Positions 1 through 64,000 of a stretch of 64,000 nucleotides of DNA are shown piece by piece. The position numbers were made by a program, and so were the translations under genes. The notes under the pieces are model-generated. The model had not been told where the DNA came from. It searched no databases and worked only from the letters and a program-made list of their open reading frames with translations. This DNA is from Corynebacterium mustelae (lineage in GTDB: Bacteria; Actinomycetota; Actinomycetes; Mycobacteriales; Mycobacteriaceae): contig NZ_CP011542.1 in assembly GCF_001020985.1 (NCBI RefSeq), positions 1,426,001 through 1,490,000 of the forward strand. Direction: 5' to 3'. Numbering within the stretch: the first letter of the stretch is position 1; each line of letters starts with the position of its first letter.

Positions 1-463
1 TTTCGGGGTGGATGACCTCGAAGAAAGGGGTGATCCCCGCAGGTATCCATGATTGACCACCAGGTACTTTTTGCAGCAGGTCATGTGTGAGGTCGACGAG
101 TTCGGATTCTAGGACGCTGCGGGTGGCAAGCCGCAGCTGCCCGTCACGCGGGTATCCGATAGCGAGCGACCCGTCGACTTTGTCCATGGTGACCACCGGC
201 TCCGACCATGCGAGGGTGATGTTTTTCTCCACCTGGTAGTTGAGCATCTTCTTGACTGGGCGGGCGAGGATTTCGGTGGTGGCCGTGTCGAAAATGATGC
301 CGCGTGCCGCGGTCGTCACCTCGCCCCATTTGTGCAGCATTTGGCACAGTGGAGAATAGCCCACGATGGATAATCCCAAGTGAGGGTAGCTGCGCAGTGT
401 GAGTAGGCCTTCGTCCAGGCAACGCTGGTATTCATTTTCGGGGAAAAGATCGAAAAGTTTCAT
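1..463 (-). CDS. T4 Rnl1-like RNA ligase, N-terminal part (runs off left edge)
   Basis: Reading leftward from the ATG at 463, an open frame of about 154 codons continues to the window edge. Residues 94-99 read DKVDGS, the nucleotidyltransferase motif I (KxDG) whose lysine (K95 here) is adenylated in ATP-dependent RNA ligases. About 40 residues upstream is ARGIIFD, which matches the RG-I-F/E element before motif I in T4 RNA ligase 1. The family seals 5'-phosphate and 3'-hydroxyl RNA ends, typically in RNA repair. The C-terminal motifs (III-V) lie outside the window, so activity cannot be judged. The upstream region at 464-859 is shared with the divergent exporter gene. The motif match makes the ligase call fairly secure; the Rnl1 subfamily assignment is an inference from spacing and flanking residues. 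Confidence 0.8.
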   Translation of the reverse strand, partial: MKLFDLFPENEYQRCLDEGLLTLRSYPHLGLSIVGYSPLCQMLHKWGEVTTAARGIIFDTATTEILARPVKKMLNYQVEKNITLAWSEPVVTMDKVDGSLAIGYPRDGQLRLATRSVLESELVDLTHDLLQKVPGGQSWIPAGITPFFEVIHPE

Positions 464-859
464 ATAAGGTATGTGAGGGTGATGTGTTAGGGGGGCGTGT
501 TTATCGTAACTTTTTCTTTCGTCGCGCAGAGAAAAACTGTTCTAAAACTACATTTTTCTGACAGAGAAATTGTTTTTGAGGGACTAGATCGTTGAAGAAC
601 AAACACCCGCAGAGTTAAGCAAAAGTTGGGCGCGCTGCATGAGATGACGGTGTATGAGCCAAAAGTTGAGCTTATCGACGGTTTACCTCAAGCCCACCGT
701 ACTACTAGGCGCATATGTATAAGGGGAAACATTGGCTAAAACGGAATGTGAGTGGCTAAGGGGGCGTCGAAAAGCTCAAAATACAGCTACTAGATGTAAG
801 GAAGACCCTTGGGGTACAGTTGCCACATTCGGTGTGCGCCACAAAATTTAGAGTAGGGT
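464..859. other. intergenic region between divergent genes
   Basis: About 400 bases between the divergent RNA ligase and MFS genes. It is more AT-rich than the genes on either side and must hold both promoters. It contains one exact copy of the dispersed 13-mer (763-775) and two nearby occurrences of AAAAGTTG(G/A)G. No convincing open reading frame or RNA gene was seen. Confidence 0.5.
763..775 (+). repeat. dispersed 13-mer, copy 1
   Basis: Exact GGCGTCGAAAAGC in the intergenic region before the MFS gene. One of 13 exact copies of GGCGTCGAMAAGC in the window. Confidence 0.8.
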
Positions 860-2090
860 ATGTTTCCAAAAAAGCTGATTCTTCGGTTTCGCGCAGGTTG
901 GTCCGGTAAAGACAGAAAATTTAGTTTCACTTTCACCACACTATGGGCAGCCCAGTTTGTCCTCCTGCTGGCGGCACAAGGCAGCGCAATGGCGATCACG
1001 TTGACCGGTGTATGCTGCCGGAAAATCGGCTGCCTTGTTGGGGGTGATGATGGCCATCACCTACGGCACGATGATCTATTTGTCGCCAGTGATTGGGGCG
1101 TTGCTAGATCGGTATTCCCGCAAGATGGGGATCATATTTGCCGACTCCGTTGTTGCGATAAGTAGCGTAGGTTTGGCGGTGGCGGTGTCTCACGATGCGG
1201 ATATTCCTGTGGTTCTTACGTTGGTGTTTGTTCACAGTTGTGGCATGAGTGCCCAGCAGTTGAGCCTGCAAGCAAGTGTTCGGGAGCTTCGCACGGAGGA
1301 AAATCTGACCAGTGCAGCCGCATTGGTGGCGCTGATTGACAATATTCCGCTGTTTCTGGGGCCCATTGTTGGGGCCACAGTGTACACACTTGCGTCCCCA
1401 GCGGCTCTGTTTGCTGTCGAAGCCATTGTGGCAACTGTTGCGGTTGTTACTGTGGCATTTCTTCCTTTCCCGGCGCGGCAACACCGAAAGATTTCTGGCG
1501 GTGTGACTGTAGGATTTCGTTTCATTCTGGCGGAACGGGATCTTCGCCAGGTTCAGGGTTCATTTGCTGTTCTGAATTTGGCTAATGGGCTGGCATTACC
1601 AGCGTTACTTGCTGTGGTGATAAGTGCGGAATCGACGTGGCCGGAGTCGTTTCGGCTTAGTGTGTACAATATTGCGAATGCTGGCGGCCTAGTGGTGGGT
1701 GCGGCATTGGTCTTGTGGGTTGGGCGTTGGCTTCCTCGGTCGGTAATTGTGCTGGCAGGCATTGTGGGTGGGGCGGTGTTTGGCCGTATGGTGTTGCCGT
1801 TGGTTCTGGGTGTTTTCGCGTTGGTGATTTCGGCGAGTTTCGTGCGCAACGTGTCTGCTCAATGGGCAAATACTCCGTTGACTGCGTTATGGCAGGAGCG
1901 CACTCCTAGGGATATTCAGGCATCTGTGTTTGGTGCCCGTCGGTTTCTGGGGCAAGGGGTGTATCCGCTAGCGCTGTTGGTGGGTGGCTGGTGGGCTGAT
2001 TACGGCAGTTTGGGGGTGCTTTTTATGGCGTGTGCCGTTGTGGAGCTCGCTGTAGCGGGTTTCCTATGGCGAAGCAGGGTACTGGTGTAA
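860..2090 (+). pseudogene. MFS exporter (MFS_3 / enterobactin-exporter-like), frameshifted near the N-terminus
   Basis: The frame from the ATG at 860 encodes a short basic N-terminus and the first membrane helix (about residues 29-48, LWAAQFVLLLAAQG region). It then runs out of frame at about 1004-1010. The rest of the transporter continues in the next frame, from YAAGKSAALLG at about 1011 through about ten membrane helices to the stop at 2088-2090. An MFS loop motif (GALLDRYSRK) lies between helices 2 and 3. Removing one G from CCGGTG near 1006-1009 would join the two parts into a normal protein of about 410 residues. A GTG at 1008 could give a 360-residue product lacking helix 1, which is unlikely to work. 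A possible -10 box TAGAGT (849-854) lies 5 bases before the ATG. The interruption could also be a sequencing error. Confidence 0.65.
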
Positions 2091-2316
2091 GTAGCCTAGT
2101 GCATGTGTGTGCAGAAACGAGGTGGATTCGTTAGTGGCTAAGTAGTTCGTTAACTCTTGTGCTAGGGGGTGGCTGCGGCAGTAGTCATTTTCAGGAAGTT
2201 GCATGAAAATCCTCGTGTGAGGGGAAGGAGAAAGAATAGAATCTTCAGACTGGGTCGTCTTTATTTCCCATAGCTAACAGGCATCGGGGGCGGCGTTTTG
2301 TGAGAAAGGATTTTTG

Positions 2317-3039
2317 ATGGAGAACCGTATCGCACAGGCGGAAGCTACTTTAGGGTGCCTGTTGCCCGCAGACTACCGGGAGTTTCTCCTCAACCCGGCC
2401 AATGCTGACCATGAGATCACCCAGTATTTTTGTAACTTGGATGAAGTCATTGAGTGGACTCAAGATTTTCCGTTCACTTCCGACCAGCCGGTTCGCCAGG
2501 AGCCAGAACCGATGCGGAATCTTCAAGGTGAGATGGGCCCTGGCGACGTCGAAAAGCTTTACGACGCTCTCGTTGCCTACACCACCGAACACTACGAAAA
2601 ACCCGCACACCACGGTGTGGTTCTTCTGGATGGAAGCGTGCTCGGCCCGCATACCGTCCTCGTGCTGCGTGGTCGTGCCCACGGGGAAGTATGGAACTGC
2701 GAAATCGACTACGAGTGGGTAACCATCGAACCGCGACTACACCCCATCACACACCAACCCCTCGACTTTGCGCACTGGCTTAAGCTTCAACAAGACCCCT
2801 ACCGGTTGACGGCGCTGCCGAAGAAGCAGGTAACAGAGCTGAGCTACCCCAAAACTAGCACTGAGGGGAAGACCGCCATGCGGTACCACCTGCACCGAGG
2901 CGAGCTGAAAGGAATAGGCGAGGCTGAAATCGCAGTGCTGAAGAAAATCGCCGAAATCCCCGAAAACGCGCAATTCCTCGACCCCTACACAGGCACATGG
3001 CAACCACTGCGCGAGGGATACCCAGTGGCGTGGTCGTGA
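2317..3039 (+). CDS. SMI1/KNR4 (SUKH) family protein
   Basis: A 240-residue protein. The N-terminus has the SUKH signature: an acidic helix, then LGCLLPADYREFLL and an N-x-A element (residues about 10-35), followed by a small beta-rich core. Many SUKH proteins are immunity proteins to polymorphic toxins, but others have unrelated roles, and no toxin is visible nearby. The C-terminal half (LDFAHWLKLQQDPYRLTALPKKQ, then GKTAMRYHLHRGELKGI) is not part of the core SUKH fold and is shared closely with the paralogue at 38046. The ATG at 2317 is preferred to an upstream TTG because AGAAAGGA lies 8 bases before it. The gene is followed after 25 bases by the 950-residue DUF6493-like gene, suggesting an operon. 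Confidence 0.75.
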   Translation: MENRIAQAEATLGCLLPADYREFLLNPANADHEITQYFCNLDEVIEWTQDFPFTSDQPVRQEPEPMRNLQGEMGPGDVEKLYDALVAYTTEHYEKPAHHGVVLLDGSVLGPHTVLVLRGRAHGEVWNCEIDYEWVTIEPRLHPITHQPLDFAHWLKLQQDPYRLTALPKKQVTELSYPKTSTEGKTAMRYHLHRGELKGIGEAEIAVLKKIAEIPENAQFLDPYTGTWQPLREGYPVAWS

Positions 3040-3064
3040 AAAGACGAGAAAGAATTAACACAAG

Positions 3065-5917
3065 GTGAACAACCACTCCCCACTGACGAAGAAAATCTGG
3101 CGCGCCTTGAAGGAAGCCGACAGTGAACAAGCCCAGCTAGAGCTCATCGCCAGCTACCCACAAGCCGCAGACATAGCCGCCGCCTACGTGGCTAGGTGTA
3201 CCAGTAATGAAAAGTGGAGCGGCCAGCACACCTACACCCCAGGTGGGCGGCTATCGGTGGTGCTGGTGCACAAATACGCACTCCCCACCCCTAAAAAACG
3301 CCAGTACCTGCACAATTGGGCCATCTTTATCAAAAGCGCCCTTGAAGAGAACTACCCCGACCGCGATGTCTTCCTCCAGCGGTTCCCCGAGCACCTTCAC
3401 CACGCGTTTTCTTTAGGGTTGCCCGCTTTCGGCCCCATCGGTGCCGCGGTGATCGCTGCCTTGGAGAAGAACGTCCTTAGCCGCGAGAAGGCACTTGAGT
3501 ACTTGTGGCAGGACCTTGCCAGACCCATAAGGCCCAAAGACCGCAACCAGTGGGCCCACATTCTTCAGTCATGTATCCATCCCACGCACGAGGAAATGCT
3601 GGCGCACCTTGGGATTATCCGGCAACTGGTGGGAACCGGCGAATCAGCAATGCTGGAACTGTTTATCCCACCGCTTCTGACACACCTAAGCCCTGAAGAA
3701 GCCGGTGACCTTGCCCTCGCAGGCCTGTACGCCAACACGAAAAAAGCCAGGCAAGCCGTACTCGACGCCCTCGCCGATGCCCCCAGCGTGGTAGGTGGCG
3801 CCGTCGACAAGCTTCAAGAGCGCATCGCCGAACTCACACACGCACCCAACCCCACCACGGCGACCTGGAACAAACCCCCACCCCTATGGCAAATACAGCC
3901 CCTGACGTGGAAAGAACCCACCGCAGACACCCTACTCGCAGCACTACGCGATGGGGAGGCTGAGCAGGCGCGGGCATACGCGGTACAGCTTGCCTACACA
4001 GACTGTGAAGCCGCACGCCGGGTGCTGCGCGGGTCGGGGTTGTGGGAAAAATGGGCGAAAAACCCAAGGATTTCGTGGGCTACACCTGGGAAATGGCACA
4101 CCATCAACTCGCTTTGTGACGACGCCCTCGAAGCACACCTAGGGAAGATCCCCACGATGCTGTCTGCGCCCTCGTTTCCCGATCTGCGGATCACGATCGA
4201 CGATCTGCTCACGCGACTTGGCCGTTACGAGGAAGCTGAATGCGACGTACTCGCACCCGACCTACTGCTTGCACTGTGCCGACTCGATGTTCGGGGCGTA
4301 TCAAGCGCGGATCTGCTAGAAAGCCCCGTCATGGTGACAGACCGCGCCAAGAACCGGTGGCCCGCAATCGAAACCACCACGGCCTACGTGGACGATCCGT
4401 TCGTGGAACCGGAACTCACACTGGGGCGAGAGAGATGGAAACCCGAATCGGTGCAGCTTCCTAAGTCGCTTGCGGCACGCTTTACATTAAGCCCCAGTGT
4501 GCTGGGCGACTCGCTCACCCCGTTTACGTTCCCGCACTTCGGCGACGCCTGTTGCACGCAATTATGTTACTCCGGTTTCGTGGACCCCAACCCCGTACCC
4601 GTTGCGGAGCAGCTTGCCCACCGCGCCGAACCACTGGGGGTCGGGGCACTGATGAACATGGTGGGGATTCAACGCGCGCTCAAACCAGCACTGAACGAGC
4701 GGCTGATGCAGGCGATTAGCCAAGCGTGGGAGCGCGGACTTGTGCGCCCCGAACGGGTCGACGTGGCGTACCTCGACTGGAAGCCCCATGGGTGGGCGCA
4801 GATTCCGGCGCTGGTCACGGCGATGCGGGAGCTTGTCGACGCCGGAATGCTGTCGCTGTGCTGGCCCATCTGGGACGGAATACTTACGTCCATGGCGAAG
4901 GAGAAGCGGCTACCCGCCGGTGCCACGAACGTGGTGGCGGCCATGACCGACTACCTGCCTGCGGTGATCGCTGCACACCCAGACGCAGCACACCAGATCC
5001 CAGGGGTCCAGGCCATGGCTGCGCGTGGCGGAAAGTCCCAAGCCGTCGTGGGTGCGGTGAGCCTAGCTGCGGCGCTGGGTGTTAAGGCTGCACCGGAACC
5101 GGTGAAAGAAAAACATGTGGAACTTCCCGTCCAACGCCCAACCGAGGCGGAACTAAACAAACTGTGGCCGAAGACAATCACAACTTTGGCCGAATACCCA
5201 GACGGCGCCCACTACCGCCTCGAACTGGTTCCCACCACAACCACACAGAACCGGTTGGACACAATCATCACATTCCCACACGATGAATCCAAGTACCGGT
5301 TTAACCCAGACTCCAACCTTATTGTTGCCATGTGCTCGTGGGGGTACGCGCCCACCGCGACGGAAACCCACTTCCTGTTCGTCGAAGGTGAGAAAGCGTG
5401 CCTAGCCGACACACCCCGACCGTGGAAACAGTGGAAAGCAGACGGCAGGGAAGGGCCACTCCACCTGCCTTTTACAAACTCCATGGTGGCGCTGCTGCTT
5501 GTGTGCGCCACTGGGGATTTCGCTCGTAGCTATGCCCAAGACCAGCTCATTCATGTGGCATCCCAGAGGCGGATAAGCCCTAAGGCCGTGGCAACAGTCA
5601 TGGCCGAGGTTGTGGCGCTGCCAGAGTTCAATCCTGGAAAACTCGTCCCCGCGATCACCGACACAACCGTGGCGTGCCTGTGGCCGATCCTCACCGAGTC
5701 ACTTAACCACGCCGCCCTAGAAAAACCACCACGGTGGTTGGGCAGAATAGTAGGTGCTGTGGCCGAACACCTTGGCCTGCTGGTGGCGGCCACTCACACT
5801 GGCCGTATCCCTGCGGCCGCGTGGGCGGGGCTCCATGCACTTGCCGCGCAGACTAAGAAAACTGCCGCCGTGAAGAAAGCACAACACATCGCGCCTAACC
5901 TGCGCGTCGATCAGTAG
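3065..5917 (+). CDS. large helical-repeat protein, DUF6493-like (paralogue A)
   Basis: A 950-residue protein with no signal peptide or membrane helix, probably cytoplasmic and made mostly of HEAT-like alpha-helical repeats. It shares landmarks with the genes at 11297, 15734 and 24618: a linker of the form W-x-P-x-x-x-W (near residue 285), LSAPSFPDLRI with a following RL and ALCRLDVRG (residues about 370-420), an MN-x-x-G block with a following W-x-RG-L (about 530-560), a W-P-I-W-D helix (about 600), and a C-terminal VACLWPILTESL plus PPRWLGRI (about 860-900). These match my recollection of actinobacterial DUF6493-family proteins, whose function is unknown. The N-terminal region differs from the other three. 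The GTG start at 3065 follows GAAAGAATTAACACAAG, a weak ribosome site. Coding is C-rich, unlike the AT-rich genes that follow. Confidence 0.7.
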   Translation: MNNHSPLTKKIWRALKEADSEQAQLELIASYPQAADIAAAYVARCTSNEKWSGQHTYTPGGRLSVVLVHKYALPTPKKRQYLHNWAIFIKSALEENYPDRDVFLQRFPEHLHHAFSLGLPAFGPIGAAVIAALEKNVLSREKALEYLWQDLARPIRPKDRNQWAHILQSCIHPTHEEMLAHLGIIRQLVGTGESAMLELFIPPLLTHLSPEEAGDLALAGLYANTKKARQAVLDALADAPSVVGGAVDKLQERIAELTHAPNPTTATWNKPPPLWQIQPLTWKEPTADTLLAALRDGEAEQARAYAVQLAYTDCEAARRVLRGSGLWEKWAKNPRISWATPGKWHTINSLCDDALEAHLGKIPTMLSAPSFPDLRITIDDLLTRLGRYEEAECDVLAPDLLLALCRLDVRGVSSADLLESPVMVTDRAKNRWPAIETTTAYVDDPFVEPELTLGRERWKPESVQLPKSLAARFTLSPSVLGDSLTPFTFPHFGDACCTQLCYSGFVDPNPVPVAEQLAHRAEPLGVGALMNMVGIQRALKPALNERLMQAISQAWERGLVRPERVDVAYLDWKPHGWAQIPALVTAMRELVDAGMLSLCWPIWDGILTSMAKEKRLPAGATNVVAAMTDYLPAVIAAHPDAAHQIPGVQAMAARGGKSQAVVGAVSLAAALGVKAAPEPVKEKHVELPVQRPTEAELNKLWPKTITTLAEYPDGAHYRLELVPTTTTQNRLDTIITFPHDESKYRFNPDSNLIVAMCSWGYAPTATETHFLFVEGEKACLADTPRPWKQWKADGREGPLHLPFTNSMVALLLVCATGDFARSYAQDQLIHVASQRRISPKAVATVMAEVVALPEFNPGKLVPAITDTTVACLWPILTESLNHAALEKPPRWLGRIVGAVAEHLGLLVAATHTGRIPAAAWAGLHALAAQTKKTAAVKKAQHIAPNLRVDQ

Positions 5918-6042
5918 AGGGAGCACACTATGGGTAGGGCGAAACGGCAATTATGGTGTGAGGATTTCTGGGGGCACATGGATTCATACCACCGGTTCAT
6001 TAGAAAAACGATCTCTTTATGTTTCCAATTAGAATAGATTTC

Positions 6043-7302
6043 CTAGTTTGCTTGAGATCCTTTCCCTATGAATGGTTGGATGCTTTGCAGAATTGTAACT
6101 AAGTCGGCGGCGTTAGTTGGATCGCTCTTCGATTCTTTTTTGGTGAGTTGGGGCTGGCCAAATGCTCTTTCGATGAATTTGACTTTGGCATCATCTGCCA
6201 ACTTTTTGTCACCAAGACCTGCGAGAAATGGGTTGATAGCACGCAATTCGAGTTCAATGCGCTTTGAACTTTCCGATTGTGCAAAGAACTGCCGCGCAAA
6301 AGCGAAACTAACAGTTGAACCAGCAGAGATTAAGAAAGTCAGTGTTAGCTTTAACGCAGTCCATTGCCAAGATGTAGGAGTGTGCGGAGAAAGCCCTGCC
6401 ATAGTTTGAAAAAGCACACATACTGCCACCAAAATACCTGCCAGGCCAATACAAGCAGATAAAACCCCTGATACCCAATCGCGTAGAGCATAACTGTTGT
6501 AGTCCTTGGCAAGTATTCCCTCAACAGCTTTGCCAGAGACTTCTTCAACCTCGTCTCTAAGGACTTTCATCGCATCGAGAGTTTCTTCCCCCTCCTTTTG
6601 TTGACCACGAATTACATCAAGCTCTTTCTCAACTGCGTTTCCAAAATGTTCACCTCGTTTATCAAGCCATTCTTGCCACAATCCCTGGCGTCTTTCTTGC
6701 GCCTCCGAAAAGGTTTCGTTGTGTTTGGTTGATAATTCAGAAATTATGTTTTCTTGGTCCTCAATACCATCGTCCACCGCTTCAAGCTGGGCTTCAAGAT
6801 CACGAATTTTTTCCTGGAGCTCCTCTAAACTCGCAGAGTGACTAGCATTGAGATCGGCAATTTCCTGATTCTTGGTGTGGATTTCTTTTTCTAAAAATTC
6901 CATCCGTTTTTGCAACATGTCAGCCAGATTCTCAAAACTGGTTACTGCTGCTTGTACTGCCCCGCCTTTTAGAGCGAAGGTCGTTGGCCACTTTGCATGC
7001 CGCTCAATAATGACATTTACATAGTTTTGGACTGAATCAATGTAGTTTGAGCCCTGATTGCTTAGGTCTAGGTAATGAATTAAATTACTCCAAGCATCAA
7101 GCATCTCCGATAGTAGCGAAGGCGAGTAGAGCGCAGAGGAGTTTCTCTTGTGACGCAACACCGCTTCAGCTATCGAGGGGACTTGACTAAACACAACATC
7201 CTGCTGTTTCTTATCAAGCGGTCGGCTAAATTCCTCTACAATTTTCTTTGCTTCTTCAAGCTTTTTCCAAAGCTCATGTGACTTGAACTCGTCTGCAATC
7301 AT
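6043..7302 (-). CDS. membrane protein with long coiled coil, unknown function
   Basis: A 419-residue protein not recognised as a named family. The first about 115 residues are alpha-helical. A long coiled coil follows (about residues 120-255, rich in E, K, Q and L heptads). Two membrane helices come next (about 275-300 and 315-338), then a hydrophilic helical tail. The coiled coil and tail would lie on the same side of the membrane. Base composition is clearly more AT-rich than the flanking C/G-rich genes, and strand is opposite to the surrounding paralogous locus, which suggests later acquisition together with the next gene at 7364. The ATG at 7302 is preceded by an AAAGG-type site. The topology resembles coiled-coil membrane sensors found in some defence cassettes, but nothing in the sequence proves such a role. 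Confidence 0.6.
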   Translation of the reverse strand: MIADEFKSHELWKKLEEAKKIVEEFSRPLDKKQQDVVFSQVPSIAEAVLRHKRNSSALYSPSLLSEMLDAWSNLIHYLDLSNQGSNYIDSVQNYVNVIIERHAKWPTTFALKGGAVQAAVTSFENLADMLQKRMEFLEKEIHTKNQEIADLNASHSASLEELQEKIRDLEAQLEAVDDGIEDQENIISELSTKHNETFSEAQERRQGLWQEWLDKRGEHFGNAVEKELDVIRGQQKEGEETLDAMKVLRDEVEEVSGKAVEGILAKDYNSYALRDWVSGVLSACIGLAGILVAVCVLFQTMAGLSPHTPTSWQWTALKLTLTFLISAGSTVSFAFARQFFAQSESSKRIELELRAINPFLAGLGDKKLADDAKVKFIERAFGQPQLTKKESKSDPTNAADLVTILQSIQPFIGKGSQAN

Positions 7303-7363
7303 GATACGGAAGGCCTTTCTTCATTGATCTCTTTAGCAACTACATTGACGACTCACCTCAGTG

Positions 7364-7924
7364 TTAGCTCGGTGTTCGGTATTCCGCCATATTTTTTGAA
7401 GGATCAAAGGGGGCATATACAAATTTGGGATAATAGCTGCTCCCTTCAAACCAGCTCATACCAATTCCGTCAGTCTCCCAGAGCCAATCTGGATTATTGA
7501 AATGCAGCTGATCGCCAGCTAACCAAGCATCTTGATAGAAAAACCCTTCACCCCAGATAGAAGCACATTCTGTATATGGAATTGAGGCTAAGGTTACCTG
7601 CTTAAGATCTTTACCAGAGATATTCCTGAGCTCGACACAGTACGAATCGTTAATGGTTATCTCAACAGGTTTTGTTGGATCAGCAAGATATCGTGAGAAC
7701 CTGCTGTTACGAACATCGAAAATACGTCGTCGCTGTTCGTTGTGTTCGATTACAATGCGTAATTCTTCTTCGCGGCGATGGCTCTCGTCCAGTTTGTGCT
7801 TTAGCTCGGCGATCGCGGCTGCGTTAGCCTTAGCCGATTTGCGGTGGTAGAGGTGTGTTAGCATCCAAGAAAGGAATCCTCCGGCGCCTGTACCTATCGC
7901 AAGGGATAACCATTCATTCATCAA
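7364..7924 (-). CDS. small membrane-anchored protein, unknown function
   Basis: A 186-residue protein with one N-terminal membrane helix (about residues 5-22). A basic, helical, probably coiled stretch follows (about 28-70, KSAKANAAAIAELKHKLDE region), then a compact C-terminal domain rich in aromatic residues and beta-forming segments. The domain is not recognised. It lies 61 bases upstream of the coiled-coil membrane gene at 6043-7302 in the same direction and shares its AT-rich composition, so the two are probably co-transcribed and may act together at the membrane. Confidence 0.55.
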   Translation of the reverse strand: MMNEWLSLAIGTGAGGFLSWMLTHLYHRKSAKANAAAIAELKHKLDESHRREEELRIVIEHNEQRRRIFDVRNSRFSRYLADPTKPVEITINDSYCVELRNISGKDLKQVTLASIPYTECASIWGEGFFYQDAWLAGDQLHFNNPDWLWETDGIGMSWFEGSSYYPKFVYAPFDPSKNMAEYRTPS

Positions 7925-8348
7925 AAATCTGCTTCCATATTTAATAGTGGCTTCTGTTTGGATTTATATTCTCGCATTGCTGCGGGCATTAACACCTTGA
8001 CAATTCACAAAATCAGCGCGGTTGAGTGCAGTTTGAAATCTTCGTTCTTCAGATTTCTATTCTCGCTGTTCAATCGGGCAAAATGGTTTGCTTCAAATCT
8101 GTTATGTTCAAAATTGTAAGTCCGCTACGACCAAAATTGTAAATAGGGAAGCTAAGCACCGTCACGCTAAGTTGCTGTGAATAGCATTGGGACCTTTCCC
8201 GTAGGGAACCATGGTTAACTGTGGGCACTGTAGTTATTCTGAACTTTAAGTAATGCGGCAAATATTCTTCAGGTGATACCCCAATGAGACACAGCGGTAC
8301 GAAAAAACACCACCACGAAACAACGAACACACGTAGGAGGCTGAACTT
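7925..8348. other. AT-rich intergenic region
   Basis: About 420 bases between the divergent small membrane gene and the SUKH gene at 8349. The sequence AAAATTGTAA occurs twice about 30 bases apart (around 8111 and 8134). No open reading frame with protein-like features was seen. The right end carries the strong ribosome site of the next gene. Confidence 0.45.
8335..8340 (+). promoter_or_regulatory. perfect Shine-Dalgarno AGGAGG fixing a TTG start
   Basis: AGGAGG lies 8 bases before a TTG codon at 8349, while no ATG or GTG in frame is nearby. This supports TTG as the real start of the SUKH gene. Confidence 0.7.
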
Positions 8349-9125
8349 TTGAAGGGGACAGGTGTCGGCGTCGACAAGCTCACAAGTGCAGAAGAAACCC
8401 TCACAGTACCGCTGCCTGACGAGTACCGTGAATTCTTGATCACCCCAGAAAATGCTGGCAGCGAAATCGTGGCACGGTTTCACGCGCCGGGCAATGTCGA
8501 TTGGTCGCAGGACTTTCCCTTCACAGCAGAGACACCCGTATACTGTGACCCGCTCACGGACAATCCTGCGGCGTGGGAGGATAACACGCTTGCGGAAGAA
8601 GCGACGAAACCGCTGTATGGGCAGCTCATGCGGGGGATCGTCTTTCTTGCCGAGGAAGGCTATGGCCAGTGGAGTGTGCTGGTGTTGCGCGGTGCGGCGC
8701 GGGGACAAGTGTGGGCGTTGTGTCCCGAATGGTGGACGGGAATGGAAGCGTACCCGCGGCGTCACCCACTCACCGGCGAAATTTTGGGGTTCGCGCAGTG
8801 GCTCACGTTGCAACAAACGCCGCTGAAGTTCCTCCACCTCACCAAGAGGGAGCGGCAGGGTTTATTGTGTCGCAATGAGCAGTTTTCTTCATTGTGGATC
8901 AAAGCGGCACGTCAGCTCATTGCCAGTGGGGAGGTGACGGGGATGACCGCGGAGGAGGTTTCGGGGATTCGCCGCAAAGCGGATGTGCCCGAGGCCGCGC
9001 TGTTTCGCGACCCGCGGTCAGGGGACTGGTTTCCGTTGGCACAGGCGACGGTGGTGGAATGGAGTAAGGGGAACAAAGTTTTGCCTGTATGGAATGTTCC
9101 AGATGAAGAGGAATCTGAAAACTAG
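8349..9125 (+). CDS. SMI1/KNR4 (SUKH) family protein
   Basis: A 258-residue protein starting at TTG. Residues 12-30 carry the SUKH N-terminal pattern (SAEETLTVPLPDEYREFLI). The central part (QWSVLVLRGAARGQVWAL, then HPLTGEILGFAQWLTLQQTP) aligns with the paralogues at 2317 and 38046, and so does the C-terminal VPEAALFRDPRSGDWFPL, but overall divergence is much larger. The acidic tail is extra. The N-terminal codons (GVDK) are formed by an exact copy of the dispersed 13-mer, so the 5' end of this gene may have been shaped by that element. It is the first gene of a plus-strand run that continues with the two FGE-like genes and the 1100-residue protein. Confidence 0.7.
   Translation: MKGTGVGVDKLTSAEETLTVPLPDEYREFLITPENAGSEIVARFHAPGNVDWSQDFPFTAETPVYCDPLTDNPAAWEDNTLAEEATKPLYGQLMRGIVFLAEEGYGQWSVLVLRGAARGQVWALCPEWWTGMEAYPRRHPLTGEILGFAQWLTLQQTPLKFLHLTKRERQGLLCRNEQFSSLWIKAARQLIASGEVTGMTAEEVSGIRRKADVPEAALFRDPRSGDWFPLAQATVVEWSKGNKVLPVWNVPDEEESEN
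8367..8379 (+). repeat. dispersed 13-mer, copy 2
   Basis: Exact GGCGTCGACAAGC inside the SUKH gene, read as G-V-D-K. Confidence 0.8.
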
Positions 9126-9202
9126 CCAAGAATCACTGCAAAATGTCCTGCTCGACGCGTCTTTTTTCTACACTGTGAGAGATAAATGAGTCGAAGAAAA
9201 GA

Positions 9203-10228
9203 ATGGCGATGGATCTCACTTTGCTTTCGGAACCGAACTACAGTTCTCTCCCTAATGATGGGCGGCGGCAGGCGCTAACGGCGATTGCCGAAAAATACGG
9301 CGCCACAATCAGCGAGTTTATCCGCTTTGAGCGCTTCGGGCGACACCTTGACACTGCCATCTTCATCGTGGGCGACAGCGAGTTCGTGTTCGTGCCCGGT
9401 GCCGAGGTGAACTTGGGTTGGGACGGGTTTGTTACTCCACCAAGCATGGACATGTGGGTGGAGCTGGCCGAGTGGTTCACGTGCGAAGAACCACCCGAAG
9501 AAGGCGACTTAGAAGTGAGGAAACGGGCTCAGGAGGAAGCATTCCAACAGGACACAATCGATATTTTTCGGGAGCAAACCACACCTAAGGGAACCTTTAC
9601 TATTGGCCCTATGTTGGTGGAACGCCGCGTGATTCAGCCCTGCTGGAGGGATATTCCCGCTGAGGACGTGGAAGTGCGTGCCGATGTTCAGGAATTGATC
9701 CGTAAAGCCATTGACCACCACGTGGATGTGTACACCCTGCGCAATCGGTTGGAGGTTTCGCAGTCCAACAATACTGCGCATTGGCGGGCGCGAGAGTGGG
9801 AAGACCTCACATTTGACCAGCTGAAACAACAAGTAGAGGCGGCGGGATTCTCACTGCCGACGATGCGCGAGTGGGAATATTTGGCGGGCGGTGGCTGTGA
9901 AACCCTCGCGGTGTGGGGTGACAGTCTTGAGCACAATTCTTTTCGCACCGCAACGCCTGGGTTCACAAACGATGTCCAGGCGTGGGAGCACCCTAACTTT
10001 TTCGGCCTGACCATTGCCTTTGATCCATTCAAGCGTGAGATCGTTACCACCGACGATGGTTTTATGTTCAAGGGCGGGGACGGTGGCTGCAACAGCCACG
10101 GTGGTGCCGGTTTTTCGTGGGCAGTAGCGTTCCCAACGTCCCCTTATTTTGAAGAAACCGAAATGTTGAGGGATGGCCCCAGCGATCGCTTCGACTTCTA
10201 CCGAAGGGTTATCAGAATTGATGGATAA
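9203..10228 (+). CDS. formylglycine-generating-enzyme-like (SUMF1/FGE-sulfatase domain) protein, copy 1
   Basis: A 341-residue soluble protein. Its second half has the layout of the FGE-sulfatase fold: FVFVPGAEVNLGWDG (residues about 60-75, like the FxPGG-x-F-x-MG start of FGE domains), SLPTMREWEYLAGGG (about 216-230, like RLPTEAEWEYAARGG), and a C-terminal KGGDGG segment where the family has RGGSW. The catalytic copper-binding cysteine pair of true FGE enzymes is not evident (only an isolated C in GGDGGCNS), so a binding or structural role is more likely than sulfatase activation. The next gene is a tandem paralogue overlapping by 8 bases. The two share a 50-base identical tract although the rest has diverged. 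Confidence 0.65.
   Translation: MAMDLTLLSEPNYSSLPNDGRRQALTAIAEKYGATISEFIRFERFGRHLDTAIFIVGDSEFVFVPGAEVNLGWDGFVTPPSMDMWVELAEWFTCEEPPEEGDLEVRKRAQEEAFQQDTIDIFREQTTPKGTFTIGPMLVERRVIQPCWRDIPAEDVEVRADVQELIRKAIDHHVDVYTLRNRLEVSQSNNTAHWRAREWEDLTFDQLKQQVEAAGFSLPTMREWEYLAGGGCETLAVWGDSLEHNSFRTATPGFTNDVQAWEHPNFFGLTIAFDPFKREIVTTDDGFMFKGGDGGCNSHGGAGFSWAVAFPTSPYFEETEMLRDGPSDRFDFYRRVIRIDG
9374..9423 (+). repeat. 50-base identical tract shared by tandem FGE-like genes (copy 1)
   Basis: This stretch is identical to 10395-10444 and encodes the DSEFVFVPGAEVNLGWD region. The rest of the two genes is much less similar, suggesting gene conversion. Confidence 0.8.
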
Positions 10229-11267
10229 AACAAAGCTCTCTAAGCCCACCTACGCCGCGCTTTCCCGCGATGAGCAGGTGAAACTCCTGCGCCAGATCGC
10301 CGAGCACACGGGGACTACGCTCATTGAAACCCAAGAGTTTTCCCGTTTTGGACGTTCAACATTCACGGGCATTTTCCGCCATCCCAGAAGCCTAGACAGC
10401 GAGTTCGTGTTCGTGCCCGGTGCCGAGGTGAACTTGGGTTGGGATGGATTCACCGAGGAACCGCGGGAGGAAATGTGGCTGGACTTTGCACGAGACAATG
10501 GCGCGGGAACAGATGAAGAAATTCGCGCCGCTGCTGCTAGCCCTGAATTTCGCACAAAGATAACCGAGTTACTTCGTACTCACACCACGGCTATGGAACA
10601 CTGCACGATTGCGCCGATGCTGGTTGAACGCGCCGCACGTGTTCCGTGTTGGCGGGAAGCAACTGCCAAAGAGGTGGCGAATGACCCTGAAATTCAAGAA
10701 TTGATTGCCGAAGCCGAGAAAATGGGGGTGGTGAGTAGCGAGCTCGACGAGACTGTGTTAATCACCCGTGATGATAAATCGGCGCCGTGGCGAATAGAGC
10801 TTTTTGTGGAACTTTATTACGACGAACTTCAAGAAGCGGCAGAAAGCGACGGGTTTTCCCTGCTCACCTTGCGTGAGTGGGAGTACCTTGCCGGTGGTGG
10901 GTGCCGGACCCTTGCGCCGTGGAGTGAAAGTCTTGATTTTGAATCCATCACAGGAATCAGACCGGATGGGGAAAATTACCCTTCGAGTGCTTTTCTCTCG
11001 ACGGTGGAGGAGACACTGATCAAACCGAATTTCTTTGGCCTAGAAATCGCCTATAACCCTTACCGCTACGAGCTTGTGAGTGATGGGATTGATGTGGCAC
11101 GAAAAGGTGGCGATGGCGGAACCGGTTACTGTGGTGATGCGGGTGTGGCCTGGTCGTTCTTCCCAGTCACGCCTTATTTTGTGGATTACACTCATGAAAA
11201 AGGTTCGGAGGAGAACAATTTTGTGACCTCTTACGACACCTACCGCCGAATCCTCAGACTTGCCTAA
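10221..11267 (+). CDS. formylglycine-generating-enzyme-like protein, copy 2
   Basis: A 348-residue tandem paralogue of the preceding gene. The ATG at 10221 is chosen because it overlaps the stop of the upstream gene (ATGGATAA), a typical coupling arrangement, and because the resulting N-terminus (MDKTKLSKPTYAAL) aligns with that of copy 1. It has the same landmarks: FVFVPGAEVNLGWDG (about 72-86), FSLLTLREWEYLAGGG (about 214-229) and KGGDGGTGYCGDAG near the C-terminus. As in copy 1, the cysteines of catalytic FGE are not conserved in a recognisable pair. It is followed after 29 bases by the 1100-residue gene. Confidence 0.65.
   Translation: MDKTKLSKPTYAALSRDEQVKLLRQIAEHTGTTLIETQEFSRFGRSTFTGIFRHPRSLDSEFVFVPGAEVNLGWDGFTEEPREEMWLDFARDNGAGTDEEIRAAAASPEFRTKITELLRTHTTAMEHCTIAPMLVERAARVPCWREATAKEVANDPEIQELIAEAEKMGVVSSELDETVLITRDDKSAPWRIELFVELYYDELQEAAESDGFSLLTLREWEYLAGGGCRTLAPWSESLDFESITGIRPDGENYPSSAFLSTVEETLIKPNFFGLEIAYNPYRYELVSDGIDVARKGGDGGTGYCGDAGVAWSFFPVTPYFVDYTHEKGSEENNFVTSYDTYRRILRLA
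10395..10444 (+). repeat. 50-base identical tract shared by tandem FGE-like genes (copy 2)
   Basis: Identical over 50 bases to 9374-9423; see that entry. Confidence 0.8.
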
Positions 11268-11296
11268 TCCCACAACGACAGAAAGAATACCCACCA

Positions 11297-14200
11297 ATGA
11301 CCGCAACAGCGAACCTCGTTGCCGCACTCGACATTTACAAGGGACTCGGCTGGGCCACGATCACTAAACCGCAGGATATTCTCACCCTGCCGACCCCTAC
11401 CGATGAGCAGAAAAATACTGCCCAACTGGGCATTAAAGCCTTGGGTACCCTCGACTGGGATTCCCACGAGTGGGAAGAAAACTGTGGCCATCAACCGCGA
11501 TACCTTGGGATTTTCGCCATCGTCATGGGTGTAGATGCGACAACCGCGGCACGGATGACTAAGGACCAGCACCCGAAAGTCGTCGCAGAATGCGTTGCGC
11601 GCCGGGGCGAGCGGTACGTGCGGGACTACGTGGTGGCGGCGTCGACAAGCGTACGGCCGCTGGCGGATACACTCCTTGACACCAGCTGCGTGGCTGCGGT
11701 CCGCCTTGTTGCGGGCGTGGGTGGGGTACACATTGCTGTGCCGGAAAGCCTCGACTACCTGCATTATTGGGGCGGGGTACTCGCAATCCAGGCGGGGGCG
11801 ACTGCCGTAAGGGAGATACTGAGTAAGGAATATCCGGGCTGCTTTCCCACACGTGAGCAACTTTTGGCGCGTTACGAGGAGCACTATTCGGTGGCAGAGT
11901 CGATGCAGGCGGAGCTGCACGCAACCGTGGGGCGGGGGCTGGTCGCCGGTGTGAAAGCTGGGGCGGGCAACCGCGATGATCTGCTTGCGTGGATCGCCCG
12001 CGATCTGGAAAAATGCTCAAAACCGAAGCAGCGCCGACGCCTACTGCAAATGCTCACCGAGGATCTTGAACTTAGCGACGCCGACATCACCCGTAACCTA
12101 GGTGTGCTGGCAAGCCAGATCGCGGCGAGCCACGCCGACTGCGTGAAGGCGTATGGCCTGCGGCTTCTCGCGCTTATGCCGGAGCCTGAGCTTGCCAATA
12201 CCGCACTCGGCGCCCTGTATGTGCCCACACTAGCGGGGCTGAAGTCGGTGCTCACCACGCTGAGCAAGCGCAACGATCTCACGGAGCAGACGAAGCAGCA
12301 CCTGTTAGCGCGACTAGAAGAACTTTATACCCACGACGATCCGAAGGCAGCGGCACTTGCGGGGAAACTGCTCGCAGCGTGGGGTAAAACCCCTGCACAG
12401 CGGGTAGAAACGGCGCCTGCGCCAGTGGGGAATTGGTGGCAGCCCACGCCAAGCTTTACCCAGCCGGGGCGCTTCGAGGTGGGCGAAGTGACCGTGGCCA
12501 ACCTTGCGGCGGCGTTTGCGCAGGCCAACTACGGTTTTAACCCGGAATCTAACCACCATATCGAGCGGTTTTGGGCGCTTGCGACCCAGCTTGCCTTTCA
12601 TGACCGTGACCAGGCGGTGCGAGCGGTGCAGGACGCAACAATGAACTGGGGAAACGGCATGTTGGGGCTTGTGTTTGATGAGCCCAACGGGGGCTGGTTC
12701 GAAGACTATGAGCAGTCGTCGCTGTTCTATGCCCGTGAGGTGCGACTGGTCCAGAATTTCGGTGAGATCCCCTGCCTGCTGTCTACCCCAAGCACCATGG
12801 ATTTCGGCATCGATTTTGCTGACCTCATTGCACGTCTTGAGGCGTACCGCGCAGCAAACGCGAGCGTGAGCGAGGCGGACTTGCAGATCGCACTCATGCG
12901 GCTGAAAACTTCCGAGCTGGATTGGTCAGCGGCGGCGGATCAGGCACGCACCTTCGACCTTCAGTTTATTGAAACCTCACAGCCGGTCACCGTGACTGTG
13001 GGCGAGGTGATCGCCGACTATATTTTCGACCAGATCGACGATCCCGGCCTTGTAGCTGACCCAGAGGTGGGGGAGTTTGTCGCCCAACCTGTCGCAATTC
13101 CGCACTGCTTGAGTGTGTTCCCGGACCGTCTCAATGCGCCGCGTGGCGGGGTTGATCCTACGCTGTTCCCCACCTGGGCGGATACCCCGCACCTGGGTTT
13201 GCGGGCGACAAAGAAGAGTAGCTGGTTGCGGTGCGCCGCGCACGCTGAGACCGTTGCCCAGGCTGAGCATGTGCTTTCCCCAGGTGTAGCCATGAATCTG
13301 CTGGGTGCGCTGCGGATCAGTGACCCTGAAATCTTCGCCCGCGTGCATGATGCCGTCACGCTAGCTTTTCGACGCGGAATCCTACTCCCCGGCACCGCTA
13401 ACGTTGAGTTTTTAGACTGGCGCACACACGCCACCAGTTTCACTGGGTTAGCGCAACCACTCAAGGAGCTGGCCGGTGACGGTTTGCTTTCGGTGGTGTG
13501 GCCGATTTTTGACGATGTGTGCCGCATAGCCGCCGCCCGTTCCGCCACTACCCCAGGTGCGGTGGAAGCAGTGCAGGCCATGGCTGATCTTGCACCCCAT
13601 GTGTGCGCCGCCGTGAAAGAAGGCGTAGCGCCGAAAGAGGCACTTGATGTGCCTGGCCTTCGGGCGTGTGCGGCAAAGACGGGCAAGTCAAAGCTGGTCA
13701 CGGCGGCGCAGAAAGCGATGGGCACCTTGGGTGTGGATGCGCCGAAGCAGGAAACTGGTGCCGGGAAGAAGGTGGAAACTCTCAGCGAGGAGGAGTTCGC
13801 AGCCCGGTGGGGTGAAACCTTCGCCCCCGCACGCATTCATGACTCGCAGGTAAACGTGGAGGTTGGTTTCGGCAAGTCTGATTCTTCTGGGGAAGACCTG
13901 TGGGTTGTGCTCAAACTCGGCGAGGACGAAAAATCCCAGTACGTGGTGAACGCCCCATTGTGCGTGGAAACCTGGAACGAGGACGCCACCCTGGTGGTTA
14001 CCCGCCGCTCACTGATAGATGATGAGGATGCGGAAGGCAGAACCGTTATCCTCGCGTGGCGCCGCGGTGCTTGGTTCGAAACTGATGATTGGGACATTCA
14101 AGCAAGCGACCCCATTAAGGATATTCCCGCGCTGATGGAAGTCTCCGTTGCGCTCGTGGCGTTTCTGGGAAGCTACGGGAAACCGTACCCCGTGTCCCTG

Positions 14201-14599
14201 GCGCAGCAGGTAGTGTTAGGGGCGATTAGCCACGGCAGACTACCTTCAGAGCATATCCGCCACGCGGCACGCATGCTTGCCGAGGTTGCAGAATGGAACC
14301 TCGCTAAAGCACTGAAAATTCTGGACAAGCACCCCACCGCCATTTCCGCCTTGTGGCCCCTTATAACAGAAAGCATTCGCCTAGCTGGCGAAAACAAGAC
14401 AACAGGAAAGCTACCGAAGTGGCTCAACGGTGCACTGAAAGTAGTGGAACAACATCTCGACGTGTTGGTGGCTGCGACTGCCCGCGGGATCATCCCAGCA
14501 ACGGAATGGGCAGGCCTCACAGTGATTGCTGAGGGGAATGCGACAGGGGCTACGCAGAAACGTGCGAAAGCACTTCAAGCAGCCTTTGCCGAACTATAA
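11297..14599 (+). CDS. large helical-repeat protein, DUF6493-like (paralogue B)
   Basis: A 1100-residue predicted cytoplasmic protein. The N-terminus (a-x-x-IYKGLGW, residues about 11-18, then CVARRGERYVRDYV near 95-108) is shared with paralogues C (15734) and D (24618). Further on come the W-x-x-x-P linker (about 378), IPCLLSTPSTMDFGI with a following RLEAY (about 492-520), SPGVAMNLLGALR (about 660), VVWPIFDD (about 733), and LDVPGLRACAAKTGKS (about 786). The C-terminal domain of about 300 residues carries ISALWPLITESI and LPKWLNGAL. The set matches what I recall of DUF6493-family proteins; no enzymatic motif is visible, so a scaffold role is plausible. The small YbjN-like gene follows after only about 20 bases. 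Confidence 0.7.
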   Translation: MTATANLVAALDIYKGLGWATITKPQDILTLPTPTDEQKNTAQLGIKALGTLDWDSHEWEENCGHQPRYLGIFAIVMGVDATTAARMTKDQHPKVVAECVARRGERYVRDYVVAASTSVRPLADTLLDTSCVAAVRLVAGVGGVHIAVPESLDYLHYWGGVLAIQAGATAVREILSKEYPGCFPTREQLLARYEEHYSVAESMQAELHATVGRGLVAGVKAGAGNRDDLLAWIARDLEKCSKPKQRRRLLQMLTEDLELSDADITRNLGVLASQIAASHADCVKAYGLRLLALMPEPELANTALGALYVPTLAGLKSVLTTLSKRNDLTEQTKQHLLARLEELYTHDDPKAAALAGKLLAAWGKTPAQRVETAPAPVGNWWQPTPSFTQPGRFEVGEVTVANLAAAFAQANYGFNPESNHHIERFWALATQLAFHDRDQAVRAVQDATMNWGNGMLGLVFDEPNGGWFEDYEQSSLFYAREVRLVQNFGEIPCLLSTPSTMDFGIDFADLIARLEAYRAANASVSEADLQIALMRLKTSELDWSAAADQARTFDLQFIETSQPVTVTVGEVIADYIFDQIDDPGLVADPEVGEFVAQPVAIPHCLSVFPDRLNAPRGGVDPTLFPTWADTPHLGLRATKKSSWLRCAAHAETVAQAEHVLSPGVAMNLLGALRISDPEIFARVHDAVTLAFRRGILLPGTANVEFLDWRTHATSFTGLAQPLKELAGDGLLSVVWPIFDDVCRIAAARSATTPGAVEAVQAMADLAPHVCAAVKEGVAPKEALDVPGLRACAAKTGKSKLVTAAQKAMGTLGVDAPKQETGAGKKVETLSEEEFAARWGETFAPARIHDSQVNVEVGFGKSDSSGEDLWVVLKLGEDEKSQYVVNAPLCVETWNEDATLVVTRRSLIDDEDAEGRTVILAWRRGAWFETDDWDIQASDPIKDIPALMEVSVALVAFLGSYGKPYPVSLAQQVVLGAISHGRLPSEHIRHAARMLAEVAEWNLAKALKILDKHPTAISALWPLITESIRLAGENKTTGKLPKWLNGALKVVEQHLDVLVAATARGIIPATEWAGLTVIAEGNATGATQKRAKALQAAFAEL
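11638..11650 (+). repeat. dispersed 13-mer, copy 3
   Basis: Exact GGCGTCGACAAGC inside the 1100-residue gene, read in a different frame from copy 2 (A-S-T-S). Confidence 0.8.
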
Positions 14600-14620
14600 A
14601 AATTGTGGAAGGTTCTTAAC

Positions 14621-15472
14621 ATGGTTCATACTCTCACACCAAAAGTCACGCCGGATCGGCTAGCACAGGCAGGAAGTAGGCTGCCTGGGTGTGTGGCGTA
14701 TCCGCTGAGCCCAACGAGTGCGTGGATTGAGTGTGAGCAATTCGCGTTGGAGGTTGTGCTCCATGAGAACGCAACGTTGCTGGAGTTTCGTACCACATGG
14801 CCAGGCCCCGCGCGTAAGCGTGATGAGATTGCCGCGGCACTTTCGGGGAGTATGTGGCGCGGAACTATTGTCAGCGACGAGGCCGGTGGGCGTGTGGTGC
14901 ATCTGTCCTTTGTCACCGATGTGCAGGCCGGATTGAGCGATGAACAGCTCATAGGCTGGCTGGTGTTTGTCCACAACGATGTATGCGTGGTGTTTCATGA
15001 CCTCAACACCCATTTCAGCATTCTTTCGCCCGCACTCACCCCGCTTGTATGTGCGATCGATGCGACGTTACCCGCGGTCACCCCACGGCGGTGTGAGGAG
15101 TTGCTTTCACGGGGTTCCCTCCCCGTTGAGGTGAGTGATGAGGCGTATCAACAACACCGTGAAGCCGAGGGCTTGGGCTTAATAACCGTGAGGTTTACTG
15201 GCGAGACGTTGCGGTTATCGTATTGGGACGAATCCGGCTATTACCAAAAGAAGTTCCTCCCTCCTGAAGTGCACGCTATCGTTGTGCAATTGAACCAAGA
15301 ACCGCACATAGGCGCTATTGAGATTAATGGGTATCGCGAGCTTTTCATCCACACAGTGGTGTACTGCGGGGCGGGAGCCACTGACGAGCAGCTGATTTAC
15401 TGGTGTGATCACACTCTTGTCCTCATGCATGAACTGGCGTTAAGGCTGCACAGGAAACCAGAGAAACGGTAA
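14621..15472 (+). CDS. YbjN-like (type III chaperone-fold-like) protein, copy 1
   Basis: A 283-residue soluble protein made of two similar halves. Each half ends in a beta strand, a G-x-(S/T)-D-E-Q-L element and a long helix: DVQAGLSDEQLIGWLVFVHND (about residues 104-124) and YCGAGATDEQLIYWCDHTL (about 250-268). This is the arrangement of YbjN-domain proteins, which share the fold of type III secretion chaperones; the family is poorly understood. The ATG at 14621 is preferred to a TTG at 14603 because GTGGAAGG lies 8 bases before it. The gene sits about 20 bases behind the 1100-residue protein, a pairing repeated at 15734/19140 and 24618/27064, so the product may bind or chaperone the giant partner. 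Confidence 0.6.
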   Translation: MVHTLTPKVTPDRLAQAGSRLPGCVAYPLSPTSAWIECEQFALEVVLHENATLLEFRTTWPGPARKRDEIAAALSGSMWRGTIVSDEAGGRVVHLSFVTDVQAGLSDEQLIGWLVFVHNDVCVVFHDLNTHFSILSPALTPLVCAIDATLPAVTPRRCEELLSRGSLPVEVSDEAYQQHREAEGLGLITVRFTGETLRLSYWDESGYYQKKFLPPEVHAIVVQLNQEPHIGAIEINGYRELFIHTVVYCGAGATDEQLIYWCDHTLVLMHELALRLHRKPEKR

Positions 15473-15733
15473 TGGGTAATGCTGTGGGCGTCGACAAGCA
15501 AGAGCACGGGCATATACTGGCGAAACGATTGCAATGTTGGCAATGGGCACGAAAAACAACCCGTGAAGCGATCGTATTGGGGGGAGCTTATTTTGTTTGG
15601 GTACTAGCTGCGGGCACGGTGTTTTCTAAGATACGAATGTGTGTTTGGCCATTTTTGGGGGCTTGTGTTAGCCAGCCATGCTACAAAAGGTATGTTTACG
15701 TGTTTTCCGCCAAGCATTTAAAGAGAGCATCCT
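15473..15733. other. spacer with degenerate echo of 21810-21920
   Basis: A 96-codon frame from an ATG at 15472, overlapping the upstream stop as TAATG, crosses this region and enters the next gene. Its product has one hydrophobic stretch but no family resemblance, so it is not called as a gene. The segment GGGTAATGCTGTG plus the exact 13-mer plus AAGAG resembles 21823-21855 (GGGTAACGGTG, GTCGACAAGC, AAGAG), as if an ancestral intergenic sequence was duplicated with the neighbouring genes. Confidence 0.4.
15487..15499 (+). repeat. dispersed 13-mer, copy 4
   Basis: Exact GGCGTCGACAAGC in the spacer after the first YbjN-like gene. Confidence 0.8.
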
Positions 15734-18700
15734 ATGACCAAACCCCCTGTTGCACCGCCTAAGCTGCGCAAAGCTGTTGAGATTTTCAAAGAACTCGGCT
15801 GGGACGACGCTGAAATTTCTGATGCACCCATCTTGCCCTTAGGGACCCCCGAACAGCAAGAGCTCGTAGTCAAAGGGCTAGAAAAAGGCGCCTGGAAAAA
15901 ATGGGTGGATGATTCTTACAGCGGCACCACTTACGATCTTGTTCAGGTTAGTCACACCATGCTGGCGCTGTTCGCGATCCGATGTGGGGTTAGCGCCAAG
16001 CGAGCGGTGTGGCTTTTGGATTTCGCGGCTGTACGTGAGTGGCCAACTGCTGCCCAGTGTGCGCTTCAACGCGGACCTAAGTATGTGCGCGACGTAATGG
16101 CTGGCATTGAGAAGCGTGATCGTTGGGGCGACGACACTTCCGTGGGGGCGTGGGATCTATGTATGTTGTCATTTCTCCTGATCGTTGAAGACTACGGCCT
16201 TGATTTTGAAGTCCCTGCGTATCCCTGGTATTTGCGGGATTGGGCCGGGATTGTTGCGTATGCCTTCTATGGGAGGGAGGGGGCATACTTCCAAGGCGAG
16301 GTTGACCAGATTCCACCGAAGGAGACGTTGCTTCGCTCCATGCGTGCGCATGTGGAGATGGCTGTGGAGCAGGGAGTTCCGTTGTGGGGTGCGTTGGGGT
16401 ATGTGCTTCGTGCGGGCTTAGAAAACGGTGTGTTTACAAGAAAAGAGGTGGTTGATTATACGGTGGCGGCGGTGAATGCGCCTGCCCGTCCGAGTGAGCA
16501 TAAGCGCTGTGTGGAGCTTTTGTGCGGTGACCTTGCGATTACTGATGATGAGATTCGTGCTCATGCGGAGACGTTGGGGGCGTTGATTGCATCGGGTGAT
16601 GCTGTGCTTATCGACGCCGTGGGGGCGCGGTTTTTTGCTGTTGCGGCTGCTGCTCAGGCGGCAGAAGTGGCGGTGGGTGCGTTGTATGCTTCCACGCAGA
16701 AGGCACAATTGGTTGTGTTGCAGGGATTATCGGCCCGTACTGATCTGACGGGGGAGTTGCTGACACCACTTGTGCAGAGATTGCAGGAGCTTGCAGGGGC
16801 TCGGAATAAGCAGGTTGTGAAGCTGGCTGCTAGTTTGCTGGACCAGGCGGGTGAGCAGCTAGAACCTGCCACACCGCTGAATGAAATGGAAGCACCAACC
16901 GTTACGTGGGAGCCTGTACCGCCGGTGTGGGAGGTTGAGCGTTTTGAGGTGGAGCAGGTCGATGTGGATGCGTTAGTGGCGGCACAGCAGGCAACATCAC
17001 CGGATAAATATGACAGCGGGCCGAGCTATGACATTGAGCTTGAGCAGTTCTTTGCCATCCTCGTGGCCTTAGCACAAACGGACTTTCAGTCCGCACAGCG
17101 CTATATCGATTCCCAAACTGATCACGATGCTCCTTATATACGAACGGTTGGTAGTGATCCGGTTGGGGATCGTGGATTCGCGGTATGGTACAACGTTGGG
17201 TCGTTTCCGGTGTTGTTATCGCAGCCTTCTTTTGTGGATTTGCGGATTATGCCAGAGGATTTCTTTGCGCGGTTAGAAACATATCGTTTGGCTGGTGTCC
17301 CGGTTTCTTCGAGGGATCTTCTGCTTGCGTTGTGTCGGTTGGATGTGCGTGGGCATGACCTGCATGAGCTTATTCGGCGGGTGAGAGAGTTTCCGTTGCC
17401 TTTGCGGTGGTTTGGTGATGAGGAATACCTCGGCACTGTTGCTGATGTTGTGGAGGAATACCTCTGTGAGGAGGAGTTTCTTGCCACGGTGTGGCCCGAG
17501 ACTGGGTTGATCGATTCAAACGGAGGTTTTGCCGTTCCGAGAGTGTTGGAGCGGTTGGTCAATCATGGTTCGGTCCACTATTTCACTTTCTATGAACCGT
17601 TTATTTTCCCGCTCATGGGAGACGGGTTTTTTAAAGAGTTCGGTGCCACGGGCCATAGTACTTTCCAAGGGGCGTGCCTTGCCGCCGTCGCCAAGCAGTT
17701 GGCGCGTTGCTCTACGCCGTTGAGTCCTGGTATTGCTATGAATCTGATTGCTGCCCCGCGATTGAATGCTAAGGGCAAGGCTGTGGGGCTTGATGAGGCG
17801 ATTCGGGCGGCGTGGCGCAGGGGGTTGCTAATCCCAGGTGTTGCTGACATCAACAGCATAGGGTGGAAAAACCCTGTTAAGAGTTTCCATGGGCTGGATG
17901 AGGTTTTCCGTGATCTAGCTCATGACGGGATGCTTGCCCTGGTGTGGCCGTTGATGAACGACATTCTTGTTGCGGCTTCTCAAGCGGTGCGTCCACATAA
18001 GGGCGCCGGTGAGATTGCGGAGTTGACTGTTGAGCTGTTGCCGAGTGTGCAGCAAGCAGTTGAGGCTGGCGTGGCTGATCCACATGTGTTGGAGTTGCCG
18101 GGGATTCGGGCTTTTGGCACAAAGAAGGGCTCATCGAGGTTAGCGGAGGCGGCGCGTGCTGCAATGAAACTTTTGGAGGGTACTACATCACCAGCAGCGG
18201 ATACTCGCGTTGAAGAGCCTCAACCTGAGGTCGAATTTAGTGGTGAGTTCACAGAGCTATGGCCCGAGAACCGTGGAGAAGGTCCGGCGCGACCAGACAC
18301 GGCGACTGTTACTTTCGAGGAAATAGAGGACGATGAAAATGCATTGTTCTGGCGCTCGGATGGTCTTTTTGCTGTGGTAAGCGTCCCCGAATACCCAGGA
18401 AAGGCATTCCGAAAGTTCCCATTTTCCTCCATCCATCCGTGGCGATTCCACGAACTAAGCAATGGAAAAACCGCAACTCTGCGCGAGGAGCACCTCTGTT
18501 TTGATGGTTCAACGTGGCAGCTGGAAAGCGCGCCTGATACCCGCAGCTGGAATAAGGAATTTTATCCTTCTTCGGAGTTCCCGGATAGTTTCCTCTACAT
18601 TCTGTGCGCCTTCCTTGCGGTGCCGAAAGAGCCAAAGGGCGCTTTCGAAGAACTCGGTCGCCAACTAAATCTGAATACGATTAGTGCTGCAAGTATGAAA

Positions 18701-19039
18701 GCTGTGATTCCGCGGCTTCTCCAGCTGGACTTTTGGTCACCGGTTCCACTTGTGAAAGCGATTGAGAAAAACCCATCTCACTTGCCAGCACTGTGGCCAA
18801 GTCTTACTGAATCCATTGCGGTGGCCGCTGGTTTTATCGATGCGGGCGAGTCCGTGCCAAAGTGGTTGAACAGGGTTCTTGATTGCGCGATCTATCACGC
18901 GCCGATTCTGGCCGAGGCAACAAAGCGCGGCAAGATCCCCGCCACGGAGTGGGAGCCGTTGAACCAGATCGCAGAAATGAAGAAGAAGGTGGTGGCCAAG
19001 ACTAAGGCCAACGAGCTTCGTATTCTGCTTGGCATGTGA
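15734..19039 (+). CDS. large helical-repeat protein, DUF6493-like (paralogue C)
   Basis: A 1101-residue protein, nearly the same length as paralogue B and collinear with it. Landmarks: KAVEIFKELGW (about residues 13-23), CALQRGPKYVRDVM (about 109-122), the VTWEPVPPVW linker (about 391-400), FPVLLSQPSFVDLRI with RLETY and LLLALCRLDVRG (about 490-542), SPGIAMNLIAAPRLN (about 665-680), LVWPLMNDIL (about 737), LELPGIRAFGTKKGSSR (about 785-801), and the C-terminal LPALWPSLTESI and PKWLNRVL (about 1015-1045). Several loops are longer or shorter than in B, so the copies are old. Codons in the middle of the gene are richer in T and G than in paralogues A and B. Start ATG at 15734 follows AAAGAGAGCATCCT. 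Paired with the YbjN-like gene at 19140. Confidence 0.7.
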   Translation: MTKPPVAPPKLRKAVEIFKELGWDDAEISDAPILPLGTPEQQELVVKGLEKGAWKKWVDDSYSGTTYDLVQVSHTMLALFAIRCGVSAKRAVWLLDFAAVREWPTAAQCALQRGPKYVRDVMAGIEKRDRWGDDTSVGAWDLCMLSFLLIVEDYGLDFEVPAYPWYLRDWAGIVAYAFYGREGAYFQGEVDQIPPKETLLRSMRAHVEMAVEQGVPLWGALGYVLRAGLENGVFTRKEVVDYTVAAVNAPARPSEHKRCVELLCGDLAITDDEIRAHAETLGALIASGDAVLIDAVGARFFAVAAAAQAAEVAVGALYASTQKAQLVVLQGLSARTDLTGELLTPLVQRLQELAGARNKQVVKLAASLLDQAGEQLEPATPLNEMEAPTVTWEPVPPVWEVERFEVEQVDVDALVAAQQATSPDKYDSGPSYDIELEQFFAILVALAQTDFQSAQRYIDSQTDHDAPYIRTVGSDPVGDRGFAVWYNVGSFPVLLSQPSFVDLRIMPEDFFARLETYRLAGVPVSSRDLLLALCRLDVRGHDLHELIRRVREFPLPLRWFGDEEYLGTVADVVEEYLCEEEFLATVWPETGLIDSNGGFAVPRVLERLVNHGSVHYFTFYEPFIFPLMGDGFFKEFGATGHSTFQGACLAAVAKQLARCSTPLSPGIAMNLIAAPRLNAKGKAVGLDEAIRAAWRRGLLIPGVADINSIGWKNPVKSFHGLDEVFRDLAHDGMLALVWPLMNDILVAASQAVRPHKGAGEIAELTVELLPSVQQAVEAGVADPHVLELPGIRAFGTKKGSSRLAEAARAAMKLLEGTTSPAADTRVEEPQPEVEFSGEFTELWPENRGEGPARPDTATVTFEEIEDDENALFWRSDGLFAVVSVPEYPGKAFRKFPFSSIHPWRFHELSNGKTATLREEHLCFDGSTWQLESAPDTRSWNKEFYPSSEFPDSFLYILCAFLAVPKEPKGAFEELGRQLNLNTISAASMKAVIPRLLQLDFWSPVPLVKAIEKNPSHLPALWPSLTESIAVAAGFIDAGESVPKWLNRVLDCAIYHAPILAEATKRGKIPATEWEPLNQIAEMKKKVVAKTKANELRILLGM

Positions 19040-19139
19040 TTAAGAAAAATCCTGCACAAAGCTAACGTGGCAGCTAGGCGGGGGATTTTTTGAAACGAGT
19101 GCGAGAGAGTCAAGGACGGCGGAAAGCGGGGAGACGGTG

Positions 19140-19976
19140 ATGGCGAAGGTGGGTGAGGTGAGCGTCGAGAAGCTTTTCGACGCCGCTGCCACGCTGGGGT
19201 ATGAAGCGTACGAGACGTGGCCTGTTGGAATGTGCATAACGTTTGATCGGATCAGCCTTGACGTGGTGCTGCATGAAGACGCAGGGTTACTTGAGTTTCG
19301 TGCCGAATGGCCAGGGCGGGTGCGTGATGCTGGGAAAGTGGCGGAAGTATTAAGGCAGCGCATATGGCGGGGTCTAGTGTTCCGTGAAGATTCTGGGGCG
19401 AAACGGTTAGAAGTCTCACTGATGACCGATGTTCGCATGGGGCTGAGTGCCGAGCAGCTCAAAGGCTGGTTAGTGTTTGTACACAACGACCTGTGCGTGC
19501 TGTTCCACGATCTTGGCACCCAGTGTGGGATGCATCAAACCGCGCCGCAACCGCTGAAACGCGAGGTGGCTGTGACACTGCCAGCGGTTATTCCGGAACG
19601 CCTTTATGCACTGTTGGCACACGATGGCGGAAAACTTCAGGTGACTGACACTACCTACTACCACGAGCTTGAGGTAGGGGACCGTCGTTATGGAACGATC
19701 AGTCTCGATGGTGAAGAATTGCAGCTTGAATTCAGGGATGAAGGTGGCTTGTTTAGCAGCACCTATCTGCCGCAGGATGTTGGGGAGAAAATCGATGAAC
19801 TAAACCGTAAAACCCATGTCGGAGTGGTGGAGGAGTATTGGGGTGAAATTTCCGCTCGCACCGTTTTTTATTGTGGTGCTGGGGCGAGCGATGAACAGCT
19901 TGAATCCTGGTGCGCAGAGACAATGCCGAAGCTAGAAGAACTGGTGGAACACGGTGCCTGCAAACATAACAGCTGA
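19140..19976 (+). CDS. YbjN-like protein, copy 2
   Basis: A 278-residue paralogue of the gene at 14621, with the same two-half layout: DVRMGLSAEQLKGWLVFVHNDLCVLFHDL in the first half (about residues 100-128) and YCGAGASDEQLESWC in the second (about 243-257). GGGGAG lies just upstream; ATG at 19140 and GTG at 19137 are both possible starts. The N-terminal codons K-L-F-D-A contain an inverted copy of the dispersed 13-mer. Immediately before that is an imperfect copy in direct orientation, making a near-palindrome at 19161-19184. The gene lies 100 bases after paralogue C and overlaps the start of the broken third copy. Confidence 0.6.
   Translation: MAKVGEVSVEKLFDAAATLGYEAYETWPVGMCITFDRISLDVVLHEDAGLLEFRAEWPGRVRDAGKVAEVLRQRIWRGLVFREDSGAKRLEVSLMTDVRMGLSAEQLKGWLVFVHNDLCVLFHDLGTQCGMHQTAPQPLKREVAVTLPAVIPERLYALLAHDGGKLQVTDTTYYHELEVGDRRYGTISLDGEELQLEFRDEGGLFSSTYLPQDVGEKIDELNRKTHVGVVEEYWGEISARTVFYCGAGASDEQLESWCAETMPKLEELVEHGACKHNS
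19172..19184 (-). repeat. dispersed 13-mer, copy 5
   Basis: GCTTTTCGACGCC, the reverse complement of GGCGTCGAAAAGC, read as L-F-D-A in the YbjN-like gene. It abuts AGCGTCGAGAAGC at 19161-19173. Confidence 0.75.
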
Positions 19977-20743
19977 GTTGATCAGCCGAGTGTGGTATAC
20001 CCCTGCGATACCGCTGTATCGCGAAGGGTTATGGGTTGACTGTGGGAACTACACACTGGGAGCTGCACTGCGATGCAGACAAACAAACGGTGCTGGTTAT
20101 GGCGGTCATTCCCGCACCCGATGCGACTATGGAGCGGGTGGCGAAACTGGAAAGGTGGGGTCCGTTTCGGTTGCGGCGCGATGGCCAGGGGAATGTGTGC
20201 GCCGAGCTCACCATCAGTGTTGTTGGGGGTTTGAGTGATACCCAGCTGGTGGGGTTTCTTACCCATACACGTCACGCGATTCAGGGGATCTACGAAGACT
20301 TCCATGCTTCGACCAGCACGGAACCTGTGCCGGATACGCCAGCGCACATGCCGGTGACGGATGCTTATGTAACGGAGCTTATTACCACACACCTTGCGCA
20401 GGAATTTGGTGCGGAAAGGTTTGTTTCCCCCTACTACTACCAGGTGAAACGAGCGCGGGACGAAGGTGTGTTTCTTGTGGTGTCGTGCGCACACATCAAC
20501 TACATAGACCATCTGCCTAGAGCACAGTTGGGTGAGCGGATTGGTTTCTTTAACGATGGGCGAAGCTTCGTGAGGGTGATGCTTACGCCGGAACCATCCA
20601 TGGACACGTGCGAAGAGATTCAGGCACGCATGTGGTTTTATGTTGGGGCGGGGGCTTCCGACGCGCAGCTTCTTCACTGGCTGGAACACGGGGAGTCTGT
20701 GCTGTCAGAAGCCCTCGACACCGTTTGTCAGAAGGCTTATTGA
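19954..20743 (+). pseudogene. YbjN-like protein, copy 3, apparent single-base frameshift
   Basis: The first part reads in frame from a GTG at 19954, overlapping the end of copy 2, through AIPLYREGLWVDCGNYTL. The rest continues in another frame as ELHCDADKQTVLVMAVIP and onward to the stop at 20743. Together they align with the paralogue segment CEQFALEVVLHENATLLEF. Removing one G from GGG at 20058-20060 (CTG-GGA to CTG-GAG) would restore one frame of about 260 codons. The downstream part keeps GGLSDTQLVGFL and YVGAGASDAQLLHWLEH, so decay is recent or the shift is a sequencing error. An ATG at 20036 could express a shortened 235-residue protein lacking the first strands. Confidence 0.55.
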
Positions 20744-20796
20744 GCAACAAATTGATTCACTAGAAACGGGTGAATGTGGAGGTTTGAGGTGGTGTT

Positions 20797-21216
20797 TTAG
20801 TAGTCGCGGCACCCTACGACTAGTTCGCTTGTGAGGGTTTGGGTAAAGCCAGTGGCCTTGAATGAAACTTCGCCCCACATTGTCACAATTCGCACCGCCC
20901 AGCGATCTGAACCTGATGGGTATGTGCCGTTGTATGAAAGATAAAGATCCTCGATTTCAAGTGGGAACGGCGTTTGTTGGAGATTAAGCGAAAGCTCGGA
21001 AGGGTCGTGAAAAACGAGGTCGCAAGCCGCGGTGCATTGCTTAAAAGAAACATCGTTAATGGGCACGTGGCCGAAACAATAATCTATATCGAATTTGATA
21101 TGGTCATGTTCCGGGTGGAAGTTTATCCCATAAATAACCGAATCGTGCCACCCCATGTCCTCATAATCTTCGGTGGTCCAGACTTGTTTAGGCTGTTCAA
21201 TATAGTCCTCTATCAT
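20797..21216 (-). CDS. small hypothetical protein with GWHDS...FDIDY motif, copy 1
   Basis: A 139-residue protein, predicted all-beta, with no signal or membrane segment. It shares with its neighbour at 21264 the order (W)HD-S/C-x-I-x-GI (about residues 23-31), FDIDY (about 42-46), CDLVFHD (about 65-71), a central acidic strand, and a final F-x-ATGF element. I recognise this as a widespread uncharacterised type of bacterial protein, but cannot give a family name. It is convergent with the broken YbjN-like gene and lies within the SUKH/DUF6493 locus, so an accessory or immunity-like role is possible but unproven. Confidence 0.6.
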   Translation of the reverse strand: MIEDYIEQPKQVWTTEDYEDMGWHDSVIYGINFHPEHDHIKFDIDYCFGHVPINDVSFKQCTAACDLVFHDPSELSLNLQQTPFPLEIEDLYLSYNGTYPSGSDRWAVRIVTMWGEVSFKATGFTQTLTSELVVGCRDY

Positions 21217-21263
21217 CTCGTATTCCTTATAAAAGAACCTTTCTTAAGCCGCGTTGTTGCAAG

Positions 21264-21764
21264 TTACGTTTTCCGCAACGAATAAGCAGTATTACACCAG
21301 GTTGGCTCCCCAGTGGCTGTTTGCTCAAAACCGGTGGCGGTGAAGCTTAATACTCCCTCTTGGCATTCGAGGAAAAACTTCTTGCGTTCAGGCTCATTAT
21401 CCGTGATTTCTTCCCCAGATTCTGGGGTTTCCATCCGAATCGTCCCAATCTCCAACGAAGGATACATACTCGCACATTCGATCACTAGGTCCCGGGTATC
21501 AAAAAACACCAAATCGCAGCGCACCACAAGAAACTTTCCCCGCTCGTTCTCGGTTGGCCACTGAAGAAGGTAATCAATATCGAATGTGAGATTCAGGGTA
21601 TCGTTGCCGATACTTATTCCATGGATGAGGCAATCATGCCAATGTAAGTTCCCGAAATCTGTTACGCCCCACCGAAAAACCTGGGTCCGATCAGCATTGA
21701 TCTCTGCCACAATATCTACCTCAACAATCGTTGAATACCTACGAAGAGCATAGACCACCAGCAT
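21264..21764 (-). CDS. small hypothetical protein with HWHDC...FDIDY motif, copy 2
   Basis: A 166-residue paralogue of the gene at 20797-21216 in the same orientation, 47 bases upstream of it. Shared landmarks are LHWHDCLIHGI (about residues 40-50), FDIDYLLQW (about 60-68), CDLVFFDTRDL (about 83-93) and FTATGFEQT near the C-terminus. The first about 20 residues have no counterpart in copy 1; a GTG at 21710 preceded by GAGG may be the true start. The pair probably forms a two-gene operon. Confidence 0.55.
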   Translation of the reverse strand: MLVVYALRRYSTIVEVDIVAEINADRTQVFRWGVTDFGNLHWHDCLIHGISIGNDTLNLTFDIDYLLQWPTENERGKFLVVRCDLVFFDTRDLVIECASMYPSLEIGTIRMETPESGEEITDNEPERKKFFLECQEGVLSFTATGFEQTATGEPTWCNTAYSLRKT

Positions 21765-22059
21765 GATCTGATGAGGCTAAAATCGCATGAACATGGCAGC
21801 ACCCGGATGGAGCCGAATCGGGAACTGGGTAACGGTGATGTCGACAAGCAAGAGTGTAAAATTTGGGCCGTACGCGAAACGGGAATGTGCACGTGGAGAA
21901 ATCTTCAGCTGGTAGCTGCGTTGACCACATCTACGGAATGTGAGTCGGGGCTGTGGAAACTTAGGTTCTCGTTGTTTTAAAAATAGTGGGATTTTTCACT
22001 GCATGAAAATGCACAAGGTCTGCATTTTTGTTAGGTAACACTTACTATAGTGGGAAGCT
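21765..22059. other. intergenic region with degenerate repeat sequence
   Basis: Just under 300 bases without a credible gene. It includes GATGTCGACAAGC at 21837-21849, a two-mismatch form of the dispersed 13-mer. The surrounding bases resemble the spacer at 15475-15560. The TAACACTTACTATAGT stretch near 22035-22050 could hold the -10 region of the YwiC-like gene. Confidence 0.4.
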
Positions 22060-22851
22060 ATGGTGAGGAATGCATTTAAGAACGGGTGGGTGACTGACCA
22101 GCACGGATCGTGGGCTATGGGGTTTGCCCCGCTTATCTTTGGCCTGATTATTGCAGATCGTACATGGCTTCATTTTGTTCTTTTGGGGGCGTGGACTTTT
22201 GGGTTTTTCTTCTTCGCGGTTGCGGAAAAGTGGTTGAAGTTTCGCTTCAAGCCAAGATATCGACCGGCACTTTTTACCTACGCTGGTCTCACCGCAGTTT
22301 TTGGGTTGATACTCATCATCGGAGCCCCGCATCTGCTGTGGTGGAGCGTACTGTATGTTCCCTTGGTCGCGGTTTCCTTCCATCGTGCCTGGCGCAAGCG
22401 GGAGCGGGAACTTACTTCTCGGCTGGTGGCTATCGTTGCGGCGGCTATGATTCTGCCTGTTGCGGATAATGTGCCGACATCGGTGGCGTGGTTTACCCCA
22501 GGCGGGGTGTCGGTGAAAGCGTGGCTTTTTACTGCGCTTTTGACGATGTACTTTGCTACGACGGTTCCGCTTGTGAAAACTCTCATTCGGGAAAGTGGTT
22601 CGCGGGCGTGGTTTATCGGTTCAGTGTGTGCTCATGTTGTTGCCGCTTTGATTGTTGCAGCATTGGCTTTTATTGGTTTTGCTACATGGCCGCACGTGTT
22701 GGTGTGGGTGGTTTTGGTTGTGCGTGCGTACGCCCTTCCGGTGATTGCGTTACGACGCGGGAGGCGGTTTAACCCACGGCAAATCGGTCGCCTAGAGATT
22801 CTGGCGAGCCTTATGGTGTTTGCCACGCTACCGTTCGGATTCGCCGGTTGA
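22060..22851 (+). CDS. YwiC-like integral membrane protein
   Basis: A 263-residue protein with about eight membrane helices. The N-terminal DQHGSWAMGFAPLIFG (residues about 13-28) matches the EHG-x-WAM motif at the start of the YwiC-like family, and KPRYRPALFTYAGLTAVFGL follows a second pair of helices as in that family. YwiC of Bacillus lies near nitrate respiration genes but its function is not known. The gene stands alone between the two small minus-strand genes and the sulfur transporter. TACTATAGTGGGAAGCT precedes the ATG; a -10 box there is plausible. Confidence 0.7.
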   Translation: MVRNAFKNGWVTDQHGSWAMGFAPLIFGLIIADRTWLHFVLLGAWTFGFFFFAVAEKWLKFRFKPRYRPALFTYAGLTAVFGLILIIGAPHLLWWSVLYVPLVAVSFHRAWRKRERELTSRLVAIVAAAMILPVADNVPTSVAWFTPGGVSVKAWLFTALLTMYFATTVPLVKTLIRESGSRAWFIGSVCAHVVAALIVAALAFIGFATWPHVLVWVVLVVRAYALPVIALRRGRRFNPRQIGRLEILASLMVFATLPFGFAG

Positions 22852-22967
22852 CTAAGTGCAGTCAGTGATACGCGCCTATCTAAGGCTGAACTCTAGGTTA
22901 TTAGTGCGCTGAATTGATTATATTCAACTTCTTATCGATTTTCTTTAGCCAGTATAAGGGGTATTTT

Positions 22968-23016
22968 TAGACTACTTTGTCTGTTTAGGTATTCAAAAAA
23001 TAAACAAAGCTGTCTA
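22968..23016. promoter_or_regulatory. inverted repeat upstream of sulfur transporter
   Basis: TAGACTACTTTGT (22968-22980) and ACAAAGCTGTCTA (23004-23016) are inverted copies with 11 of 13 bases matching, separated by 23 bases. Placed 52 bases before the transporter start, this could be a paired operator for a sulfur-responsive regulator or a hairpin in the leader. Confidence 0.4.
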
Positions 23017-23067
23017 GTATGTGGTTCATTCCGGGAAGAATACTTGCTGCGAAAGAAGGCTAACCTC

Positions 23068-24432
23068 ATGATCATTACTGGACTGATAGTGGGCATCGTG
23101 CTCGGTGCCATCATGCAACGTGGACGGTTCTGCGTCACGGGAATGCTGCGTGACATATTCCTTGCAAAAACGTGGCGCAGTATTGTGGCATTGCTCATCG
23201 TCATCACAGTCCACGCGGTGGGGCTGCACGCTCTTGATACCGCAGGCGTAATATCATTGAGTGTCGATTCGTTTGCCCCGGTTGCAGTGGTGATCGGTGG
23301 TCTAATTTTCGGCTGTGGCATCGTTCTTGCTGGCGGATGTGCCTCAGGAACCTGGTACCGATCAGGTGAGGGACTTGTCGGTTCGTGGGTAGCGCTGGTG
23401 GCCTATGCCACCACGGCTGCGGCCATGAAGACAGGCGTTCTCAGTGGGTTTAATAACTGGCTTCGTGGATATACCATTGAGGCCACCACTATTCCCGAAA
23501 CCCTAGGGATTTCGTCCTGGTATTTTATCGCTGCACTTATTGCTGTTACTGCCTATGCGGTTGCATACTACCGCAAGCGGGATGCCGGAACTGCCAAAGT
23601 GGATTTGCATGTGCAAGGCTGGCGGCGACCGCTGCACCAATACGTCGCTGGTGCTCTAATAGGGGTGATTGGTGTATTAGCTTGGCCGTTGTCTGCCGCA
23701 ACTGGACGTGACTATGGCCTGGGTATCACTGGTCCTTCCGCGAACCTCACAAACTTTGTGGTTACAGGGGATACTCAATACTTCGACTGGGGTGTCCTGC
23801 TAGTAGTAGGTATTCTTTTTGGGTCGTTTGCAGCGGCGCGGGCAACTGGGGAATTTCGGGTTCGCATCCCAGAACCCGAAACAGCAGTACGTGCCCTGGC
23901 GGGTGGAATACTCATGGGGATAGGGGCCAGCTTGGCTGGCGGCTGCACGGTTGGCAACGGAATGGTAGAGACAAGTTTGTTTAGTTACCAGGGGTGGATT
24001 GGCTTGCTTGCAATCGCGATCGGGGTTGGGGCCGCGTCAAAGATATGGCTGAAACCAACTGCGAAGTCTGCGCGACCTCAACCAGCTGCAGGAGGGCATC
24101 TTGATGGTGAACTGTTTGATCGGTTGAAGGCGTTTCAAACGTCGCCTGTTGCGTTGAAACTTCCAGCACCCTCCGCCGTGGGGGTCCGTGAGATTGCCCC
24201 TGGGACATATACGCTTGATGCGGTAGGGTCGGTGTGCCCCTTCCCGCTTATCGACGCAAAAGAGGCGATCGCTCACCTTCAGATTGGTGAAAAACTTGTG
24301 ATTGATTTTGACTGTACGCAGGCCACCGACAGTATTCCACAGTGGGCTGCGGATCAGGGACATGAAGTGGAAAATTTCCACCAGACAGGGGTTGCCGAAT
24401 GGCAATTAACAGTGGTTAAAGGCGCAACATAG
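23068..24432 (+). CDS. YeeE/YedE-type thiosulfate/sulfur transporter fused to a TusA domain
   Basis: About 454 residues. The N-terminal about 340 residues form a multi-helix membrane protein with the conserved cysteines of YeeE/YedE permeases: RGRFCVTG (about 24-31), GCGIVLAGGCASGTWYRSGEG (about 83-103) and LAGGCTVGNG (about 290-299). These cysteines relay thiosulfate in characterised YeeE. The last about 75 residues are a TusA/SirA domain with CPFPLIDAKEAI, whose CPxP cysteine carries persulfide sulfur. The fusion suggests direct hand-over of imported sulfur to a carrier. ATG at 23068 is chosen over a TTG at 23044 because AGAAGG lies 9 bases before it. A strong terminator follows, so the gene is transcribed alone. 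Confidence 0.85.
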   Translation: MIITGLIVGIVLGAIMQRGRFCVTGMLRDIFLAKTWRSIVALLIVITVHAVGLHALDTAGVISLSVDSFAPVAVVIGGLIFGCGIVLAGGCASGTWYRSGEGLVGSWVALVAYATTAAAMKTGVLSGFNNWLRGYTIEATTIPETLGISSWYFIAALIAVTAYAVAYYRKRDAGTAKVDLHVQGWRRPLHQYVAGALIGVIGVLAWPLSAATGRDYGLGITGPSANLTNFVVTGDTQYFDWGVLLVVGILFGSFAAARATGEFRVRIPEPETAVRALAGGILMGIGASLAGGCTVGNGMVETSLFSYQGWIGLLAIAIGVGAASKIWLKPTAKSARPQPAAGGHLDGELFDRLKAFQTSPVALKLPAPSAVGVREIAPGTYTLDAVGSVCPFPLIDAKEAIAHLQIGEKLVIDFDCTQATDSIPQWAADQGHEVENFHQTGVAEWQLTVVKGAT

Positions 24433-24451
24433 CCGATTGGTATCAATGACT

Positions 24452-24509
24452 AGAAAAAGATCATGGTGTGCTCAACCCGTAGGTGGTGTGGCTGACCGTG
24501 ATCTTTTCT
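24452..24509 (+). terminator. terminator after the YeeE-TusA gene
   Basis: AGAAAAAGATCA and TGATCTTTTCT form the ends of a hairpin with T-rich right arm. Confidence 0.6.
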
Positions 24510-24547
24510 TATACCGCAAACCAAAACAAAAGCAGAAGCTACGGTTC

Positions 24548-24560
24548 GGCGTCGAAAAGC
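24548..24560 (+). repeat. dispersed 13-mer, copy 6
   Basis: Exact GGCGTCGAAAAGC between the sulfur transporter terminator and paralogue D. Confidence 0.8.
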
Positions 24561-24617
24561 AAAAATAAGGTGCCCTGATGTGGCAGTATGAAAAACACTG
24601 CCAACCTTAGGAGAATC

Positions 24618-26978
24618 ATGAAGCCCACAATCCTCGATGCGGTTGCGGTGTATCGCAAACTTGGCTGGGACACCGCCGAACTTAGCACTCTGCCACATAT
24701 GCCTGTCGGTACCGACGAGGAACAAAAAGTAGCACGTGCTGGACTTGCTACAGGTAGCCTTCTTGGGTTAAACAACGTAAATCGGCTCAATCTACGGCTA
24801 TTCGCACTCTGTGTCGGGGTGCCACCACGCCACGCAGCGGAGCTTATTGACGCACGTTACACCAATGTCACCGTCGCGTGCATCCGACGCCGTGGCGAAA
24901 CCTACGCACGCGAACTCGTTCGCGAAATTAGCAAGTTTGATGCGTCGAGCTTGGGTTATCAAAATTGCAGCAGTCCGCATCATGTTGCTTTTACGCTGGT
25001 CAACGAAACATATCTGCAGCTGCCTGTTCCTACAACCGTGGGGTATCTTGTTAGCTGGCTGCACCTTGCCGCTCGACACTACGACGTGTCAGAATCTGTG
25101 GTTGTTTTTGGCGACCCCAGTCACCTGCCAATAACAGATACGCTTCCTGGGCGAATAGGTGAGCACTTGGAGGTATTCGCTAAATCAGAAGTAGCAAAAA
25201 CATCATTGTTTTCCAAGGTTGTAATGGCCGCGCTGCAGCAAGGAAATATCGACCGGGCTACGGCATGCGCTGTTTTATTCACCGCACTGGACAATACTAC
25301 GCGGAAGTCAGACAAAACCCAGTGCGTAAAAGTTCTGCGCGACGAACTTAGCATTACGGATGCTGAACTGTTGACAAACAGCGCTCACCTGATGCCTCTT
25401 CTCGAATCCGGTGACGCCGTAATCACCTCGGCTTTTGCGCCTCGACTGCTGGAGATAATTCCCGAGCAAGATGTAACCAACCTGGCGATCGCAGCGCTAT
25501 GCCAACCCACCCAGAAAACCCAGAAAGCCACTCTCACCGCACTACACTCACGTGCAGACCTTAGCCCTAAAACCATAACTAATCTGCATTCCCAAGTTAT
25601 TGAACTAGTGAAAAGCAAATATCCGGGCGTGGCAACCCCAGCACAACGCCTCCTTGACAGATGGGGCTATCATAACCCTAACGAGGAAGACCATGGCGAA
25701 GATAAAGCGCCATCAGTTCAATGGCTACCAACCCCCAATCTGTGGGCTACTGAACGGGTGAGGTGTGCTGGTTCAACTGTAACGCTGCTAGTGGATGCCG
25801 CACGGGAAGCGCTGCGCGATCCACTAACTACGAATCTAGCCACAGAGACATTTTTTGCACTGGCGGTTCAGCTCGCATGGAGTGACCCGGTTGCTGCCAA
25901 ACGGGCATTAACCGGCTTGCCAAAAGTCGGACGGTTTATCCCACTTCAAGCATGGGCGAAAAACATGAATGTGGCCGAATGCTTCGAACAAGAGCATGAT
26001 TTTCCCATCGGAGCCCGAGATGGGGAAGCCGCCGCACGGTTAGGCGACATTCCCTGCCTTTTGTCTTCCCCAAGTTTTTCGGATCTTTCTATAACTCTCG
26101 CAGATTTTTGCGCTCGGCTAGACACTTTCGAGTTGCATGAACGGTCTGTCGGCGAAGCAGACCTATACCTAGCTCTATGTCGGCTTGTATGCTGTAACAG
26201 CAGTCAGCTCGACGAATTGTGTAACTCCACCGTTGCGGTGAAACAAACACTGCCTACCGCGATACGTAGAAAAACACTCTACACAGTGGGCGAAGTTATC
26301 ACAGAGTTGCTTAGCCTACCTGGGCACACATTTACAGACTCACTCGTGGAAACCACACTACTTCGACCCAGGCTGCAAGTATTGCGGGGCTACGGGCACC
26401 ACCCTGATTTCACCATCCTGCCCCGATCTGGGGAAGAAACATACCACGTGCTGCGGTGGGCGAAAACTGCCTCGCCCGAAAAACTCAGCGCATATGCCGC
26501 CCAGGTGGCATGCTTGGCCAACCCGCTGCCACCTGCTGCATTAATCAACTTTCTGGGGTTGATGCGTCCCACACGCAAGGGAATTGATCCTCGCATAGGA
26601 GAAGCTATCATCACTGCATGGCAGCGGGGCTTGTTACGCGAAGAAAACGTAGATGTTCAGCTCTTGGATTGGGGCTTGAAACCACAGGTAAAACCCTTAT
26701 TAGAACCCCTGGGTGATCTAGCACAAGCCGGATTGGTGGCGATCGTATGGCCCATACTCGATGGATTCCTAGAACATGCCAACGCAATGAGATTATCCGC
26801 TGCAACCTGCTCGCTTGTCCTTGATCTGATGCAGCAGTGTTTACCAGCAGATGACATGTTAAAGAAATCAGAACTCAGATTGACAGGGCTTCATTCACAC
26901 GCGCACAAAGAGTCAAAAGGCAAGACTGTATCTAAGGCTCGTGCGATTCTGCACCAGATTCAATCTGGAAAAGATTGA
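24618..26978 (+). CDS. DUF6493-like helical-repeat protein lacking the C-terminal domain (paralogue D)
   Basis: A 786-residue protein from the ATG at 24618, which has TAGGAG 6 bases upstream (an earlier ATG at 24588 lacks this). It is collinear with B and C: AVAVYRKLGW (about residues 8-17), CIRRRGETYARELV (about 85-98), VQWLPTPNLW (about 362-371), IPCLLSSPSFSDLSI with ARLDTF and LYLALCRL (about 475-525), LPPAALINFLGLMRP (about 635), VAIVWPILDGFL (about 705-716) and LRLTGLHSHAHKESKGK (about 752-768). It stops where B and C continue for another about 300 residues, so the C-terminal domain is missing. Third-position composition is more A/T-rich than in A and B. Paired with the YbjN-like gene at 27064. 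Confidence 0.65.
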   Translation: MKPTILDAVAVYRKLGWDTAELSTLPHMPVGTDEEQKVARAGLATGSLLGLNNVNRLNLRLFALCVGVPPRHAAELIDARYTNVTVACIRRRGETYARELVREISKFDASSLGYQNCSSPHHVAFTLVNETYLQLPVPTTVGYLVSWLHLAARHYDVSESVVVFGDPSHLPITDTLPGRIGEHLEVFAKSEVAKTSLFSKVVMAALQQGNIDRATACAVLFTALDNTTRKSDKTQCVKVLRDELSITDAELLTNSAHLMPLLESGDAVITSAFAPRLLEIIPEQDVTNLAIAALCQPTQKTQKATLTALHSRADLSPKTITNLHSQVIELVKSKYPGVATPAQRLLDRWGYHNPNEEDHGEDKAPSVQWLPTPNLWATERVRCAGSTVTLLVDAAREALRDPLTTNLATETFFALAVQLAWSDPVAAKRALTGLPKVGRFIPLQAWAKNMNVAECFEQEHDFPIGARDGEAAARLGDIPCLLSSPSFSDLSITLADFCARLDTFELHERSVGEADLYLALCRLVCCNSSQLDELCNSTVAVKQTLPTAIRRKTLYTVGEVITELLSLPGHTFTDSLVETTLLRPRLQVLRGYGHHPDFTILPRSGEETYHVLRWAKTASPEKLSAYAAQVACLANPLPPAALINFLGLMRPTRKGIDPRIGEAIITAWQRGLLREENVDVQLLDWGLKPQVKPLLEPLGDLAQAGLVAIVWPILDGFLEHANAMRLSAATCSLVLDLMQQCLPADDMLKKSELRLTGLHSHAHKESKGKTVSKARAILHQIQSGKD

Positions 26979-27063
26979 CATACATCGACGAACACAAGTA
27001 CTCTGGCCCACCTGCCCAAAACCGCAACCAACGAGATCAGGGAAACAAAGGCCAAGGATCACG

Positions 27064-27786
27064 ATGCTTGATAAGATCGCTGAGGAAGCTGTCACACTGG
27101 GAATTACACCGCTACCCATATGGCCAACTGCGGTGTGGCTGGATCATCGTGACATGATAATTGAAGCCACAGAATACGCAGACTCCGAAGCAATTGGGTT
27201 GAAAACGACTTTCCCTACAAAACTGCGAACAATCGAACAACCCGAGCAATCACCCTGCCGACTTACCCTCGGGACCAGCGACAACGGAGCGCGGCAACTC
27301 GTCATCGAGTTCTTCGCGGATATGGTCGTCGGCTATCAGCCAGGCTTGCTGAGCTTTGTCCACCGCGAGTTTAAAATTCTAGCCATTGATCTCGGCATAC
27401 AACTTCCCGCCATTTCAACTCACCATCGTAACGAAGCATATGATATTGCCAGAGCAAGACATCTCACTACACTTCTAGCTGCCCACGTTGTGGACTCTCC
27501 ATTGAGCTTTAAGATCGAACCCCATCACGACTGGGTACGGCTCACCTGCCGCAATTACGACGACCGGATGTACGAACGAGCGCGAGTAAAGGTGGCCAAG
27601 CAAAAATGCGCACAGCTTAATCAACGGACCGCGCCGGGGCGGGTATTTGTGGAATGGGACGTGGCAGTGACCGCGTACTGGGACTTTTACTACACCAATG
27701 CAACCGACACCCAACTGCGGACGTCGCTTGAACGTGGTACAAGCTGCATATCACAGTTGGTTGAACAAGCAAGTAGGTTCGGCTAA
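27064..27786 (+). CDS. YbjN-like protein, copy 4
   Basis: A 240-residue divergent paralogue of the genes at 14621 and 19140. The N-terminal ITPLPIWPTAVWLDHRDMIIEAT corresponds to the start of the others. FADMVVGYQPGLLSFVHREFKILAIDLG (about residues 89-116) aligns with the D-V-x-x-G-L-S-x-E-Q-L element, although the EQL residues are lost. The second half ends in YYTNATDTQLRTSLERG, the equivalent of AGA-x-DEQL. The ATG at 27064 has AAGGAT upstream. Eighty-five bases separate it from paralogue D, repeating the giant-plus-small pairing for a third time. Confidence 0.55.
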   Translation: MLDKIAEEAVTLGITPLPIWPTAVWLDHRDMIIEATEYADSEAIGLKTTFPTKLRTIEQPEQSPCRLTLGTSDNGARQLVIEFFADMVVGYQPGLLSFVHREFKILAIDLGIQLPAISTHHRNEAYDIARARHLTTLLAAHVVDSPLSFKIEPHHDWVRLTCRNYDDRMYERARVKVAKQKCAQLNQRTAPGRVFVEWDVAVTAYWDFYYTNATDTQLRTSLERGTSCISQLVEQASRFG

Positions 27787-27898
27787 GCGCCACAGTATGT
27801 TTGGCACCCTGGCTTGGGGGCGGTTGGCGTTGAAGTTGCGGGGTGGAGCATGCAAAAACTCAAGCTAGGCAGGTTAAAGGTGTGGTCTTATTAGAGCA

Positions 27899-27958
27899 AC
27901 TCGACCTTTTCATGAATAGGTGGTGGGTTTCATGGCGTGGGAGATGAATAAGTCGAGT
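27899..27958. repeat. hairpin element, unit 1 (degenerate)
   Basis: ACTCGACCTTTTCAT and ATGAATAAGTCGAGT are inverted copies with 13 of 15 bases matching. Confidence 0.55.
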
Positions 27959-28164
27959 ACGGAGGTCAACACCCAGCTGGCGGCGTTTTTAATGGGCCTG
28001 AAAGGTTAAGAAATCCCGGTTAGTTCAGGGCACAGGGCTAGCAAACACCTAACCGTCTCTTTATTTATTGGGATGAAAAATCTGCGGTTGTGTTTTCTAA
28101 TACTTTCCGTACGAAAAACCGGGCAATTGGGTACGTGGAAGCTAGAGCTAGGCGGGTAACCGTT

Positions 28165-28252
28165 CTGGGCGAACACCAACTCGACCTTTTCACTTCCTGG
28201 GCGGCGGAATCAGCCGAAGGATAACGAAAAAGTCGAGTTGGTGTTCGCCCAG
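28165..28252. repeat. hairpin element, unit 2 (26-bp arms)
   Basis: The left arm (28165-28190) and right arm (28227-28252) are inverted copies with one mismatch over 26 bases. The inner part contains AACTCGACC(T)TTT, shared with units at 27899 and 37556. The outer part CTGGGCGAACACC is private but still self-complementary. It may also act as a terminator for the operon ending at 28340. Confidence 0.75.
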
Positions 28253-28339
28253 CGTATTAACCAGGCTTAACCCATGGCAGACATGGCTCCGCTGAACTAG
28301 TACTGGAAGATCACCTCTGCACCGTTAAAAACGCGAGCG

Positions 28340-29665
28340 TCAGTGCCGACCTAAACCGCGATATGACCAGCCGCTGGCCTTCCATTGGTCGGCGTCAAGG
28401 GCATTGCGGCCATCAATAATGGCTGGTGTTTTGACAATCGACTTGATGTGTTCAGGGTTAAGATTTTTAAATTCTTCCCACTCCGTCAGCAGCAAAACAA
28501 GATCGGCCTGGTCAAGCGCTGTAAGCGTATCGCGCTCAGTGGTCAGGCCAGGATACCGGGATTCAACAGCATGTAGGGCTTCTGGGTCGGTGACTGTAAC
28601 GTGTGCGCCCAGATCATGCAGGCGAAGCGCGACATCTAAGGCGGGGGAGTCGCGGATATCGTCACTGTTTGGCTTGAATGCTGCACCAAGCACGGTGATC
28701 TTCTTGCCCGTCGCACCGCCATTAAGAGCAGCCAACGAAAGGTCTACCACGCGGTCGCGGCGGCGTTGGTTGATTTCGTCTACTTCACGCAAGAACCCGA
28801 CGGCGTCTTCAACGCCGAGTTCCTCGGCGCGGGAGACGAACGCGCGGATGTCTTTGGGCAAACAACCGCCACCAAAGCCCACACCGGCTTTAAGGAACTG
28901 GTTGCCGATGCGCACATCGTGGCCGAGGGCTTCAGCTAGCTGAGTGACATCACCATCAGTGGCTTCACACAGTTCCGCCATGGCGTTAATGAAGCTGATC
29001 TTGGTGGCCAGGAAGGAATTGGCAGCTACTTTAACCAATTCAGCAGTCGGATAATTCATGATAAGCCGTGGAGTGTCTGCGGCAAGCATGGAGGCGTAAA
29101 TCTCATCGAGGGCCTGCTGCCCACGAGCAGCCTCTGCAGGGTCGTCGGAAAGCCCGTAGACGATGCGGTCGGGATGCAGGGTGTCCTGAACGGCGAAGCT
29201 TTCGCGCAGGAATTCCGGATTCCATACGAGGGTGAGTTCCTGCGGTGCGATGCGGGCGGCAAGCTTTTGTGCGGTGCCCACTGGAACGGTTGATTTACCT
29301 ACTACAACTGGTGTTTTACCGGATTTTTGCACCGCGTCTAGGATCATGTCGAAGGCTGAATCTACATAGCTTAGATCCGCAGCACCGCTGGTCGCAGATT
29401 GGGGAGTGCCAACGGTGACGAAGTGAACATCAACATCAGCAAGCTCCTCTAGTGCAGGGGCAACGGCAAACCGAAGTTTGCCGGAGGCGAGGCTTTGCTG
29501 CAGGATTTCTTTGAGTCCGTCCTCGTAAAACGGAGTGTCGCCCTTATTAAGGGATTCTATTTTGGCGGTATCAATGTCGACACCGATGACGTCGTGGCCG
29601 AGTGAAGCCATACATGCAGCGTGGACGGCACCGAGGTAGCCGCAGCCAATTACTGAAATCTTCAT
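28340..29665 (-). CDS. UDP-glucose/GDP-mannose dehydrogenase family protein
   Basis: A 441-residue NAD-dependent nucleotide-sugar dehydrogenase. The N-terminal Rossmann motif is MKISVIGCGYLGAVHAACMA. The catalytic region has GFGGGCLPKDIRAF with the active cysteine (about residues 250-263), and the C-terminal NAD-binding part has GAAFKPNSDDIRDSPALDV (about 320-338). This family oxidises UDP-glucose to UDP-glucuronate or an equivalent sugar. The ATG at 29665 is chosen because it overlaps the upstream stop as ATGA and has AGGAGA before it. It is the last gene of a seven-gene minus-strand operon and would supply an acidic sugar donor to the three glycosyltransferases upstream. The substrate cannot be told from the sequence. 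Confidence 0.85.
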   Translation of the reverse strand: MKISVIGCGYLGAVHAACMASLGHDVIGVDIDTAKIESLNKGDTPFYEDGLKEILQQSLASGKLRFAVAPALEELADVDVHFVTVGTPQSATSGAADLSYVDSAFDMILDAVQKSGKTPVVVGKSTVPVGTAQKLAARIAPQELTLVWNPEFLRESFAVQDTLHPDRIVYGLSDDPAEAARGQQALDEIYASMLAADTPRLIMNYPTAELVKVAANSFLATKISFINAMAELCEATDGDVTQLAEALGHDVRIGNQFLKAGVGFGGGCLPKDIRAFVSRAEELGVEDAVGFLREVDEINQRRRDRVVDLSLAALNGGATGKKITVLGAAFKPNSDDIRDSPALDVALRLHDLGAHVTVTDPEALHAVESRYPGLTTERDTLTALDQADLVLLLTEWEEFKNLNPEHIKSIVKTPAIIDGRNALDADQWKASGWSYRGLGRH

Positions 29666-30642
29666 GGTTGTTTCTCCTCTAAGGTGTGGGAAATCCACTG
29701 GTTAAGAAAGGGTTGTGCATTAGGTCGGAATGCGTATACGCAGCACAGTCGCAGGCGGGCGGATTGGGTGTAGGCACGCAACCGAGAACGGGAAATCTTT
29801 AAACGGTGTGCAAGCAAGGCGAGTTCTTTTATGATCAGCGCTTGAGTTTCATGGGAGTAAACCCCCTGGTATCCACGCAGTTCAACATGGGCAAGCAAAT
29901 TGCCCACATCCAGTGCTGCTTCACCGTAGGCGGCGGTATCTAAATCCAAAACGCTCACTGTTGTGCCGTCCCACAGCAATTGCTTGTCGTGCAAATCCCG
30001 GTGTAACAAAACAGGATCATCGGGGGTTTGGTTAAGCGCTGTAGCTAGCTTTTCGACGCTTAACCGCAAGACGTTTAGCACTGATACAGGTAGTGCCTGA
30101 TAGCTATCAACTAGGTTAATCCAATGCTGAAGTGTGGCGAGCTCTTCCATCGCACCATGAATCGGAAGTTCCACACCCACAGTGTGAGCAAAATTGGGCC
30201 ACAATTCGGCGAATTTCCGCCAGCCAGGCAAGGAAGCATCGCCAAGTTCCATGAGGGTTCTGCCACCAAGCAACGAAAATTCGATGGTTGACCCAGTTTC
30301 CCCCAAAACCTCCGCAGCACCTAATCCTGCCGCGACAGCGATGGCCGACAAGTCCGGCGGTGCGGCTTTAGCGAAATGTTTTATGGCTCTTCCGTTATTA
30401 ATATCAATGACAACGGCTCGCCGATGTAGCCGGTGCACCACCAAACCTGGGTGGGGCCTAAGTTCTGGAAGTTTAGGGTCGGTGCCAAACGGCACGATCG
30501 AAACATTACCGCTGGCATCAACTTCACCAGCGCGCAACTGGCCGTCGACAAGCTGCTCAAACGTGAGGCTATAATTCTTCACGTTTGGCCAGGCACGTAG
30601 CACATCAGGAAGATTGAAGAGCACATCAAGAGGTTTCATCAC
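29662..30642 (-). CDS. APH-type phosphotransferase (kinase-fold), copy 2 of the operon
   Basis: A 326-residue protein with the aminoglycoside-phosphotransferase/choline-kinase fold: LLHRDLHDKQLLW (about residues 214-226), the Brenner catalytic motif, and VLDLDTAAYGEAALDVGNLLAH (about 231-252), the DFG-like metal motif. An N-terminal lobe precedes these. In other systems such enzymes phosphorylate antibiotics, sugars or small alcohols. Here the tight coupling (ATGA overlaps on both sides) to glycosyltransferases and an exporter argues for phosphorylating a pathway intermediate or product. It resembles its upstream neighbour at 30639 only in the catalytic core. Confidence 0.75.
   Translation of the reverse strand: MMKPLDVLFNLPDVLRAWPNVKNYSLTFEQLVDGQLRAGEVDASGNVSIVPFGTDPKLPELRPHPGLVVHRLHRRAVVIDINNGRAIKHFAKAAPPDLSAIAVAAGLGAAEVLGETGSTIEFSLLGGRTLMELGDASLPGWRKFAELWPNFAHTVGVELPIHGAMEELATLQHWINLVDSYQALPVSVLNVLRLSVEKLATALNQTPDDPVLLHRDLHDKQLLWDGTTVSVLDLDTAAYGEAALDVGNLLAHVELRGYQGVYSHETQALIIKELALLAHRLKISRSRLRAYTQSARLRLCCVYAFRPNAQPFLNQWISHTLEEKQP
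30541..30553 (+). repeat. near match to the dispersed 13-mer
   Basis: GCCGTCGACAAGC, one mismatch, inside the phosphotransferase gene. Similar one-mismatch copies occur at 2545-2557, 3799-3811, 30048-30060 and 59780-59792. Confidence 0.5.
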
Positions 30643-31724
30643 AGCGCCTCCTCAATGCGATCAAGTCGTTGAGCGATCTGCGAACGCCAGTGTGGCGAAG
30701 CGGCGCGCAGTGGCTGTGTTAACCGCATGAGCTCTGCATGAACTTGGGCGGTACGAATATCGGAGGCAGACGGAAGAGCGGCTACTGAAGCATAAGCATC
30801 AAGAAATAGATCGTGATGCGTTGGATCGATAGCTGCCAAATAAGAACCAATATCGAAGGCCGCAGGTCCACAATGCACCCGATCGAAATCGCTGAACCAC
30901 AATTGGCCACTCGTGGAATCGTAAAGGATTTGATCTGGGGTGAAATCGCCGTGGAGTAAAACCGGGTCGGTTTTTTCGAATCTTGGAACATTAATACCAG
31001 CGACTCGGGCGGCCAGCCCGGAATCTAAAGACTCTAAAATTCCCACGTGGGCACATAGTTGGTGCCGCACATCAGGGCCAGCGGCAACAATATCCGAAGG
31101 AACCGTGCTTCCCAACGCATGCAGCCGGGCAAGTGCTGCACCGACCTCGGCGGTGGCCGACTCATGTGGGTTATGTTCCAAATCCGTGTCGCCAACAAAA
31201 TCGACAACACTTAAGAGTGGGTTTGAACCGTCATCATGTCGTGTTTGAGTGGGGACCGCAGTGGAGAGAAAATCATGCATCTGTTTTGGTGGCGTACCGG
31301 CGGTATTGATTCGCCACACTTTGTCACCCACTCGGAAAACCACTCGACGCGCAGGGTTGTACCGAAGAATTTTCCCGCCACGTACCTCGGCGGGCAACGG
31401 GCGCAGCAATGTGCTCAACTTGGGATCAGCATTCACTTCCCCCGTTTGGAGGATGAAATCGTTCGATAACTCAATCGTGCGTACATCCAGCTGCAGTTTT
31501 TCTGCTAGTTGCTGCGCTTTTTGGGCTTTTTTGTGGCTGGTTGGCCACAAAACCCGGACCCAACCGAGAATCTGACGGGTATCTGGTTTGCGGAGCGAAG
31601 CAACAAGAGATGTCGCGGGCTTAATGCGCATCCATTCTGCTTTCACATTCTGGCCGAGTTTTTCACTGAGCCAAGACGCATCAGTGAAACGATCAACCAG
31701 CGACACCGTGGTGGGGATCATCAT
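30639..31724 (-). CDS. APH-type phosphotransferase, copy 1 of the operon
   Basis: A 361-residue protein. The C-terminal half has LLHGDFTPDQILYD (about residues 251-264) and FSDFDRVHCGPAAFDIGSYLA (about 271-291), the catalytic and metal-binding motifs of the APH phosphotransferase fold. The N-terminal half is long and includes a GGKILRYNPARRVVFRV beta segment typical of the nucleotide-binding lobe. It starts in an ATGA overlap with the ABC exporter and ends in an ATGA overlap with the second phosphotransferase. The substrate is unknown; see the operon finding. Confidence 0.75.
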   Translation of the reverse strand: MMIPTTVSLVDRFTDASWLSEKLGQNVKAEWMRIKPATSLVASLRKPDTRQILGWVRVLWPTSHKKAQKAQQLAEKLQLDVRTIELSNDFILQTGEVNADPKLSTLLRPLPAEVRGGKILRYNPARRVVFRVGDKVWRINTAGTPPKQMHDFLSTAVPTQTRHDDGSNPLLSVVDFVGDTDLEHNPHESATAEVGAALARLHALGSTVPSDIVAAGPDVRHQLCAHVGILESLDSGLAARVAGINVPRFEKTDPVLLHGDFTPDQILYDSTSGQLWFSDFDRVHCGPAAFDIGSYLAAIDPTHHDLFLDAYASVAALPSASDIRTAQVHAELMRLTQPLRAASPHWRSQIAQRLDRIEEAL

Positions 31725-33502
31725 TGAAAATCCTCCTTGGAATCGACCCAGTTTCGGAAGGCTCCGCTGAAGGAATAAAGTTCGCTAGGGGAGCCGTCGA
31801 GAAGCACCTTGCCGTTTTCAAGCCACACGACACGATCAGCACGCAGCGCAACCTCCGCATCGTGGGTAACAGCTAGAGTGGTGCGGCCTGAAACAAGCTT
31901 CTCGATGGCTTCAAGTACCAGCCCAGCTGACTCAGGATCAAGCCCTGAGGTAGCCTCGTCAAGAATGACGATGGGCGTATCCCGCAAAAGCGCACGTGCG
32001 ATGGCCACGCGTTGCCGTTGTCCGCCGGAAAGAGTTCCGCCACGTTCGCCAACAACGGTGTCATAGCCCTTGGGCATTGCGGTTATGAAATCATGGGCGT
32101 TTGCAGCCTTGGCGGCTGCCTCGATGTCGGCGTCAGTGGCGTCGAAACGACCATAGCGAATATTTTCGCGAATGGTGCCTGCGAACAAGACGGCTTCTTG
32201 GTGCAACAACGATACGTGTGCCCGAAGATCTGTAAGGTCAAGGCTGGTGAGCGGAAGACCGTCGATGCTTACTGTACCTTTTGTGGGATCAAGGGCACGC
32301 ACCAAAAGGGAGACGAGAGTAGATTTTCCAGCACCGGAAGGGCCGATGATGGCAACGGTTTCGCCAGGGTGGATAGTTAGATTAAGGCCGCGCAGTACTT
32401 TCGTCGCCTCGTAATTAGTGTGTATGTCGTCAAATGTGACCAAACCTGAAACATTGTCGCCAAGCGGAACGGGATGTTCAGGGGATTTGATGTCAGATTG
32501 AAGCTCCATCAGATCTGCGACACGTTCACCAGATGCGGTTGCGCGTGCAATTCTGCCGGTGTATTTTGCCATATCGCGCAGCGGTTTCATGGTGGTACGC
32601 AGGTACGTGGTGAATAGAACCAGGTCGCCGAGAGTCATTGCGCCATCTAGTACCCGAAGCCCGCCGCCAACTAGCACCGCTGCGGAAGCTAAACCTACGA
32701 TTACATCGGTACTGCGTTCCAGGCGTGCGGCAAGGCGTCGGCTTTTCACCCCAGCGGTTAGCGAAGTTTCATTCGCGCCAATGAACCGATCAGCGATCAG
32801 CGATTCCAGGCCGTAGGCTTGCACGATCTTTATTGATGAAAGGGACTCTTGTGCAGTGTTTGCCAATTGCCCTTCAGCTTTTCGGGTCTTGCGTGCGGCG
32901 ACAGCGATTTTATGCGAAGCGCCTCTTGATGTAACGAGGAACAGGACCATAGCAATCACCACTACCAGCGACAATAGTGGATCAAGCACCATCATTATGA
33001 TGAGCATCACTATCAACGTGATAACGTTCGCCAGAAGTGGCAACCCTGCGGTAACCGCGACTTCCTGCATGCGATTGACGTCCGAGACAAGGCGCTGCAC
33101 GGTATCTGCACTGCGGTTTTGAGAATGGAATTGTTGGGAAAGTCCTTGTACGTGCTGAAAAATACGGGCACGTAACAGTGTTGAAGCGCGAGAACCTACC
33201 AGCGCAAAAGCCACCGTCGCCAAGTAATTACACAGCGCACGCATCGCGACCACAAGTATCAACGCCGCGCCACAGACCAGCAATAACTGCAACGAAGCTG
33301 GTGATTCCGCTATGTCTGCACCTATAGATACAGACAATGCATCAATGACGAACTTCAATGGCCAGGGTTCAAGTACGCGGAAAACAACTTCAAGAAGCAG
33401 CGCCACAACTCCGCCCGCGATTAATTTTCGTTGGGGTTTAACGTCGGGCGCTATGAGTTTCAGTGTGCGTTTGAGCGCAATTTTCTTCATTCGGTTACGC
33501 AT
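31721..33502 (-). CDS. ABC exporter, fused membrane and ATPase domains
   Basis: A 593-residue half-transporter of the lipid/peptide exporter type. Six membrane helices span about residues 25-300. The ATPase domain has Walker A GPSGAGKSTLV (about 379-389), signature LSGGQRQRVAIARAL (about 487-501), Walker B IVILDEATSGLD (about 507-518) and an H-loop AVTHD. Such proteins work as homodimers at the inner membrane, moving lipid-linked or hydrophobic molecules outward. In the middle of a glycosyltransferase operon it most likely exports the finished glycoconjugate. Alternative start at an internal ATG four codons on is possible. Confidence 0.85.
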   Translation of the reverse strand: MRNRMKKIALKRTLKLIAPDVKPQRKLIAGGVVALLLEVVFRVLEPWPLKFVIDALSVSIGADIAESPASLQLLLVCGAALILVVAMRALCNYLATVAFALVGSRASTLLRARIFQHVQGLSQQFHSQNRSADTVQRLVSDVNRMQEVAVTAGLPLLANVITLIVMLIIMMVLDPLLSLVVVIAMVLFLVTSRGASHKIAVAARKTRKAEGQLANTAQESLSSIKIVQAYGLESLIADRFIGANETSLTAGVKSRRLAARLERSTDVIVGLASAAVLVGGGLRVLDGAMTLGDLVLFTTYLRTTMKPLRDMAKYTGRIARATASGERVADLMELQSDIKSPEHPVPLGDNVSGLVTFDDIHTNYEATKVLRGLNLTIHPGETVAIIGPSGAGKSTLVSLLVRALDPTKGTVSIDGLPLTSLDLTDLRAHVSLLHQEAVLFAGTIRENIRYGRFDATDADIEAAAKAANAHDFITAMPKGYDTVVGERGGTLSGGQRQRVAIARALLRDTPIVILDEATSGLDPESAGLVLEAIEKLVSGRTTLAVTHDAEVALRADRVVWLENGKVLLDGSPSELYSFSGAFRNWVDSKEDFQ

Positions 33503-33510
33503 AGTTGACC

Positions 33511-34611
33511 CTATTCCGCCAGTCCCGCGTGTTGGAACATGGTGTCAACGACGCTTGCCCAACTGTGTTTTTCGAGTGCGCGCTCTCTAGCTAGCTGACC
33601 ATAGTGGGCGGTCAATTCTGGGCTGTGTGCTAAAGCGTCGATCGCCTGTGCCAGGGCATCGGAATCTGAAGGCGGTACGAGAACACCCACCCCATCAAGC
33701 ACCTTCGGGATTTGGCCGATTTCAGAGGCAACAACGGCAAGACCCGCAGCCATGTATTCATACACTTTCAGTGGTGAAAAATACTCCTGATTTTCGGGAT
33801 AAGGTGCAACGCCGATGCTTGCCCCAGCCAAGTAGCTAGGCATCTCTTCCGGTGCAATCGCACCACAAAATTCCACATCAAGCCCCAATTCGGTGGCTTT
33901 TTTCGTTAAATTTTCCCGTTCGGGGCCGTCACCGATGATGCGTAACTGCCATGGGCGTGTAGCCTGCGCAGCCGCTTCCAGTAATACCGATACGCCGTGC
34001 CACGGTTTCAAGGTGCCGACGAAAATAACCACTGGTGCCTTTGATGGGTCAATTTCTTGAGGGTGGATTCGGTTAACGTTGACCCCGTTCGCGACGGTAA
34101 ACGCAGTTTCCGTATGGGTATGATCTACAACCCACTGCCGAACTGGAACTGACACACAGATTGTGGCAGCTGCAGCTTTTACCTGGTTTTTAAGCGCTGT
34201 ATAGGCGTAGTCTTCTGATACTAATTCGCGGTGGGTACGTTGTTCGTCGATAAGCGGTGCGTTTACCTCAAGGATGCCAGGCAGCGCGCTTTCGGCGATG
34301 ACCGTGCTAAACAGAGAATAACGTTCGTAGATGAGATCGAAGTTTCCAGCAGAAATAAGCTCAATGAAGCGGGTGCTGGCATCAATTTGGGCTTGCTCTC
34401 GTGCCGCAGCATCGTCTTTAGCCACCGGAATTTCAACGACATCTAGGTCTGTTAGATCGGCAGGAACATCCGCGCCGCGTTTGGTGGTGAAAACTGTGAC
34501 ATTATGGCCGCGTGCGAGCATTTCACGCACGACTTCTTGGATATGAACGCTAGCCCCTTTAGTCCCAAAAACGGGAATGCCAGGGTCAACGCTGACGTAT
34601 GCAATATTCAT
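33511..34611 (-). CDS. GT4-family glycosyltransferase
   Basis: A 366-residue GT-B glycosyltransferase. The N-terminal Rossmann domain begins with GTKGASVHIQEVVREM, the acceptor-side glycine loop. The C-terminal domain has VIFVGTLKPWHGVSVLLEAA (about residues 191-210), IIGDGPERENL (about 221-231) and SIGVAPYPENQEYFSPLKVYEYMAAGLAVVAS (about 261-292), which contains the E-x7-E nucleotide-sugar binding motif in variant form. It is cytoplasmic. It follows the preceding GT4 gene after 3 bases and precedes the ABC exporter after 8, with overlapping ribosome sites. Confidence 0.8.
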   Translation of the reverse strand: MNIAYVSVDPGIPVFGTKGASVHIQEVVREMLARGHNVTVFTTKRGADVPADLTDLDVVEIPVAKDDAAAREQAQIDASTRFIELISAGNFDLIYERYSLFSTVIAESALPGILEVNAPLIDEQRTHRELVSEDYAYTALKNQVKAAAATICVSVPVRQWVVDHTHTETAFTVANGVNVNRIHPQEIDPSKAPVVIFVGTLKPWHGVSVLLEAAAQATRPWQLRIIGDGPERENLTKKATELGLDVEFCGAIAPEEMPSYLAGASIGVAPYPENQEYFSPLKVYEYMAAGLAVVASEIGQIPKVLDGVGVLVPPSDSDALAQAIDALAHSPELTAHYGQLARERALEKHSWASVVDTMFQHAGLAE

Positions 34612-34614
34612 GTT

Positions 34615-35823
34615 TTAAGCTCCTTGGGCGGATTCCCACTGCGACAATGTTCGAGCTTGGCTCAAGCTGTCAAAGTGCTTTTCGACGAGTAACCGGGCGT
34701 TTCTACTTAAAGCGAGACCATCTACCTCACCAGTTGCGCACTTTTCTAGGGCTTCTGCGAGGGCAGGAACATTGCCGGGTTCAAGAAGCAGTCCAGTGTC
34801 GTCATTGCGGACAACCTCCGGAATTCCGGTTACGGCTGTAGAAATAACGGGAGTGCCACAGGCCATTGACTCTAAGATCACGGTGGGTAACCCGTCGATA
34901 TTGCCATCGGTACCTGGCACACAAGGCGCTGCAAAAACGTGGCATCGGCGCAGCAAATCACGCACTTCTTCTTGGTTTAGTGGTCCCAACATGGAGATGG
35001 AATCTTTAAGATCAAGATCCTTGATTTTCTGGGATAGTTCTTCCTTTAACTCGCCACTACCACCAAGGAAGATCTCTAATGGTATGCCTTTTTCTTTCAG
35101 CATTGCCGCGGCTTCGATTAGGTCGCCAAATCCTTTCTTCGGCACCAAACGTCCCACAGCCGCGACTTTGAGCGGTTCAGACAACTCAGGCGGCTTATGG
35201 TACGGGAAGCGATCAAGCTCCAATGCGTTGTATTGGAGGCTAATGTTTGCACCCGTGCCGTCAAGAACCTGTTGCAAGTAGTTGTGATTGTATTGACTGA
35301 TCGCAATAACCCGATCTGCATCAGCACAGATACGACGTAGCCAGTCCATGTTCACGCTATTGTGGAAAATATCTTTGGCATGTGTGGTTACCGTGTACGG
35401 AATGCCAGTCAGCCGAGAGGCGACCCAAGCCATGCGGCCAGCAAGCGCTGCGAAATGCGCATGGAGATGGGTAATTCCTTCTTCCTTGGCCTTTATCGCT
35501 AGCTCTATACCTTGAGAAACATCACTGAAACCTAACGTGGCAAGCTTAGGAAGAATTTTGTGGAAATTCTGCGCAATTTCGGGGTCCTTGATGGCACCGC
35601 CGATGCGCAGCCAGAAATCCTCTGCACCGAATGGTCGACCTATCCATTTCACCTCGGCGCGTACCCGAGCTAATTCTGGATGGAAGCGAGCATCGGTGGT
35701 GGGGCGAAGTGCGAAGATAGTCAGTTCGTCACCAATTGCCTCACGTGCAAGGATTTCTGTGACGATAAAAGTTTCGGAGAACCGAGGATAGACCTTGAGC
35801 ACATAGCCTATGCGACCAGTCAT
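34615..35823 (-). CDS. GT4-family glycosyltransferase
   Basis: A 402-residue GT-B glycosyltransferase similar in type to colanic-acid and exopolysaccharide transferases. Motifs include HLHAHFAALAGRMAW (about residues 119-133), AVGRLVPKKGFGDLIEAA (about 223-240), and a C-terminal PCVPGTDGNIDGLPTVILESMACGTPVIST segment (about 311-340) with the conserved E of the family. Its ATG overlaps the stop of the upstream COG4671-like gene as ATGA. Donor and acceptor are unknown. Confidence 0.8.
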   Translation of the reverse strand: MTGRIGYVLKVYPRFSETFIVTEILAREAIGDELTIFALRPTTDARFHPELARVRAEVKWIGRPFGAEDFWLRIGGAIKDPEIAQNFHKILPKLATLGFSDVSQGIELAIKAKEEGITHLHAHFAALAGRMAWVASRLTGIPYTVTTHAKDIFHNSVNMDWLRRICADADRVIAISQYNHNYLQQVLDGTGANISLQYNALELDRFPYHKPPELSEPLKVAAVGRLVPKKGFGDLIEAAAMLKEKGIPLEIFLGGSGELKEELSQKIKDLDLKDSISMLGPLNQEEVRDLLRRCHVFAAPCVPGTDGNIDGLPTVILESMACGTPVISTAVTGIPEVVRNDDTGLLLEPGNVPALAEALEKCATGEVDGLALSRNARLLVEKHFDSLSQARTLSQWESAQGA

Positions 35824-36992
35824 GACATTACCTCCACCCGGTCACTGCTAAACAGCTCTGCCGTAAACTCTGCGGCTTTAGTAAGTCCTTTTCGGGACAC
35901 TGATGAGCGGTTAACGGTACGAGTAACTGCAGTTTTGACCCATTCACTGAGCCCTTGGGTTTCCAAATCCTTCATTCGGGTGTATTCGACCATCCCGACT
36001 GTTGCGAGAGAGCGGGCCCGAATCAATTGCTCTAGGCGGGGCACTTCACGAGGGACGATCATCGCGGGGGTGTCGGTGGCTAAGATTTCCGCGATGGTGT
36101 TGTAGCCACCCATTGAGATAACAGCCGAAGCTCGATCAATCTGGCTAGCTAACCCTGGCCATGACTTAATTACTTTTACCTCCGGCCGGTTCTCGGCCGC
36201 GCGGGTAAGTAACTCAAATTGGTGCTCGTCCAGTTGGGGGCCAGCTACCACTACATGCTGGTGTCCTGCTGGCACCGCAATATCTACTGCTATTCGGGCA
36301 AGCCCGAAACCGTCTTCACCGCCTCCAACTGTGGTGAGAATGAAAGGCTTTGCCGCGATGTCGGAATTTCGGTCAGTGATGTTTCGACCTTTGGATAAAT
36401 AACCCGTGAACTTCACTTTGTCCGCCAACGCCAGAGGTATTTCGCCAGAAACTACTGGATCATGGACGTGTTTGTCGCCGTACACCCAAATCGCGTCGAT
36501 GAGGTCATAAACTATGTCAATGTCGCCGAGTCGATCCCATTCCGCGAGCGCAACTTCGGGGGAATCAAGGATCTCGCGCATCCCCAGAACTATATGTGTG
36601 TCAGGGTGACTTTGTTTCAACGCGATCAGTGGTGCCTTTAGCTCTTGCCACACCCCAAAGATATGCCGATCAACTACCACGATGTCGGGCTGGAAGCTTA
36701 ACAGTGTGGCGGAAATTATCGCGGAGCGTAGTTCGATGAGTCGCGAAGTCTCTTCATTGAGATTGCGCGCTTGATAGCCGTTTTCGCCCTTGGAAATGCC
36801 AGGTACCGCCACCCAATCAAAACCGGCTGGCAGCGGGAATAAATGAGAAGGTGCGAGACCGGATAGCAGTAATCCAGACACGTTTGGGATCGTTTTGGCT
36901 ATGTGATGCGCGATCGCTAAATTACGGCGCACGTGGCCTAGTCCTTGCGAATCGTGACTATACATAAGCACACGAATGGGGGTGGAGGTCAT
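35820..36992 (-). CDS. MurG/GT28-like predicted glycosyltransferase (COG4671-like)
   Basis: A 390-residue protein, first gene of the operon. The N-terminus has MYSHDSQGLGHVRRNLAIAH (about residues 9-28), the G-x-GH-x-x-R loop typical of MurG-like and COG4671 glycosyltransferases. The C-terminal half has ILTTVGGGEDGFGLA (about 219-233), VVVAGPQLD, then WPGLASQIDRASAVISMGGYNTIAEIL (about 280-306), the glycine-rich nucleotide-sugar site of the GT28 C-terminal domain. The promoter must lie in the AT-rich region 36993-37450. Confidence 0.75.
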   Translation of the reverse strand: MTSTPIRVLMYSHDSQGLGHVRRNLAIAHHIAKTIPNVSGLLLSGLAPSHLFPLPAGFDWVAVPGISKGENGYQARNLNEETSRLIELRSAIISATLLSFQPDIVVVDRHIFGVWQELKAPLIALKQSHPDTHIVLGMREILDSPEVALAEWDRLGDIDIVYDLIDAIWVYGDKHVHDPVVSGEIPLALADKVKFTGYLSKGRNITDRNSDIAAKPFILTTVGGGEDGFGLARIAVDIAVPAGHQHVVVAGPQLDEHQFELLTRAAENRPEVKVIKSWPGLASQIDRASAVISMGGYNTIAEILATDTPAMIVPREVPRLEQLIRARSLATVGMVEYTRMKDLETQGLSEWVKTAVTRTVNRSSVSRKGLTKAAEFTAELFSSDRVEVMS

Positions 36993-37555
36993 GGTGATGA
37001 GCCTTATCTAAAGAATCCTGCACCTTGAGGTTTGGTGCAGTGGTGGAAAGTGGGATAAACGCTAATAAATGAACGTTTTTACGTTTTAAATGATTTTTCT
37101 AATTAATCAGACGTCTGCTGATAGTTTAAGTAGATCATTTGCGTACGTGCAAATTCGCTTTTGTGCAACATGAAAGCCGGATACTGTCTGCTGTACCAAT
37201 GAAATCTGCCGTTCTTCCAGCTCAGGGGCTATTATTTATATGATTATTTGGTATCGCTTACCAATATTTACGTTTTTGGCTTTGGTCTGATGACCGGCAA
37301 TTATGAAGTGAAAGTGAACCAAAAATGAAGAATGTGATGTTCAGCATATTAGTGGAGTTTTTGGTCGAATCGGCGTAACCTGTGTTGCCGCGTTATTGAT
37401 AACGCTTTTTTAGTTGGAGATTTCTACTTCATTTCTTCCAATAAAAGAATCAATAAGAGGGGCCCGTAGCCTCACTCAATTATGCGAAGCATTTAGTGCT
37501 GAAATTCCTGGGGGATCATGCAAACCTACAACAAGACGTGCAACCAGAATGGGTA

Positions 37556-37635
37556 TCTGAACCCAACTCGACTTATTCCCGGTGTGGTAGTCGGAATCGT
37601 CGTCTGGAAAAGGGATAGGTCGAGTCGGGTTCAGA
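37556..37635. repeat. hairpin element, unit 3
   Basis: The left arm (37556-37580) and right arm (37612-37635) are inverted copies with three differences over about 25 bases. The inner AACTCGACTTATTCCC / GGGATAGGTCGAGT is shared with the units at 27.9 and 28.2 kb. The outer TCTGAACCC / GGGTTCAGA is different from them but is itself complementary. Confidence 0.7.
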
Positions 37636-37793
37636 GTCAAAGGGTGGCGACGCACCCTGAGGTGGACAGCAAGCTGGGCAGCGGTTGCGGCAGGTGCCGC
37701 GTATACCCTCGGCCTGCATTCGGATGGCACCGTCATTTGCGTGGGTGATAATTCCTGCAGGCAGTGCGATGCTGGAATGAGGTAAAGAGCATT

Positions 37794-37806
37794 GCTTGTC
37801 GACGCC
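37794..37806 (-). repeat. dispersed 13-mer, copy 7
   Basis: GCTTGTCGACGCC, reverse complement of GGCGTCGACAAGC, intergenic. Confidence 0.8.
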
Positions 37807-37910
37807 GCAAGCACCACCCGTGGTTCATGGGTATCCTGCCGCTGCGGAAAACCTGGTGCCGCATAGGAACGTACTTCGATAGAGCTTAAGGTGACTACAT
37901 GACACCTGTT

Positions 37911-37923
37911 GGCGTCGAAAAGC
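37911..37923 (+). repeat. dispersed 13-mer, copy 8
   Basis: Exact GGCGTCGAAAAGC, intergenic, 105 bases after copy 7 in the opposite orientation. Confidence 0.8.
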
Positions 37924-38045
37924 CAGGTCCCGCGAATATATTGTTGTTTTAAGCACACCGGTTTGGGTGTGCGATATTTATCGGCTCTCGTTACTGTGGT
38001 GAACTAAGGCAACAGGAAATCAGATGCGCATAAAGGAAAATCTAT

Positions 38046-38801
38046 ATGACTTTGTCCATTGTGGAACATGTTGCCGAGGTTGAATCGCAGCTTGGCTGCC
38101 CACTGCCCCAGGATTATCGGGAGTATCTTCTTAATTCAGAAAATGCGAATTCTGCTATCACCAGGTTCTTTATGAAACCCGATGAGCGGCTACATTGGGG
38201 AGCCGATTTCCCGTTCGCGGCCAATAACCCACCGATGTGGGAGAATCCTGACTTTGTCGCAGGATTTGAAGAACTAGAAGACGAAGCAGAAATTGACCAG
38301 CTGTACGACAAACTGGGGGAATATCTTACGCAGCGATATGAAAAACCGGCTACCCAGGGTGTTGTGTTTGTTAGTGATGAAGGCTGCGGGGAATACACCA
38401 TTTTTGTTTTGCGGGGCGTGTCACGCGGCCAACTGTGGTGTTTTGATGTCAGCTACGAGGGGGCACTGATCACGCCACGTCTGCATCCAGTAACTAGGCA
38501 ACCACTGGATTTTTCTCAGTGGTTGGGATTGCAGCGTGATCCGTATCGGTTGACTGCGGTGCCGAAAAAGCAAGCAGGAGGGTTAAGTTTCGCTCGAATC
38601 AGTGGTGAAGGGAAGACCGCTATGCGGTATCATCTCGCCCGAGGGGAATTAACGGGGATTACCGAAACACAGATCGCGAAATTGAAGCGGGTCGCGGATA
38701 TCCCAGAAACAGCCAAGTTCTTAGATCCTTACACCAATACCTGGCAACCGCTGCGCGTTGGATACCCAGTAACGTGGTCATACGGTATTACCAAGGTTTA
38801 A
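38046..38801 (+). CDS. SMI1/KNR4 (SUKH) family protein, paralogue of 2317
   Basis: A 251-residue protein with the SUKH signature LGCPLPQDYREYLL and an N-x-E-N-A element (about residues 16-35). It matches the gene at 2317 along the whole length. The match is strongest in PRLHPVTRQPLDFSQWLGLQ, DPYRLTAVPKKQ, EGKTAMRYHLARGELTGI and FLDPYTNTWQPLRVGYPV. Unlike its relatives it stands alone, next to the saccharide operon, without a DUF6493-like partner. AAAGGAAAA precedes the ATG. A terminator follows at 38847. Confidence 0.75.
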   Translation: MTLSIVEHVAEVESQLGCPLPQDYREYLLNSENANSAITRFFMKPDERLHWGADFPFAANNPPMWENPDFVAGFEELEDEAEIDQLYDKLGEYLTQRYEKPATQGVVFVSDEGCGEYTIFVLRGVSRGQLWCFDVSYEGALITPRLHPVTRQPLDFSQWLGLQRDPYRLTAVPKKQAGGLSFARISGEGKTAMRYHLARGELTGITETQIAKLKRVADIPETAKFLDPYTNTWQPLRVGYPVTWSYGITKV

Positions 38802-38846
38802 GCACTTGTAATGTGAGAGCAAGTCCTGGGGGCAAAGCGAGTGGAA

Positions 38847-38880
38847 ACACCGGAGTAGTTGCAGTCTATTCCGGTGTCTT
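38847..38880. terminator. terminator between convergent genes
   Basis: ACACCGGA and TCCGGTGT pair across 15 bases and are followed by CTTTAT. It lies between the SUKH gene and the convergent lipoprotein gene and may serve both. Confidence 0.6.
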
Positions 38881-38908
38881 TATGTAATCGTGGGATAGGA
38901 ATACGGGT

Positions 38909-39880
38909 TTATTTCTCCGGCATTACGGAAGAATGATGGCTGGAAATCTTCCATTGGTTGCCATCCCATTTGTAGGTGTAAGTAAAACGTGCCGCTGCGG
39001 AAGCTCCGTCCGCATACGCGAAGGTATATAGTCCGGAGTCGGTCGCGGTGTTGCAGCCGCGAGTAATCCAACGTTGATTGATAGTTCCTACGGGTTTCTT
39101 CTCAAGGAAGTGTTCGAAGTAATCCTCCTTTTCTGTTTTTGTAAACCGCGTTTTATTGGAGACGGTGGGGAGCAGGATAGAATCCTCGCCGTATAATTCC
39201 GCAACTTGGCCAGCGTCTCCGCTTTCTAATGCGGCGTTCCAGGTATCAAATAACCCGGTAATATCTGAGTCCTCTGCGACTACACAGTTCTCGCCGCCAA
39301 GATCGGGTTTCGGCGAAGCAGTAATTCCGGTTGCGGCAGGCTGATTAGTATCAGCGCCTTCTTCTGGCATGACGGATGAGTGATGGGTGGTGATTTTCCA
39401 TTCGTCATCTTCAAGCTGATATATAAACGTGTACCGCGCTGGAACCTTGCTGCCATCGGCATAGGTGAATGTGTAGGTACCAGCATCGATAGCTTGGTTG
39501 CAGTCGATCTCGATCCAGCGTTCGTTTACAACTGCTGACGGTTTCTTTTCGAGCCAATGTGTGAAGTAGTCCTCTTTTTCCTCAGGCGTGAGTCGTACTT
39601 GATTTGAGACGGTGGGCAGCAATACGGATTCTAGGGCGTAGTTTTCTACTACTTTCTTTGCATCACCGCTTTCTAAATCTGCATTCCATTGGTCGAATAG
39701 GGCGGCGATGTCTGTTTCGGTGGTAGCTTCGCAGGACTCGTCTTCAAGGCCGTTTAAGGCGGCGGATGTAGTGGCGTCAGGAAGGCTGCTAACGGTTGAG
39801 TCCACGGAGTTGGTTTCGCTACATCCGGGCAGAAAGAGCGCCAACCCCAGTATGCAACTGATAATGAGTTTTGGCTTCAT
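38909..39880 (-). CDS. lipoprotein with two tandem NTF2-like (SnoaL/SgcJ-type) domains
   Basis: A 323-residue exported lipoprotein. The signal peptide (residues 1-20) ends in the lipobox LPGC. Two repeats of about 120 residues follow (about 50-170 and 195-320). They share D-I-x-x-LFD-x-WNA-x-LESGDA, a V-LLPTVSN element, EKEDYF-x-H-x-LEKKP, RWI-x-x-x-CN, and a final W-K-I-x-x-HHSSVMPE. The pattern is that of DUF4440/CaMKII-association NTF2-like domains of the SgcJ/EcaC type. These are small cone-shaped folds that bind or transform small ligands. The internal duplication is clear at protein level. Function is unknown. Confidence 0.75.
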   Translation of the reverse strand: MKPKLIISCILGLALFLPGCSETNSVDSTVSSLPDATTSAALNGLEDESCEATTETDIAALFDQWNADLESGDAKKVVENYALESVLLPTVSNQVRLTPEEKEDYFTHWLEKKPSAVVNERWIEIDCNQAIDAGTYTFTYADGSKVPARYTFIYQLEDDEWKITTHHSSVMPEEGADTNQPAATGITASPKPDLGGENCVVAEDSDITGLFDTWNAALESGDAGQVAELYGEDSILLPTVSNKTRFTKTEKEDYFEHFLEKKPVGTINQRWITRGCNTATDSGLYTFAYADGASAAARFTYTYKWDGNQWKISSHHSSVMPEK

Positions 39881-40075
39881 GGGAGACCCCTTTGGGTGGC
39901 GGATAAAAATAATAAAACATTATCAAAGTTATATTCTTATTATATAGCAGTATTGCTGTAGGCTTAATGTTTTGCGAAGGAAACTGCCTGATTGTGGGCA
40001 TTGTCACCGTTCCAATTGCTTTTCGACGATCGTCCGTGGCCAGAAAGCTGTGTTTTCCGCATGGGCGCTAGCGCG

Positions 40076-40081
40076 TAGAAT
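40076..40081 (+). promoter_or_regulatory. -10 box for a leaderless MFS transcript
   Basis: TAGAAT ends 7 bases before the ATG at 40089, so transcription probably begins at the start codon. Confidence 0.5.
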
Positions 40082-40088
40082 CACTGCA

Positions 40089-41495
40089 ATGACAAATCCT
40101 GAATCGACACCCGTTACGAGTGAGACTCATGCGTGGAAAGCGCTAGGGGCGTTATGCATTGGGTTCTTTATGATCCTGCTGGATCAAACCGTTGTGGCAG
40201 TTGCGACTCCACAGCTGCAATCGCAGCTAGGTGCATCACTTAATCATGTGGTGTGGGTAACTAGTATTTATCTATTATTCTTCGCGGTTCCGTTATTGGT
40301 CTCTGGGCGGTTAGGCGATAGATTTGGTCAACGGAACGTATATCTAGTGGGGCTGACCATATTTACATTAAGTTCGTTAGCATGTGGACTATCACCGACC
40401 GTCGAAATGCTCATTCTATCCCGTGCCATGCAGGGACTAGGCGGCGCACTCATGGGGCCGCAAACCATGAGCGTGGTCAATAAACTTTTTGCTCGGAATC
40501 GTCGCGGCGCCGCAATGGGGGTATGGGGAGCAGTGGCGGGGCTGGCATCGTTATTAGGGCCGATTGTAGGTGGGCTCATTGTTGGAACTATTGGTTGGCA
40601 GTGGGTGTTCTTTATCAATGTGCCACTGGGAATACTATCTTTCGTCTTGGTTTATCTTTGGGTACCTACATTTGAATTAACCACCGGGAAACTGGATTTC
40701 CTCAGCGTGATCGTATCAATCGCGGCCATGAGTGCACTTGTATTCGCCGTGCAACAAGGCCCAGAACTTGGTTGGCCGACATGGATTTGGGGCTTGTTGG
40801 TACTTGGCATCGTACTCATTGGGCTTTTTATCTGGCTGCAAAAAACCGCAGACCGCCGTGATTCTGCCGCGCTGATCCCCCTGTCTATATTCAATATCAA
40901 GAACTTTTCCCTAGGTGCATTTTCAATCTCTGCGATGGGATTCGCAATTGGTGGCGTAATGCTGCCCATCATGTTGTTTTTACAGCAAGGCCACGGGCTT
41001 TCTGCGGAACAGGCCGGATTCATGCTGGTTCCGATGGCTATACTGTCGGGCGGCTTGGCACCATGGGTGGGCAAACAATCTGACCGAATGCACCCACGAA
41101 TCCTGTCAATGATCGGATTCGGCTGTATGCTGCTTGCTGCCGTCTCGCTAGTCATAGTCATGCGTGACGGGGTGGACATGTGGTGGATTCTTATTCCAAT
41201 TGTTCTTCTGGGCTTCGGGAATGGATTTGTGTGGTCGCCAAATTCCGCAACCAGTTTGCGGGATCTACCGGTTCACCAGATTGGGGCAGCTTCAGGCGTT
41301 TATAACACCACACGGCAACTGGGTTCCGTCATGGGGGCAGCAGCAGTCGGGGCAGCTATGCAGATTGGTGTTGCCAACACGGATTTTGCCACTGCGATGG
41401 GCAATTCAATCATTGTCGTGGCGGTGGTTCTGTTTACTGGGCTGATAGCCGTGTCCCGTTTTGAAAACAAAGTGCACACCCGTGAAGCGTCGTAA
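40089..41495 (+). CDS. DHA2-family MFS drug exporter (EmrB/QacA type)
   Basis: A 468-residue inner-membrane proton antiporter with about 14 helices. FFMILLDQTVVAVATPQLQ (about residues 23-41) is the helix 1 motif of the DHA2 family (LD-x-T-x-V-N/A-V-A-P). GRLGDRFGQRNVYLVGL (about 72-88) is the MFS motif A, and AVAGLASLLGPIVGGLI (about 143-159) is motif C of antiporters. The start at 40089 is supported by the -10 box 7 bases upstream; the longer upstream frame has no protein-like features. Confidence 0.85.
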   Translation: MTNPESTPVTSETHAWKALGALCIGFFMILLDQTVVAVATPQLQSQLGASLNHVVWVTSIYLLFFAVPLLVSGRLGDRFGQRNVYLVGLTIFTLSSLACGLSPTVEMLILSRAMQGLGGALMGPQTMSVVNKLFARNRRGAAMGVWGAVAGLASLLGPIVGGLIVGTIGWQWVFFINVPLGILSFVLVYLWVPTFELTTGKLDFLSVIVSIAAMSALVFAVQQGPELGWPTWIWGLLVLGIVLIGLFIWLQKTADRRDSAALIPLSIFNIKNFSLGAFSISAMGFAIGGVMLPIMLFLQQGHGLSAEQAGFMLVPMAILSGGLAPWVGKQSDRMHPRILSMIGFGCMLLAAVSLVIVMRDGVDMWWILIPIVLLGFGNGFVWSPNSATSLRDLPVHQIGAASGVYNTTRQLGSVMGAAAVGAAMQIGVANTDFATAMGNSIIVVAVVLFTGLIAVSRFENKVHTREAS

Positions 41496-41659
41496 AGCAT
41501 AACCAATTACTGACACCCAATCGTGGCTAATGCATAACAGGAGTAATAATTTTTAGTGCGAGAAAACTCACAATCGAATATTGGTGCGGATCGATTAAAA
41601 GCCCTTGTCACTGGCTCACGATTGACATTTCCGATCGGGCAAAACAAAAGAAAGTGGAC

Positions 41660-41665
41660 TAGGAT
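41660..41665 (+). promoter_or_regulatory. -10 box for a leaderless pfkA transcript
   Basis: TAGGAT ends 7 bases before the ATG at 41673, with no good ribosome site between. Confidence 0.5.
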
Positions 41666-41672
41666 TTAACTC

Positions 41673-42701
41673 ATGCGTATTGCCACACTGACCTCCGGTG
41701 GTGACTGCCCCGGCTTGAATGCTGTTATCCGCGGAATCGTCCGCACCGCAACTGAATATGGTTCCACAGTGGTGGGCTACCAGGACGGTTGGGTCGGTCT
41801 GATGGATGATCGCCGCACCCAACTCTACGATGACGAAAGCATCGACCGTATCCTGCTTCGCGGCGGCACCATCCTAGGTACAGGTCGGCTACACCCCGAC
41901 GCATTCAAACACGGCTTGGAAGAGATCAAAGAAAACCTCGCAGATGCCGGAATTGATGCGCTCATTCCAATCGGCGGCGAAGGTACACTCAAAGGTGCAA
42001 AATGGCTGGCGGATAACGGAATTCCGGTAGTTGGTGTGCCAAAAACCATCGATAACGACGTTAACGGCACTGACTACACTTTCGGCTTTGACACCGCCGT
42101 ATCCGTGGCAACCGATGCCATTGATCGGCTACACACCACCGCTGAATCCCATAACCGTGTGATGATTGTTGAGGTTATGGGACGTCACGTCGGCTGGATT
42201 GCATTACACGCAGGCATGGCGGGTGGCGCACACTACATTGTTATCCCAGAAGCACCATTCGACATTGCTGAGATCTGCAAGGCAATGGAACGCCGTTTCC
42301 AAATGGGGGAGAAGTACGGAATTATCGTCGTAGCCGAAGGCGCTTTGCCTAAGCCTGGCACCATGGATTTCGCCGAAGGTGAAGTGGACCAATTCGGCCA
42401 CCAGGTATTCAATGGAATCGGCCAGGTGATTGGCGAAGAAATCAAGCGGCGGCTAGGCCACGATGTGCGCACCACAGTTCTAGGCCACATTCAACGTGGC
42501 GGTACGCCAACCGCATTCGATCGAGTGCTGGCAACCCGGTACGGTGTACATGCCGCACGAGCGTGCCATAACGGTGATTTTGGCAAGTGCGTGGCTCTGC
42601 GCGGCGAGCATATTGAACTCATCGAGCTTGAGGAGGCTGTCGGCAAGCTCAAGACGGTATCTCCAGGGCGCTATCGCACCGCACAGGCGTTGTTTGGATA
42701 G
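41673..42701 (+). CDS. pfkA: 6-phosphofructokinase
   Basis: A 342-residue glycolytic enzyme, ATP-type by motif. Landmarks: [16 protein letters not shown] (about residues 6-21), [13 protein letters not shown] (about 101-113), [20 protein letters not shown] with the catalytic aspartates (about 124-143), and [15 protein letters not shown] (about 168-182) for fructose-6-phosphate binding. Length and motifs fit the actinobacterial group III enzymes. The gene stands alone between the exporter and a hairpin terminator, and the order pfkA-gatB-lysEG-ilvD agrees with Corynebacterium chromosomes. Confidence 0.95.
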
Positions 42702-42719
42702 CATCCGGCACAACCCCGC

Positions 42720-42745
42720 AACCCCCGAATTTTTGTTCGGGGGTT
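42720..42745. terminator. hairpin between convergent pfkA and DUF4241 gene
   Basis: AACCCCCGAA and TTCGGGGGTT pair perfectly around TTTTTG. No long T run follows, so its strength is uncertain. Confidence 0.55.
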
Positions 42746-42753
42746 AACGTGGT

Positions 42754-43452
42754 TTATACAGCTGGTGAATCGACTATTTCGAGGTCGATGTGGTAACTGA
42801 CTAGTTCTCCCTCGGTACCGTATCCAGCCAGTACCGGATAGAAACCATCACCCCAACCGGAGTGGCTCAGCACCACGTTTTCTTTTCCTGAGACAAAGGG
42901 CAATGGAATATTGGCTAGCCCTTCCTTAAAGTGATCGGGGCTGTCCATCAGTGCGAACCAGCAATCAGGTTTATCGTTATCTACGAAAGTTTCGTTGAAA
43001 TTGATCCCGTTTTCCCGGTAGTGTTTGGTAACCGCTTTGGCTGCTGCGCTATCGACGAAAGCTACAGTGCCAGCATCGACGCCTACCCCGAAAAACATCT
43101 CATCTTCATCTTCATCGTCATCTTCATCTAATTCTTCTGGATCTGCATTCGTTGGAATGGCGTTGACATAGCGAACGGCAGGCTCCGGGCTGAAGACCAC
43201 GCTGAGGTACGCTTCGCGCAAGTGTGGAACATCCTCTTCCGTGATGTGTGCGATCGTGACGAAAACATCAAATTCACCGTTGGGGGCGGGAAAATGAAGC
43301 GATTCTCCCAGCGATACAAATGGGTCGCAGGCCTCAATGCTGCCAGAGGTAACTGTTAACTTTCCAAGTGGGGTGCGGGTTAGCCGGTAGGTATCACCAC
43401 TGTACGAATCAGTGGCGCGTTCAGCATAAGCAAAACATGATCGGTTGGTCAT
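42754..43452 (-). CDS. DUF4241 family protein
   Basis: A 232-residue cytoplasmic protein. The C-terminal half has the family's landmarks: FGVGVDAGTVAFVDSAAA (about residues 120-137), a D-x-x-F of unequal spacing, ANIPLPFVSGKENVVLSHSGWGDGFYPVLAGYG (about 183-215), and a final SYHIDLEIV. An acidic run of D and E (about 105-116) interrupts the middle. DUF4241 proteins have no assigned function, though they often occur in bacterial conflict neighbourhoods. Here the gene is isolated and convergent with pfkA. Confidence 0.75.
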   Translation of the reverse strand: MTNRSCFAYAERATDSYSGDTYRLTRTPLGKLTVTSGSIEACDPFVSLGESLHFPAPNGEFDVFVTIAHITEEDVPHLREAYLSVVFSPEPAVRYVNAIPTNADPEELDEDDDEDEDEMFFGVGVDAGTVAFVDSAAAKAVTKHYRENGINFNETFVDNDKPDCWFALMDSPDHFKEGLANIPLPFVSGKENVVLSHSGWGDGFYPVLAGYGTEGELVSYHIDLEIVDSPAV

Positions 43453-43613
43453 AGCCGTTAACCTAACACATGGCTCACGCTTCGCGTCCTAAAAATCTTG
43501 AAACGCGAAAAATAACTCTTTTGAAGAAAGAACCAGAAAATCCATAGCGTGGTGGGGGACTGACGGGATAGAATCGCAGCTACGATTGACATCTTTGCTA
43601 AGGAGAACCGCCC

Positions 43614-44726
43614 ATGATCATAGGCTGCCCCAAAGAAATCAAGACCAACGAGGCTCGGGTCGCACTCACACCTGCTGGCGTACGTGAACTGGTGAAAAAC
43701 GGTCACGAGGTATTGATCGAGACAACGGCGGGGCTTGCCTCAGGGTTTGATGATTCCGCGTATGAAAGTGCTGGGGCAAACCTCATACCGGAAGCAACTG
43801 AAGTATGGCAGCGCGCCGACATGGTGGTAAAAGTCAAGGAACCACAGGAATCTGAATTCCATTTGATGCGCCCTGACCTCATTCTTTTCACCTATCTCCA
43901 CCTTGCTGCGGAACCTGCAGTTGCCGATGCGCTAGTGAAAAATCGCGTCACCGCAATCGCCTACGAAACGGTCACCGGCGATCATGGGTTGCCACTTCTT
44001 GCACCTATGAGTGAAGTGGCTGGCAAACTTGCGACACAGGTTGGTGCCTATCATCTCATGAGCCCAATGCACGGATCGGGAATCCTTTTAGGCGGAGTTC
44101 CCGGAACGCTTCCAGCGCAAGTGGTGGTGATCGGTGCCGGCATTGCGGGTGAGAACGCAGCAAAAGTCGCATTGGGCATGGGGGCAAAGGTGATAATCGT
44201 TGATATCAATCTCCAGCGGCTCCGCCAACTTGCGACACAATATGGTCCCCAGCTTAAAACTTTAGCTTCCAATGAATTTAATATTGCTGCTGCGGTAAAA
44301 GATGCTGACTTAGTAATCGGCTCCGTCCTCATCCCAGGTGCGGCTGCGCCGAAGTTGGTAACCAAAGACATGATTTCTACCATGCGGGATGGATCTGTAC
44401 TTGTCGATATCGCTATCGACCAGGGTGGTTGTTTCGAAGGTTCCCGTCCCACCACACATGACGACCCAATCTTTGATGTTCACGGCAAGCGTCTCTATTG
44501 TGTGGCTAACATGCCAGGTGCCGTGCCACGTACCTCCACCGAAGCGCTAACCAACGCGACTCTGCCTTATTTACTGCAAATCGCCAACCACGGCTGGCGT
44601 GACGCACTCGTCGCCGATCCACATTTAGCGAACGGGCTTAATACACACGGTGGTCACGTGACTCACCCCGAGGTTGCAGAGGCATTGGGATTGGAGCTTA
44701 CTAATACTTCTCAAGTACTTGTGTAG
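43614..44726 (+). CDS. ald: alanine dehydrogenase
   Basis: A 370-residue enzyme interconverting L-alanine and pyruvate with NAD. The N-terminal IGCPKEIKTNEARVALTPAGV is the family start with the pyruvate-binding arginine. MHGSGILLGGVPGTLPA (about residues 148-164) leads to the Rossmann motif VVIGAGIAGENAAKVALGMGA (about 168-188). DIAIDQGGCFEGSRPTTHDDP and CVANMPGAVPRTSTEALTNATLPYL complete the signature. AAGGAGAA precedes the ATG. No regulator gene is adjacent. Confidence 0.93.
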   Translation: MIIGCPKEIKTNEARVALTPAGVRELVKNGHEVLIETTAGLASGFDDSAYESAGANLIPEATEVWQRADMVVKVKEPQESEFHLMRPDLILFTYLHLAAEPAVADALVKNRVTAIAYETVTGDHGLPLLAPMSEVAGKLATQVGAYHLMSPMHGSGILLGGVPGTLPAQVVVIGAGIAGENAAKVALGMGAKVIIVDINLQRLRQLATQYGPQLKTLASNEFNIAAAVKDADLVIGSVLIPGAAAPKLVTKDMISTMRDGSVLVDIAIDQGGCFEGSRPTTHDDPIFDVHGKRLYCVANMPGAVPRTSTEALTNATLPYLLQIANHGWRDALVADPHLANGLNTHGGHVTHPEVAEALGLELTNTSQVLV

Positions 44727-44790
44727 TTGTCGCGATAGTGCGTCGTGGATTTTATCATCTGCTAAATCCTAAAAATTCCGTTGTTAGCGG

Positions 44791-44796
44791 TATAGT
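44791..44796 (+). promoter_or_regulatory. -10 box for a leaderless gatB transcript
   Basis: TATAGT ends 8 bases before the ATG at 44805, which agrees with a leaderless start. Confidence 0.5.
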
Positions 44797-44804
44797 TTTT
44801 GGGT

Positions 44805-46313
44805 ATGACAGCAGCTTTTGATGAATTGATGGACTACGACGAGGTTTTGGAAAAATTCGAGCCAGTAATGGGCATGGAAGTCCATGTTGAGCTTGCAACT
44901 GAAACCAAGATGTTCTCCGCGTCCTCCGCTCATTTCGGCGCGGAGCCTAATTCCAACGTTGACCCAGTTTCGCTGGGGCTTCCCGGCGCATTACCTGTGG
45001 TCAATGCAAAAGGAGTGGAATGGGCCATCAAGATCGGACTAGCGCTTAATTGCACAATCGCGGAATCGTCCCGGTTTGCCCGTAAGAACTATTTCTATCC
45101 AGATCAGCCGAAGAACTACCAGATTTCGCAATACGATGAACCTATCGCATATGATGGCTACCTCGACGTTGTGCTGGAAGACGGCACTGAATGGCGGGTA
45201 GAAATCGAGCGCGCACACATGGAAGAGGACACCGGAAAACTCACTCACTTAGGTGGCAGCGATGGTCGAATTCATGGTGCAACGTCCTCTCTAGTTGACT
45301 GCAACCGAGCGGGAGTTCCACTGATTGAGATTGTTACCAAGCCAATCATTGGTGCTGGCGAACGCGCACCAGAGGTTGCAAAAGCCTATGTCTCTGCACT
45401 TCGCGACCTCGTGAAAGCACTGGGTGTTTCCGATGCACGCATGGATCAAGGCTCCATGCGGGTCGATTCTAACGTTTCGCTGAAACCAAAAGGTGCTACC
45501 GAATTTGGCACCCGCACGGAAACTAAAAACATCAACTCATTAAAGTCTGTTGAACAGGCCGTTCGCTTCGAAATGCAGCGGCAAGCCCGCGTGATCGAAG
45601 ACGGTGGTGAGATCGTCCAAGAAACCCGTCACTATCACGAGACTGACGGCACCACCACCTCTGGTCGCATCAAGGAAACCGCTGAGGACTACCGTTACTT
45701 CAACGACCCTGACTTGCCGCCCGTGATTGCACCGAAAGAATGGGTGGAAGAAATCCGGGCTACACTGCCGGAGCTGCCGTGGGTGCGTAAAGCCCGGCTG
45801 CAAGAAGAGTGGGGGCTTACTGACCTTGAAATGCGGGACCTGGTTAACGCTGGCGCGTTAGATGTTATCATCGCCACCATTGAAGCAGGTACCACCTCTG
45901 GTGAAGCACGTTCCTGGTGGGTTTCTTACCTTTCCCAAAAAGCGAAAGAATCAGGGGTCGAACTTGAGGCGCTGCATATTACGCCGCAGCAGGTTGCCCG
46001 TGTAGTTTCGCTCATCAATGAAGGGAAACTTACCAATAAACTCGCCCGCCAAGCTGTCGATGGCGTGCTTGCCGACGAAGGCGACGTCGACGACGTTATC
46101 GCAGCCCGTGGCCTTGAGGTTGTGCGTGACGACGGCGCCATTAAAGCAGCCGTCGACGAAGCCCTGGCGGCAAACCCCGACATTGTGGCGAAGTACAAGG
46201 CGGGTAACACCAAAGTGGTTGGTGCTATCGTCGGTCAGGTGATGAAAGCCACCCGTGGCAAGGCTGACCCGGGCCAGGTAAACCAGCTGATTGCCAAGAA
46301 ACTCAATTCTTAA
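44805..46313 (+). CDS. gatB: Asp-tRNA(Asn)/Glu-tRNA(Gln) amidotransferase subunit B
   Basis: A 502-residue subunit of the GatCAB complex, which amidates misacylated Glu-tRNA(Gln) and Asp-tRNA(Asn). The N-terminal [16 protein letters not shown] and [11 protein letters not shown] are the GatB kinase-domain signature. [30 protein letters not shown] and [18 protein letters not shown] follow in order. The C-terminal helical tail domain ends in [19 protein letters not shown], as in other actinobacteria. ATG at 44805 is preferred to a TTG two codons earlier because of the -10 box. A strong terminator follows. gatC and gatA are not in the window. Confidence 0.95.
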
Positions 46314-46328
46314 TACAGTCACCACACA

Positions 46329-46370
46329 GAAAGCGACATGGGAAGATCGTGCTACCCATGTCGCTTTTTC
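46329..46370 (+). terminator. gatB terminator
   Basis: AAAGCGACATGGG pairs with CCCATGTCGCTTT and is followed by TTC; a strong intrinsic terminator 16 bases after the gatB stop. Confidence 0.85.
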
Positions 46371-46531
46371 GCGTATTAGCCATTTTTCTTCTGAACACAG
46401 CTTTCGATGGCATCAGCTAAGTAATGCGAGTAGTTTGCGTTGTCGTATGGAGTCGGGGATTGCCGTAGCTGTGCCGGTTTTTGGCTGAGACTAGCCAAGA
46501 TTCTCCGACGTGAGGAAAATGTCGGAGTTTT

Positions 46532-46544
46532 GCTTGTCGACGCC
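46532..46544 (-). repeat. dispersed 13-mer, copy 9
   Basis: GCTTGTCGACGCC, intergenic, directly after a small hairpin with T run. Confidence 0.8.
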
Positions 46545-46754
46545 CCCAACGTGGACGTGCGTCGACGTTGTAGTGTTGATTTCTTGCAAGTCGGGGATTT
46601 GTGTTTGGCGTTTGGTTATTTCTTGGGGTTTTAGCGCTGGGCGTGTGGATTATCCGACTTGATGAGGTGGTGGACGAGATGTCAACCTTAAATGTTGGGT
46701 GAACAACCCAAAGTAATCCCAGGTGTTATCGGAAGCTGGCTACGTGAATAGAGA

Positions 46755-46797
46755 AACGCCCATATTCGAAAAGCGTTTGGCTGTGAATATGGGCGTT
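46755..46797. terminator. bidirectional terminator downstream of lysE
   Basis: AACGCCCATATTC and GAATATGGGCGTT are a perfect inverted repeat 14 bases beyond the lysE stop. Confidence 0.7.
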
Positions 46798-46810
46798 AGT
46801 TTTGTGATCA

Positions 46811-47524
46811 TTAGTGCATGAGTACTCGGATGCACATCATCACCATGATGCAGCCGATGGCGAAGTTGATGAAGCGCCAAGCTTGGGGTTGGCTGAGAAT
46901 CGTCGAAAAGCGGGCAGAACCATAACCAAGCAGCGGGAACCAGGTCATGGATGCCAACAATGCACCAGCAGCAAACAGCCAGCGGCCCGACGTCCCGTAT
47001 TGGTTGGCCATGCCGCCGAGCATGATAAGCGCGTCAATGTAAGCAGCAGGGTTAAGCCAAGTAAAAGCCAATGCGGCGAGAACCGGTTTGAGCCACGTAT
47101 GTGTGGTGGTTTGTGTGCGCGGCTGGGTTTTTGTGGTGGTTTTGGTAGTTACCGAGCCGCCCGAATGGCCGAAATCGGAGCTGGTTGGCGATGTGGTGCC
47201 TGGTGAACTGTCCGATTCAACGGTGAGTGCACCAGCGTCTTTTTTAAAGGCGTCACGGAAACAGGAGAAACCAAACCACGCCAGGTAAGCAGCACCAAGC
47301 CACTTGAGAATAACCAAAGCGATCGGTGCGCGTTCGATGAGTTCCCCCACCCCGGCGGTGCCACCCAGGATGAGCAGGATGTCGCTGAGCATGCAAACGG
47401 CTAATACCGCCACAACCGCTTCGCGTTTGATACCTTGTTTGATAATCAATGCGTTTTGAGGGCCAATAGCGACGATAAGGGAGATTCCGAGAAGGAAACC
47501 AGCGATCACGATGCTCATGTACAC
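46811..47524 (-). CDS. lysE: L-lysine/basic amino acid exporter
   Basis: A 237-residue inner-membrane exporter with about six helices. The N-terminal AIGPQNALIIKQGIKRE (about residues 20-36) is the LysE-family signature, and TWLNPAAYIDALIMLGG (about 155-171) is the second conserved helix. The central hydrophilic loop (about 95-140, rich in T and S) matches the variable loop of corynebacterial LysE. It is divergent from lysG with 64 bases between, the arrangement in which LysG activates lysE when lysine, arginine or histidine accumulates. ATG at 47524 or 47518 could be the start. Confidence 0.92.
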   Translation of the reverse strand: MYMSIVIAGFLLGISLIVAIGPQNALIIKQGIKREAVVAVLAVCMLSDILLILGGTAGVGELIERAPIALVILKWLGAAYLAWFGFSCFRDAFKKDAGALTVESDSSPGTTSPTSSDFGHSGGSVTTKTTTKTQPRTQTTTHTWLKPVLAALAFTWLNPAAYIDALIMLGGMANQYGTSGRWLFAAGALLASMTWFPLLGYGSARFSTILSQPQAWRFINFAIGCIMVMMCIRVLMH

Positions 47525-47588
47525 AAGTGTCGCGCAGCTAATGGATTAAGTAAAATTACGTTTTGTTACGGTAGGTTAGAATAGCTTC

Positions 47589-48458
47589 ATGAACCCGATT
47601 CACCTGCAAACTCTGCTAGCCATTGTCGATGAAGGCAGCTTCGAAGACGCCGCCCTCACATTGGGGGTCTCACCGTCAGCAGTCAGCCAGCGCATCAAAG
47701 CGTTAGAAAAAGAAACCGGCCGGGTGCTTCTTAGGAGAGGAGCGCCAGTAACTGCCACGGAAGCAGGAGAAGTGCTAGTGCAAGCGGCTCGCCGCATGGC
47801 CTTGCTGCAAGCCGAAACGTTAGCGACGTTGCGGGGGCGCATTGCGCGGGTACCGCTGTCAGTAGTGGTTAATGCGGACTCATTGGCAACATGGTTTTGC
47901 CGGGTGTTGGCTGATGTCGCTAGTTGGGACACTGCGACTCTAACCTTGCGAATTGAAGACGAATCCCATTCGCTTAACCTATTACGTAGTGGCGATGTTT
48001 TAGGGGCAGTGACCCGTGAGAAAAATCCTGTCTCCGGTTGTGAATCAATCGAATTGGGGCATATGAGGTATGTGTCCGTGGCAAACCCGTGGTTGCTTGA
48101 TCGGTACACCATAGATGGTCAGATTGATTGGGCAAAGATGCCCGCTTTACGGTTCGGCCCACGTGATGCATTGCAGGACGATGATTTAAAGGGCCGAGTC
48201 GATGAGATACCGAATAATCGTCGTATTTCACAGATTCCGTCCGCCGAGGCTTTTATGGAGGCAACCCGGGTGGGATTAGGCTGGTCATTTTTGCCATTAC
48301 AGCAGGCACAACCGCTACTTGAATCAGGAGAAATTACGCGCTTAGATGACACTGTGTTGGAAGTGCCGCTGTATTGGCAGCGGTGGCGCTTGGAATCACC
48401 AGCATTGGAACGGCTAACTGCGTCAGTGATTGAGGCTTCTGAGTCATTGCGGTATTAA
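47589..48458 (+). CDS. lysG: LysR-type activator of lysE
   Basis: A 289-residue LysR-type regulator. The N-terminal helix-turn-helix spans about residues 4-60 (LQTLLAIVDEGSFEDAALTLGVSPSAVSQRIKALEKETGRVLLRR), and the rest is the effector-binding domain. Its divergent position beside lysE, and resemblance to ArgP/LysG, identify it as the exporter's activator. TAGAAT ends 6 bases before the ATG, so the mRNA is probably leaderless. Confidence 0.9.
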   Translation: MNPIHLQTLLAIVDEGSFEDAALTLGVSPSAVSQRIKALEKETGRVLLRRGAPVTATEAGEVLVQAARRMALLQAETLATLRGRIARVPLSVVVNADSLATWFCRVLADVASWDTATLTLRIEDESHSLNLLRSGDVLGAVTREKNPVSGCESIELGHMRYVSVANPWLLDRYTIDGQIDWAKMPALRFGPRDALQDDDLKGRVDEIPNNRRISQIPSAEAFMEATRVGLGWSFLPLQQAQPLLESGEITRLDDTVLEVPLYWQRWRLESPALERLTASVIEASESLRY

Positions 48459-48474
48459 AAACCTGGATGGGAAA

Positions 48475-49167
48475 GTGAAACGCACATTTGCACTTATTCT
48501 TCTAGCCTGTAGTTTTATGATGGCAAGCTGCGCTGTCATCACTGATCACATGGCTTCCCAACTGCCGGAGGCGTCGATAAGCGATAGCAACGCTGACCCC
48601 TACGTGGCCATGCTGCACGGCTTGCCTGCCCGCGTATTCGATCCGAATCTTCCAGAATACAATCGGCAGGCCTTTGGTCAGCGTTGGAGCGATGACGTTG
48701 CTGTTGAAGGCGGGCACAATGGTTGCGATACACGCAATGACACCCTTGCTCGTGATCTGACTGAGGTGGCTTTCAAGCCAGGCACCCGAGATTGTGTAGT
48801 GACAAGCGGTGTGTTAGCTGATCCTTACACGGGTGCAACGATTAACTTCGTGCGCGGAAATGGCACCAGCGAGGAAGTTCCGATCGACCATGTGGTTGCG
48901 CTTGCCGACGCCTGGTATGCCGGGGCGCATCTGTGGGAAGAATCTAGGCGGCAGGACTTCGCTAATGATCCGATAAATCTTCAAGCGACCACGAAGGACG
49001 CTAATCGTGCGAAAAGTGCAAAAACTGCGGATGCTTGGTTGCCGCCAAATCCGGATTATCAGTGTGACTACGCACGCAGGCAAATTGAAATAAAGACCCG
49101 ATATTATTTGGCGGTGACGGATGCGGAGCGGTTTGCTTTAGAGCAGGTTTTAGGCACTTGTTTATAG
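48475..49167 (+). CDS. secreted HNH-family nuclease (DUF1524), lipoprotein
   Basis: About 230 residues from the GTG at 48475. The signal peptide KRTFALILLACSFMMASC ends with a lipobox-like MASC, so the protein is exported and probably lipid-anchored. The nuclease part has RDCVVTSGVLADPYTG (about residues 103-118), then IDHVVALADAWYAGA with the catalytic D-H (about 137-151), and FANDPINLQATTKDANRAKSAKTADAWLPP (about 160-189) with the N-x-x-x-K metal site. Such proteins are common in actinobacteria and probably degrade extracellular nucleic acid. The variant 13-mer GGCGTCGATAAGC lies at 48570-48582. The start overlaps the end region of lysG by spacing only (16 bases). Confidence 0.85.
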   Translation: MKRTFALILLACSFMMASCAVITDHMASQLPEASISDSNADPYVAMLHGLPARVFDPNLPEYNRQAFGQRWSDDVAVEGGHNGCDTRNDTLARDLTEVAFKPGTRDCVVTSGVLADPYTGATINFVRGNGTSEEVPIDHVVALADAWYAGAHLWEESRRQDFANDPINLQATTKDANRAKSAKTADAWLPPNPDYQCDYARRQIEIKTRYYLAVTDAERFALEQVLGTCL

Positions 49168-49255
49168 GTTAAAACTAAAAATTATGGAGAATCTGTGCTC
49201 GTCTAGGCGTGGCTGAACCAACACAAAGTAGAAAACTCACCTACGCTTATAAGGT

Positions 49256-50104
49256 ATGAACGAGAACACACGACCAGATCGAGCTTCTGAATTTGACGAC
49301 GACATTCCGGCATTTCCCGATGGTGGCGGCCAAGCTGCAACATCAGCAACAAATGTTTACAACAAGGCTGGCCGGGCGGCTCCGCAATCAATTGCGGCAT
49401 CCGAGTCGCAAACTGAAGTGTTTGTGCAACCCTCCGCCGAAGAGACAGTAGTGCTTGACACCCCACAGACAGCAGAACCTATCCGTTACGAGGAACCAGT
49501 TTTCACAGAAGAACCACAAGCGCCAGCCCCAGTTACTGGCGCGGCTGTCGACACCACCCCCGTCTATGTGGAGCAGCCAGTCGTTGGTGTCAAACGTGGC
49601 ACAATTGACTTCGGCATTTTCATTGTCCGGATCGTATTGGCGTTATATCTGCTTGCCGAATCAATATCTACTTTCTTCCAACTTGGACGTTCGCCAGGGC
49701 TGAACGGTTTAGAGAAAGAATTCGCAGCCTACGCGCTGCCAGATATTCTGGCGATCGCGGTACCAACCATGCAATTAGCAGCAGGTGTTTTCCTGCTGTT
49801 GGGGCTAATAACGCCGTTTGCCGCCGCGATTGCGACGGTGGTTACCACTTTCATGGCAATCCATGCAGTGTACGTCGCTGACTCATTTAACATTCTAAAC
49901 CCCACCGATTCGGTGTGGCTTGGGGTTATCTTGATGGGCATTTCGGTGGCGGTTCAATTTACCGGCCCAGGACGAATTTCATTTGATACCACCCGCAGTT
50001 GGGCGACCCGGCCGCTGGTTTCTTCTTGGATTTTTGCCATTATCGGTGTCGCTGGCGCAGTTGCGTTGTGGTGGTTTGGTGCAGGTGTAAACCCGCTCAA
50101 CTAA
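49256..50104 (+). CDS. DoxX-family membrane protein with long acidic N-terminus
   Basis: A 282-residue protein. The first about 115 residues are disordered, acidic and proline-rich and lie in the cytoplasm. Four membrane helices follow: FGIFIVRIVLALYLLAES (about residues 120-137), LAIAVPTMQLAAGVFLLLGL (about 165-184), FAAAIATVVTTFMAIHAVY (about 188-206) and a final WIFAIIGVAGAVALWWF (about 260-276). The GL-x-x-F element between helices 1 and 2 and a glycine-rich helix 3 fit the DoxX family, whose members vary in redox or transport roles. A clear terminator follows at 50128. Confidence 0.7.
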   Translation: MNENTRPDRASEFDDDIPAFPDGGGQAATSATNVYNKAGRAAPQSIAASESQTEVFVQPSAEETVVLDTPQTAEPIRYEEPVFTEEPQAPAPVTGAAVDTTPVYVEQPVVGVKRGTIDFGIFIVRIVLALYLLAESISTFFQLGRSPGLNGLEKEFAAYALPDILAIAVPTMQLAAGVFLLLGLITPFAAAIATVVTTFMAIHAVYVADSFNILNPTDSVWLGVILMGISVAVQFTGPGRISFDTTRSWATRPLVSSWIFAIIGVAGAVALWWFGAGVNPLN

Positions 50105-50127
50105 TTACTGGCACAGCCGAAAATAGT

Positions 50128-50163
50128 AAAACCACAGTCGCGAAATCGTCGGCTGTGGTTTTT
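50128..50163 (+). terminator. terminator after the DoxX gene
   Basis: AAAACCACAG pairs with CTGTGGTTTT and is followed by T; also suited to the convergent gene. Confidence 0.8.
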
Positions 50164-50201
50164 CGTATTCTTTAAACCAGTTACGTGTAAGGCTTTTTAT
50201 G

Positions 50202-51470
50202 CTACTTAGAGAGTACCTGCGACCTGATGCGGCTCATGTTCGGTACCGCTATTGTCATTATCACGGTCAGAATGATCGCCCAGAAGAAATAATCGTCCAT
50301 GAAAAGTTTCATGTACAAGATCTGTTGGAAGTCTTGATCGCCTTTTGGATCTCCCAACCACCAATGCGGCGGGATGGTGAGGGTAAAAAAGCTCAATGCT
50401 GTGGCGAACCACAGTACGGCGGTATTTCGTAACGAGGCGGCGTAGTAGAAAATCATCAGGAGCCACAGCGGCAACCACACCCAGTGATGCGACCACGAAA
50501 TAGGGGAGATGAGCAGCATGAGTGTAGAGTTTGCCAGAGCTGCTTCAAAGAACAAGTTACGTTTTAATAGCCGCGAAATTACCAGGAAAAACGCGGCAAT
50601 TGTCAGAATAACCAGAACTAGCCAAATGACATTGATGGTTGAGGTGGCGTTATTAGCGGCTTCGTTCGATGGCCATAGTCGGGTGATAACACCTTTGATA
50701 GATTGATTGGAAATATAGGCGACGTTAACCCCAATTTTGGAGTTATCATTCATGACGAAAATTGCATGGGTATAGAAATCCCAGGTTTCTTTCGCGTTGT
50801 GTAGTGCCCCTATGCCGGTTGCGACAGCGCCACCAATAACCGCCGCAGCAATCGCCCGCCAATCTTTTCTGAGCAAGAACACGAACAACATAACGACTGG
50901 TGTCAGCTTGATTGCTGCGGCCACACCAATGAGCCACCCCTGCGGAAGTCGCCGGTTGCGGGGCACAATATCTAAAAATACCAGCGCCAACAGCCACATA
51001 TTGATCTGGCCGAAGGATGCATTGTGGCGCAGTGGTTCTGCGAGCAGACAAAAACCCCAACCCCACGCGATAAAAAGTAGTGCACGATGAGAGGTGGGGA
51101 AGAGGTAGTGCGCCAAAAACCACACACACAGTAGCATCAAAAGTGAGGAAATCCCGACCATCGCATAGCCTGAAGCATCGGGGCTGAGTAAGGTGAACGG
51201 GCTGAGAAGCAGTGCGGCAAATGGCGGATAGATGAACGGCAGCATGAGATCATAAGCCGGAAATGGTTGATCGTATAGACTACCGCCATCAAGATACGCC
51301 TGCGCACCAGCCCGGTAAACGATCATGTCGATGTGTCCGGAGGTGCCGAAAGTCTGCCACGCCATGATCACGGTAGAAACCACAAAACCTAGGCCGATAA
51401 GCACCCGAACTAGTGTTGGTCGGGAAGCGAAAAAATCACTAACACGGTCGAGGTAAGTATCTGCTGTCAC
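50202..51470 (-). CDS. GT87-type (DUF2029) polyprenyl-phosphate-mannose mannosyltransferase
   Basis: A 422-residue integral membrane GT-C enzyme with about ten helices. The first external loop has ...GHIDMIVYRAGAQAYLDGGSLYD (about residues 40-62), where the catalytic aspartate of the GT87 family sits, followed by FIYPPFAALLLSPF (about 78-91), the family's YPP motif. In mycobacteria and corynebacteria such enzymes add mannose to lipomannan, lipoarabinomannan or PIM. The GTG at 51470 with AAGGAA upstream is preferred to the TTG at 51521, whose first codons are just the dispersed 13-mer. Confidence 0.75.
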   Translation of the reverse strand: MTADTYLDRVSDFFASRPTLVRVLIGLGFVVSTVIMAWQTFGTSGHIDMIVYRAGAQAYLDGGSLYDQPFPAYDLMLPFIYPPFAALLLSPFTLLSPDASGYAMVGISSLLMLLCVWFLAHYLFPTSHRALLFIAWGWGFCLLAEPLRHNASFGQINMWLLALVFLDIVPRNRRLPQGWLIGVAAAIKLTPVVMLFVFLLRKDWRAIAAAVIGGAVATGIGALHNAKETWDFYTHAIFVMNDNSKIGVNVAYISNQSIKGVITRLWPSNEAANNATSTINVIWLVLVILTIAAFFLVISRLLKRNLFFEAALANSTLMLLISPISWSHHWVWLPLWLLMIFYYAASLRNTAVLWFATALSFFTLTIPPHWWLGDPKGDQDFQQILYMKLFMDDYFFWAIILTVIMTIAVPNMSRIRSQVLSK

Positions 51471-51506
51471 AACTAATGGTTCCTTAAGCGTTGATTGATT
51501 GGTGTG

Positions 51507-51519
51507 GGCGTCGAAAAGC
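51507..51519 (+). repeat. dispersed 13-mer, copy 10
   Basis: Exact GGCGTCGAAAAGC between the GT87 gene and ilvD. Confidence 0.8.
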
Positions 51520-51550
51520 AACGTAAGATGGCCGCCATCATCGTGCCACG

Positions 51551-53392
51551 TTAATCAACCTGGCGGACGGCTCCTTTGTCTGCGCTTGTAGCCATCTTCG
51601 CATAGGCGCGCAGCGCTTTCGAGACTACCCGGTCGCGGTTAACCGGAGTCCACGGATGTGGCCGCGCGGCCATTGCTTTTCGACGCCGATCGAGTTCATC
51701 CTCATCAACATTCAAGTTCAAGACCCTATCCTTGACTGAGATGGTAATCGAATCGCCATTCTCGATCAGGCCAATGACACCTTCATGTGCTGCCTCCGGG
51801 GAGATATGCCCGATGGATAGCCCCGAGGTGCCACCAGAGAACCGGCCATCGGTAATCAACGCACAGACTTTACCAAGCCCAGCCCCCTTCAAGAACGAGG
51901 TTGGATGCAGCATTTCCTGCATGCCTGGGCCACCAGCAGGGCCTTCGTATCGGATAACTACTACCTCACCCGGCTGAACCTCACGCTTTAAAATGGTAGA
52001 AACCGCTTCTTCTTGTGACTCACACACCCGAGCTGGCCCGGTAAACTCCCACAACTCTTCATCAACACCAGCAGTTTTGAGTACTGAACCGTCGGGGGAA
52101 ATATTGCCCCGCAAAATCACCAACCCGCCGTTTTCAGAATACGCATGAGCAATATCGTGAATACAGCCATTTTCCACATCAAGATCTAATGAATCCCACC
52201 GGGTGGACTGACTAAACGGTTCAGTAGTGCGTACCCCTCCCGGCGCGGCGTGGAATAGCTCAATGGCTTTATCGATGGCTTTACCACCACGGATGTCCCA
52301 GTCATTGAGCCAGCCGTCAACGGTGTCGTATGCGACGGTGTGCACTGATTCGTCAAGCATTCCCGCGCGGCGGAGTTCTCCTAGGATTGCAGGGATTCCG
52401 CCTGCCCGGTGCACGTCTTCGATGTGATAAGTGCCGTTCGGAGCAACTTTGGAGATACATGGGATTTTATGGGAGAGTTCGTCAATATCGGTTAAGTCGA
52501 AATCGATTTCGCCCTCTTGTGCAGCCGCCAGCGTATGCAGGATTGTGTTGGTGGAACCACCCATTGCCATGTCGAGTGCCATTGCATTGCGGAATGCAGC
52601 TTTGGTGGCAACGCTGCGGGGTAGTACTGATTCGTCGCCTTCACCGTAGTATCGCGAGCACATATCCATGATCATTTCGCCTGCCTGGATAAATAAGTCT
52701 TTGCGGGCAGTGTGTGTGGCAAGCGTGGTGCCGTTTCCGGGTAACGACAGCCCCAATGCTTCTGTTAGGCAATTCATGGAATTGGCGGTGAACATGCCGG
52801 AACAAGAGCCGCATGTCGGGCAGGCGGATTCTTCGATGGTGGCCAGATCAGTATCGGAAACCGCATCGGATGCGGATGCGGTGATTGCCGTGATGAGATC
52901 GGTCGGGGCATGTGCGATTCCGTCAACCGCGACAACTTTGCCAGCTTCCATGGGGCCGCCGGAGACGAAGATCGCGGGGATATTTAACCGCAATGCAGCG
53001 TTGAGCATGCCCGGGGTGATTTTATCGCAATTGGATATGCAGACCATGGCATCGGCTGTGTGCGCATTGACCATGTATTCCACCGAATCAGCGATGATTT
53101 CACGGGACGGTAGAGAGTACAACATGCCACCGTGCCCCATAGCGATTCCATCGTCGACGGCGATGGTGTTGAATTCTTTGGGGACGCCGCCTGCTTCACG
53201 CACTGCGTTTGCCACAATGTCGCCAACATTTTTCAGGTGAACGTGGCCGGGAACAAACTGGGTATAGGAGTTGACGATGGCGACGATGGGTTTGCCGAAT
53301 TCATGTTCTTTGGTGCCGGTGGCTCGCCAGAGGGCGCGAGCTCCTGAGGCATTACGGCCAACGGTGGTGATGCGGGAACGAAGCGGGATCAT
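51551..53392 (-). CDS. ilvD: dihydroxy-acid dehydratase
   Basis: A 613-residue iron-sulfur enzyme of valine, leucine and isoleucine synthesis. [12 protein letters not shown] (about residues 121-132) and [20 protein letters not shown] (about 193-212) supply the cluster cysteines. [17 protein letters not shown] and [21 protein letters not shown] (about 520-540) are also family motifs. An exact inverted copy of the dispersed 13-mer falls in the coding sequence near the C-terminus (R-R-K-A). The gene is separated from ilvBNC by the PH-domain and MscCG genes, as expected for Corynebacterium. Confidence 0.95.
51675..51687 (-). repeat. dispersed 13-mer, copy 11
   Basis: GCTTTTCGACGCC inside ilvD. 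On the ilvD strand it is read as R-R-K in the third possible frame. Confidence 0.8.
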
Positions 53393-53467
53393 AACAGTCT
53401 TCTTTGGTTAATAATTAGGCGGGTTTGTAAAACTATAGGGTGAAAGCTTTGTTTTTTGGCAAGCGGA

Positions 53468-54013
53468 CTAGTCCTTGGTGGGACTATCGGAACCAGTTGG
53501 TGAATCGTGGTGTGCTTGCTGGTTGTCGTATTCTTCTTTGGATATGAGTATTTGGCGGCCGTCTTTGTGAACGATTACAACCTTTTCGTTGGCGGCCATT
53601 CGTCCTTGGGTAAGGGCGTCTGGGATCCGGCCAGCGGAAGCGGCTTCAAGGTCAGGCAGCGAATTGAAACTTACCCCTGGCAACGTGATTTTAGTGTCAT
53701 CGGTGGTTTGGGCAAAGGCGGTTGATCGGGCGAAACCGATTCCTGCGAAGTCATCCCATGCGACATGCTGTGTGGCTTTGAACGCATACTGTGCGGTTAT
53801 GCCGGATTCGTCGACGGTGGTGCGGGATTTGAGCACCCAGTAGATGAAGACTACGGGTAATAGCGGTAGCCACAATAGGAATTTTGGTAATGCTCCGACA
53901 ACAAGCAGCATGATGCAGGACATGATGACCGCCGCCAGAATGTGGGTGCGGTCTGGCTTGAATTCCGCAACAGAGGTGGCGGCGCTGGCAGTATCGTCAC
54001 TGGGAAGGCTCAT
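53468..54013 (-). CDS. PH-domain membrane protein
   Basis: A 181-residue protein with two adjacent membrane helices (about residues 27-62) and a C-terminal domain. The KSRTTVDESGITAQYAFKATQHVAWDDFAGIGF stretch (about 64-97) is the low-molecular-weight protein antigen 6 / bacterial PH-like domain pattern. Function is unknown in this family. It lies between ilvD and the MscCG-type channel, the same place as in related Corynebacterium genomes. The acidic tail is rich in S, D and P. Confidence 0.65.
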   Translation of the reverse strand: MSLPSDDTASAATSVAEFKPDRTHILAAVIMSCIMLLVVGALPKFLLWLPLLPVVFIYWVLKSRTTVDESGITAQYAFKATQHVAWDDFAGIGFARSTAFAQTTDDTKITLPGVSFNSLPDLEAASAGRIPDALTQGRMAANEKVVIVHKDGRQILISKEEYDNQQAHHDSPTGSDSPTKD

Positions 54014-54112
54014 GGAAGTTCATAGTAGTTCAATGCTGTTATGGAAGGGAACACGGGTTTTGCCATTACAGGTTTCAACCTATGAGGAGGAAGTAAGCCT
54101 TAAGGTGTGGTG

Positions 54113-55645
54113 TTATCCCACAGGTTGGGCTTCGCCTGGTGGGAAAGGTTCTAGGGGGTTTTGGTTTTCGGGATTGGCGTTAGGCGTCTTCGTTGGTTCG
54201 GTGGTTTGGGGTAGGGCAGATTCCGGTGACTGAGGTTCGGCCTGGGGTGGGGCTTGTTCTGTTGACTGTGCAGCGGAAGGTAGCTCCGTAAGCGGTTGCG
54301 ATACCGTTGGGCTGAATTCCAAGCTTTGTGTAGCGGTCTCTGGTTCGGTGACTATTTCGGTTTGGGATTCCTCGTTATCCGGCGACACCGTGCTTGTTGC
54401 GCGTGGGGCCGGTGTGGGGGGCGCTAACCATCCGCTTGCATCGGAGTCTTCTGGGTTTAGCGCGAGGCCTTTAAGCAAAAGGATGAACACTGCTGCAGAG
54501 AGCAGGATGGTTGTAGAGACTCGGGTGCGGCCGCCAACGCTAAAGAACCGCTCCCAACCGGTGACTTTTTCTTCCTGGAGTGAGGCAGGTTTTTCTTCGG
54601 TGGTGAACGTGGCTGTTTTGTCGGTGATGGCCGGGTCGTCTTCAACTAGGAGCCCCCGTTCGGTGTGGGCTTCAGCCTCGGCTGGGCTAAGCGTACCTTC
54701 CGGGGCTGGTTTCTCCGGTTGCGGCTGTGCGGAGGCGATTCGGGTTGTGGCTGGTTGTTCCACCATAGGCGCCGGGGCAGTGAGCTCGGCGGTGGTTGAG
54801 GTTTCGGCTATGGTGCTGTACTCTTCCCAGAATTCGTCGATAAGTTTGACTCGGATGGCGCGTTCAACCAGCCACTGGCTTCCTGGTTTCACCTGCACCA
54901 AGAATCGCATGTCTATGCTCCACGGCATACCTAACGTGGTGGGGGCGGTGATACCGACAGCTGGGTGAACCGCAAGAGGTCCAAGAACGACTTCAGCTAC
55001 TTTAGGTTCCGCCAACGCACGGCTAGCGGCGGCAGTGGAGCGGTCGATGGTATCGCTTACAGAGGTGCCGCGAGTCAGCGGGATGGGCATTACGACGACA
55101 GCTGATGACCAATGGTTGGAATTGTTGATTGATACCCCGGCTTTAGAGTTCGGAATTATCACTGTTTCTTCGGCCAAGGTGCGGATTCGAGTTGCACGCA
55201 TCGTGATTTGGATGACGGTGCCTTCGATATTGGTTGCCCCACCTTCGAAGCGAACCCAGTCGCCAACCCCGTATTGTTTTTCGCTTAAAATGAAAAAGCC
55301 TGCTAGAAAGTCTGCGATGATTGATTGCGCACCCAAACCAATTGCTGCTGAAGCTGCGGTTGCGGGGATAGCTGCTCCTGCAAGGGAAAAACCCAGCGAT
55401 TTGAGCATGAAGACAAAAACAACAAAGTATGAAATTATCTGAGCGATATAAACTACAACACCAGCGAAGGCCAGTTGTGTCTTGGAGTCGGATTCCGTTT
55501 CCGCTACGAATTTGTTGGTAATGAAATACATCGCCAACCTGCCGGCACGCGGGATCAAAAATGCGATCACGATCAATAATGCAAGCGAGAGCCCGGTATC
55601 AATCATCCACGACCATAATGAAATCGCAATATAAGAAAACGGCAT
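54113..55645 (-). CDS. mscCG: MscCG/YggB-type mechanosensitive channel (glutamate exporter)
   Basis: A 510-residue MscS-family channel with the extended C-terminus of corynebacterial MscCG, through which glutamate leaves the cell. Residues 1-105 hold three helices; the pore helix reads FSLAGAAIPATAASAAIGLGAQSIIADFLAGFFIL (about 86-120). The MscS beta domain follows with VGDWVRFEGG, GTVIQITMRATRIRT and TVIIPNS. After a long charged linker comes a fourth helix (about 385-402) and an extracytoplasmic P/S/T/E-rich tail to the end. The linker and tail sequence diverge from other species, as they do generally in this family. Confidence 0.9.
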   Translation of the reverse strand: MPFSYIAISLWSWMIDTGLSLALLIVIAFLIPRAGRLAMYFITNKFVAETESDSKTQLAFAGVVVYIAQIISYFVVFVFMLKSLGFSLAGAAIPATAASAAIGLGAQSIIADFLAGFFILSEKQYGVGDWVRFEGGATNIEGTVIQITMRATRIRTLAEETVIIPNSKAGVSINNSNHWSSAVVVMPIPLTRGTSVSDTIDRSTAAASRALAEPKVAEVVLGPLAVHPAVGITAPTTLGMPWSIDMRFLVQVKPGSQWLVERAIRVKLIDEFWEEYSTIAETSTTAELTAPAPMVEQPATTRIASAQPQPEKPAPEGTLSPAEAEAHTERGLLVEDDPAITDKTATFTTEEKPASLQEEKVTGWERFFSVGGRTRVSTTILLSAAVFILLLKGLALNPEDSDASGWLAPPTPAPRATSTVSPDNEESQTEIVTEPETATQSLEFSPTVSQPLTELPSAAQSTEQAPPQAEPQSPESALPQTTEPTKTPNANPENQNPLEPFPPGEAQPVG

Positions 55646-55840
55646 AGTCTTCGAGCATAATCGTCTTGGTGTCGTAGTGGCAGCGGGAAACTAGGCTTAG
55701 CATTTTTTACCGACGAAACTATGCGGGCAAACCCATAAAAATGACAAATCTATGTGGGAAGTGATTCCGAAATGGGGGAGGTATCGGTGGTGAAGCTACG
55801 GTAAAAACGCAGACAGTTGCCAGTTGCGGGGGTAGGATTG

Positions 55841-55868
55841 TTACCTGGCGTGCTTGGCGTTGTACTAT
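55841..55868 (+). promoter_or_regulatory. putative promoter of the ilv leader and ilvBNC
   Basis: TTACCT (-35) and TACTAT (-10) are 16 bases apart. The -10 box ends 8 bases before the leader-peptide ATG. Confidence 0.5.
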
Positions 55869-55876
55869 GTGACGCT

Positions 55877-55939
55877 ATGAACATTATTCGACTTGTACTC
55901 GTGGTAACCGGCGCGGCGCCTGCCGTAACGGCTTCATAG
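55877..55939 (+). CDS. ilvL: ilvBNC attenuator leader peptide
   Basis: A 20-residue peptide, MNIIRLVLVVTGAAPAVTAS, rich in Ile, Leu and Val codons in its first half, as expected for attenuation by branched-chain amino acid starvation. It closely resembles in type the leader known upstream of ilvB in Corynebacterium glutamicum. ATTCGACTTG within it (55886-55895) is complementary to CAAGTCGAAT just after its stop (55942-55951). Confidence 0.8.
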   Translation: MNIIRLVLVVTGAAPAVTAS

Positions 55940-55941
55940 TT

Positions 55942-56003
55942 CAAGTCGAATCGTCAAGCGCCCTCCTTCACACCACAAGTGTAGAAGCGAGGGTTTTTGT
56001 TTT
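55942..56003 (+). terminator. ilvBNC attenuator
   Basis: CCCTCCTTC (55961-55969) pairs with GAAGCGAGGG (55984-55993), followed by TTTTTGTTTT. The preceding CAAGTCGAAT can pair with the leader-peptide codons, giving the alternative structures expected of translation-coupled attenuation. The structural gene starts 130 bases later. Confidence 0.75.
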
Positions 56004-56133
56004 AACGGTTCAACCTACCAAGGGTTTTCATCCTCACCCCTTATCGCACCTATTGATAGGGCGTGAAGATGGGAAACTGCGAATGGCACGTTCGCAGCAA
56101 GTTTCATAACAGCTAGTCAAGGAGTTAGAAGTC

Positions 56134-57969
56134 GTGGCAGCTTCCTTACGTCCCACTCCCGCTACGATGGCAAACCGTAGCCAAAAGGCACAAACGCAAC
56201 GCATGAATGGTGCCGAGGCCATCGTTCGGTCCTTAGAAAACCTTGGTACCGATTTGGTCTTTGGGTTGCCAGGTGGTGCAGTTTTACCGCTATATGAGGC
56301 ATTGTATTCCTCAACAAAACTACGTCATGTTCTTGTTCGTCATGAACAGGGTGCAGGCCACGCAGCCACCGGATATGCACAAGTGTCAGGCAAAGTTGGA
56401 GTATGCATTGCAACATCTGGTCCAGGAGCGACAAATCTGGTCACTCCTATCGCGGATGCTTACCTTGACTCGGTTCCGCTGGTTGCAATCACTGGCCAGG
56501 TTGGTCGGCACATGCTGGGTACTGATGCTTTCCAAGAAGCCGATATTCGTGGCATTACGATGCCAGTAACCAAGCATAACTTCATGGTGACATCCCCGGA
56601 ACAAATTCCGCAGGCACTTGCCGAAGCTTTCCATCTTGCTTCCACCGGTCGACCCGGTCCGGTTTTGGTCGATATTCCTAAAGATATCCAGGCCGCTGAG
56701 ATGGATTTCGTGTGGCCGCCAAAGATTGACCTGCCTGGCTATCGGCCGGTGACCGTTCCCCATAATCGGCCAATAGAGCAAGCGGTCAAGCTTATCACTG
56801 AGTCTAAGCGTCCGGTTTTATACATTGGCGGGGGTGTAATCAAGGCGGATGCATCGGAACAGTTAAAAGCTTTCGCTGAACACACCGGCATTCCGGTTGT
56901 GACGACGCTTATGGCGTTGGGTTCTTTCCCGGATTCCCACCCGCTTCACATGGGGATGCCTGGTATGCATGGCACAGTCCCTGCGGTTGGTGCAATGCAG
57001 GGCAGTGATTTGTTGATAACCATCGGAGCGCGTTTCGACGACCGGGTAACCGGTGACACTGCTTCGTTTGCCCCTCTGGCGAAAGTCATTCATGCCGATA
57101 TTGACCCAGCTGAGATTGGCAAAATTCGGGCAGTTGATGTTCCGATTGTCGGCGACGCTAAGGAAGTACTGTCGGCTTTGCTTACTGAGTTCAAAGCAAA
57201 AGCGCCACATGGGGTGAATATTGCGGAATGGATGGCGCATCTTAATGATCTAAAAGAGCGGTTTCCTAGGGGATACCAAATTACTGACGATGGTTTGTTA
57301 GAACCGCAGCATGTCATTGAATCGTTGTCGCGTCTTGCCGGACCTGATGCTATCTATTGCGCTGGTGTGGGACAGCACCAGATGTGGTCAGCCCAATTTA
57401 TTGATTTTGAGAAGCCGCGCACTTGGTTGAACTCTGGTGGTCTAGGCACAATGGGATACGCAGTTCCTGCGGCATTGGGGGCTAAAGCAGCTGCACCAGA
57501 AAAGGAAGTATGGGCAATTGATGGTGATGGTTGCTTCCAAATGACCAATCAAGAGCTAACCACCGCAGCGGTGGAAGGCTTTCCGATCAAGGTAGCATTG
57601 ATCAACAACGGCAATTTGGGAATGGTACGGCAGTGGCAAACTTTGTTCTACGACGGGCATTATTCCAATACCAAACTGCGGGAACAAACAGAGTACATGC
57701 CGGACTTTATCGGGTTAGCTGAAGCGCAGGGGTGTGCTGCATTCCGGGTAACCAAGGAAGAAGAGATCGAACCAACAATCCAAAAAGCCCGGGAAATCAA
57801 CGATCGCCCGGTGGTGATCGATTTCATAGTGGGGCAAGATGCCCAGGTATGGCCAATGGTTGCGGCGGGTCACTCAAATTCGGATATTCAATATGCCAGG
57901 GGCTTGCGTCCACTATTTGAAACTGATTCGTGCCCGACCGAACAAGAACTCCTACACAATCAAGACTGA
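56134..57969 (+). CDS. ilvB: acetolactate synthase large subunit
   Basis: A 611-residue thiamine-diphosphate enzyme, first committed step of branched-chain amino acid synthesis. [16 protein letters not shown] (about residues 38-53) and [14 protein letters not shown] (about 68-81) hold the catalytic glutamate. [16 protein letters not shown] (about 467-482) with [15 protein letters not shown] is the ThDP/Mg site, and the family's FAD-binding segment lies between. GTG at 56134 has AAGGAG 9 bases upstream. It is followed by ilvN after 36 bases. Confidence 0.95.
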
Positions 57970-58005
57970 TGTGGGTTATCGAGAAAAGAAAAGGAATGCA
58001 AACTA

Positions 58006-58527
58006 ATGGCTAACAATGATATTTCTCGTCACATCCTCAGTGTCATGGTGGAGGACCAGGACGGCATCATTTCCCGGGTGTCAGCAATGTTTACCCGGCG
58101 CAGTTTTAATTTGGTTTCGCTGGTGTCGGGAAACACGGAAATAGACGGTATCAACCGGATCACGATCGTGGTGGATGCGGATGAAATTGCGATTGAGCAG
58201 ATCACGAAACAGTTGAACAAATTGGTGCCGGTGCTTAAGGTCGTGCGGCTGGAAGAAGACGTGACTATCGCACGGGCATTGATGCTGGTCAAGGTGTCGG
58301 CGGATGCGTCCAACCGACCGCAGGTGGTGGATGCTGCCAATATTTTCCGGGCCCGGGTTGTTGATGTTGCTCCTGATTCTGTTGTTATCGAAGCAACTGG
58401 TACTCAAGGAAAACTCGGTGCGTTGTTGGATGTGTTGGAGCCTTTTGGTATCCGGGAGTTGATTTCTTCCGGACAGATTGCGCTTAACCGCGGGCCGAAA
58501 ACGATGGCTCCCAATTTCCGGCAATAA
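58006..58527 (+). CDS. ilvN: acetolactate synthase small (regulatory) subunit
   Basis: A 173-residue ACT-domain subunit that activates IlvB and confers valine feedback. The N-terminal ACT domain starts HILSVMVEDQDGIISRVSAMFTRRSFNLVSLVSG (about residues 9-42), with VVDADEIAIEQITKQLNKLV following. The C-terminal domain ends in LEPFGIRELISSGQIALNRG. AAAGGAATG precedes the ATG by a suitable distance. Confidence 0.95.
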   Translation: MANNDISRHILSVMVEDQDGIISRVSAMFTRRSFNLVSLVSGNTEIDGINRITIVVDADEIAIEQITKQLNKLVPVLKVVRLEEDVTIARALMLVKVSADASNRPQVVDAANIFRARVVDVAPDSVVIEATGTQGKLGALLDVLEPFGIRELISSGQIALNRGPKTMAPNFRQ

Positions 58528-58581
58528 TCCATCCCGCAAAATGAGACTAAATGCAGGTTTTTGTCTCATAATATGATATAA

Positions 58582-59634
<1,053 letters not shown>

Positions 59635-59663
59635 TCACGATCTGACTGATCGGGTTTCATTTC

Positions 59664-59699
59664 ACCGCTAGTGGCATAAATGGATGTGCTACTAGCGGT
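59664..59699 (+). terminator. hairpin after ilvC
   Basis: ACCGCTAGT and ACTAGCGGT pair around 18 bases, followed by TTCCC. A likely, though not T-rich, terminator. Confidence 0.5.
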
Positions 59700-60351
59700 T
59701 TCCCGTTAGTGAAAATCGGGGTGGTGGACTGTACTCACAGTTACTGCGTGGTGGTTTCGGCTACGTTTAGGGCTGGGGGTGCGTCGAAAAGCGGCAGTGG
59801 TGCTGACGTATGGCGAATGGGAATCTGGCGATACGATAACTATCTTTTATCACCAAAATGTGCATTATTAGGTTGATCTCTATCGGGGGTAGGAGCAATT
59901 ATTGAAAAAGATTTCCGCGTGTCTAAAACCGTGTGGATGTAAAAGTTCATTACATTGAACTCTACGTCATTTGCTTATGGATGATGCAACTTGTGCGTGT
60001 ATAGACGGGTGACGTTTTCAATAAATCGACATTATTGAAAACCTAAGGTATGTTAGTAGGCAAAGCAAACTTTGTGGTGGTGTCTCATTGGCACTTGGCA
60101 AAAATCACATGGTGTTGCGGCGGAAAGGAATTTCAGTGACTTCGGTATTTCGATCGGCCGCGACTTGCCATCAAAGTTCCTGGAAATACGGCAGGCACTT
60201 GTGTAAATATGGCGACTCCGCGCGGAGATTGCAGCAACCCGCCCAGCAGAAAGCGCATGCACATGATCACTTCTCCTTCGACGATGACGACCTATTTGTG
60301 CTGTATAACACCGTCATGGGGCATGCTATCCATCCCGGGATGGGGCAGTCG
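59700..60351. other. upstream region of the CDF gene
   Basis: About 650 bases. It contains a one-mismatch 13-mer (59780-59792), an ATTATTGAAAAAG element near 59898 and the perfect inverted repeat at 60014-60042 that shares TTATTGAAAA with it. The frame of the CDF gene stays open upstream to 60088, but that extension is not protein-like. Confidence 0.45.
60014..60042. promoter_or_regulatory. candidate metal-responsive operator
   Basis: GTTTTCAATA and TATTGAAAAC form a perfect inverted repeat with 9 bases between, upstream of the metal exporter; a third half-site TTATTGAAAA is near 59899. Confidence 0.5.
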
Positions 60352-61335
60352 ATGACTACCAGACAGGGTAACCACGAACCTAGCAATCATGAGCACTCAC
60401 ATGTGCATACGCACGATCATGGTGGAGGACATAACCACGGTCATGGGCATCACCACCACCATCATCATGGGGCGGATAGCTTAACGGCCCTGATGACGGT
60501 TCTTGGCTTCACCGCCACGATTTTTCTGGCCGAGTTGATTGGTGGCTGGGTATCAGGTTCATTAGCTTTGATCTCTGATGCGATGCACATGTTGTCCGAC
60601 TCCACTGGACTTCTAGTTGCCGCCTTGGCCATCACCATCGCAAGGAAGCAGGCCTCCGCTCAAGCGACCTATGGGTATAAGCGTATCGAAGTCCTAGCTG
60701 CATTTGCCAACGCTATTAGTGTTTCCGCAATTTCCGTGTGGATCGTCTACGAGGCATTCGAACGTTTTAATGCGGGCGAAGAAGTAAACACCACGATTAT
60801 GTTGGTGGTTGGTACTATCGGGCTGGTAGCCAATGCCATTGGTGCAAAAGTGCTGCACAATCATTCACACGACAATATGAATGTACGCGGCGCGTATCTG
60901 CATGTCCTGGTGGATCTCCTGGGCTCAGTGGCGGTGATTGTTGCTGCAATCTGCATGAAATTCTTTGACATTCTGTGGGCCGATACCGTGGCGTCACTGT
61001 TAATCGCGGCGCTAATTTTACCTAGATCTCTTAAACTCGCGTGGGAATCGCTGCGAGTACTATTAGAACAAGTGCCAGTTGGGGTAGATGTCGAAAAAAT
61101 CTCGCAGTCGATCGAAAACTTACCTGGGGTGCGGGCAATCCATGATCTGCATGTATGGTCACTCGATGGGACGGAAATCATTGCTTCCTGTCATGTTGTG
61201 GCTGATTCGCCGTCCAAAGACTACTGCGACATTTTGGATCAAGTGCACCACGCTTTTAATGATCTCGGAATAAAACACGTGACAGTACAAGTCGAAGACG
61301 ATGGTCACCATGCGCATGAGGAAACGTGCCGGTAA
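60352..61335 (+). CDS. cation diffusion facilitator (zinc-type) exporter
   Basis: About 327 residues. A histidine-rich N-terminal stretch (about residues 10-42, many H with D and G) is a metal-loading segment. Six membrane helices follow. SDAMHMLSDSTGLLVAALA (about 74-92) supplies the H-x3-D site of helix 2, and HVLVDLLGSVAVIVAAICM (about 185-203) the second site of helix 5. A C-terminal cytoplasmic domain carries VRAIHDLHVWSLDGTEIIASCHVV. It exports Zn or similar ions. The ATG at 60352 with GGGATGGGG upstream is chosen; ATG at 60340 is equally possible. Confidence 0.85.
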   Translation: MTTRQGNHEPSNHEHSHVHTHDHGGGHNHGHGHHHHHHHGADSLTALMTVLGFTATIFLAELIGGWVSGSLALISDAMHMLSDSTGLLVAALAITIARKQASAQATYGYKRIEVLAAFANAISVSAISVWIVYEAFERFNAGEEVNTTIMLVVGTIGLVANAIGAKVLHNHSHDNMNVRGAYLHVLVDLLGSVAVIVAAICMKFFDILWADTVASLLIAALILPRSLKLAWESLRVLLEQVPVGVDVEKISQSIENLPGVRAIHDLHVWSLDGTEIIASCHVVADSPSKDYCDILDQVHHAFNDLGIKHVTVQVEDDGHHAHEETCR

Positions 61336-61443
61336 CGACAAGCCTCCGGTTAGGTGGCAAAGCGTACGTGTTTTAAAGGGGCATATTCTCCTGGTAAAAA
61401 CTAGCTCTGAACTGGAAATATGAGCAGTGTAGGGGTAAACGGC

Positions 61444-61449
61444 TAAACT
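61444..61449 (+). promoter_or_regulatory. -10 box for a leaderless DUF262 gene
   Basis: TAAACT ends 7 bases before the ATG at 61457. Confidence 0.45.
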
Positions 61450-61456
61450 TCACGTC

Positions 61457-63259
61457 ATGGGTTTTTCCACACCAAGTTACGATCTCTACGACCTTTTTAG
61501 CCGCATCGACCGCGGTGATCTTCAACTACCTGACTTCCAACGGGAATATCGGTGGAATGTTGACCAAATCCGATCACTTTTGGTTACCGTGCTGCGGGGT
61601 TACCCGATGGGGTCGATCATGGCGTTGGATACCCGCAATGAACCAATGCGGTTTCGGCCCCGGCCGATTCATTCCGCACCAGATACTTCCGTTGCTCCAG
61701 GGCTATTGTTATTGGATGGTCAGCAACGCCTTACCACCCTGTATCAATGTTTACGGGGTGATGGTCTGGTGGAATCGGTGGATTTCCGTAATAAAAAAGT
61801 GCGGCGCCGATTCTTCATTGATGTGCGTACAGCAGTCTCTGCCGATGTTATGCCAGACGAAGCCGTGATCTCCGTCGATGAAAACGGCAAGGTTATGTCG
61901 CATTTCGCCCAAGAAATCCCTGGTGGCTTGGCTACGCGAGAGCGCGCGCTCGCAGCGGGATATATTCCAGTTTCGGATTTGCTTTTCGACGCCGGTACGG
62001 ATCAGCTGTTTGAGATCGCCACCAATCTCGACGCTGAGTCAAAAAAACAGGCGAAACAATTCTATACCCGCATAATCAAGACATTGGTGCGGTACGCGGT
62101 TCCGATGATTCGGCTCGACCGTGAAACAGCCCAAGCAGGAATCGGGTCAATATTCGCCCAAGCGAATTCCATGGGCTTGCAAATGGATGTATTTGAATTG
62201 CTTACGGCGGTGTTTGCCACCGAAGACCCCGATTTCCGCATGCAAGATGACTGGGCTCAAACCGATGCGGTGCTGCGGTCCCATCCGGCGCTTGATGGAA
62301 TAGACCGAACGGACTTCCTCACCGCTGTCGCGTTGTATGTCACCGCGAAAAAAGGACGCGCCTCAGGGTTTAGGGAATCAGTTCTGCAACTAAGCCTCGC
62401 GGAATACAAACCAGCTGCTGAGACCATGCGCACCGCTTTCCACGAAGCCGCGATTTTCATGTCCAGGCGCTGTATACTCACCACGGAACAAGTTCCGTAT
62501 TCATCCCAGTTGATTCCACTCGCGGTGATGATCGCAGTCCTGGCAGAAGAACCACATATATTGGCGGAGCAAGCAGCGTGGGATCGAATCCACCGCTGGT
62601 TCTGGTGTGGTGTGTTTGGGGAACTATACGGTTCACCAGCGTTGATGGTGCGCATAGGCACAGACGTTGACGAAGTAACAAAATGGGTGCGCGACTGGAA
62701 CGGCTCGCAACAAGTACCACTGCCGCGATCGATATCGCAAGCCCGCTTTGTGGAATCCCGATTGCTATCAGCTGGCCCAAATTCCGGATTATATAAGGGC
62801 ATCTATGCGCTGATTATGGGGCGTGGAGCTAAAGACTGGCGCACCGGAAAAGTTTTTGACAGCGATACTTTCACTGAGCAAGGTACCCACTTCCGCCGGA
62901 TATTCCCCCGGACGTGGTGTGACGCCAACGGCATTGACGGGATATTGGCAGATTCTGTTCTTAACCGCACTCCCATGGGCAGGCGAACCAACGTTATGGT
63001 TGAAGAAGCTTCACCAGCACGCTACCTGTACCGGATTCAGTCAAAGAGCCTACTAGACGACGCCGAATTTGACGCAGTGCTAGAGTCCCATTTATTAGAC
63101 CCCAATCTTTTGCTTAAAGCCCAAGCATCAGAATTCTTCAATGATCGGCGCAAACGGATACTACGCATGATCGAAGAAGCAATGGGGGTTGCAGCCGTCC
63201 ATGATGTTGACGAAACTAACCTATATGCGGGAGAAGAAGGTCCGGGCGCTTTCGCTTGA
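61457..63259 (+). CDS. DUF262-domain protein (GmrS/DndB-related ParB-like fold)
   Basis: A 600-residue protein. LYDLFSRIDRGDLQLPDFQREYRWNVDQIRSLLVTVLRGYPMGSIM (about residues 10-55) and LLLDGQQRLTTLYQCL (about 82-97) are the two hallmark motifs of DUF262, in which DGQQR forms part of an NTPase-like active site. The rest is helical and includes a W-rich segment RIHRWFWCGVFGELYGSPALM (about 375-395). No HNH nuclease (DUF1524) domain is fused, unlike in type IV GmrSD enzymes. It stands alone without a restriction partner. An exact inverted 13-mer lies inside (L-F-D-A). Confidence 0.8.
   Translation: MGFSTPSYDLYDLFSRIDRGDLQLPDFQREYRWNVDQIRSLLVTVLRGYPMGSIMALDTRNEPMRFRPRPIHSAPDTSVAPGLLLLDGQQRLTTLYQCLRGDGLVESVDFRNKKVRRRFFIDVRTAVSADVMPDEAVISVDENGKVMSHFAQEIPGGLATRERALAAGYIPVSDLLFDAGTDQLFEIATNLDAESKKQAKQFYTRIIKTLVRYAVPMIRLDRETAQAGIGSIFAQANSMGLQMDVFELLTAVFATEDPDFRMQDDWAQTDAVLRSHPALDGIDRTDFLTAVALYVTAKKGRASGFRESVLQLSLAEYKPAAETMRTAFHEAAIFMSRRCILTTEQVPYSSQLIPLAVMIAVLAEEPHILAEQAAWDRIHRWFWCGVFGELYGSPALMVRIGTDVDEVTKWVRDWNGSQQVPLPRSISQARFVESRLLSAGPNSGLYKGIYALIMGRGAKDWRTGKVFDSDTFTEQGTHFRRIFPRTWCDANGIDGILADSVLNRTPMGRRTNVMVEEASPARYLYRIQSKSLLDDAEFDAVLESHLLDPNLLLKAQASEFFNDRRKRILRMIEEAMGVAAVHDVDETNLYAGEEGPGAFA
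61981..61993 (-). repeat. dispersed 13-mer, copy 12
   Basis: GCTTTTCGACGCC inside the DUF262 gene, read as L-F-D-A like copy 5. Confidence 0.8.
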
Positions 63260-63300
63260 CCGGTAACACGAACGAAACGATCTAGGGAAAAGGATGCGCG

Positions 63301-64000
63301 GTGGCGTCGAAAAGCAGTGCAGCGGTTGCCGTAACGGCAGCACTCCTGTTGGGCGCTTGCACGGTGGAGAACCTAGCCGTCGTCCAAACCCGCACCAGCG
63401 AAGAAATCGCGGCACACGCCCATCCCAATCTGGACCTCAAAGACGCACTTAGCGCCAACCTCAACCGCCACGTGGCCCAACATTATCCGAAACATCCTGT
63501 TGTTCTTGACGGTGCCGAAAACGCTGGGATAGACGCCTCCCGCCACTTCTTTGACAGCTCCGAGACAGTCGTCGTTTCCGGAACGGACATTTCTGATCAA
63601 TTACGCGCCGCATCCATAGCCGTAGTAAGCCACGCACCGATGCTGACAATCCAAGACAGTAATCGGAATGCAGTACTCGCAGAGATCCACCGTCTCGGTG
63701 CCCGCTACGTACTAGTAGTTGGCGACACCAAACTCGCCGCAACCCAAGGGGAGCTCACCATCATCAAAGACCCAGGAACTGCGGAAGCTCTCGGTATGTT
63801 AACGGCTTTTTCTTTCAAGCCGAAAGGGATCACGTTCCCCCACGACGTTCCCCGCGCAGTAGCCGCACTCGGCGGCGAGCAAGCAACCTTGCTCCAACCC
63901 GGCTGGATACGCCCAACAACTACATCAACTCCGCAACCGGCGGTTCGATTGCAACCGTTTCCCGCACAATCACGTCGGGATGCTGATACCGCTCCCATTG
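63301..64000 (+). CDS. exported lipoprotein, cell-wall-binding-repeat-like (runs off right edge)
   Basis: From GTG at 63301 an open frame of 233 codons reaches the window end. The signal peptide (residues 1-20, AAVAVTAALLLGAC) ends in a lipobox LGAC. The domain from about residue 62 (PVVLDGAENAGIDASRHFF, then SETVVVSGTDISDQL, AASIAVVSHAPMLTI and LGARYVLVVGD) has the order of a cell-wall-binding repeat 2 unit: A-x-R-x-x-x, a strand V-V-V-x-G, A-A-P-LA and a strand V-x-x-VG. The first codons (ASKS) are an exact 13-mer. ATCTAGGGAAAAGGAT precedes the GTG. The end of the gene is missing. Confidence 0.65.
   Translation, partial: MASKSSAAVAVTAALLLGACTVENLAVVQTRTSEEIAAHAHPNLDLKDALSANLNRHVAQHYPKHPVVLDGAENAGIDASRHFFDSSETVVVSGTDISDQLRAASIAVVSHAPMLTIQDSNRNAVLAEIHRLGARYVLVVGDTKLAATQGELTIIKDPGTAEALGMLTAFSFKPKGITFPHDVPRAVAALGGEQATLLQPGWIRPTTTSTPQPAVRLQPFPAQSRRDADTAPI
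63303..63315 (+). repeat. dispersed 13-mer, copy 13
   Basis: Exact GGCGTCGAAAAGC at the very 5' end of the lipoprotein gene, read as A-S-K-S. Confidence 0.8.

Follow-up and report, generated by a model that had tools for sequence, protein, structure and literature searches.

What keeps a short word repeated, nearly letter for letter, on both strands and both inside and between genes of the 64-kb window (the whole stretch of DNA analysed here)? The original prediction took the 13-mer GGCGTCGAMAAGC as the unit and counted 13 exact copies. All 13 coordinates are correct, and the total is 14, one minus-strand copy (4831-4843) having been overlooked. The expectation is 0.01, and none of 100 dinucleotide shuffles reached 14. 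When up to two mismatches are allowed, 38 copies are found versus 3.7 expected; the near copies, put earlier at about ten, therefore number 24. Those named at 2545, 30541 and 59780 lie on the plus strand and those at 30048 and 40018 on the minus strand, while the one placed at 3799 begins at 3800. The genome-wide count, proposed as a possible refutation, is far above expectation: the 3.47-Mb genome holds 327 exact copies (162 and 165 by strand), compared with 0 and 4 for the pattern read backward.

The repeat is thus real, and its length has to be revised, since the 13-mer extends beyond the actual unit, the 11-mer core CGTCGAHAAGC. This core occurs 1,204 times in the genome (598 and 606 by strand, versus 16 and 14 for the backward-read control pattern) and is a short, non-palindromic word over-represented on both strands. 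Its edges are sharp: 424 kb of sampled sequence contain 157 canonical cores versus 1.2 expected, and single-base variants occur 0-6 times each, with about 1 expected, save at positions 6, 7 and 11. Position 7 is free (H), T at position 11 gives 12 copies, and at position 6 the commonest tolerated base is T (32 copies), G (11) and C (7) being rarer. The GG ahead of the core is a preference only, which 53-56% of this genome's core copies show. The preferred context, derived from intergenic copies only, consists of a GC-rich stretch and GG before the core and an A-rich stretch after it. In GC-rich species an upstream G is seen at every third base, which is probably a codon effect.

Table 1. Copies and variants of the motif in the 64-kb window, with their state in G159, a sister species
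Feature	Position	Strand	Remark
Exact 13-mer	763..775	+	core 765-775
Exact 13-mer	4831..4843	-	overlooked earlier; kept in G159
Exact 13-mer	8367..8379	+	kept in G159
Exact 13-mer	11638..11650	+	kept in G159
Exact 13-mer	15487..15499	+	G159 counterpart not the motif
Exact 13-mer	19172..19184	-	overlaps opposite-strand variant at 19163-19173
Exact 13-mer	24548..24560	+	unaligned to G159
Exact 13-mer	37794..37806	-	unaligned to G159
Exact 13-mer	37911..37923	+	unaligned to G159
Exact 13-mer	46532..46544	-	unaligned to G159
Exact 13-mer	51507..51519	+	kept in G159
Exact 13-mer	51675..51687	-	kept in G159
Exact 13-mer	61981..61993	-	kept in G159
Exact 13-mer	63303..63315	+	kept in G159
11-mer core CGTCGATAAGC	670..680	-	unaligned to G159
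11-mer core	2547..2557	+	
11-mer core	3802..3812	+	
11-mer core	13364..13374	-	
11-mer core, T variant	16606..16616	-	
11-mer core, T variant	24246..24256	-	
11-mer core	30048..30058	-	intact in G159, flank identity 65%
11-mer core	30543..30553	+	
11-mer core, T variant	34245..34255	+	
11-mer core	34677..34687	-	
11-mer core	40018..40028	-	intact in G159, flank identity 60%
11-mer core	46901..46911	+	
11-mer core, T variant	48572..48582	+	C in G159
11-mer core	59782..59792	+	intact in G159, flank identity 55%
Tolerated variant CGTCGTAAAGC	2556..2566	-	overlaps 2547-2557; G159 counterpart not the motif
Tolerated variant CGTCGTAAAGC	41488..41498	+	
Tolerated variant CGTCGTAAAGC	58635..58645	-	
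Weak variant CGTCGCCAAGC	17686..17696	+	
Weak variant CGTCGAGAAGC	19163..19173	+	
Dialect-like variant CGTCGGAAAGC	29143..29153	+	
Weak variant CGTCGAGAAGC	31795..31805	+	
Dialect-like variant CGTCGGCAAGC	46067..46077	-	
Dialect-like variant CGTCGGCAAGC	48900..48910	-	

Maintenance at the DNA level

The motif is maintained at the DNA level. Copies within genes are found in every reading frame and in either orientation, as had been claimed, and synonymous-codon shuffling of 324 predicted genes reduces the 106 observed copies to 2.6 (sd 1.6, maximum 7 in 30 runs), so that about 97% of in-gene copies are lost; a peptide or codon by-product is thereby rejected. The motif is also enriched outside predicted genes, with 52 copies in 84.8 kb versus 105 in 339 kb inside, the outside figure being inflated because genes cut by the ends of the stretches are uncalled. 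Counting cut genes as well leaves 45 intergenic copies out of 168. The gene calls behind this split, the shuffle and the flanks were made by choosing ORFs on a simple codon score and are approximate.

Comparison with G159 (84.7% identity) gives the same picture for the 25 of 31 window copies that lie in BLAST-aligned DNA, to which the test is limited, the other six being unaligned. Twenty-three of these 25 are still the motif, compared with 32% of 2,324 composition-matched control words (p=4e-10). Per-position identity is 0.92-1.0 in the core, falls at the core edges and averages about 0.84 over the 25 bases on each side. Taken together, the shuffle and the conservation at orthologous sites support selection on the DNA itself, as originally suggested. 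An origin from one larger mobile repeat, named beforehand as a possible refutation, is rejected, because nothing is common to the copies beyond about 20 bases on either side.

In the mobile DNA examined the canonical core is absent. It occurs 0 times in the 82.7 kb of a 39.9-kb conjugative plasmid (contig C2) and a 42.8-kb phage contig (C3), two elements of one genome in which 29 copies would be expected at chromosomal density, and 0 times in the phage's chromosomal copy beside ssrA, of which 40 kb was examined. In megablast searches with the opening 20 kb of each contig, neither C2 nor C3 matched a plasmid, and C3 matched no phage either. The phage contig carries one dialect word. Phage BFK20, whose recorded host is Brevibacterium flavum, contains one copy in 43 kb and is left out of the evidence.

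Candidate functions

Judged from sequence features, CGTCGAHAAGC is best explained as serving a natural-transformation system of Corynebacterium as its DNA uptake sequence, a reading that we consider probable. Among the classes named in the original prediction, the uptake sequence fits best, polar Chi-like or segregation signals are disfavoured, and a nucleoid site without polarity stays in consideration as a rival.

This rival, the strongest but still improbable, assumes that a protein organising the nucleoid or chromosome binds the motif along the whole chromosome, with no relation to uptake and with direct selection on each copy. The distribution agrees with it, as 213 CGTCGNNAAGC copies are scattered almost at random (mean gap 1.9 kb, CV 0.92). 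Each of 18 chromosomal samples of 20 kb, taken at even spacing, contains core copies, so that they are not confined to the origin or terminus and a parS- or matS-type macrodomain site is rejected. The near-random scatter, the lack of polarity, the orthologous conservation and the absence from phage and plasmid would all follow from a nucleoid site too, and a sequence-specific chromosomal binding protein acting outside uptake could yield several of these patterns. Nevertheless, each of about 1,200 non-palindromic sites, of which about two thirds lie within genes regardless of frame (105 of the 157 sampled), would need a selective value sufficient to hold nine fixed bases. Protein binding sites usually degrade gradually, whereas the single-base variants are barely enriched (0-6 versus about 1). 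Moreover, a genome-wide switch of dialect, described below, is hard to achieve if the motif is kept copy by copy.

Considerably less likely is a hotspot of recombination of the Chi kind, recognised by a RecBCD, AddAB or AdnAB enzyme. Chi, KOPS and HIP1 are all short words repeated chromosome-wide, and a Chi-like site would likewise be short, non-palindromic, common in vertically inherited DNA and absent from phage and plasmid. Chi and KOPS are polar, however, and known Chi sites prefer the leading strand, whereas the motif shows no replication polarity (leading 77, lagging 80, p=0.87), with the replichore halves split at 1.695 Mb and the GC skew switching sign from the 1.71-Mb sample to the 1.90-Mb one. 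A polar Chi- or KOPS-type signal is rejected on this basis. The more than 100-fold enrichment (157 versus 1.2) is also far above the level known for Chi. Just as doubtful is a compositional or replication/repair by-product resembling HIP1, built up in resident DNA with no role in uptake. HIP1 of cyanobacteria, a highly iterated octamer with no settled function, demonstrates that such words exist, and residence age would account for the absence from phage and plasmid; yet HIP1 is an 8-bp palindrome, while the 11-mer described here is not palindromic and has sharp core edges, extended flanks and dialects. Finally, a mobile-repeat remnant or a word that only reflects the coding of a conserved peptide, which has nothing but the repetition itself in its favour, is scarcely credible, being already contradicted by the shuffle and the use of all frames, the unshared flanks, the conservation in G159 and the lack of the canonical core in the mobile DNA examined.

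The pairing of copies was also considered. Thirteen of 14 neighbouring pairs at most 120 bases apart are inverted, and only five pairs among the 213 copies lie within 40 bases, so that hairpin-forming inverted pairs are rare. With so few close pairs, a terminator hairpin is unlikely to be the main role.

Spread in the genus and transformation genes

Among 161 Corynebacterium genomes, 85 carry mainly CGTCGAHAAGC, 35 mainly the dialect form CRTCGGHAAGC and 41 neither, while the counts in 24 genomes from other families are near background. On a 37-taxon tree, the dialect taxa (five of the nine dialect-only genomes and three named species) form one clade with support 1.0; C. phoceense, whose ComEC is truncated at its com locus, is omitted. 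Several genomes first scored as motif-free turned out to be dialect carriers. In 40-kb samples of ten genomes scored as negative, a variant was seen in G076 and G167 only; since the sample of G006 is blank despite 486 dialect copies genome-wide, samples of this size can miss a dialect. A quite different dialect may exist within the 41 genomes with neither form.

The genes of a transformation system are widespread. ComEC, ComEA, DprA, an A24 peptidase and two T2SSF proteins are present in G000. ComEC is found in all 161 genomes of the genus, DprA in 38 of 38 and the A24 peptidase in 37 of 38 genomes tested, and ComEA at 36 of 38 com loci (none found at those of G112 and C. phoceense). G161, with 468 dialect copies, has no A24 peptidase match. 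TadA is matched in 58 of 60 genomes tested, a set made up of the 41 motif-free genomes, 16 motif-bearing ones with weak or single T2SSF matches and three others; the match in G024 reaches only E=5e-4, those in G021 and G135 are partial or in pieces, and no match was obtained in G098 (90% complete) or G142 (53% complete). In G094, which shows no T2SSF match, the contig ends 117 bases from TadA. Tad-operon proteins are encoded at 20 of 20 loci, all picked for T2SSF matches. The com, dprA, peptidase and tad genes occur in motif-free genomes too and are therefore no predictor of the motif. Strong T2SSF matches are more frequent in motif-bearing genomes (104/120 versus 13/41 motif-free), a raw link confounded by phylogeny as well as by divergence from the profile.

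Two ideas about these genes were dropped. The supposed lack of Tad genes in motif-free genomes conflicts with the TadA matches (58/60), and the weak T2SSF matches look like divergence. As for the idea that ComEC of motif-bearing species is without a C-terminal domain, none of seven scanned ComEC proteins matches Lactamase_B; in three long ComEC the additional length lies mostly ahead of the Competence domain. A search of the com loci, and of the tad loci from 20 genomes, yielded no receptor candidate, and the proteins at the TadE and TadF positions are neither unusually basic nor restricted to motif-bearing genomes.

Proposed mechanism and relation to known uptake sequences

We infer that the motif promotes DNA uptake, that its recognition is carried by Tad pili and that there is a receptor specific to the dialect. 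DNA holding the motif would be bound by a surface protein, most likely on the Tad/Flp pilus, and drawn by the pilus across the mycolate envelope; ComEA and ComEC would then transfer one strand into the cell, where DprA and RecA would recombine it. Because motif-bearing fragments of kin would be preferentially taken up, recombination would replace broken copies with intact ones, and through this biased replacement copies would accumulate in vertically inherited DNA and remain exact. Joint drift of the motif and its receptor would give rise to dialects. The literature searched contained neither an uptake or transformation experiment for these species nor an earlier report of the motif.

With somewhat less assurance, we favour a wider reading: this would be a third, independently evolved uptake-sequence system and the first in a Gram-positive phylum, in which Tad/Flp pili of mycolate-enveloped bacteria pick kin DNA by an 11-bp word. 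Its dialects would split the genus, with human-associated species such as C. tuberculostearicum, C. kefirresidentii and C. macginleyi among its members, into gene-exchange groups, and the C. jeikeium-like lineage would be without the system by loss or by its later origin after that lineage split. If this is true, self-selective transformation arose again in a distant phylum, probably via a different pilus, which would point to natural transformation in a genus that includes important industrial and skin species. It would also offer a DNA tag to try in Corynebacterium genetics and an independent case for testing selection versus molecular drive. The motif may further serve as a signal of recently acquired DNA, such as the prophage in this genome.

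Only Neisseria and Pasteurellaceae have been described as requiring an uptake sequence (PMC3630211). In Neisseriaceae the DUS, a 10-mer, is present in about 1,900 copies in meningococcus/gonococcus and has dialects that track phylogeny (PMC3630211); its identity is 97% versus about 85% for its surroundings (PMC2397512), and its atypical distribution in mobile elements serves to find ICEs in Neisseria (PMC7371117). The Corynebacterium motif is similarly short and non-palindromic, with dialects that follow phylogeny, conservation above its surroundings and an atypical occurrence in mobile DNA. It differs in its sequence, in its Gram-positive genus and in the combination of com genes with a Tad/Flp-type pilus locus. 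The USS of Pasteurellaceae has a 9-bp core, an extended form and two dialects (PMC12616744), and the Corynebacterium motif likewise combines a core and extended form with dialects, in another sequence and phylum. Close hairpin-forming USS pairs are common at H. influenzae terminators (PMC5217627) and rare for the Corynebacterium motif; inverted pairs are a frequent but non-defining trait of DUS and USS. In Micrococcus luteus, an actinobacterium that shares comEA/comEC, dprA and tad genes with Corynebacterium, transformation needs comEC and Flp pilus genes (PMC4322843). The term "uptake sequence" is absent from the main text of that report, and compared with the M. luteus system the new element is the motif together with its dialects.

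Copy number and true unit of the motif

The 13-mer GGCGTCGAMAAGC occurs in 14 exact copies in the window against 0.01 expected. The original prediction had listed 13, so the total is corrected by one and the massive excess is upheld. The whole-genome count proposed with it (3.47 Mb) returned 162 and 165 copies on the two strands, versus 0 and 4 for a control pattern read backwards. The core itself, CGTCGAHAAGC, is found 598 and 606 times by strand. In a 424-kb chromosomal sample (18 stretches plus the window), this core is present in 157 copies against 1.2 expected, and single-base changes to it give 0-6 copies each, with about 1 expected; this does not apply to position 6 (T 32, G 11, C 7), to position 7, which is free, or to a T at position 11 (12 copies). 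GG before the core is a preference. Among 45 intergenic copies a wider flank preference is visible, namely G/C from -13 to -6, T/G from -5 to -3, GG at -1 and 0, and A from 12 to 16. No sequence common to these copies was seen outside that range and, therefore, there is no larger repeat; derivation from one larger mobile repeat, raised beforehand as the counter-explanation, did not materialize.

Among other sampled genomes, the core is strand-lopsided in G128 (24 forward, 5 reverse), possibly owing to a local repeat. Other strongly repeated words, at about 10-14 copies per 40 kb, occur in G114 (C1:300001-320000 and 500001-520000) and also in G032; these probably come from repetitive genes and are distinct from the motif.

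Maintenance at the DNA level and spacing

The motif is real, genus-wide and kept at the DNA level. Copies lie in both orientations and use all three reading frames, and the 106 copies held by 324 predicted genes fall to a mean of 2.6 (sd 1.6, highest 7, 30 runs) when synonymous codons are shuffled within each gene, leaving protein and codon usage unchanged. This bears out the earlier reading of frame independence as selection on the DNA itself. In the 424-kb sample, 105 copies lie in 339 kb inside predicted genes and 52 in 84.8 kb outside them, the latter figure being somewhat high because genes cut by stretch ends were left uncalled; once such truncated genes are included, intergenic DNA holds 45 of 168 copies.

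Samples as far as 1.71 Mb have a positive GC skew and those from 1.90 Mb onward a negative one, a pattern that suggests a terminus between these points and an origin near coordinate 0. Strand bias relative to origin and terminus, a further check proposed at the outset, is absent: with the halves split at 1.695 Mb, 77 cores are leading and 80 lagging (p=0.87). The 213 copies of CGTCGNNAAGC in the window and the genome samples are spaced near-randomly (mean 1.87 kb, CV 0.92), with 10.8% of gaps below 200 bases versus 10.1% expected. Despite this lack of a surplus of short gaps, 13 of the 14 neighbouring pairs at most 120 bases apart are inverted; only 5 are at most 40 bases apart.

Conservation was assessed against G159, a sister species and the closest by ilvD among 161 sampled genomes (85%, next 76%), which carries 1,309 core copies and whose syntenic contig could be aligned with 53.9 kb of the window (84.7% identity). 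From 31 window copies of CGTCG[AT][ACT]AAGC (6 unaligned), the motif is kept at 23 of the 25 aligned, compared with 32% of 2,324 composition-matched control positions (p=4e-10); two of these differ at position 7, which is free, and were therefore scored as motif. Conversely, of the 26 copies that G159 has in the aligned part, 23 are motif in C. mustelae. Identity by position is 0.92-1.0 across the core and averages about 0.84 over 25 bases on each side, and three window copies are unbroken despite flanks only 55-65% identical.

Acquired DNA and distribution across the genus

Contig C2 (39.9 kb), a conjugative plasmid, encodes a TrwC-type relaxase and two TraG/TraD-type coupling proteins. This TrwC/MobF relaxase has its best listed relatives on plasmids of Dietzia and Rhodococcus (about 43% protein identity). 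Contig C3 (42.8 kb) is identical to a chromosomal stretch over the 39.0 kb comparable, which encodes integrase, terminase, portal and tape-measure protein. This suggests a 42.8-kb prophage that also exists in an excised, extrachromosomal form (or as phage DNA in the sample); the two were counted as one element. A phage collection searched with the first 20 kb of C3 gave no near match. The canonical core is absent from C2 and C3 (82.7 kb; 29 expected at chromosomal density), with one dialect word, CRTCGGHAAGC, in C3. It is likewise absent from the 40 kb examined of the chromosomal prophage region (900-940 kb); by comparison, 18 copies lie in the 40 kb before it, and samples taken between 950 and 1130 kb have 4-12 per 20 kb.

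Counting of both words in 161 Corynebacterium genomes, with classes set by thresholds, put 85 in a mainly canonical class and 35 in a mainly dialect one, leaving 41 in neither. Nine genomes (G006, G076, G117, G128, G134, G161, G167, G174, G176) have 221-552 dialect copies and only 5-41 canonical ones. The 24 genomes sampled in other families of this order stay near background, differing from the reversed control by no more than about twofold. The best matches to the C. mustelae ComEC come from Corynebacterium, and named members of the genus share the motif: whole-genome counts of CRTCGRHAAGC were made for 15 of 21 Corynebacterium loci with ComEC matches. In five named genomes from outside the genus the count was 69-158 (controls 46-216).

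Features of the C. mustelae chromosome and whole-genome CRTCGRHAAGC counts in named genomes
Feature or genome	Location	Count	Remark
tmRNA gene (ssrA)	900.7-901.0 kb		prophage start adjoins
Prophage	C1:900652 to about 944 kb		same element as C3
C. gottingense		964	
C. lipophiloflavum		800	
C. tuberculostearicum		705	
C. kefirresidentii		650	
Corynebacterium sp. 74A		601	
C. phoceense		550	
C. hylobatis		473	
C. lemuris		461	
C. oculi		439	
Corynebacterium sp. NML98-0116		382	
C. macginleyi		364	
C. mastitidis		153	
Corynebacterium sp. 13CS0277		58	low (reversed control 25)
C. jeikeium		57	low (reversed control 39)
Corynebacterium sp. SN15		40	low (reversed control 25)

In a tree of 37 taxa built from ComEC, ComEA and HolA, one clade with support 1.0 unites all eight taxa that have a dialect label, five of them dialect-only genomes and the others named species labelled by locus counts (C. 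tuberculostearicum, among these three, is mixed); the motif-free G014 also belongs to it. A motif-free clade consists of C. jeikeium, SN15, G010, G032 and G171, and the motif-free G156, G175, G062 and 13CS0277 are placed elsewhere.

A putative DNA uptake sequence and the transformation machinery

The excess, the conservation against G159, the absence from plasmid and phage, and the dialects make a DNA uptake sequence, as the original prediction had suggested, the best and, on purely genomic evidence, a probable explanation. By its genomic traits, the motif behaves like the uptake sequences of Neisseriaceae (DUS) and Pasteurellaceae (USS). The neisserial DUS is described as having dialects and some 1,900 copies (PMC3630211), an identity of 97% versus about 85% (PMC2397512) and an atypical distribution in mobile elements (PMC7371117), and the same set of traits (many copies, dialects, conservation, atypical occurrence in mobile DNA) is seen here. 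One of these sources calls an uptake-sequence requirement unique to Neisseria and Pasteurellaceae (PMC3630211), and a 2025 review describes uptake of DNA from any source as the general rule in bacteria and Neisseria as an exception (PMC12236230). Among the matches listed, at the level of titles and abstract openings in open-licence PMC (preprints outside, few subscription journals), no report of a Corynebacterium uptake sequence was found. In the portions consulted, what a motif-discovery paper describes for the three Corynebacterium species that it names is CRISPR repeats (PMC5217627), and C. diphtheriae appears in a stem-loop survey in a table row only (PMC2267715).

In Micrococcus luteus, comEC deletion is reported to abolish transformability, which also requires genes for Flp pilus biogenesis (PMC4322843). 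C. mustelae encodes ComEA (helix-hairpin-helix plus a weak SLBB match) adjoining ComEC, together with DprA, an A24 prepilin peptidase and two T2SSF proteins. ComEC is present in 161 of 161 genus genomes and TadA in 58 of 60 tested, one at E=5e-4 only. The tad operon of G113 has the order CpaE/Ssd-position protein, TadA (T2SSE), TadB and TadC (T2SSF), Flp-position protein (66 residues, DUF4244) and a pair of small TadE/TadF-position proteins; where Pfam gave no match, the name is presumed from position. Motif-free genomes also encode ComEA/ComEC, DprA, peptidase and Tad-type genes, and thus the machinery agrees with an uptake role but is no predictor of the motif. A search of the com and tad loci of sampled genomes gave no candidate motif receptor.

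In G135 the TadA and ComEC matches are each split in two pieces, possibly by frameshifts or assembly errors, and about 320 motif copies are still carried. ComEC open frames of at least 640 aa occur in 25 of 36 motif-free versus 16 of 114 motif-bearing genomes (150 of 161 with a listed length); in three long ComEC proteins scanned, the additional length is mostly N-terminal to the Competence domain.
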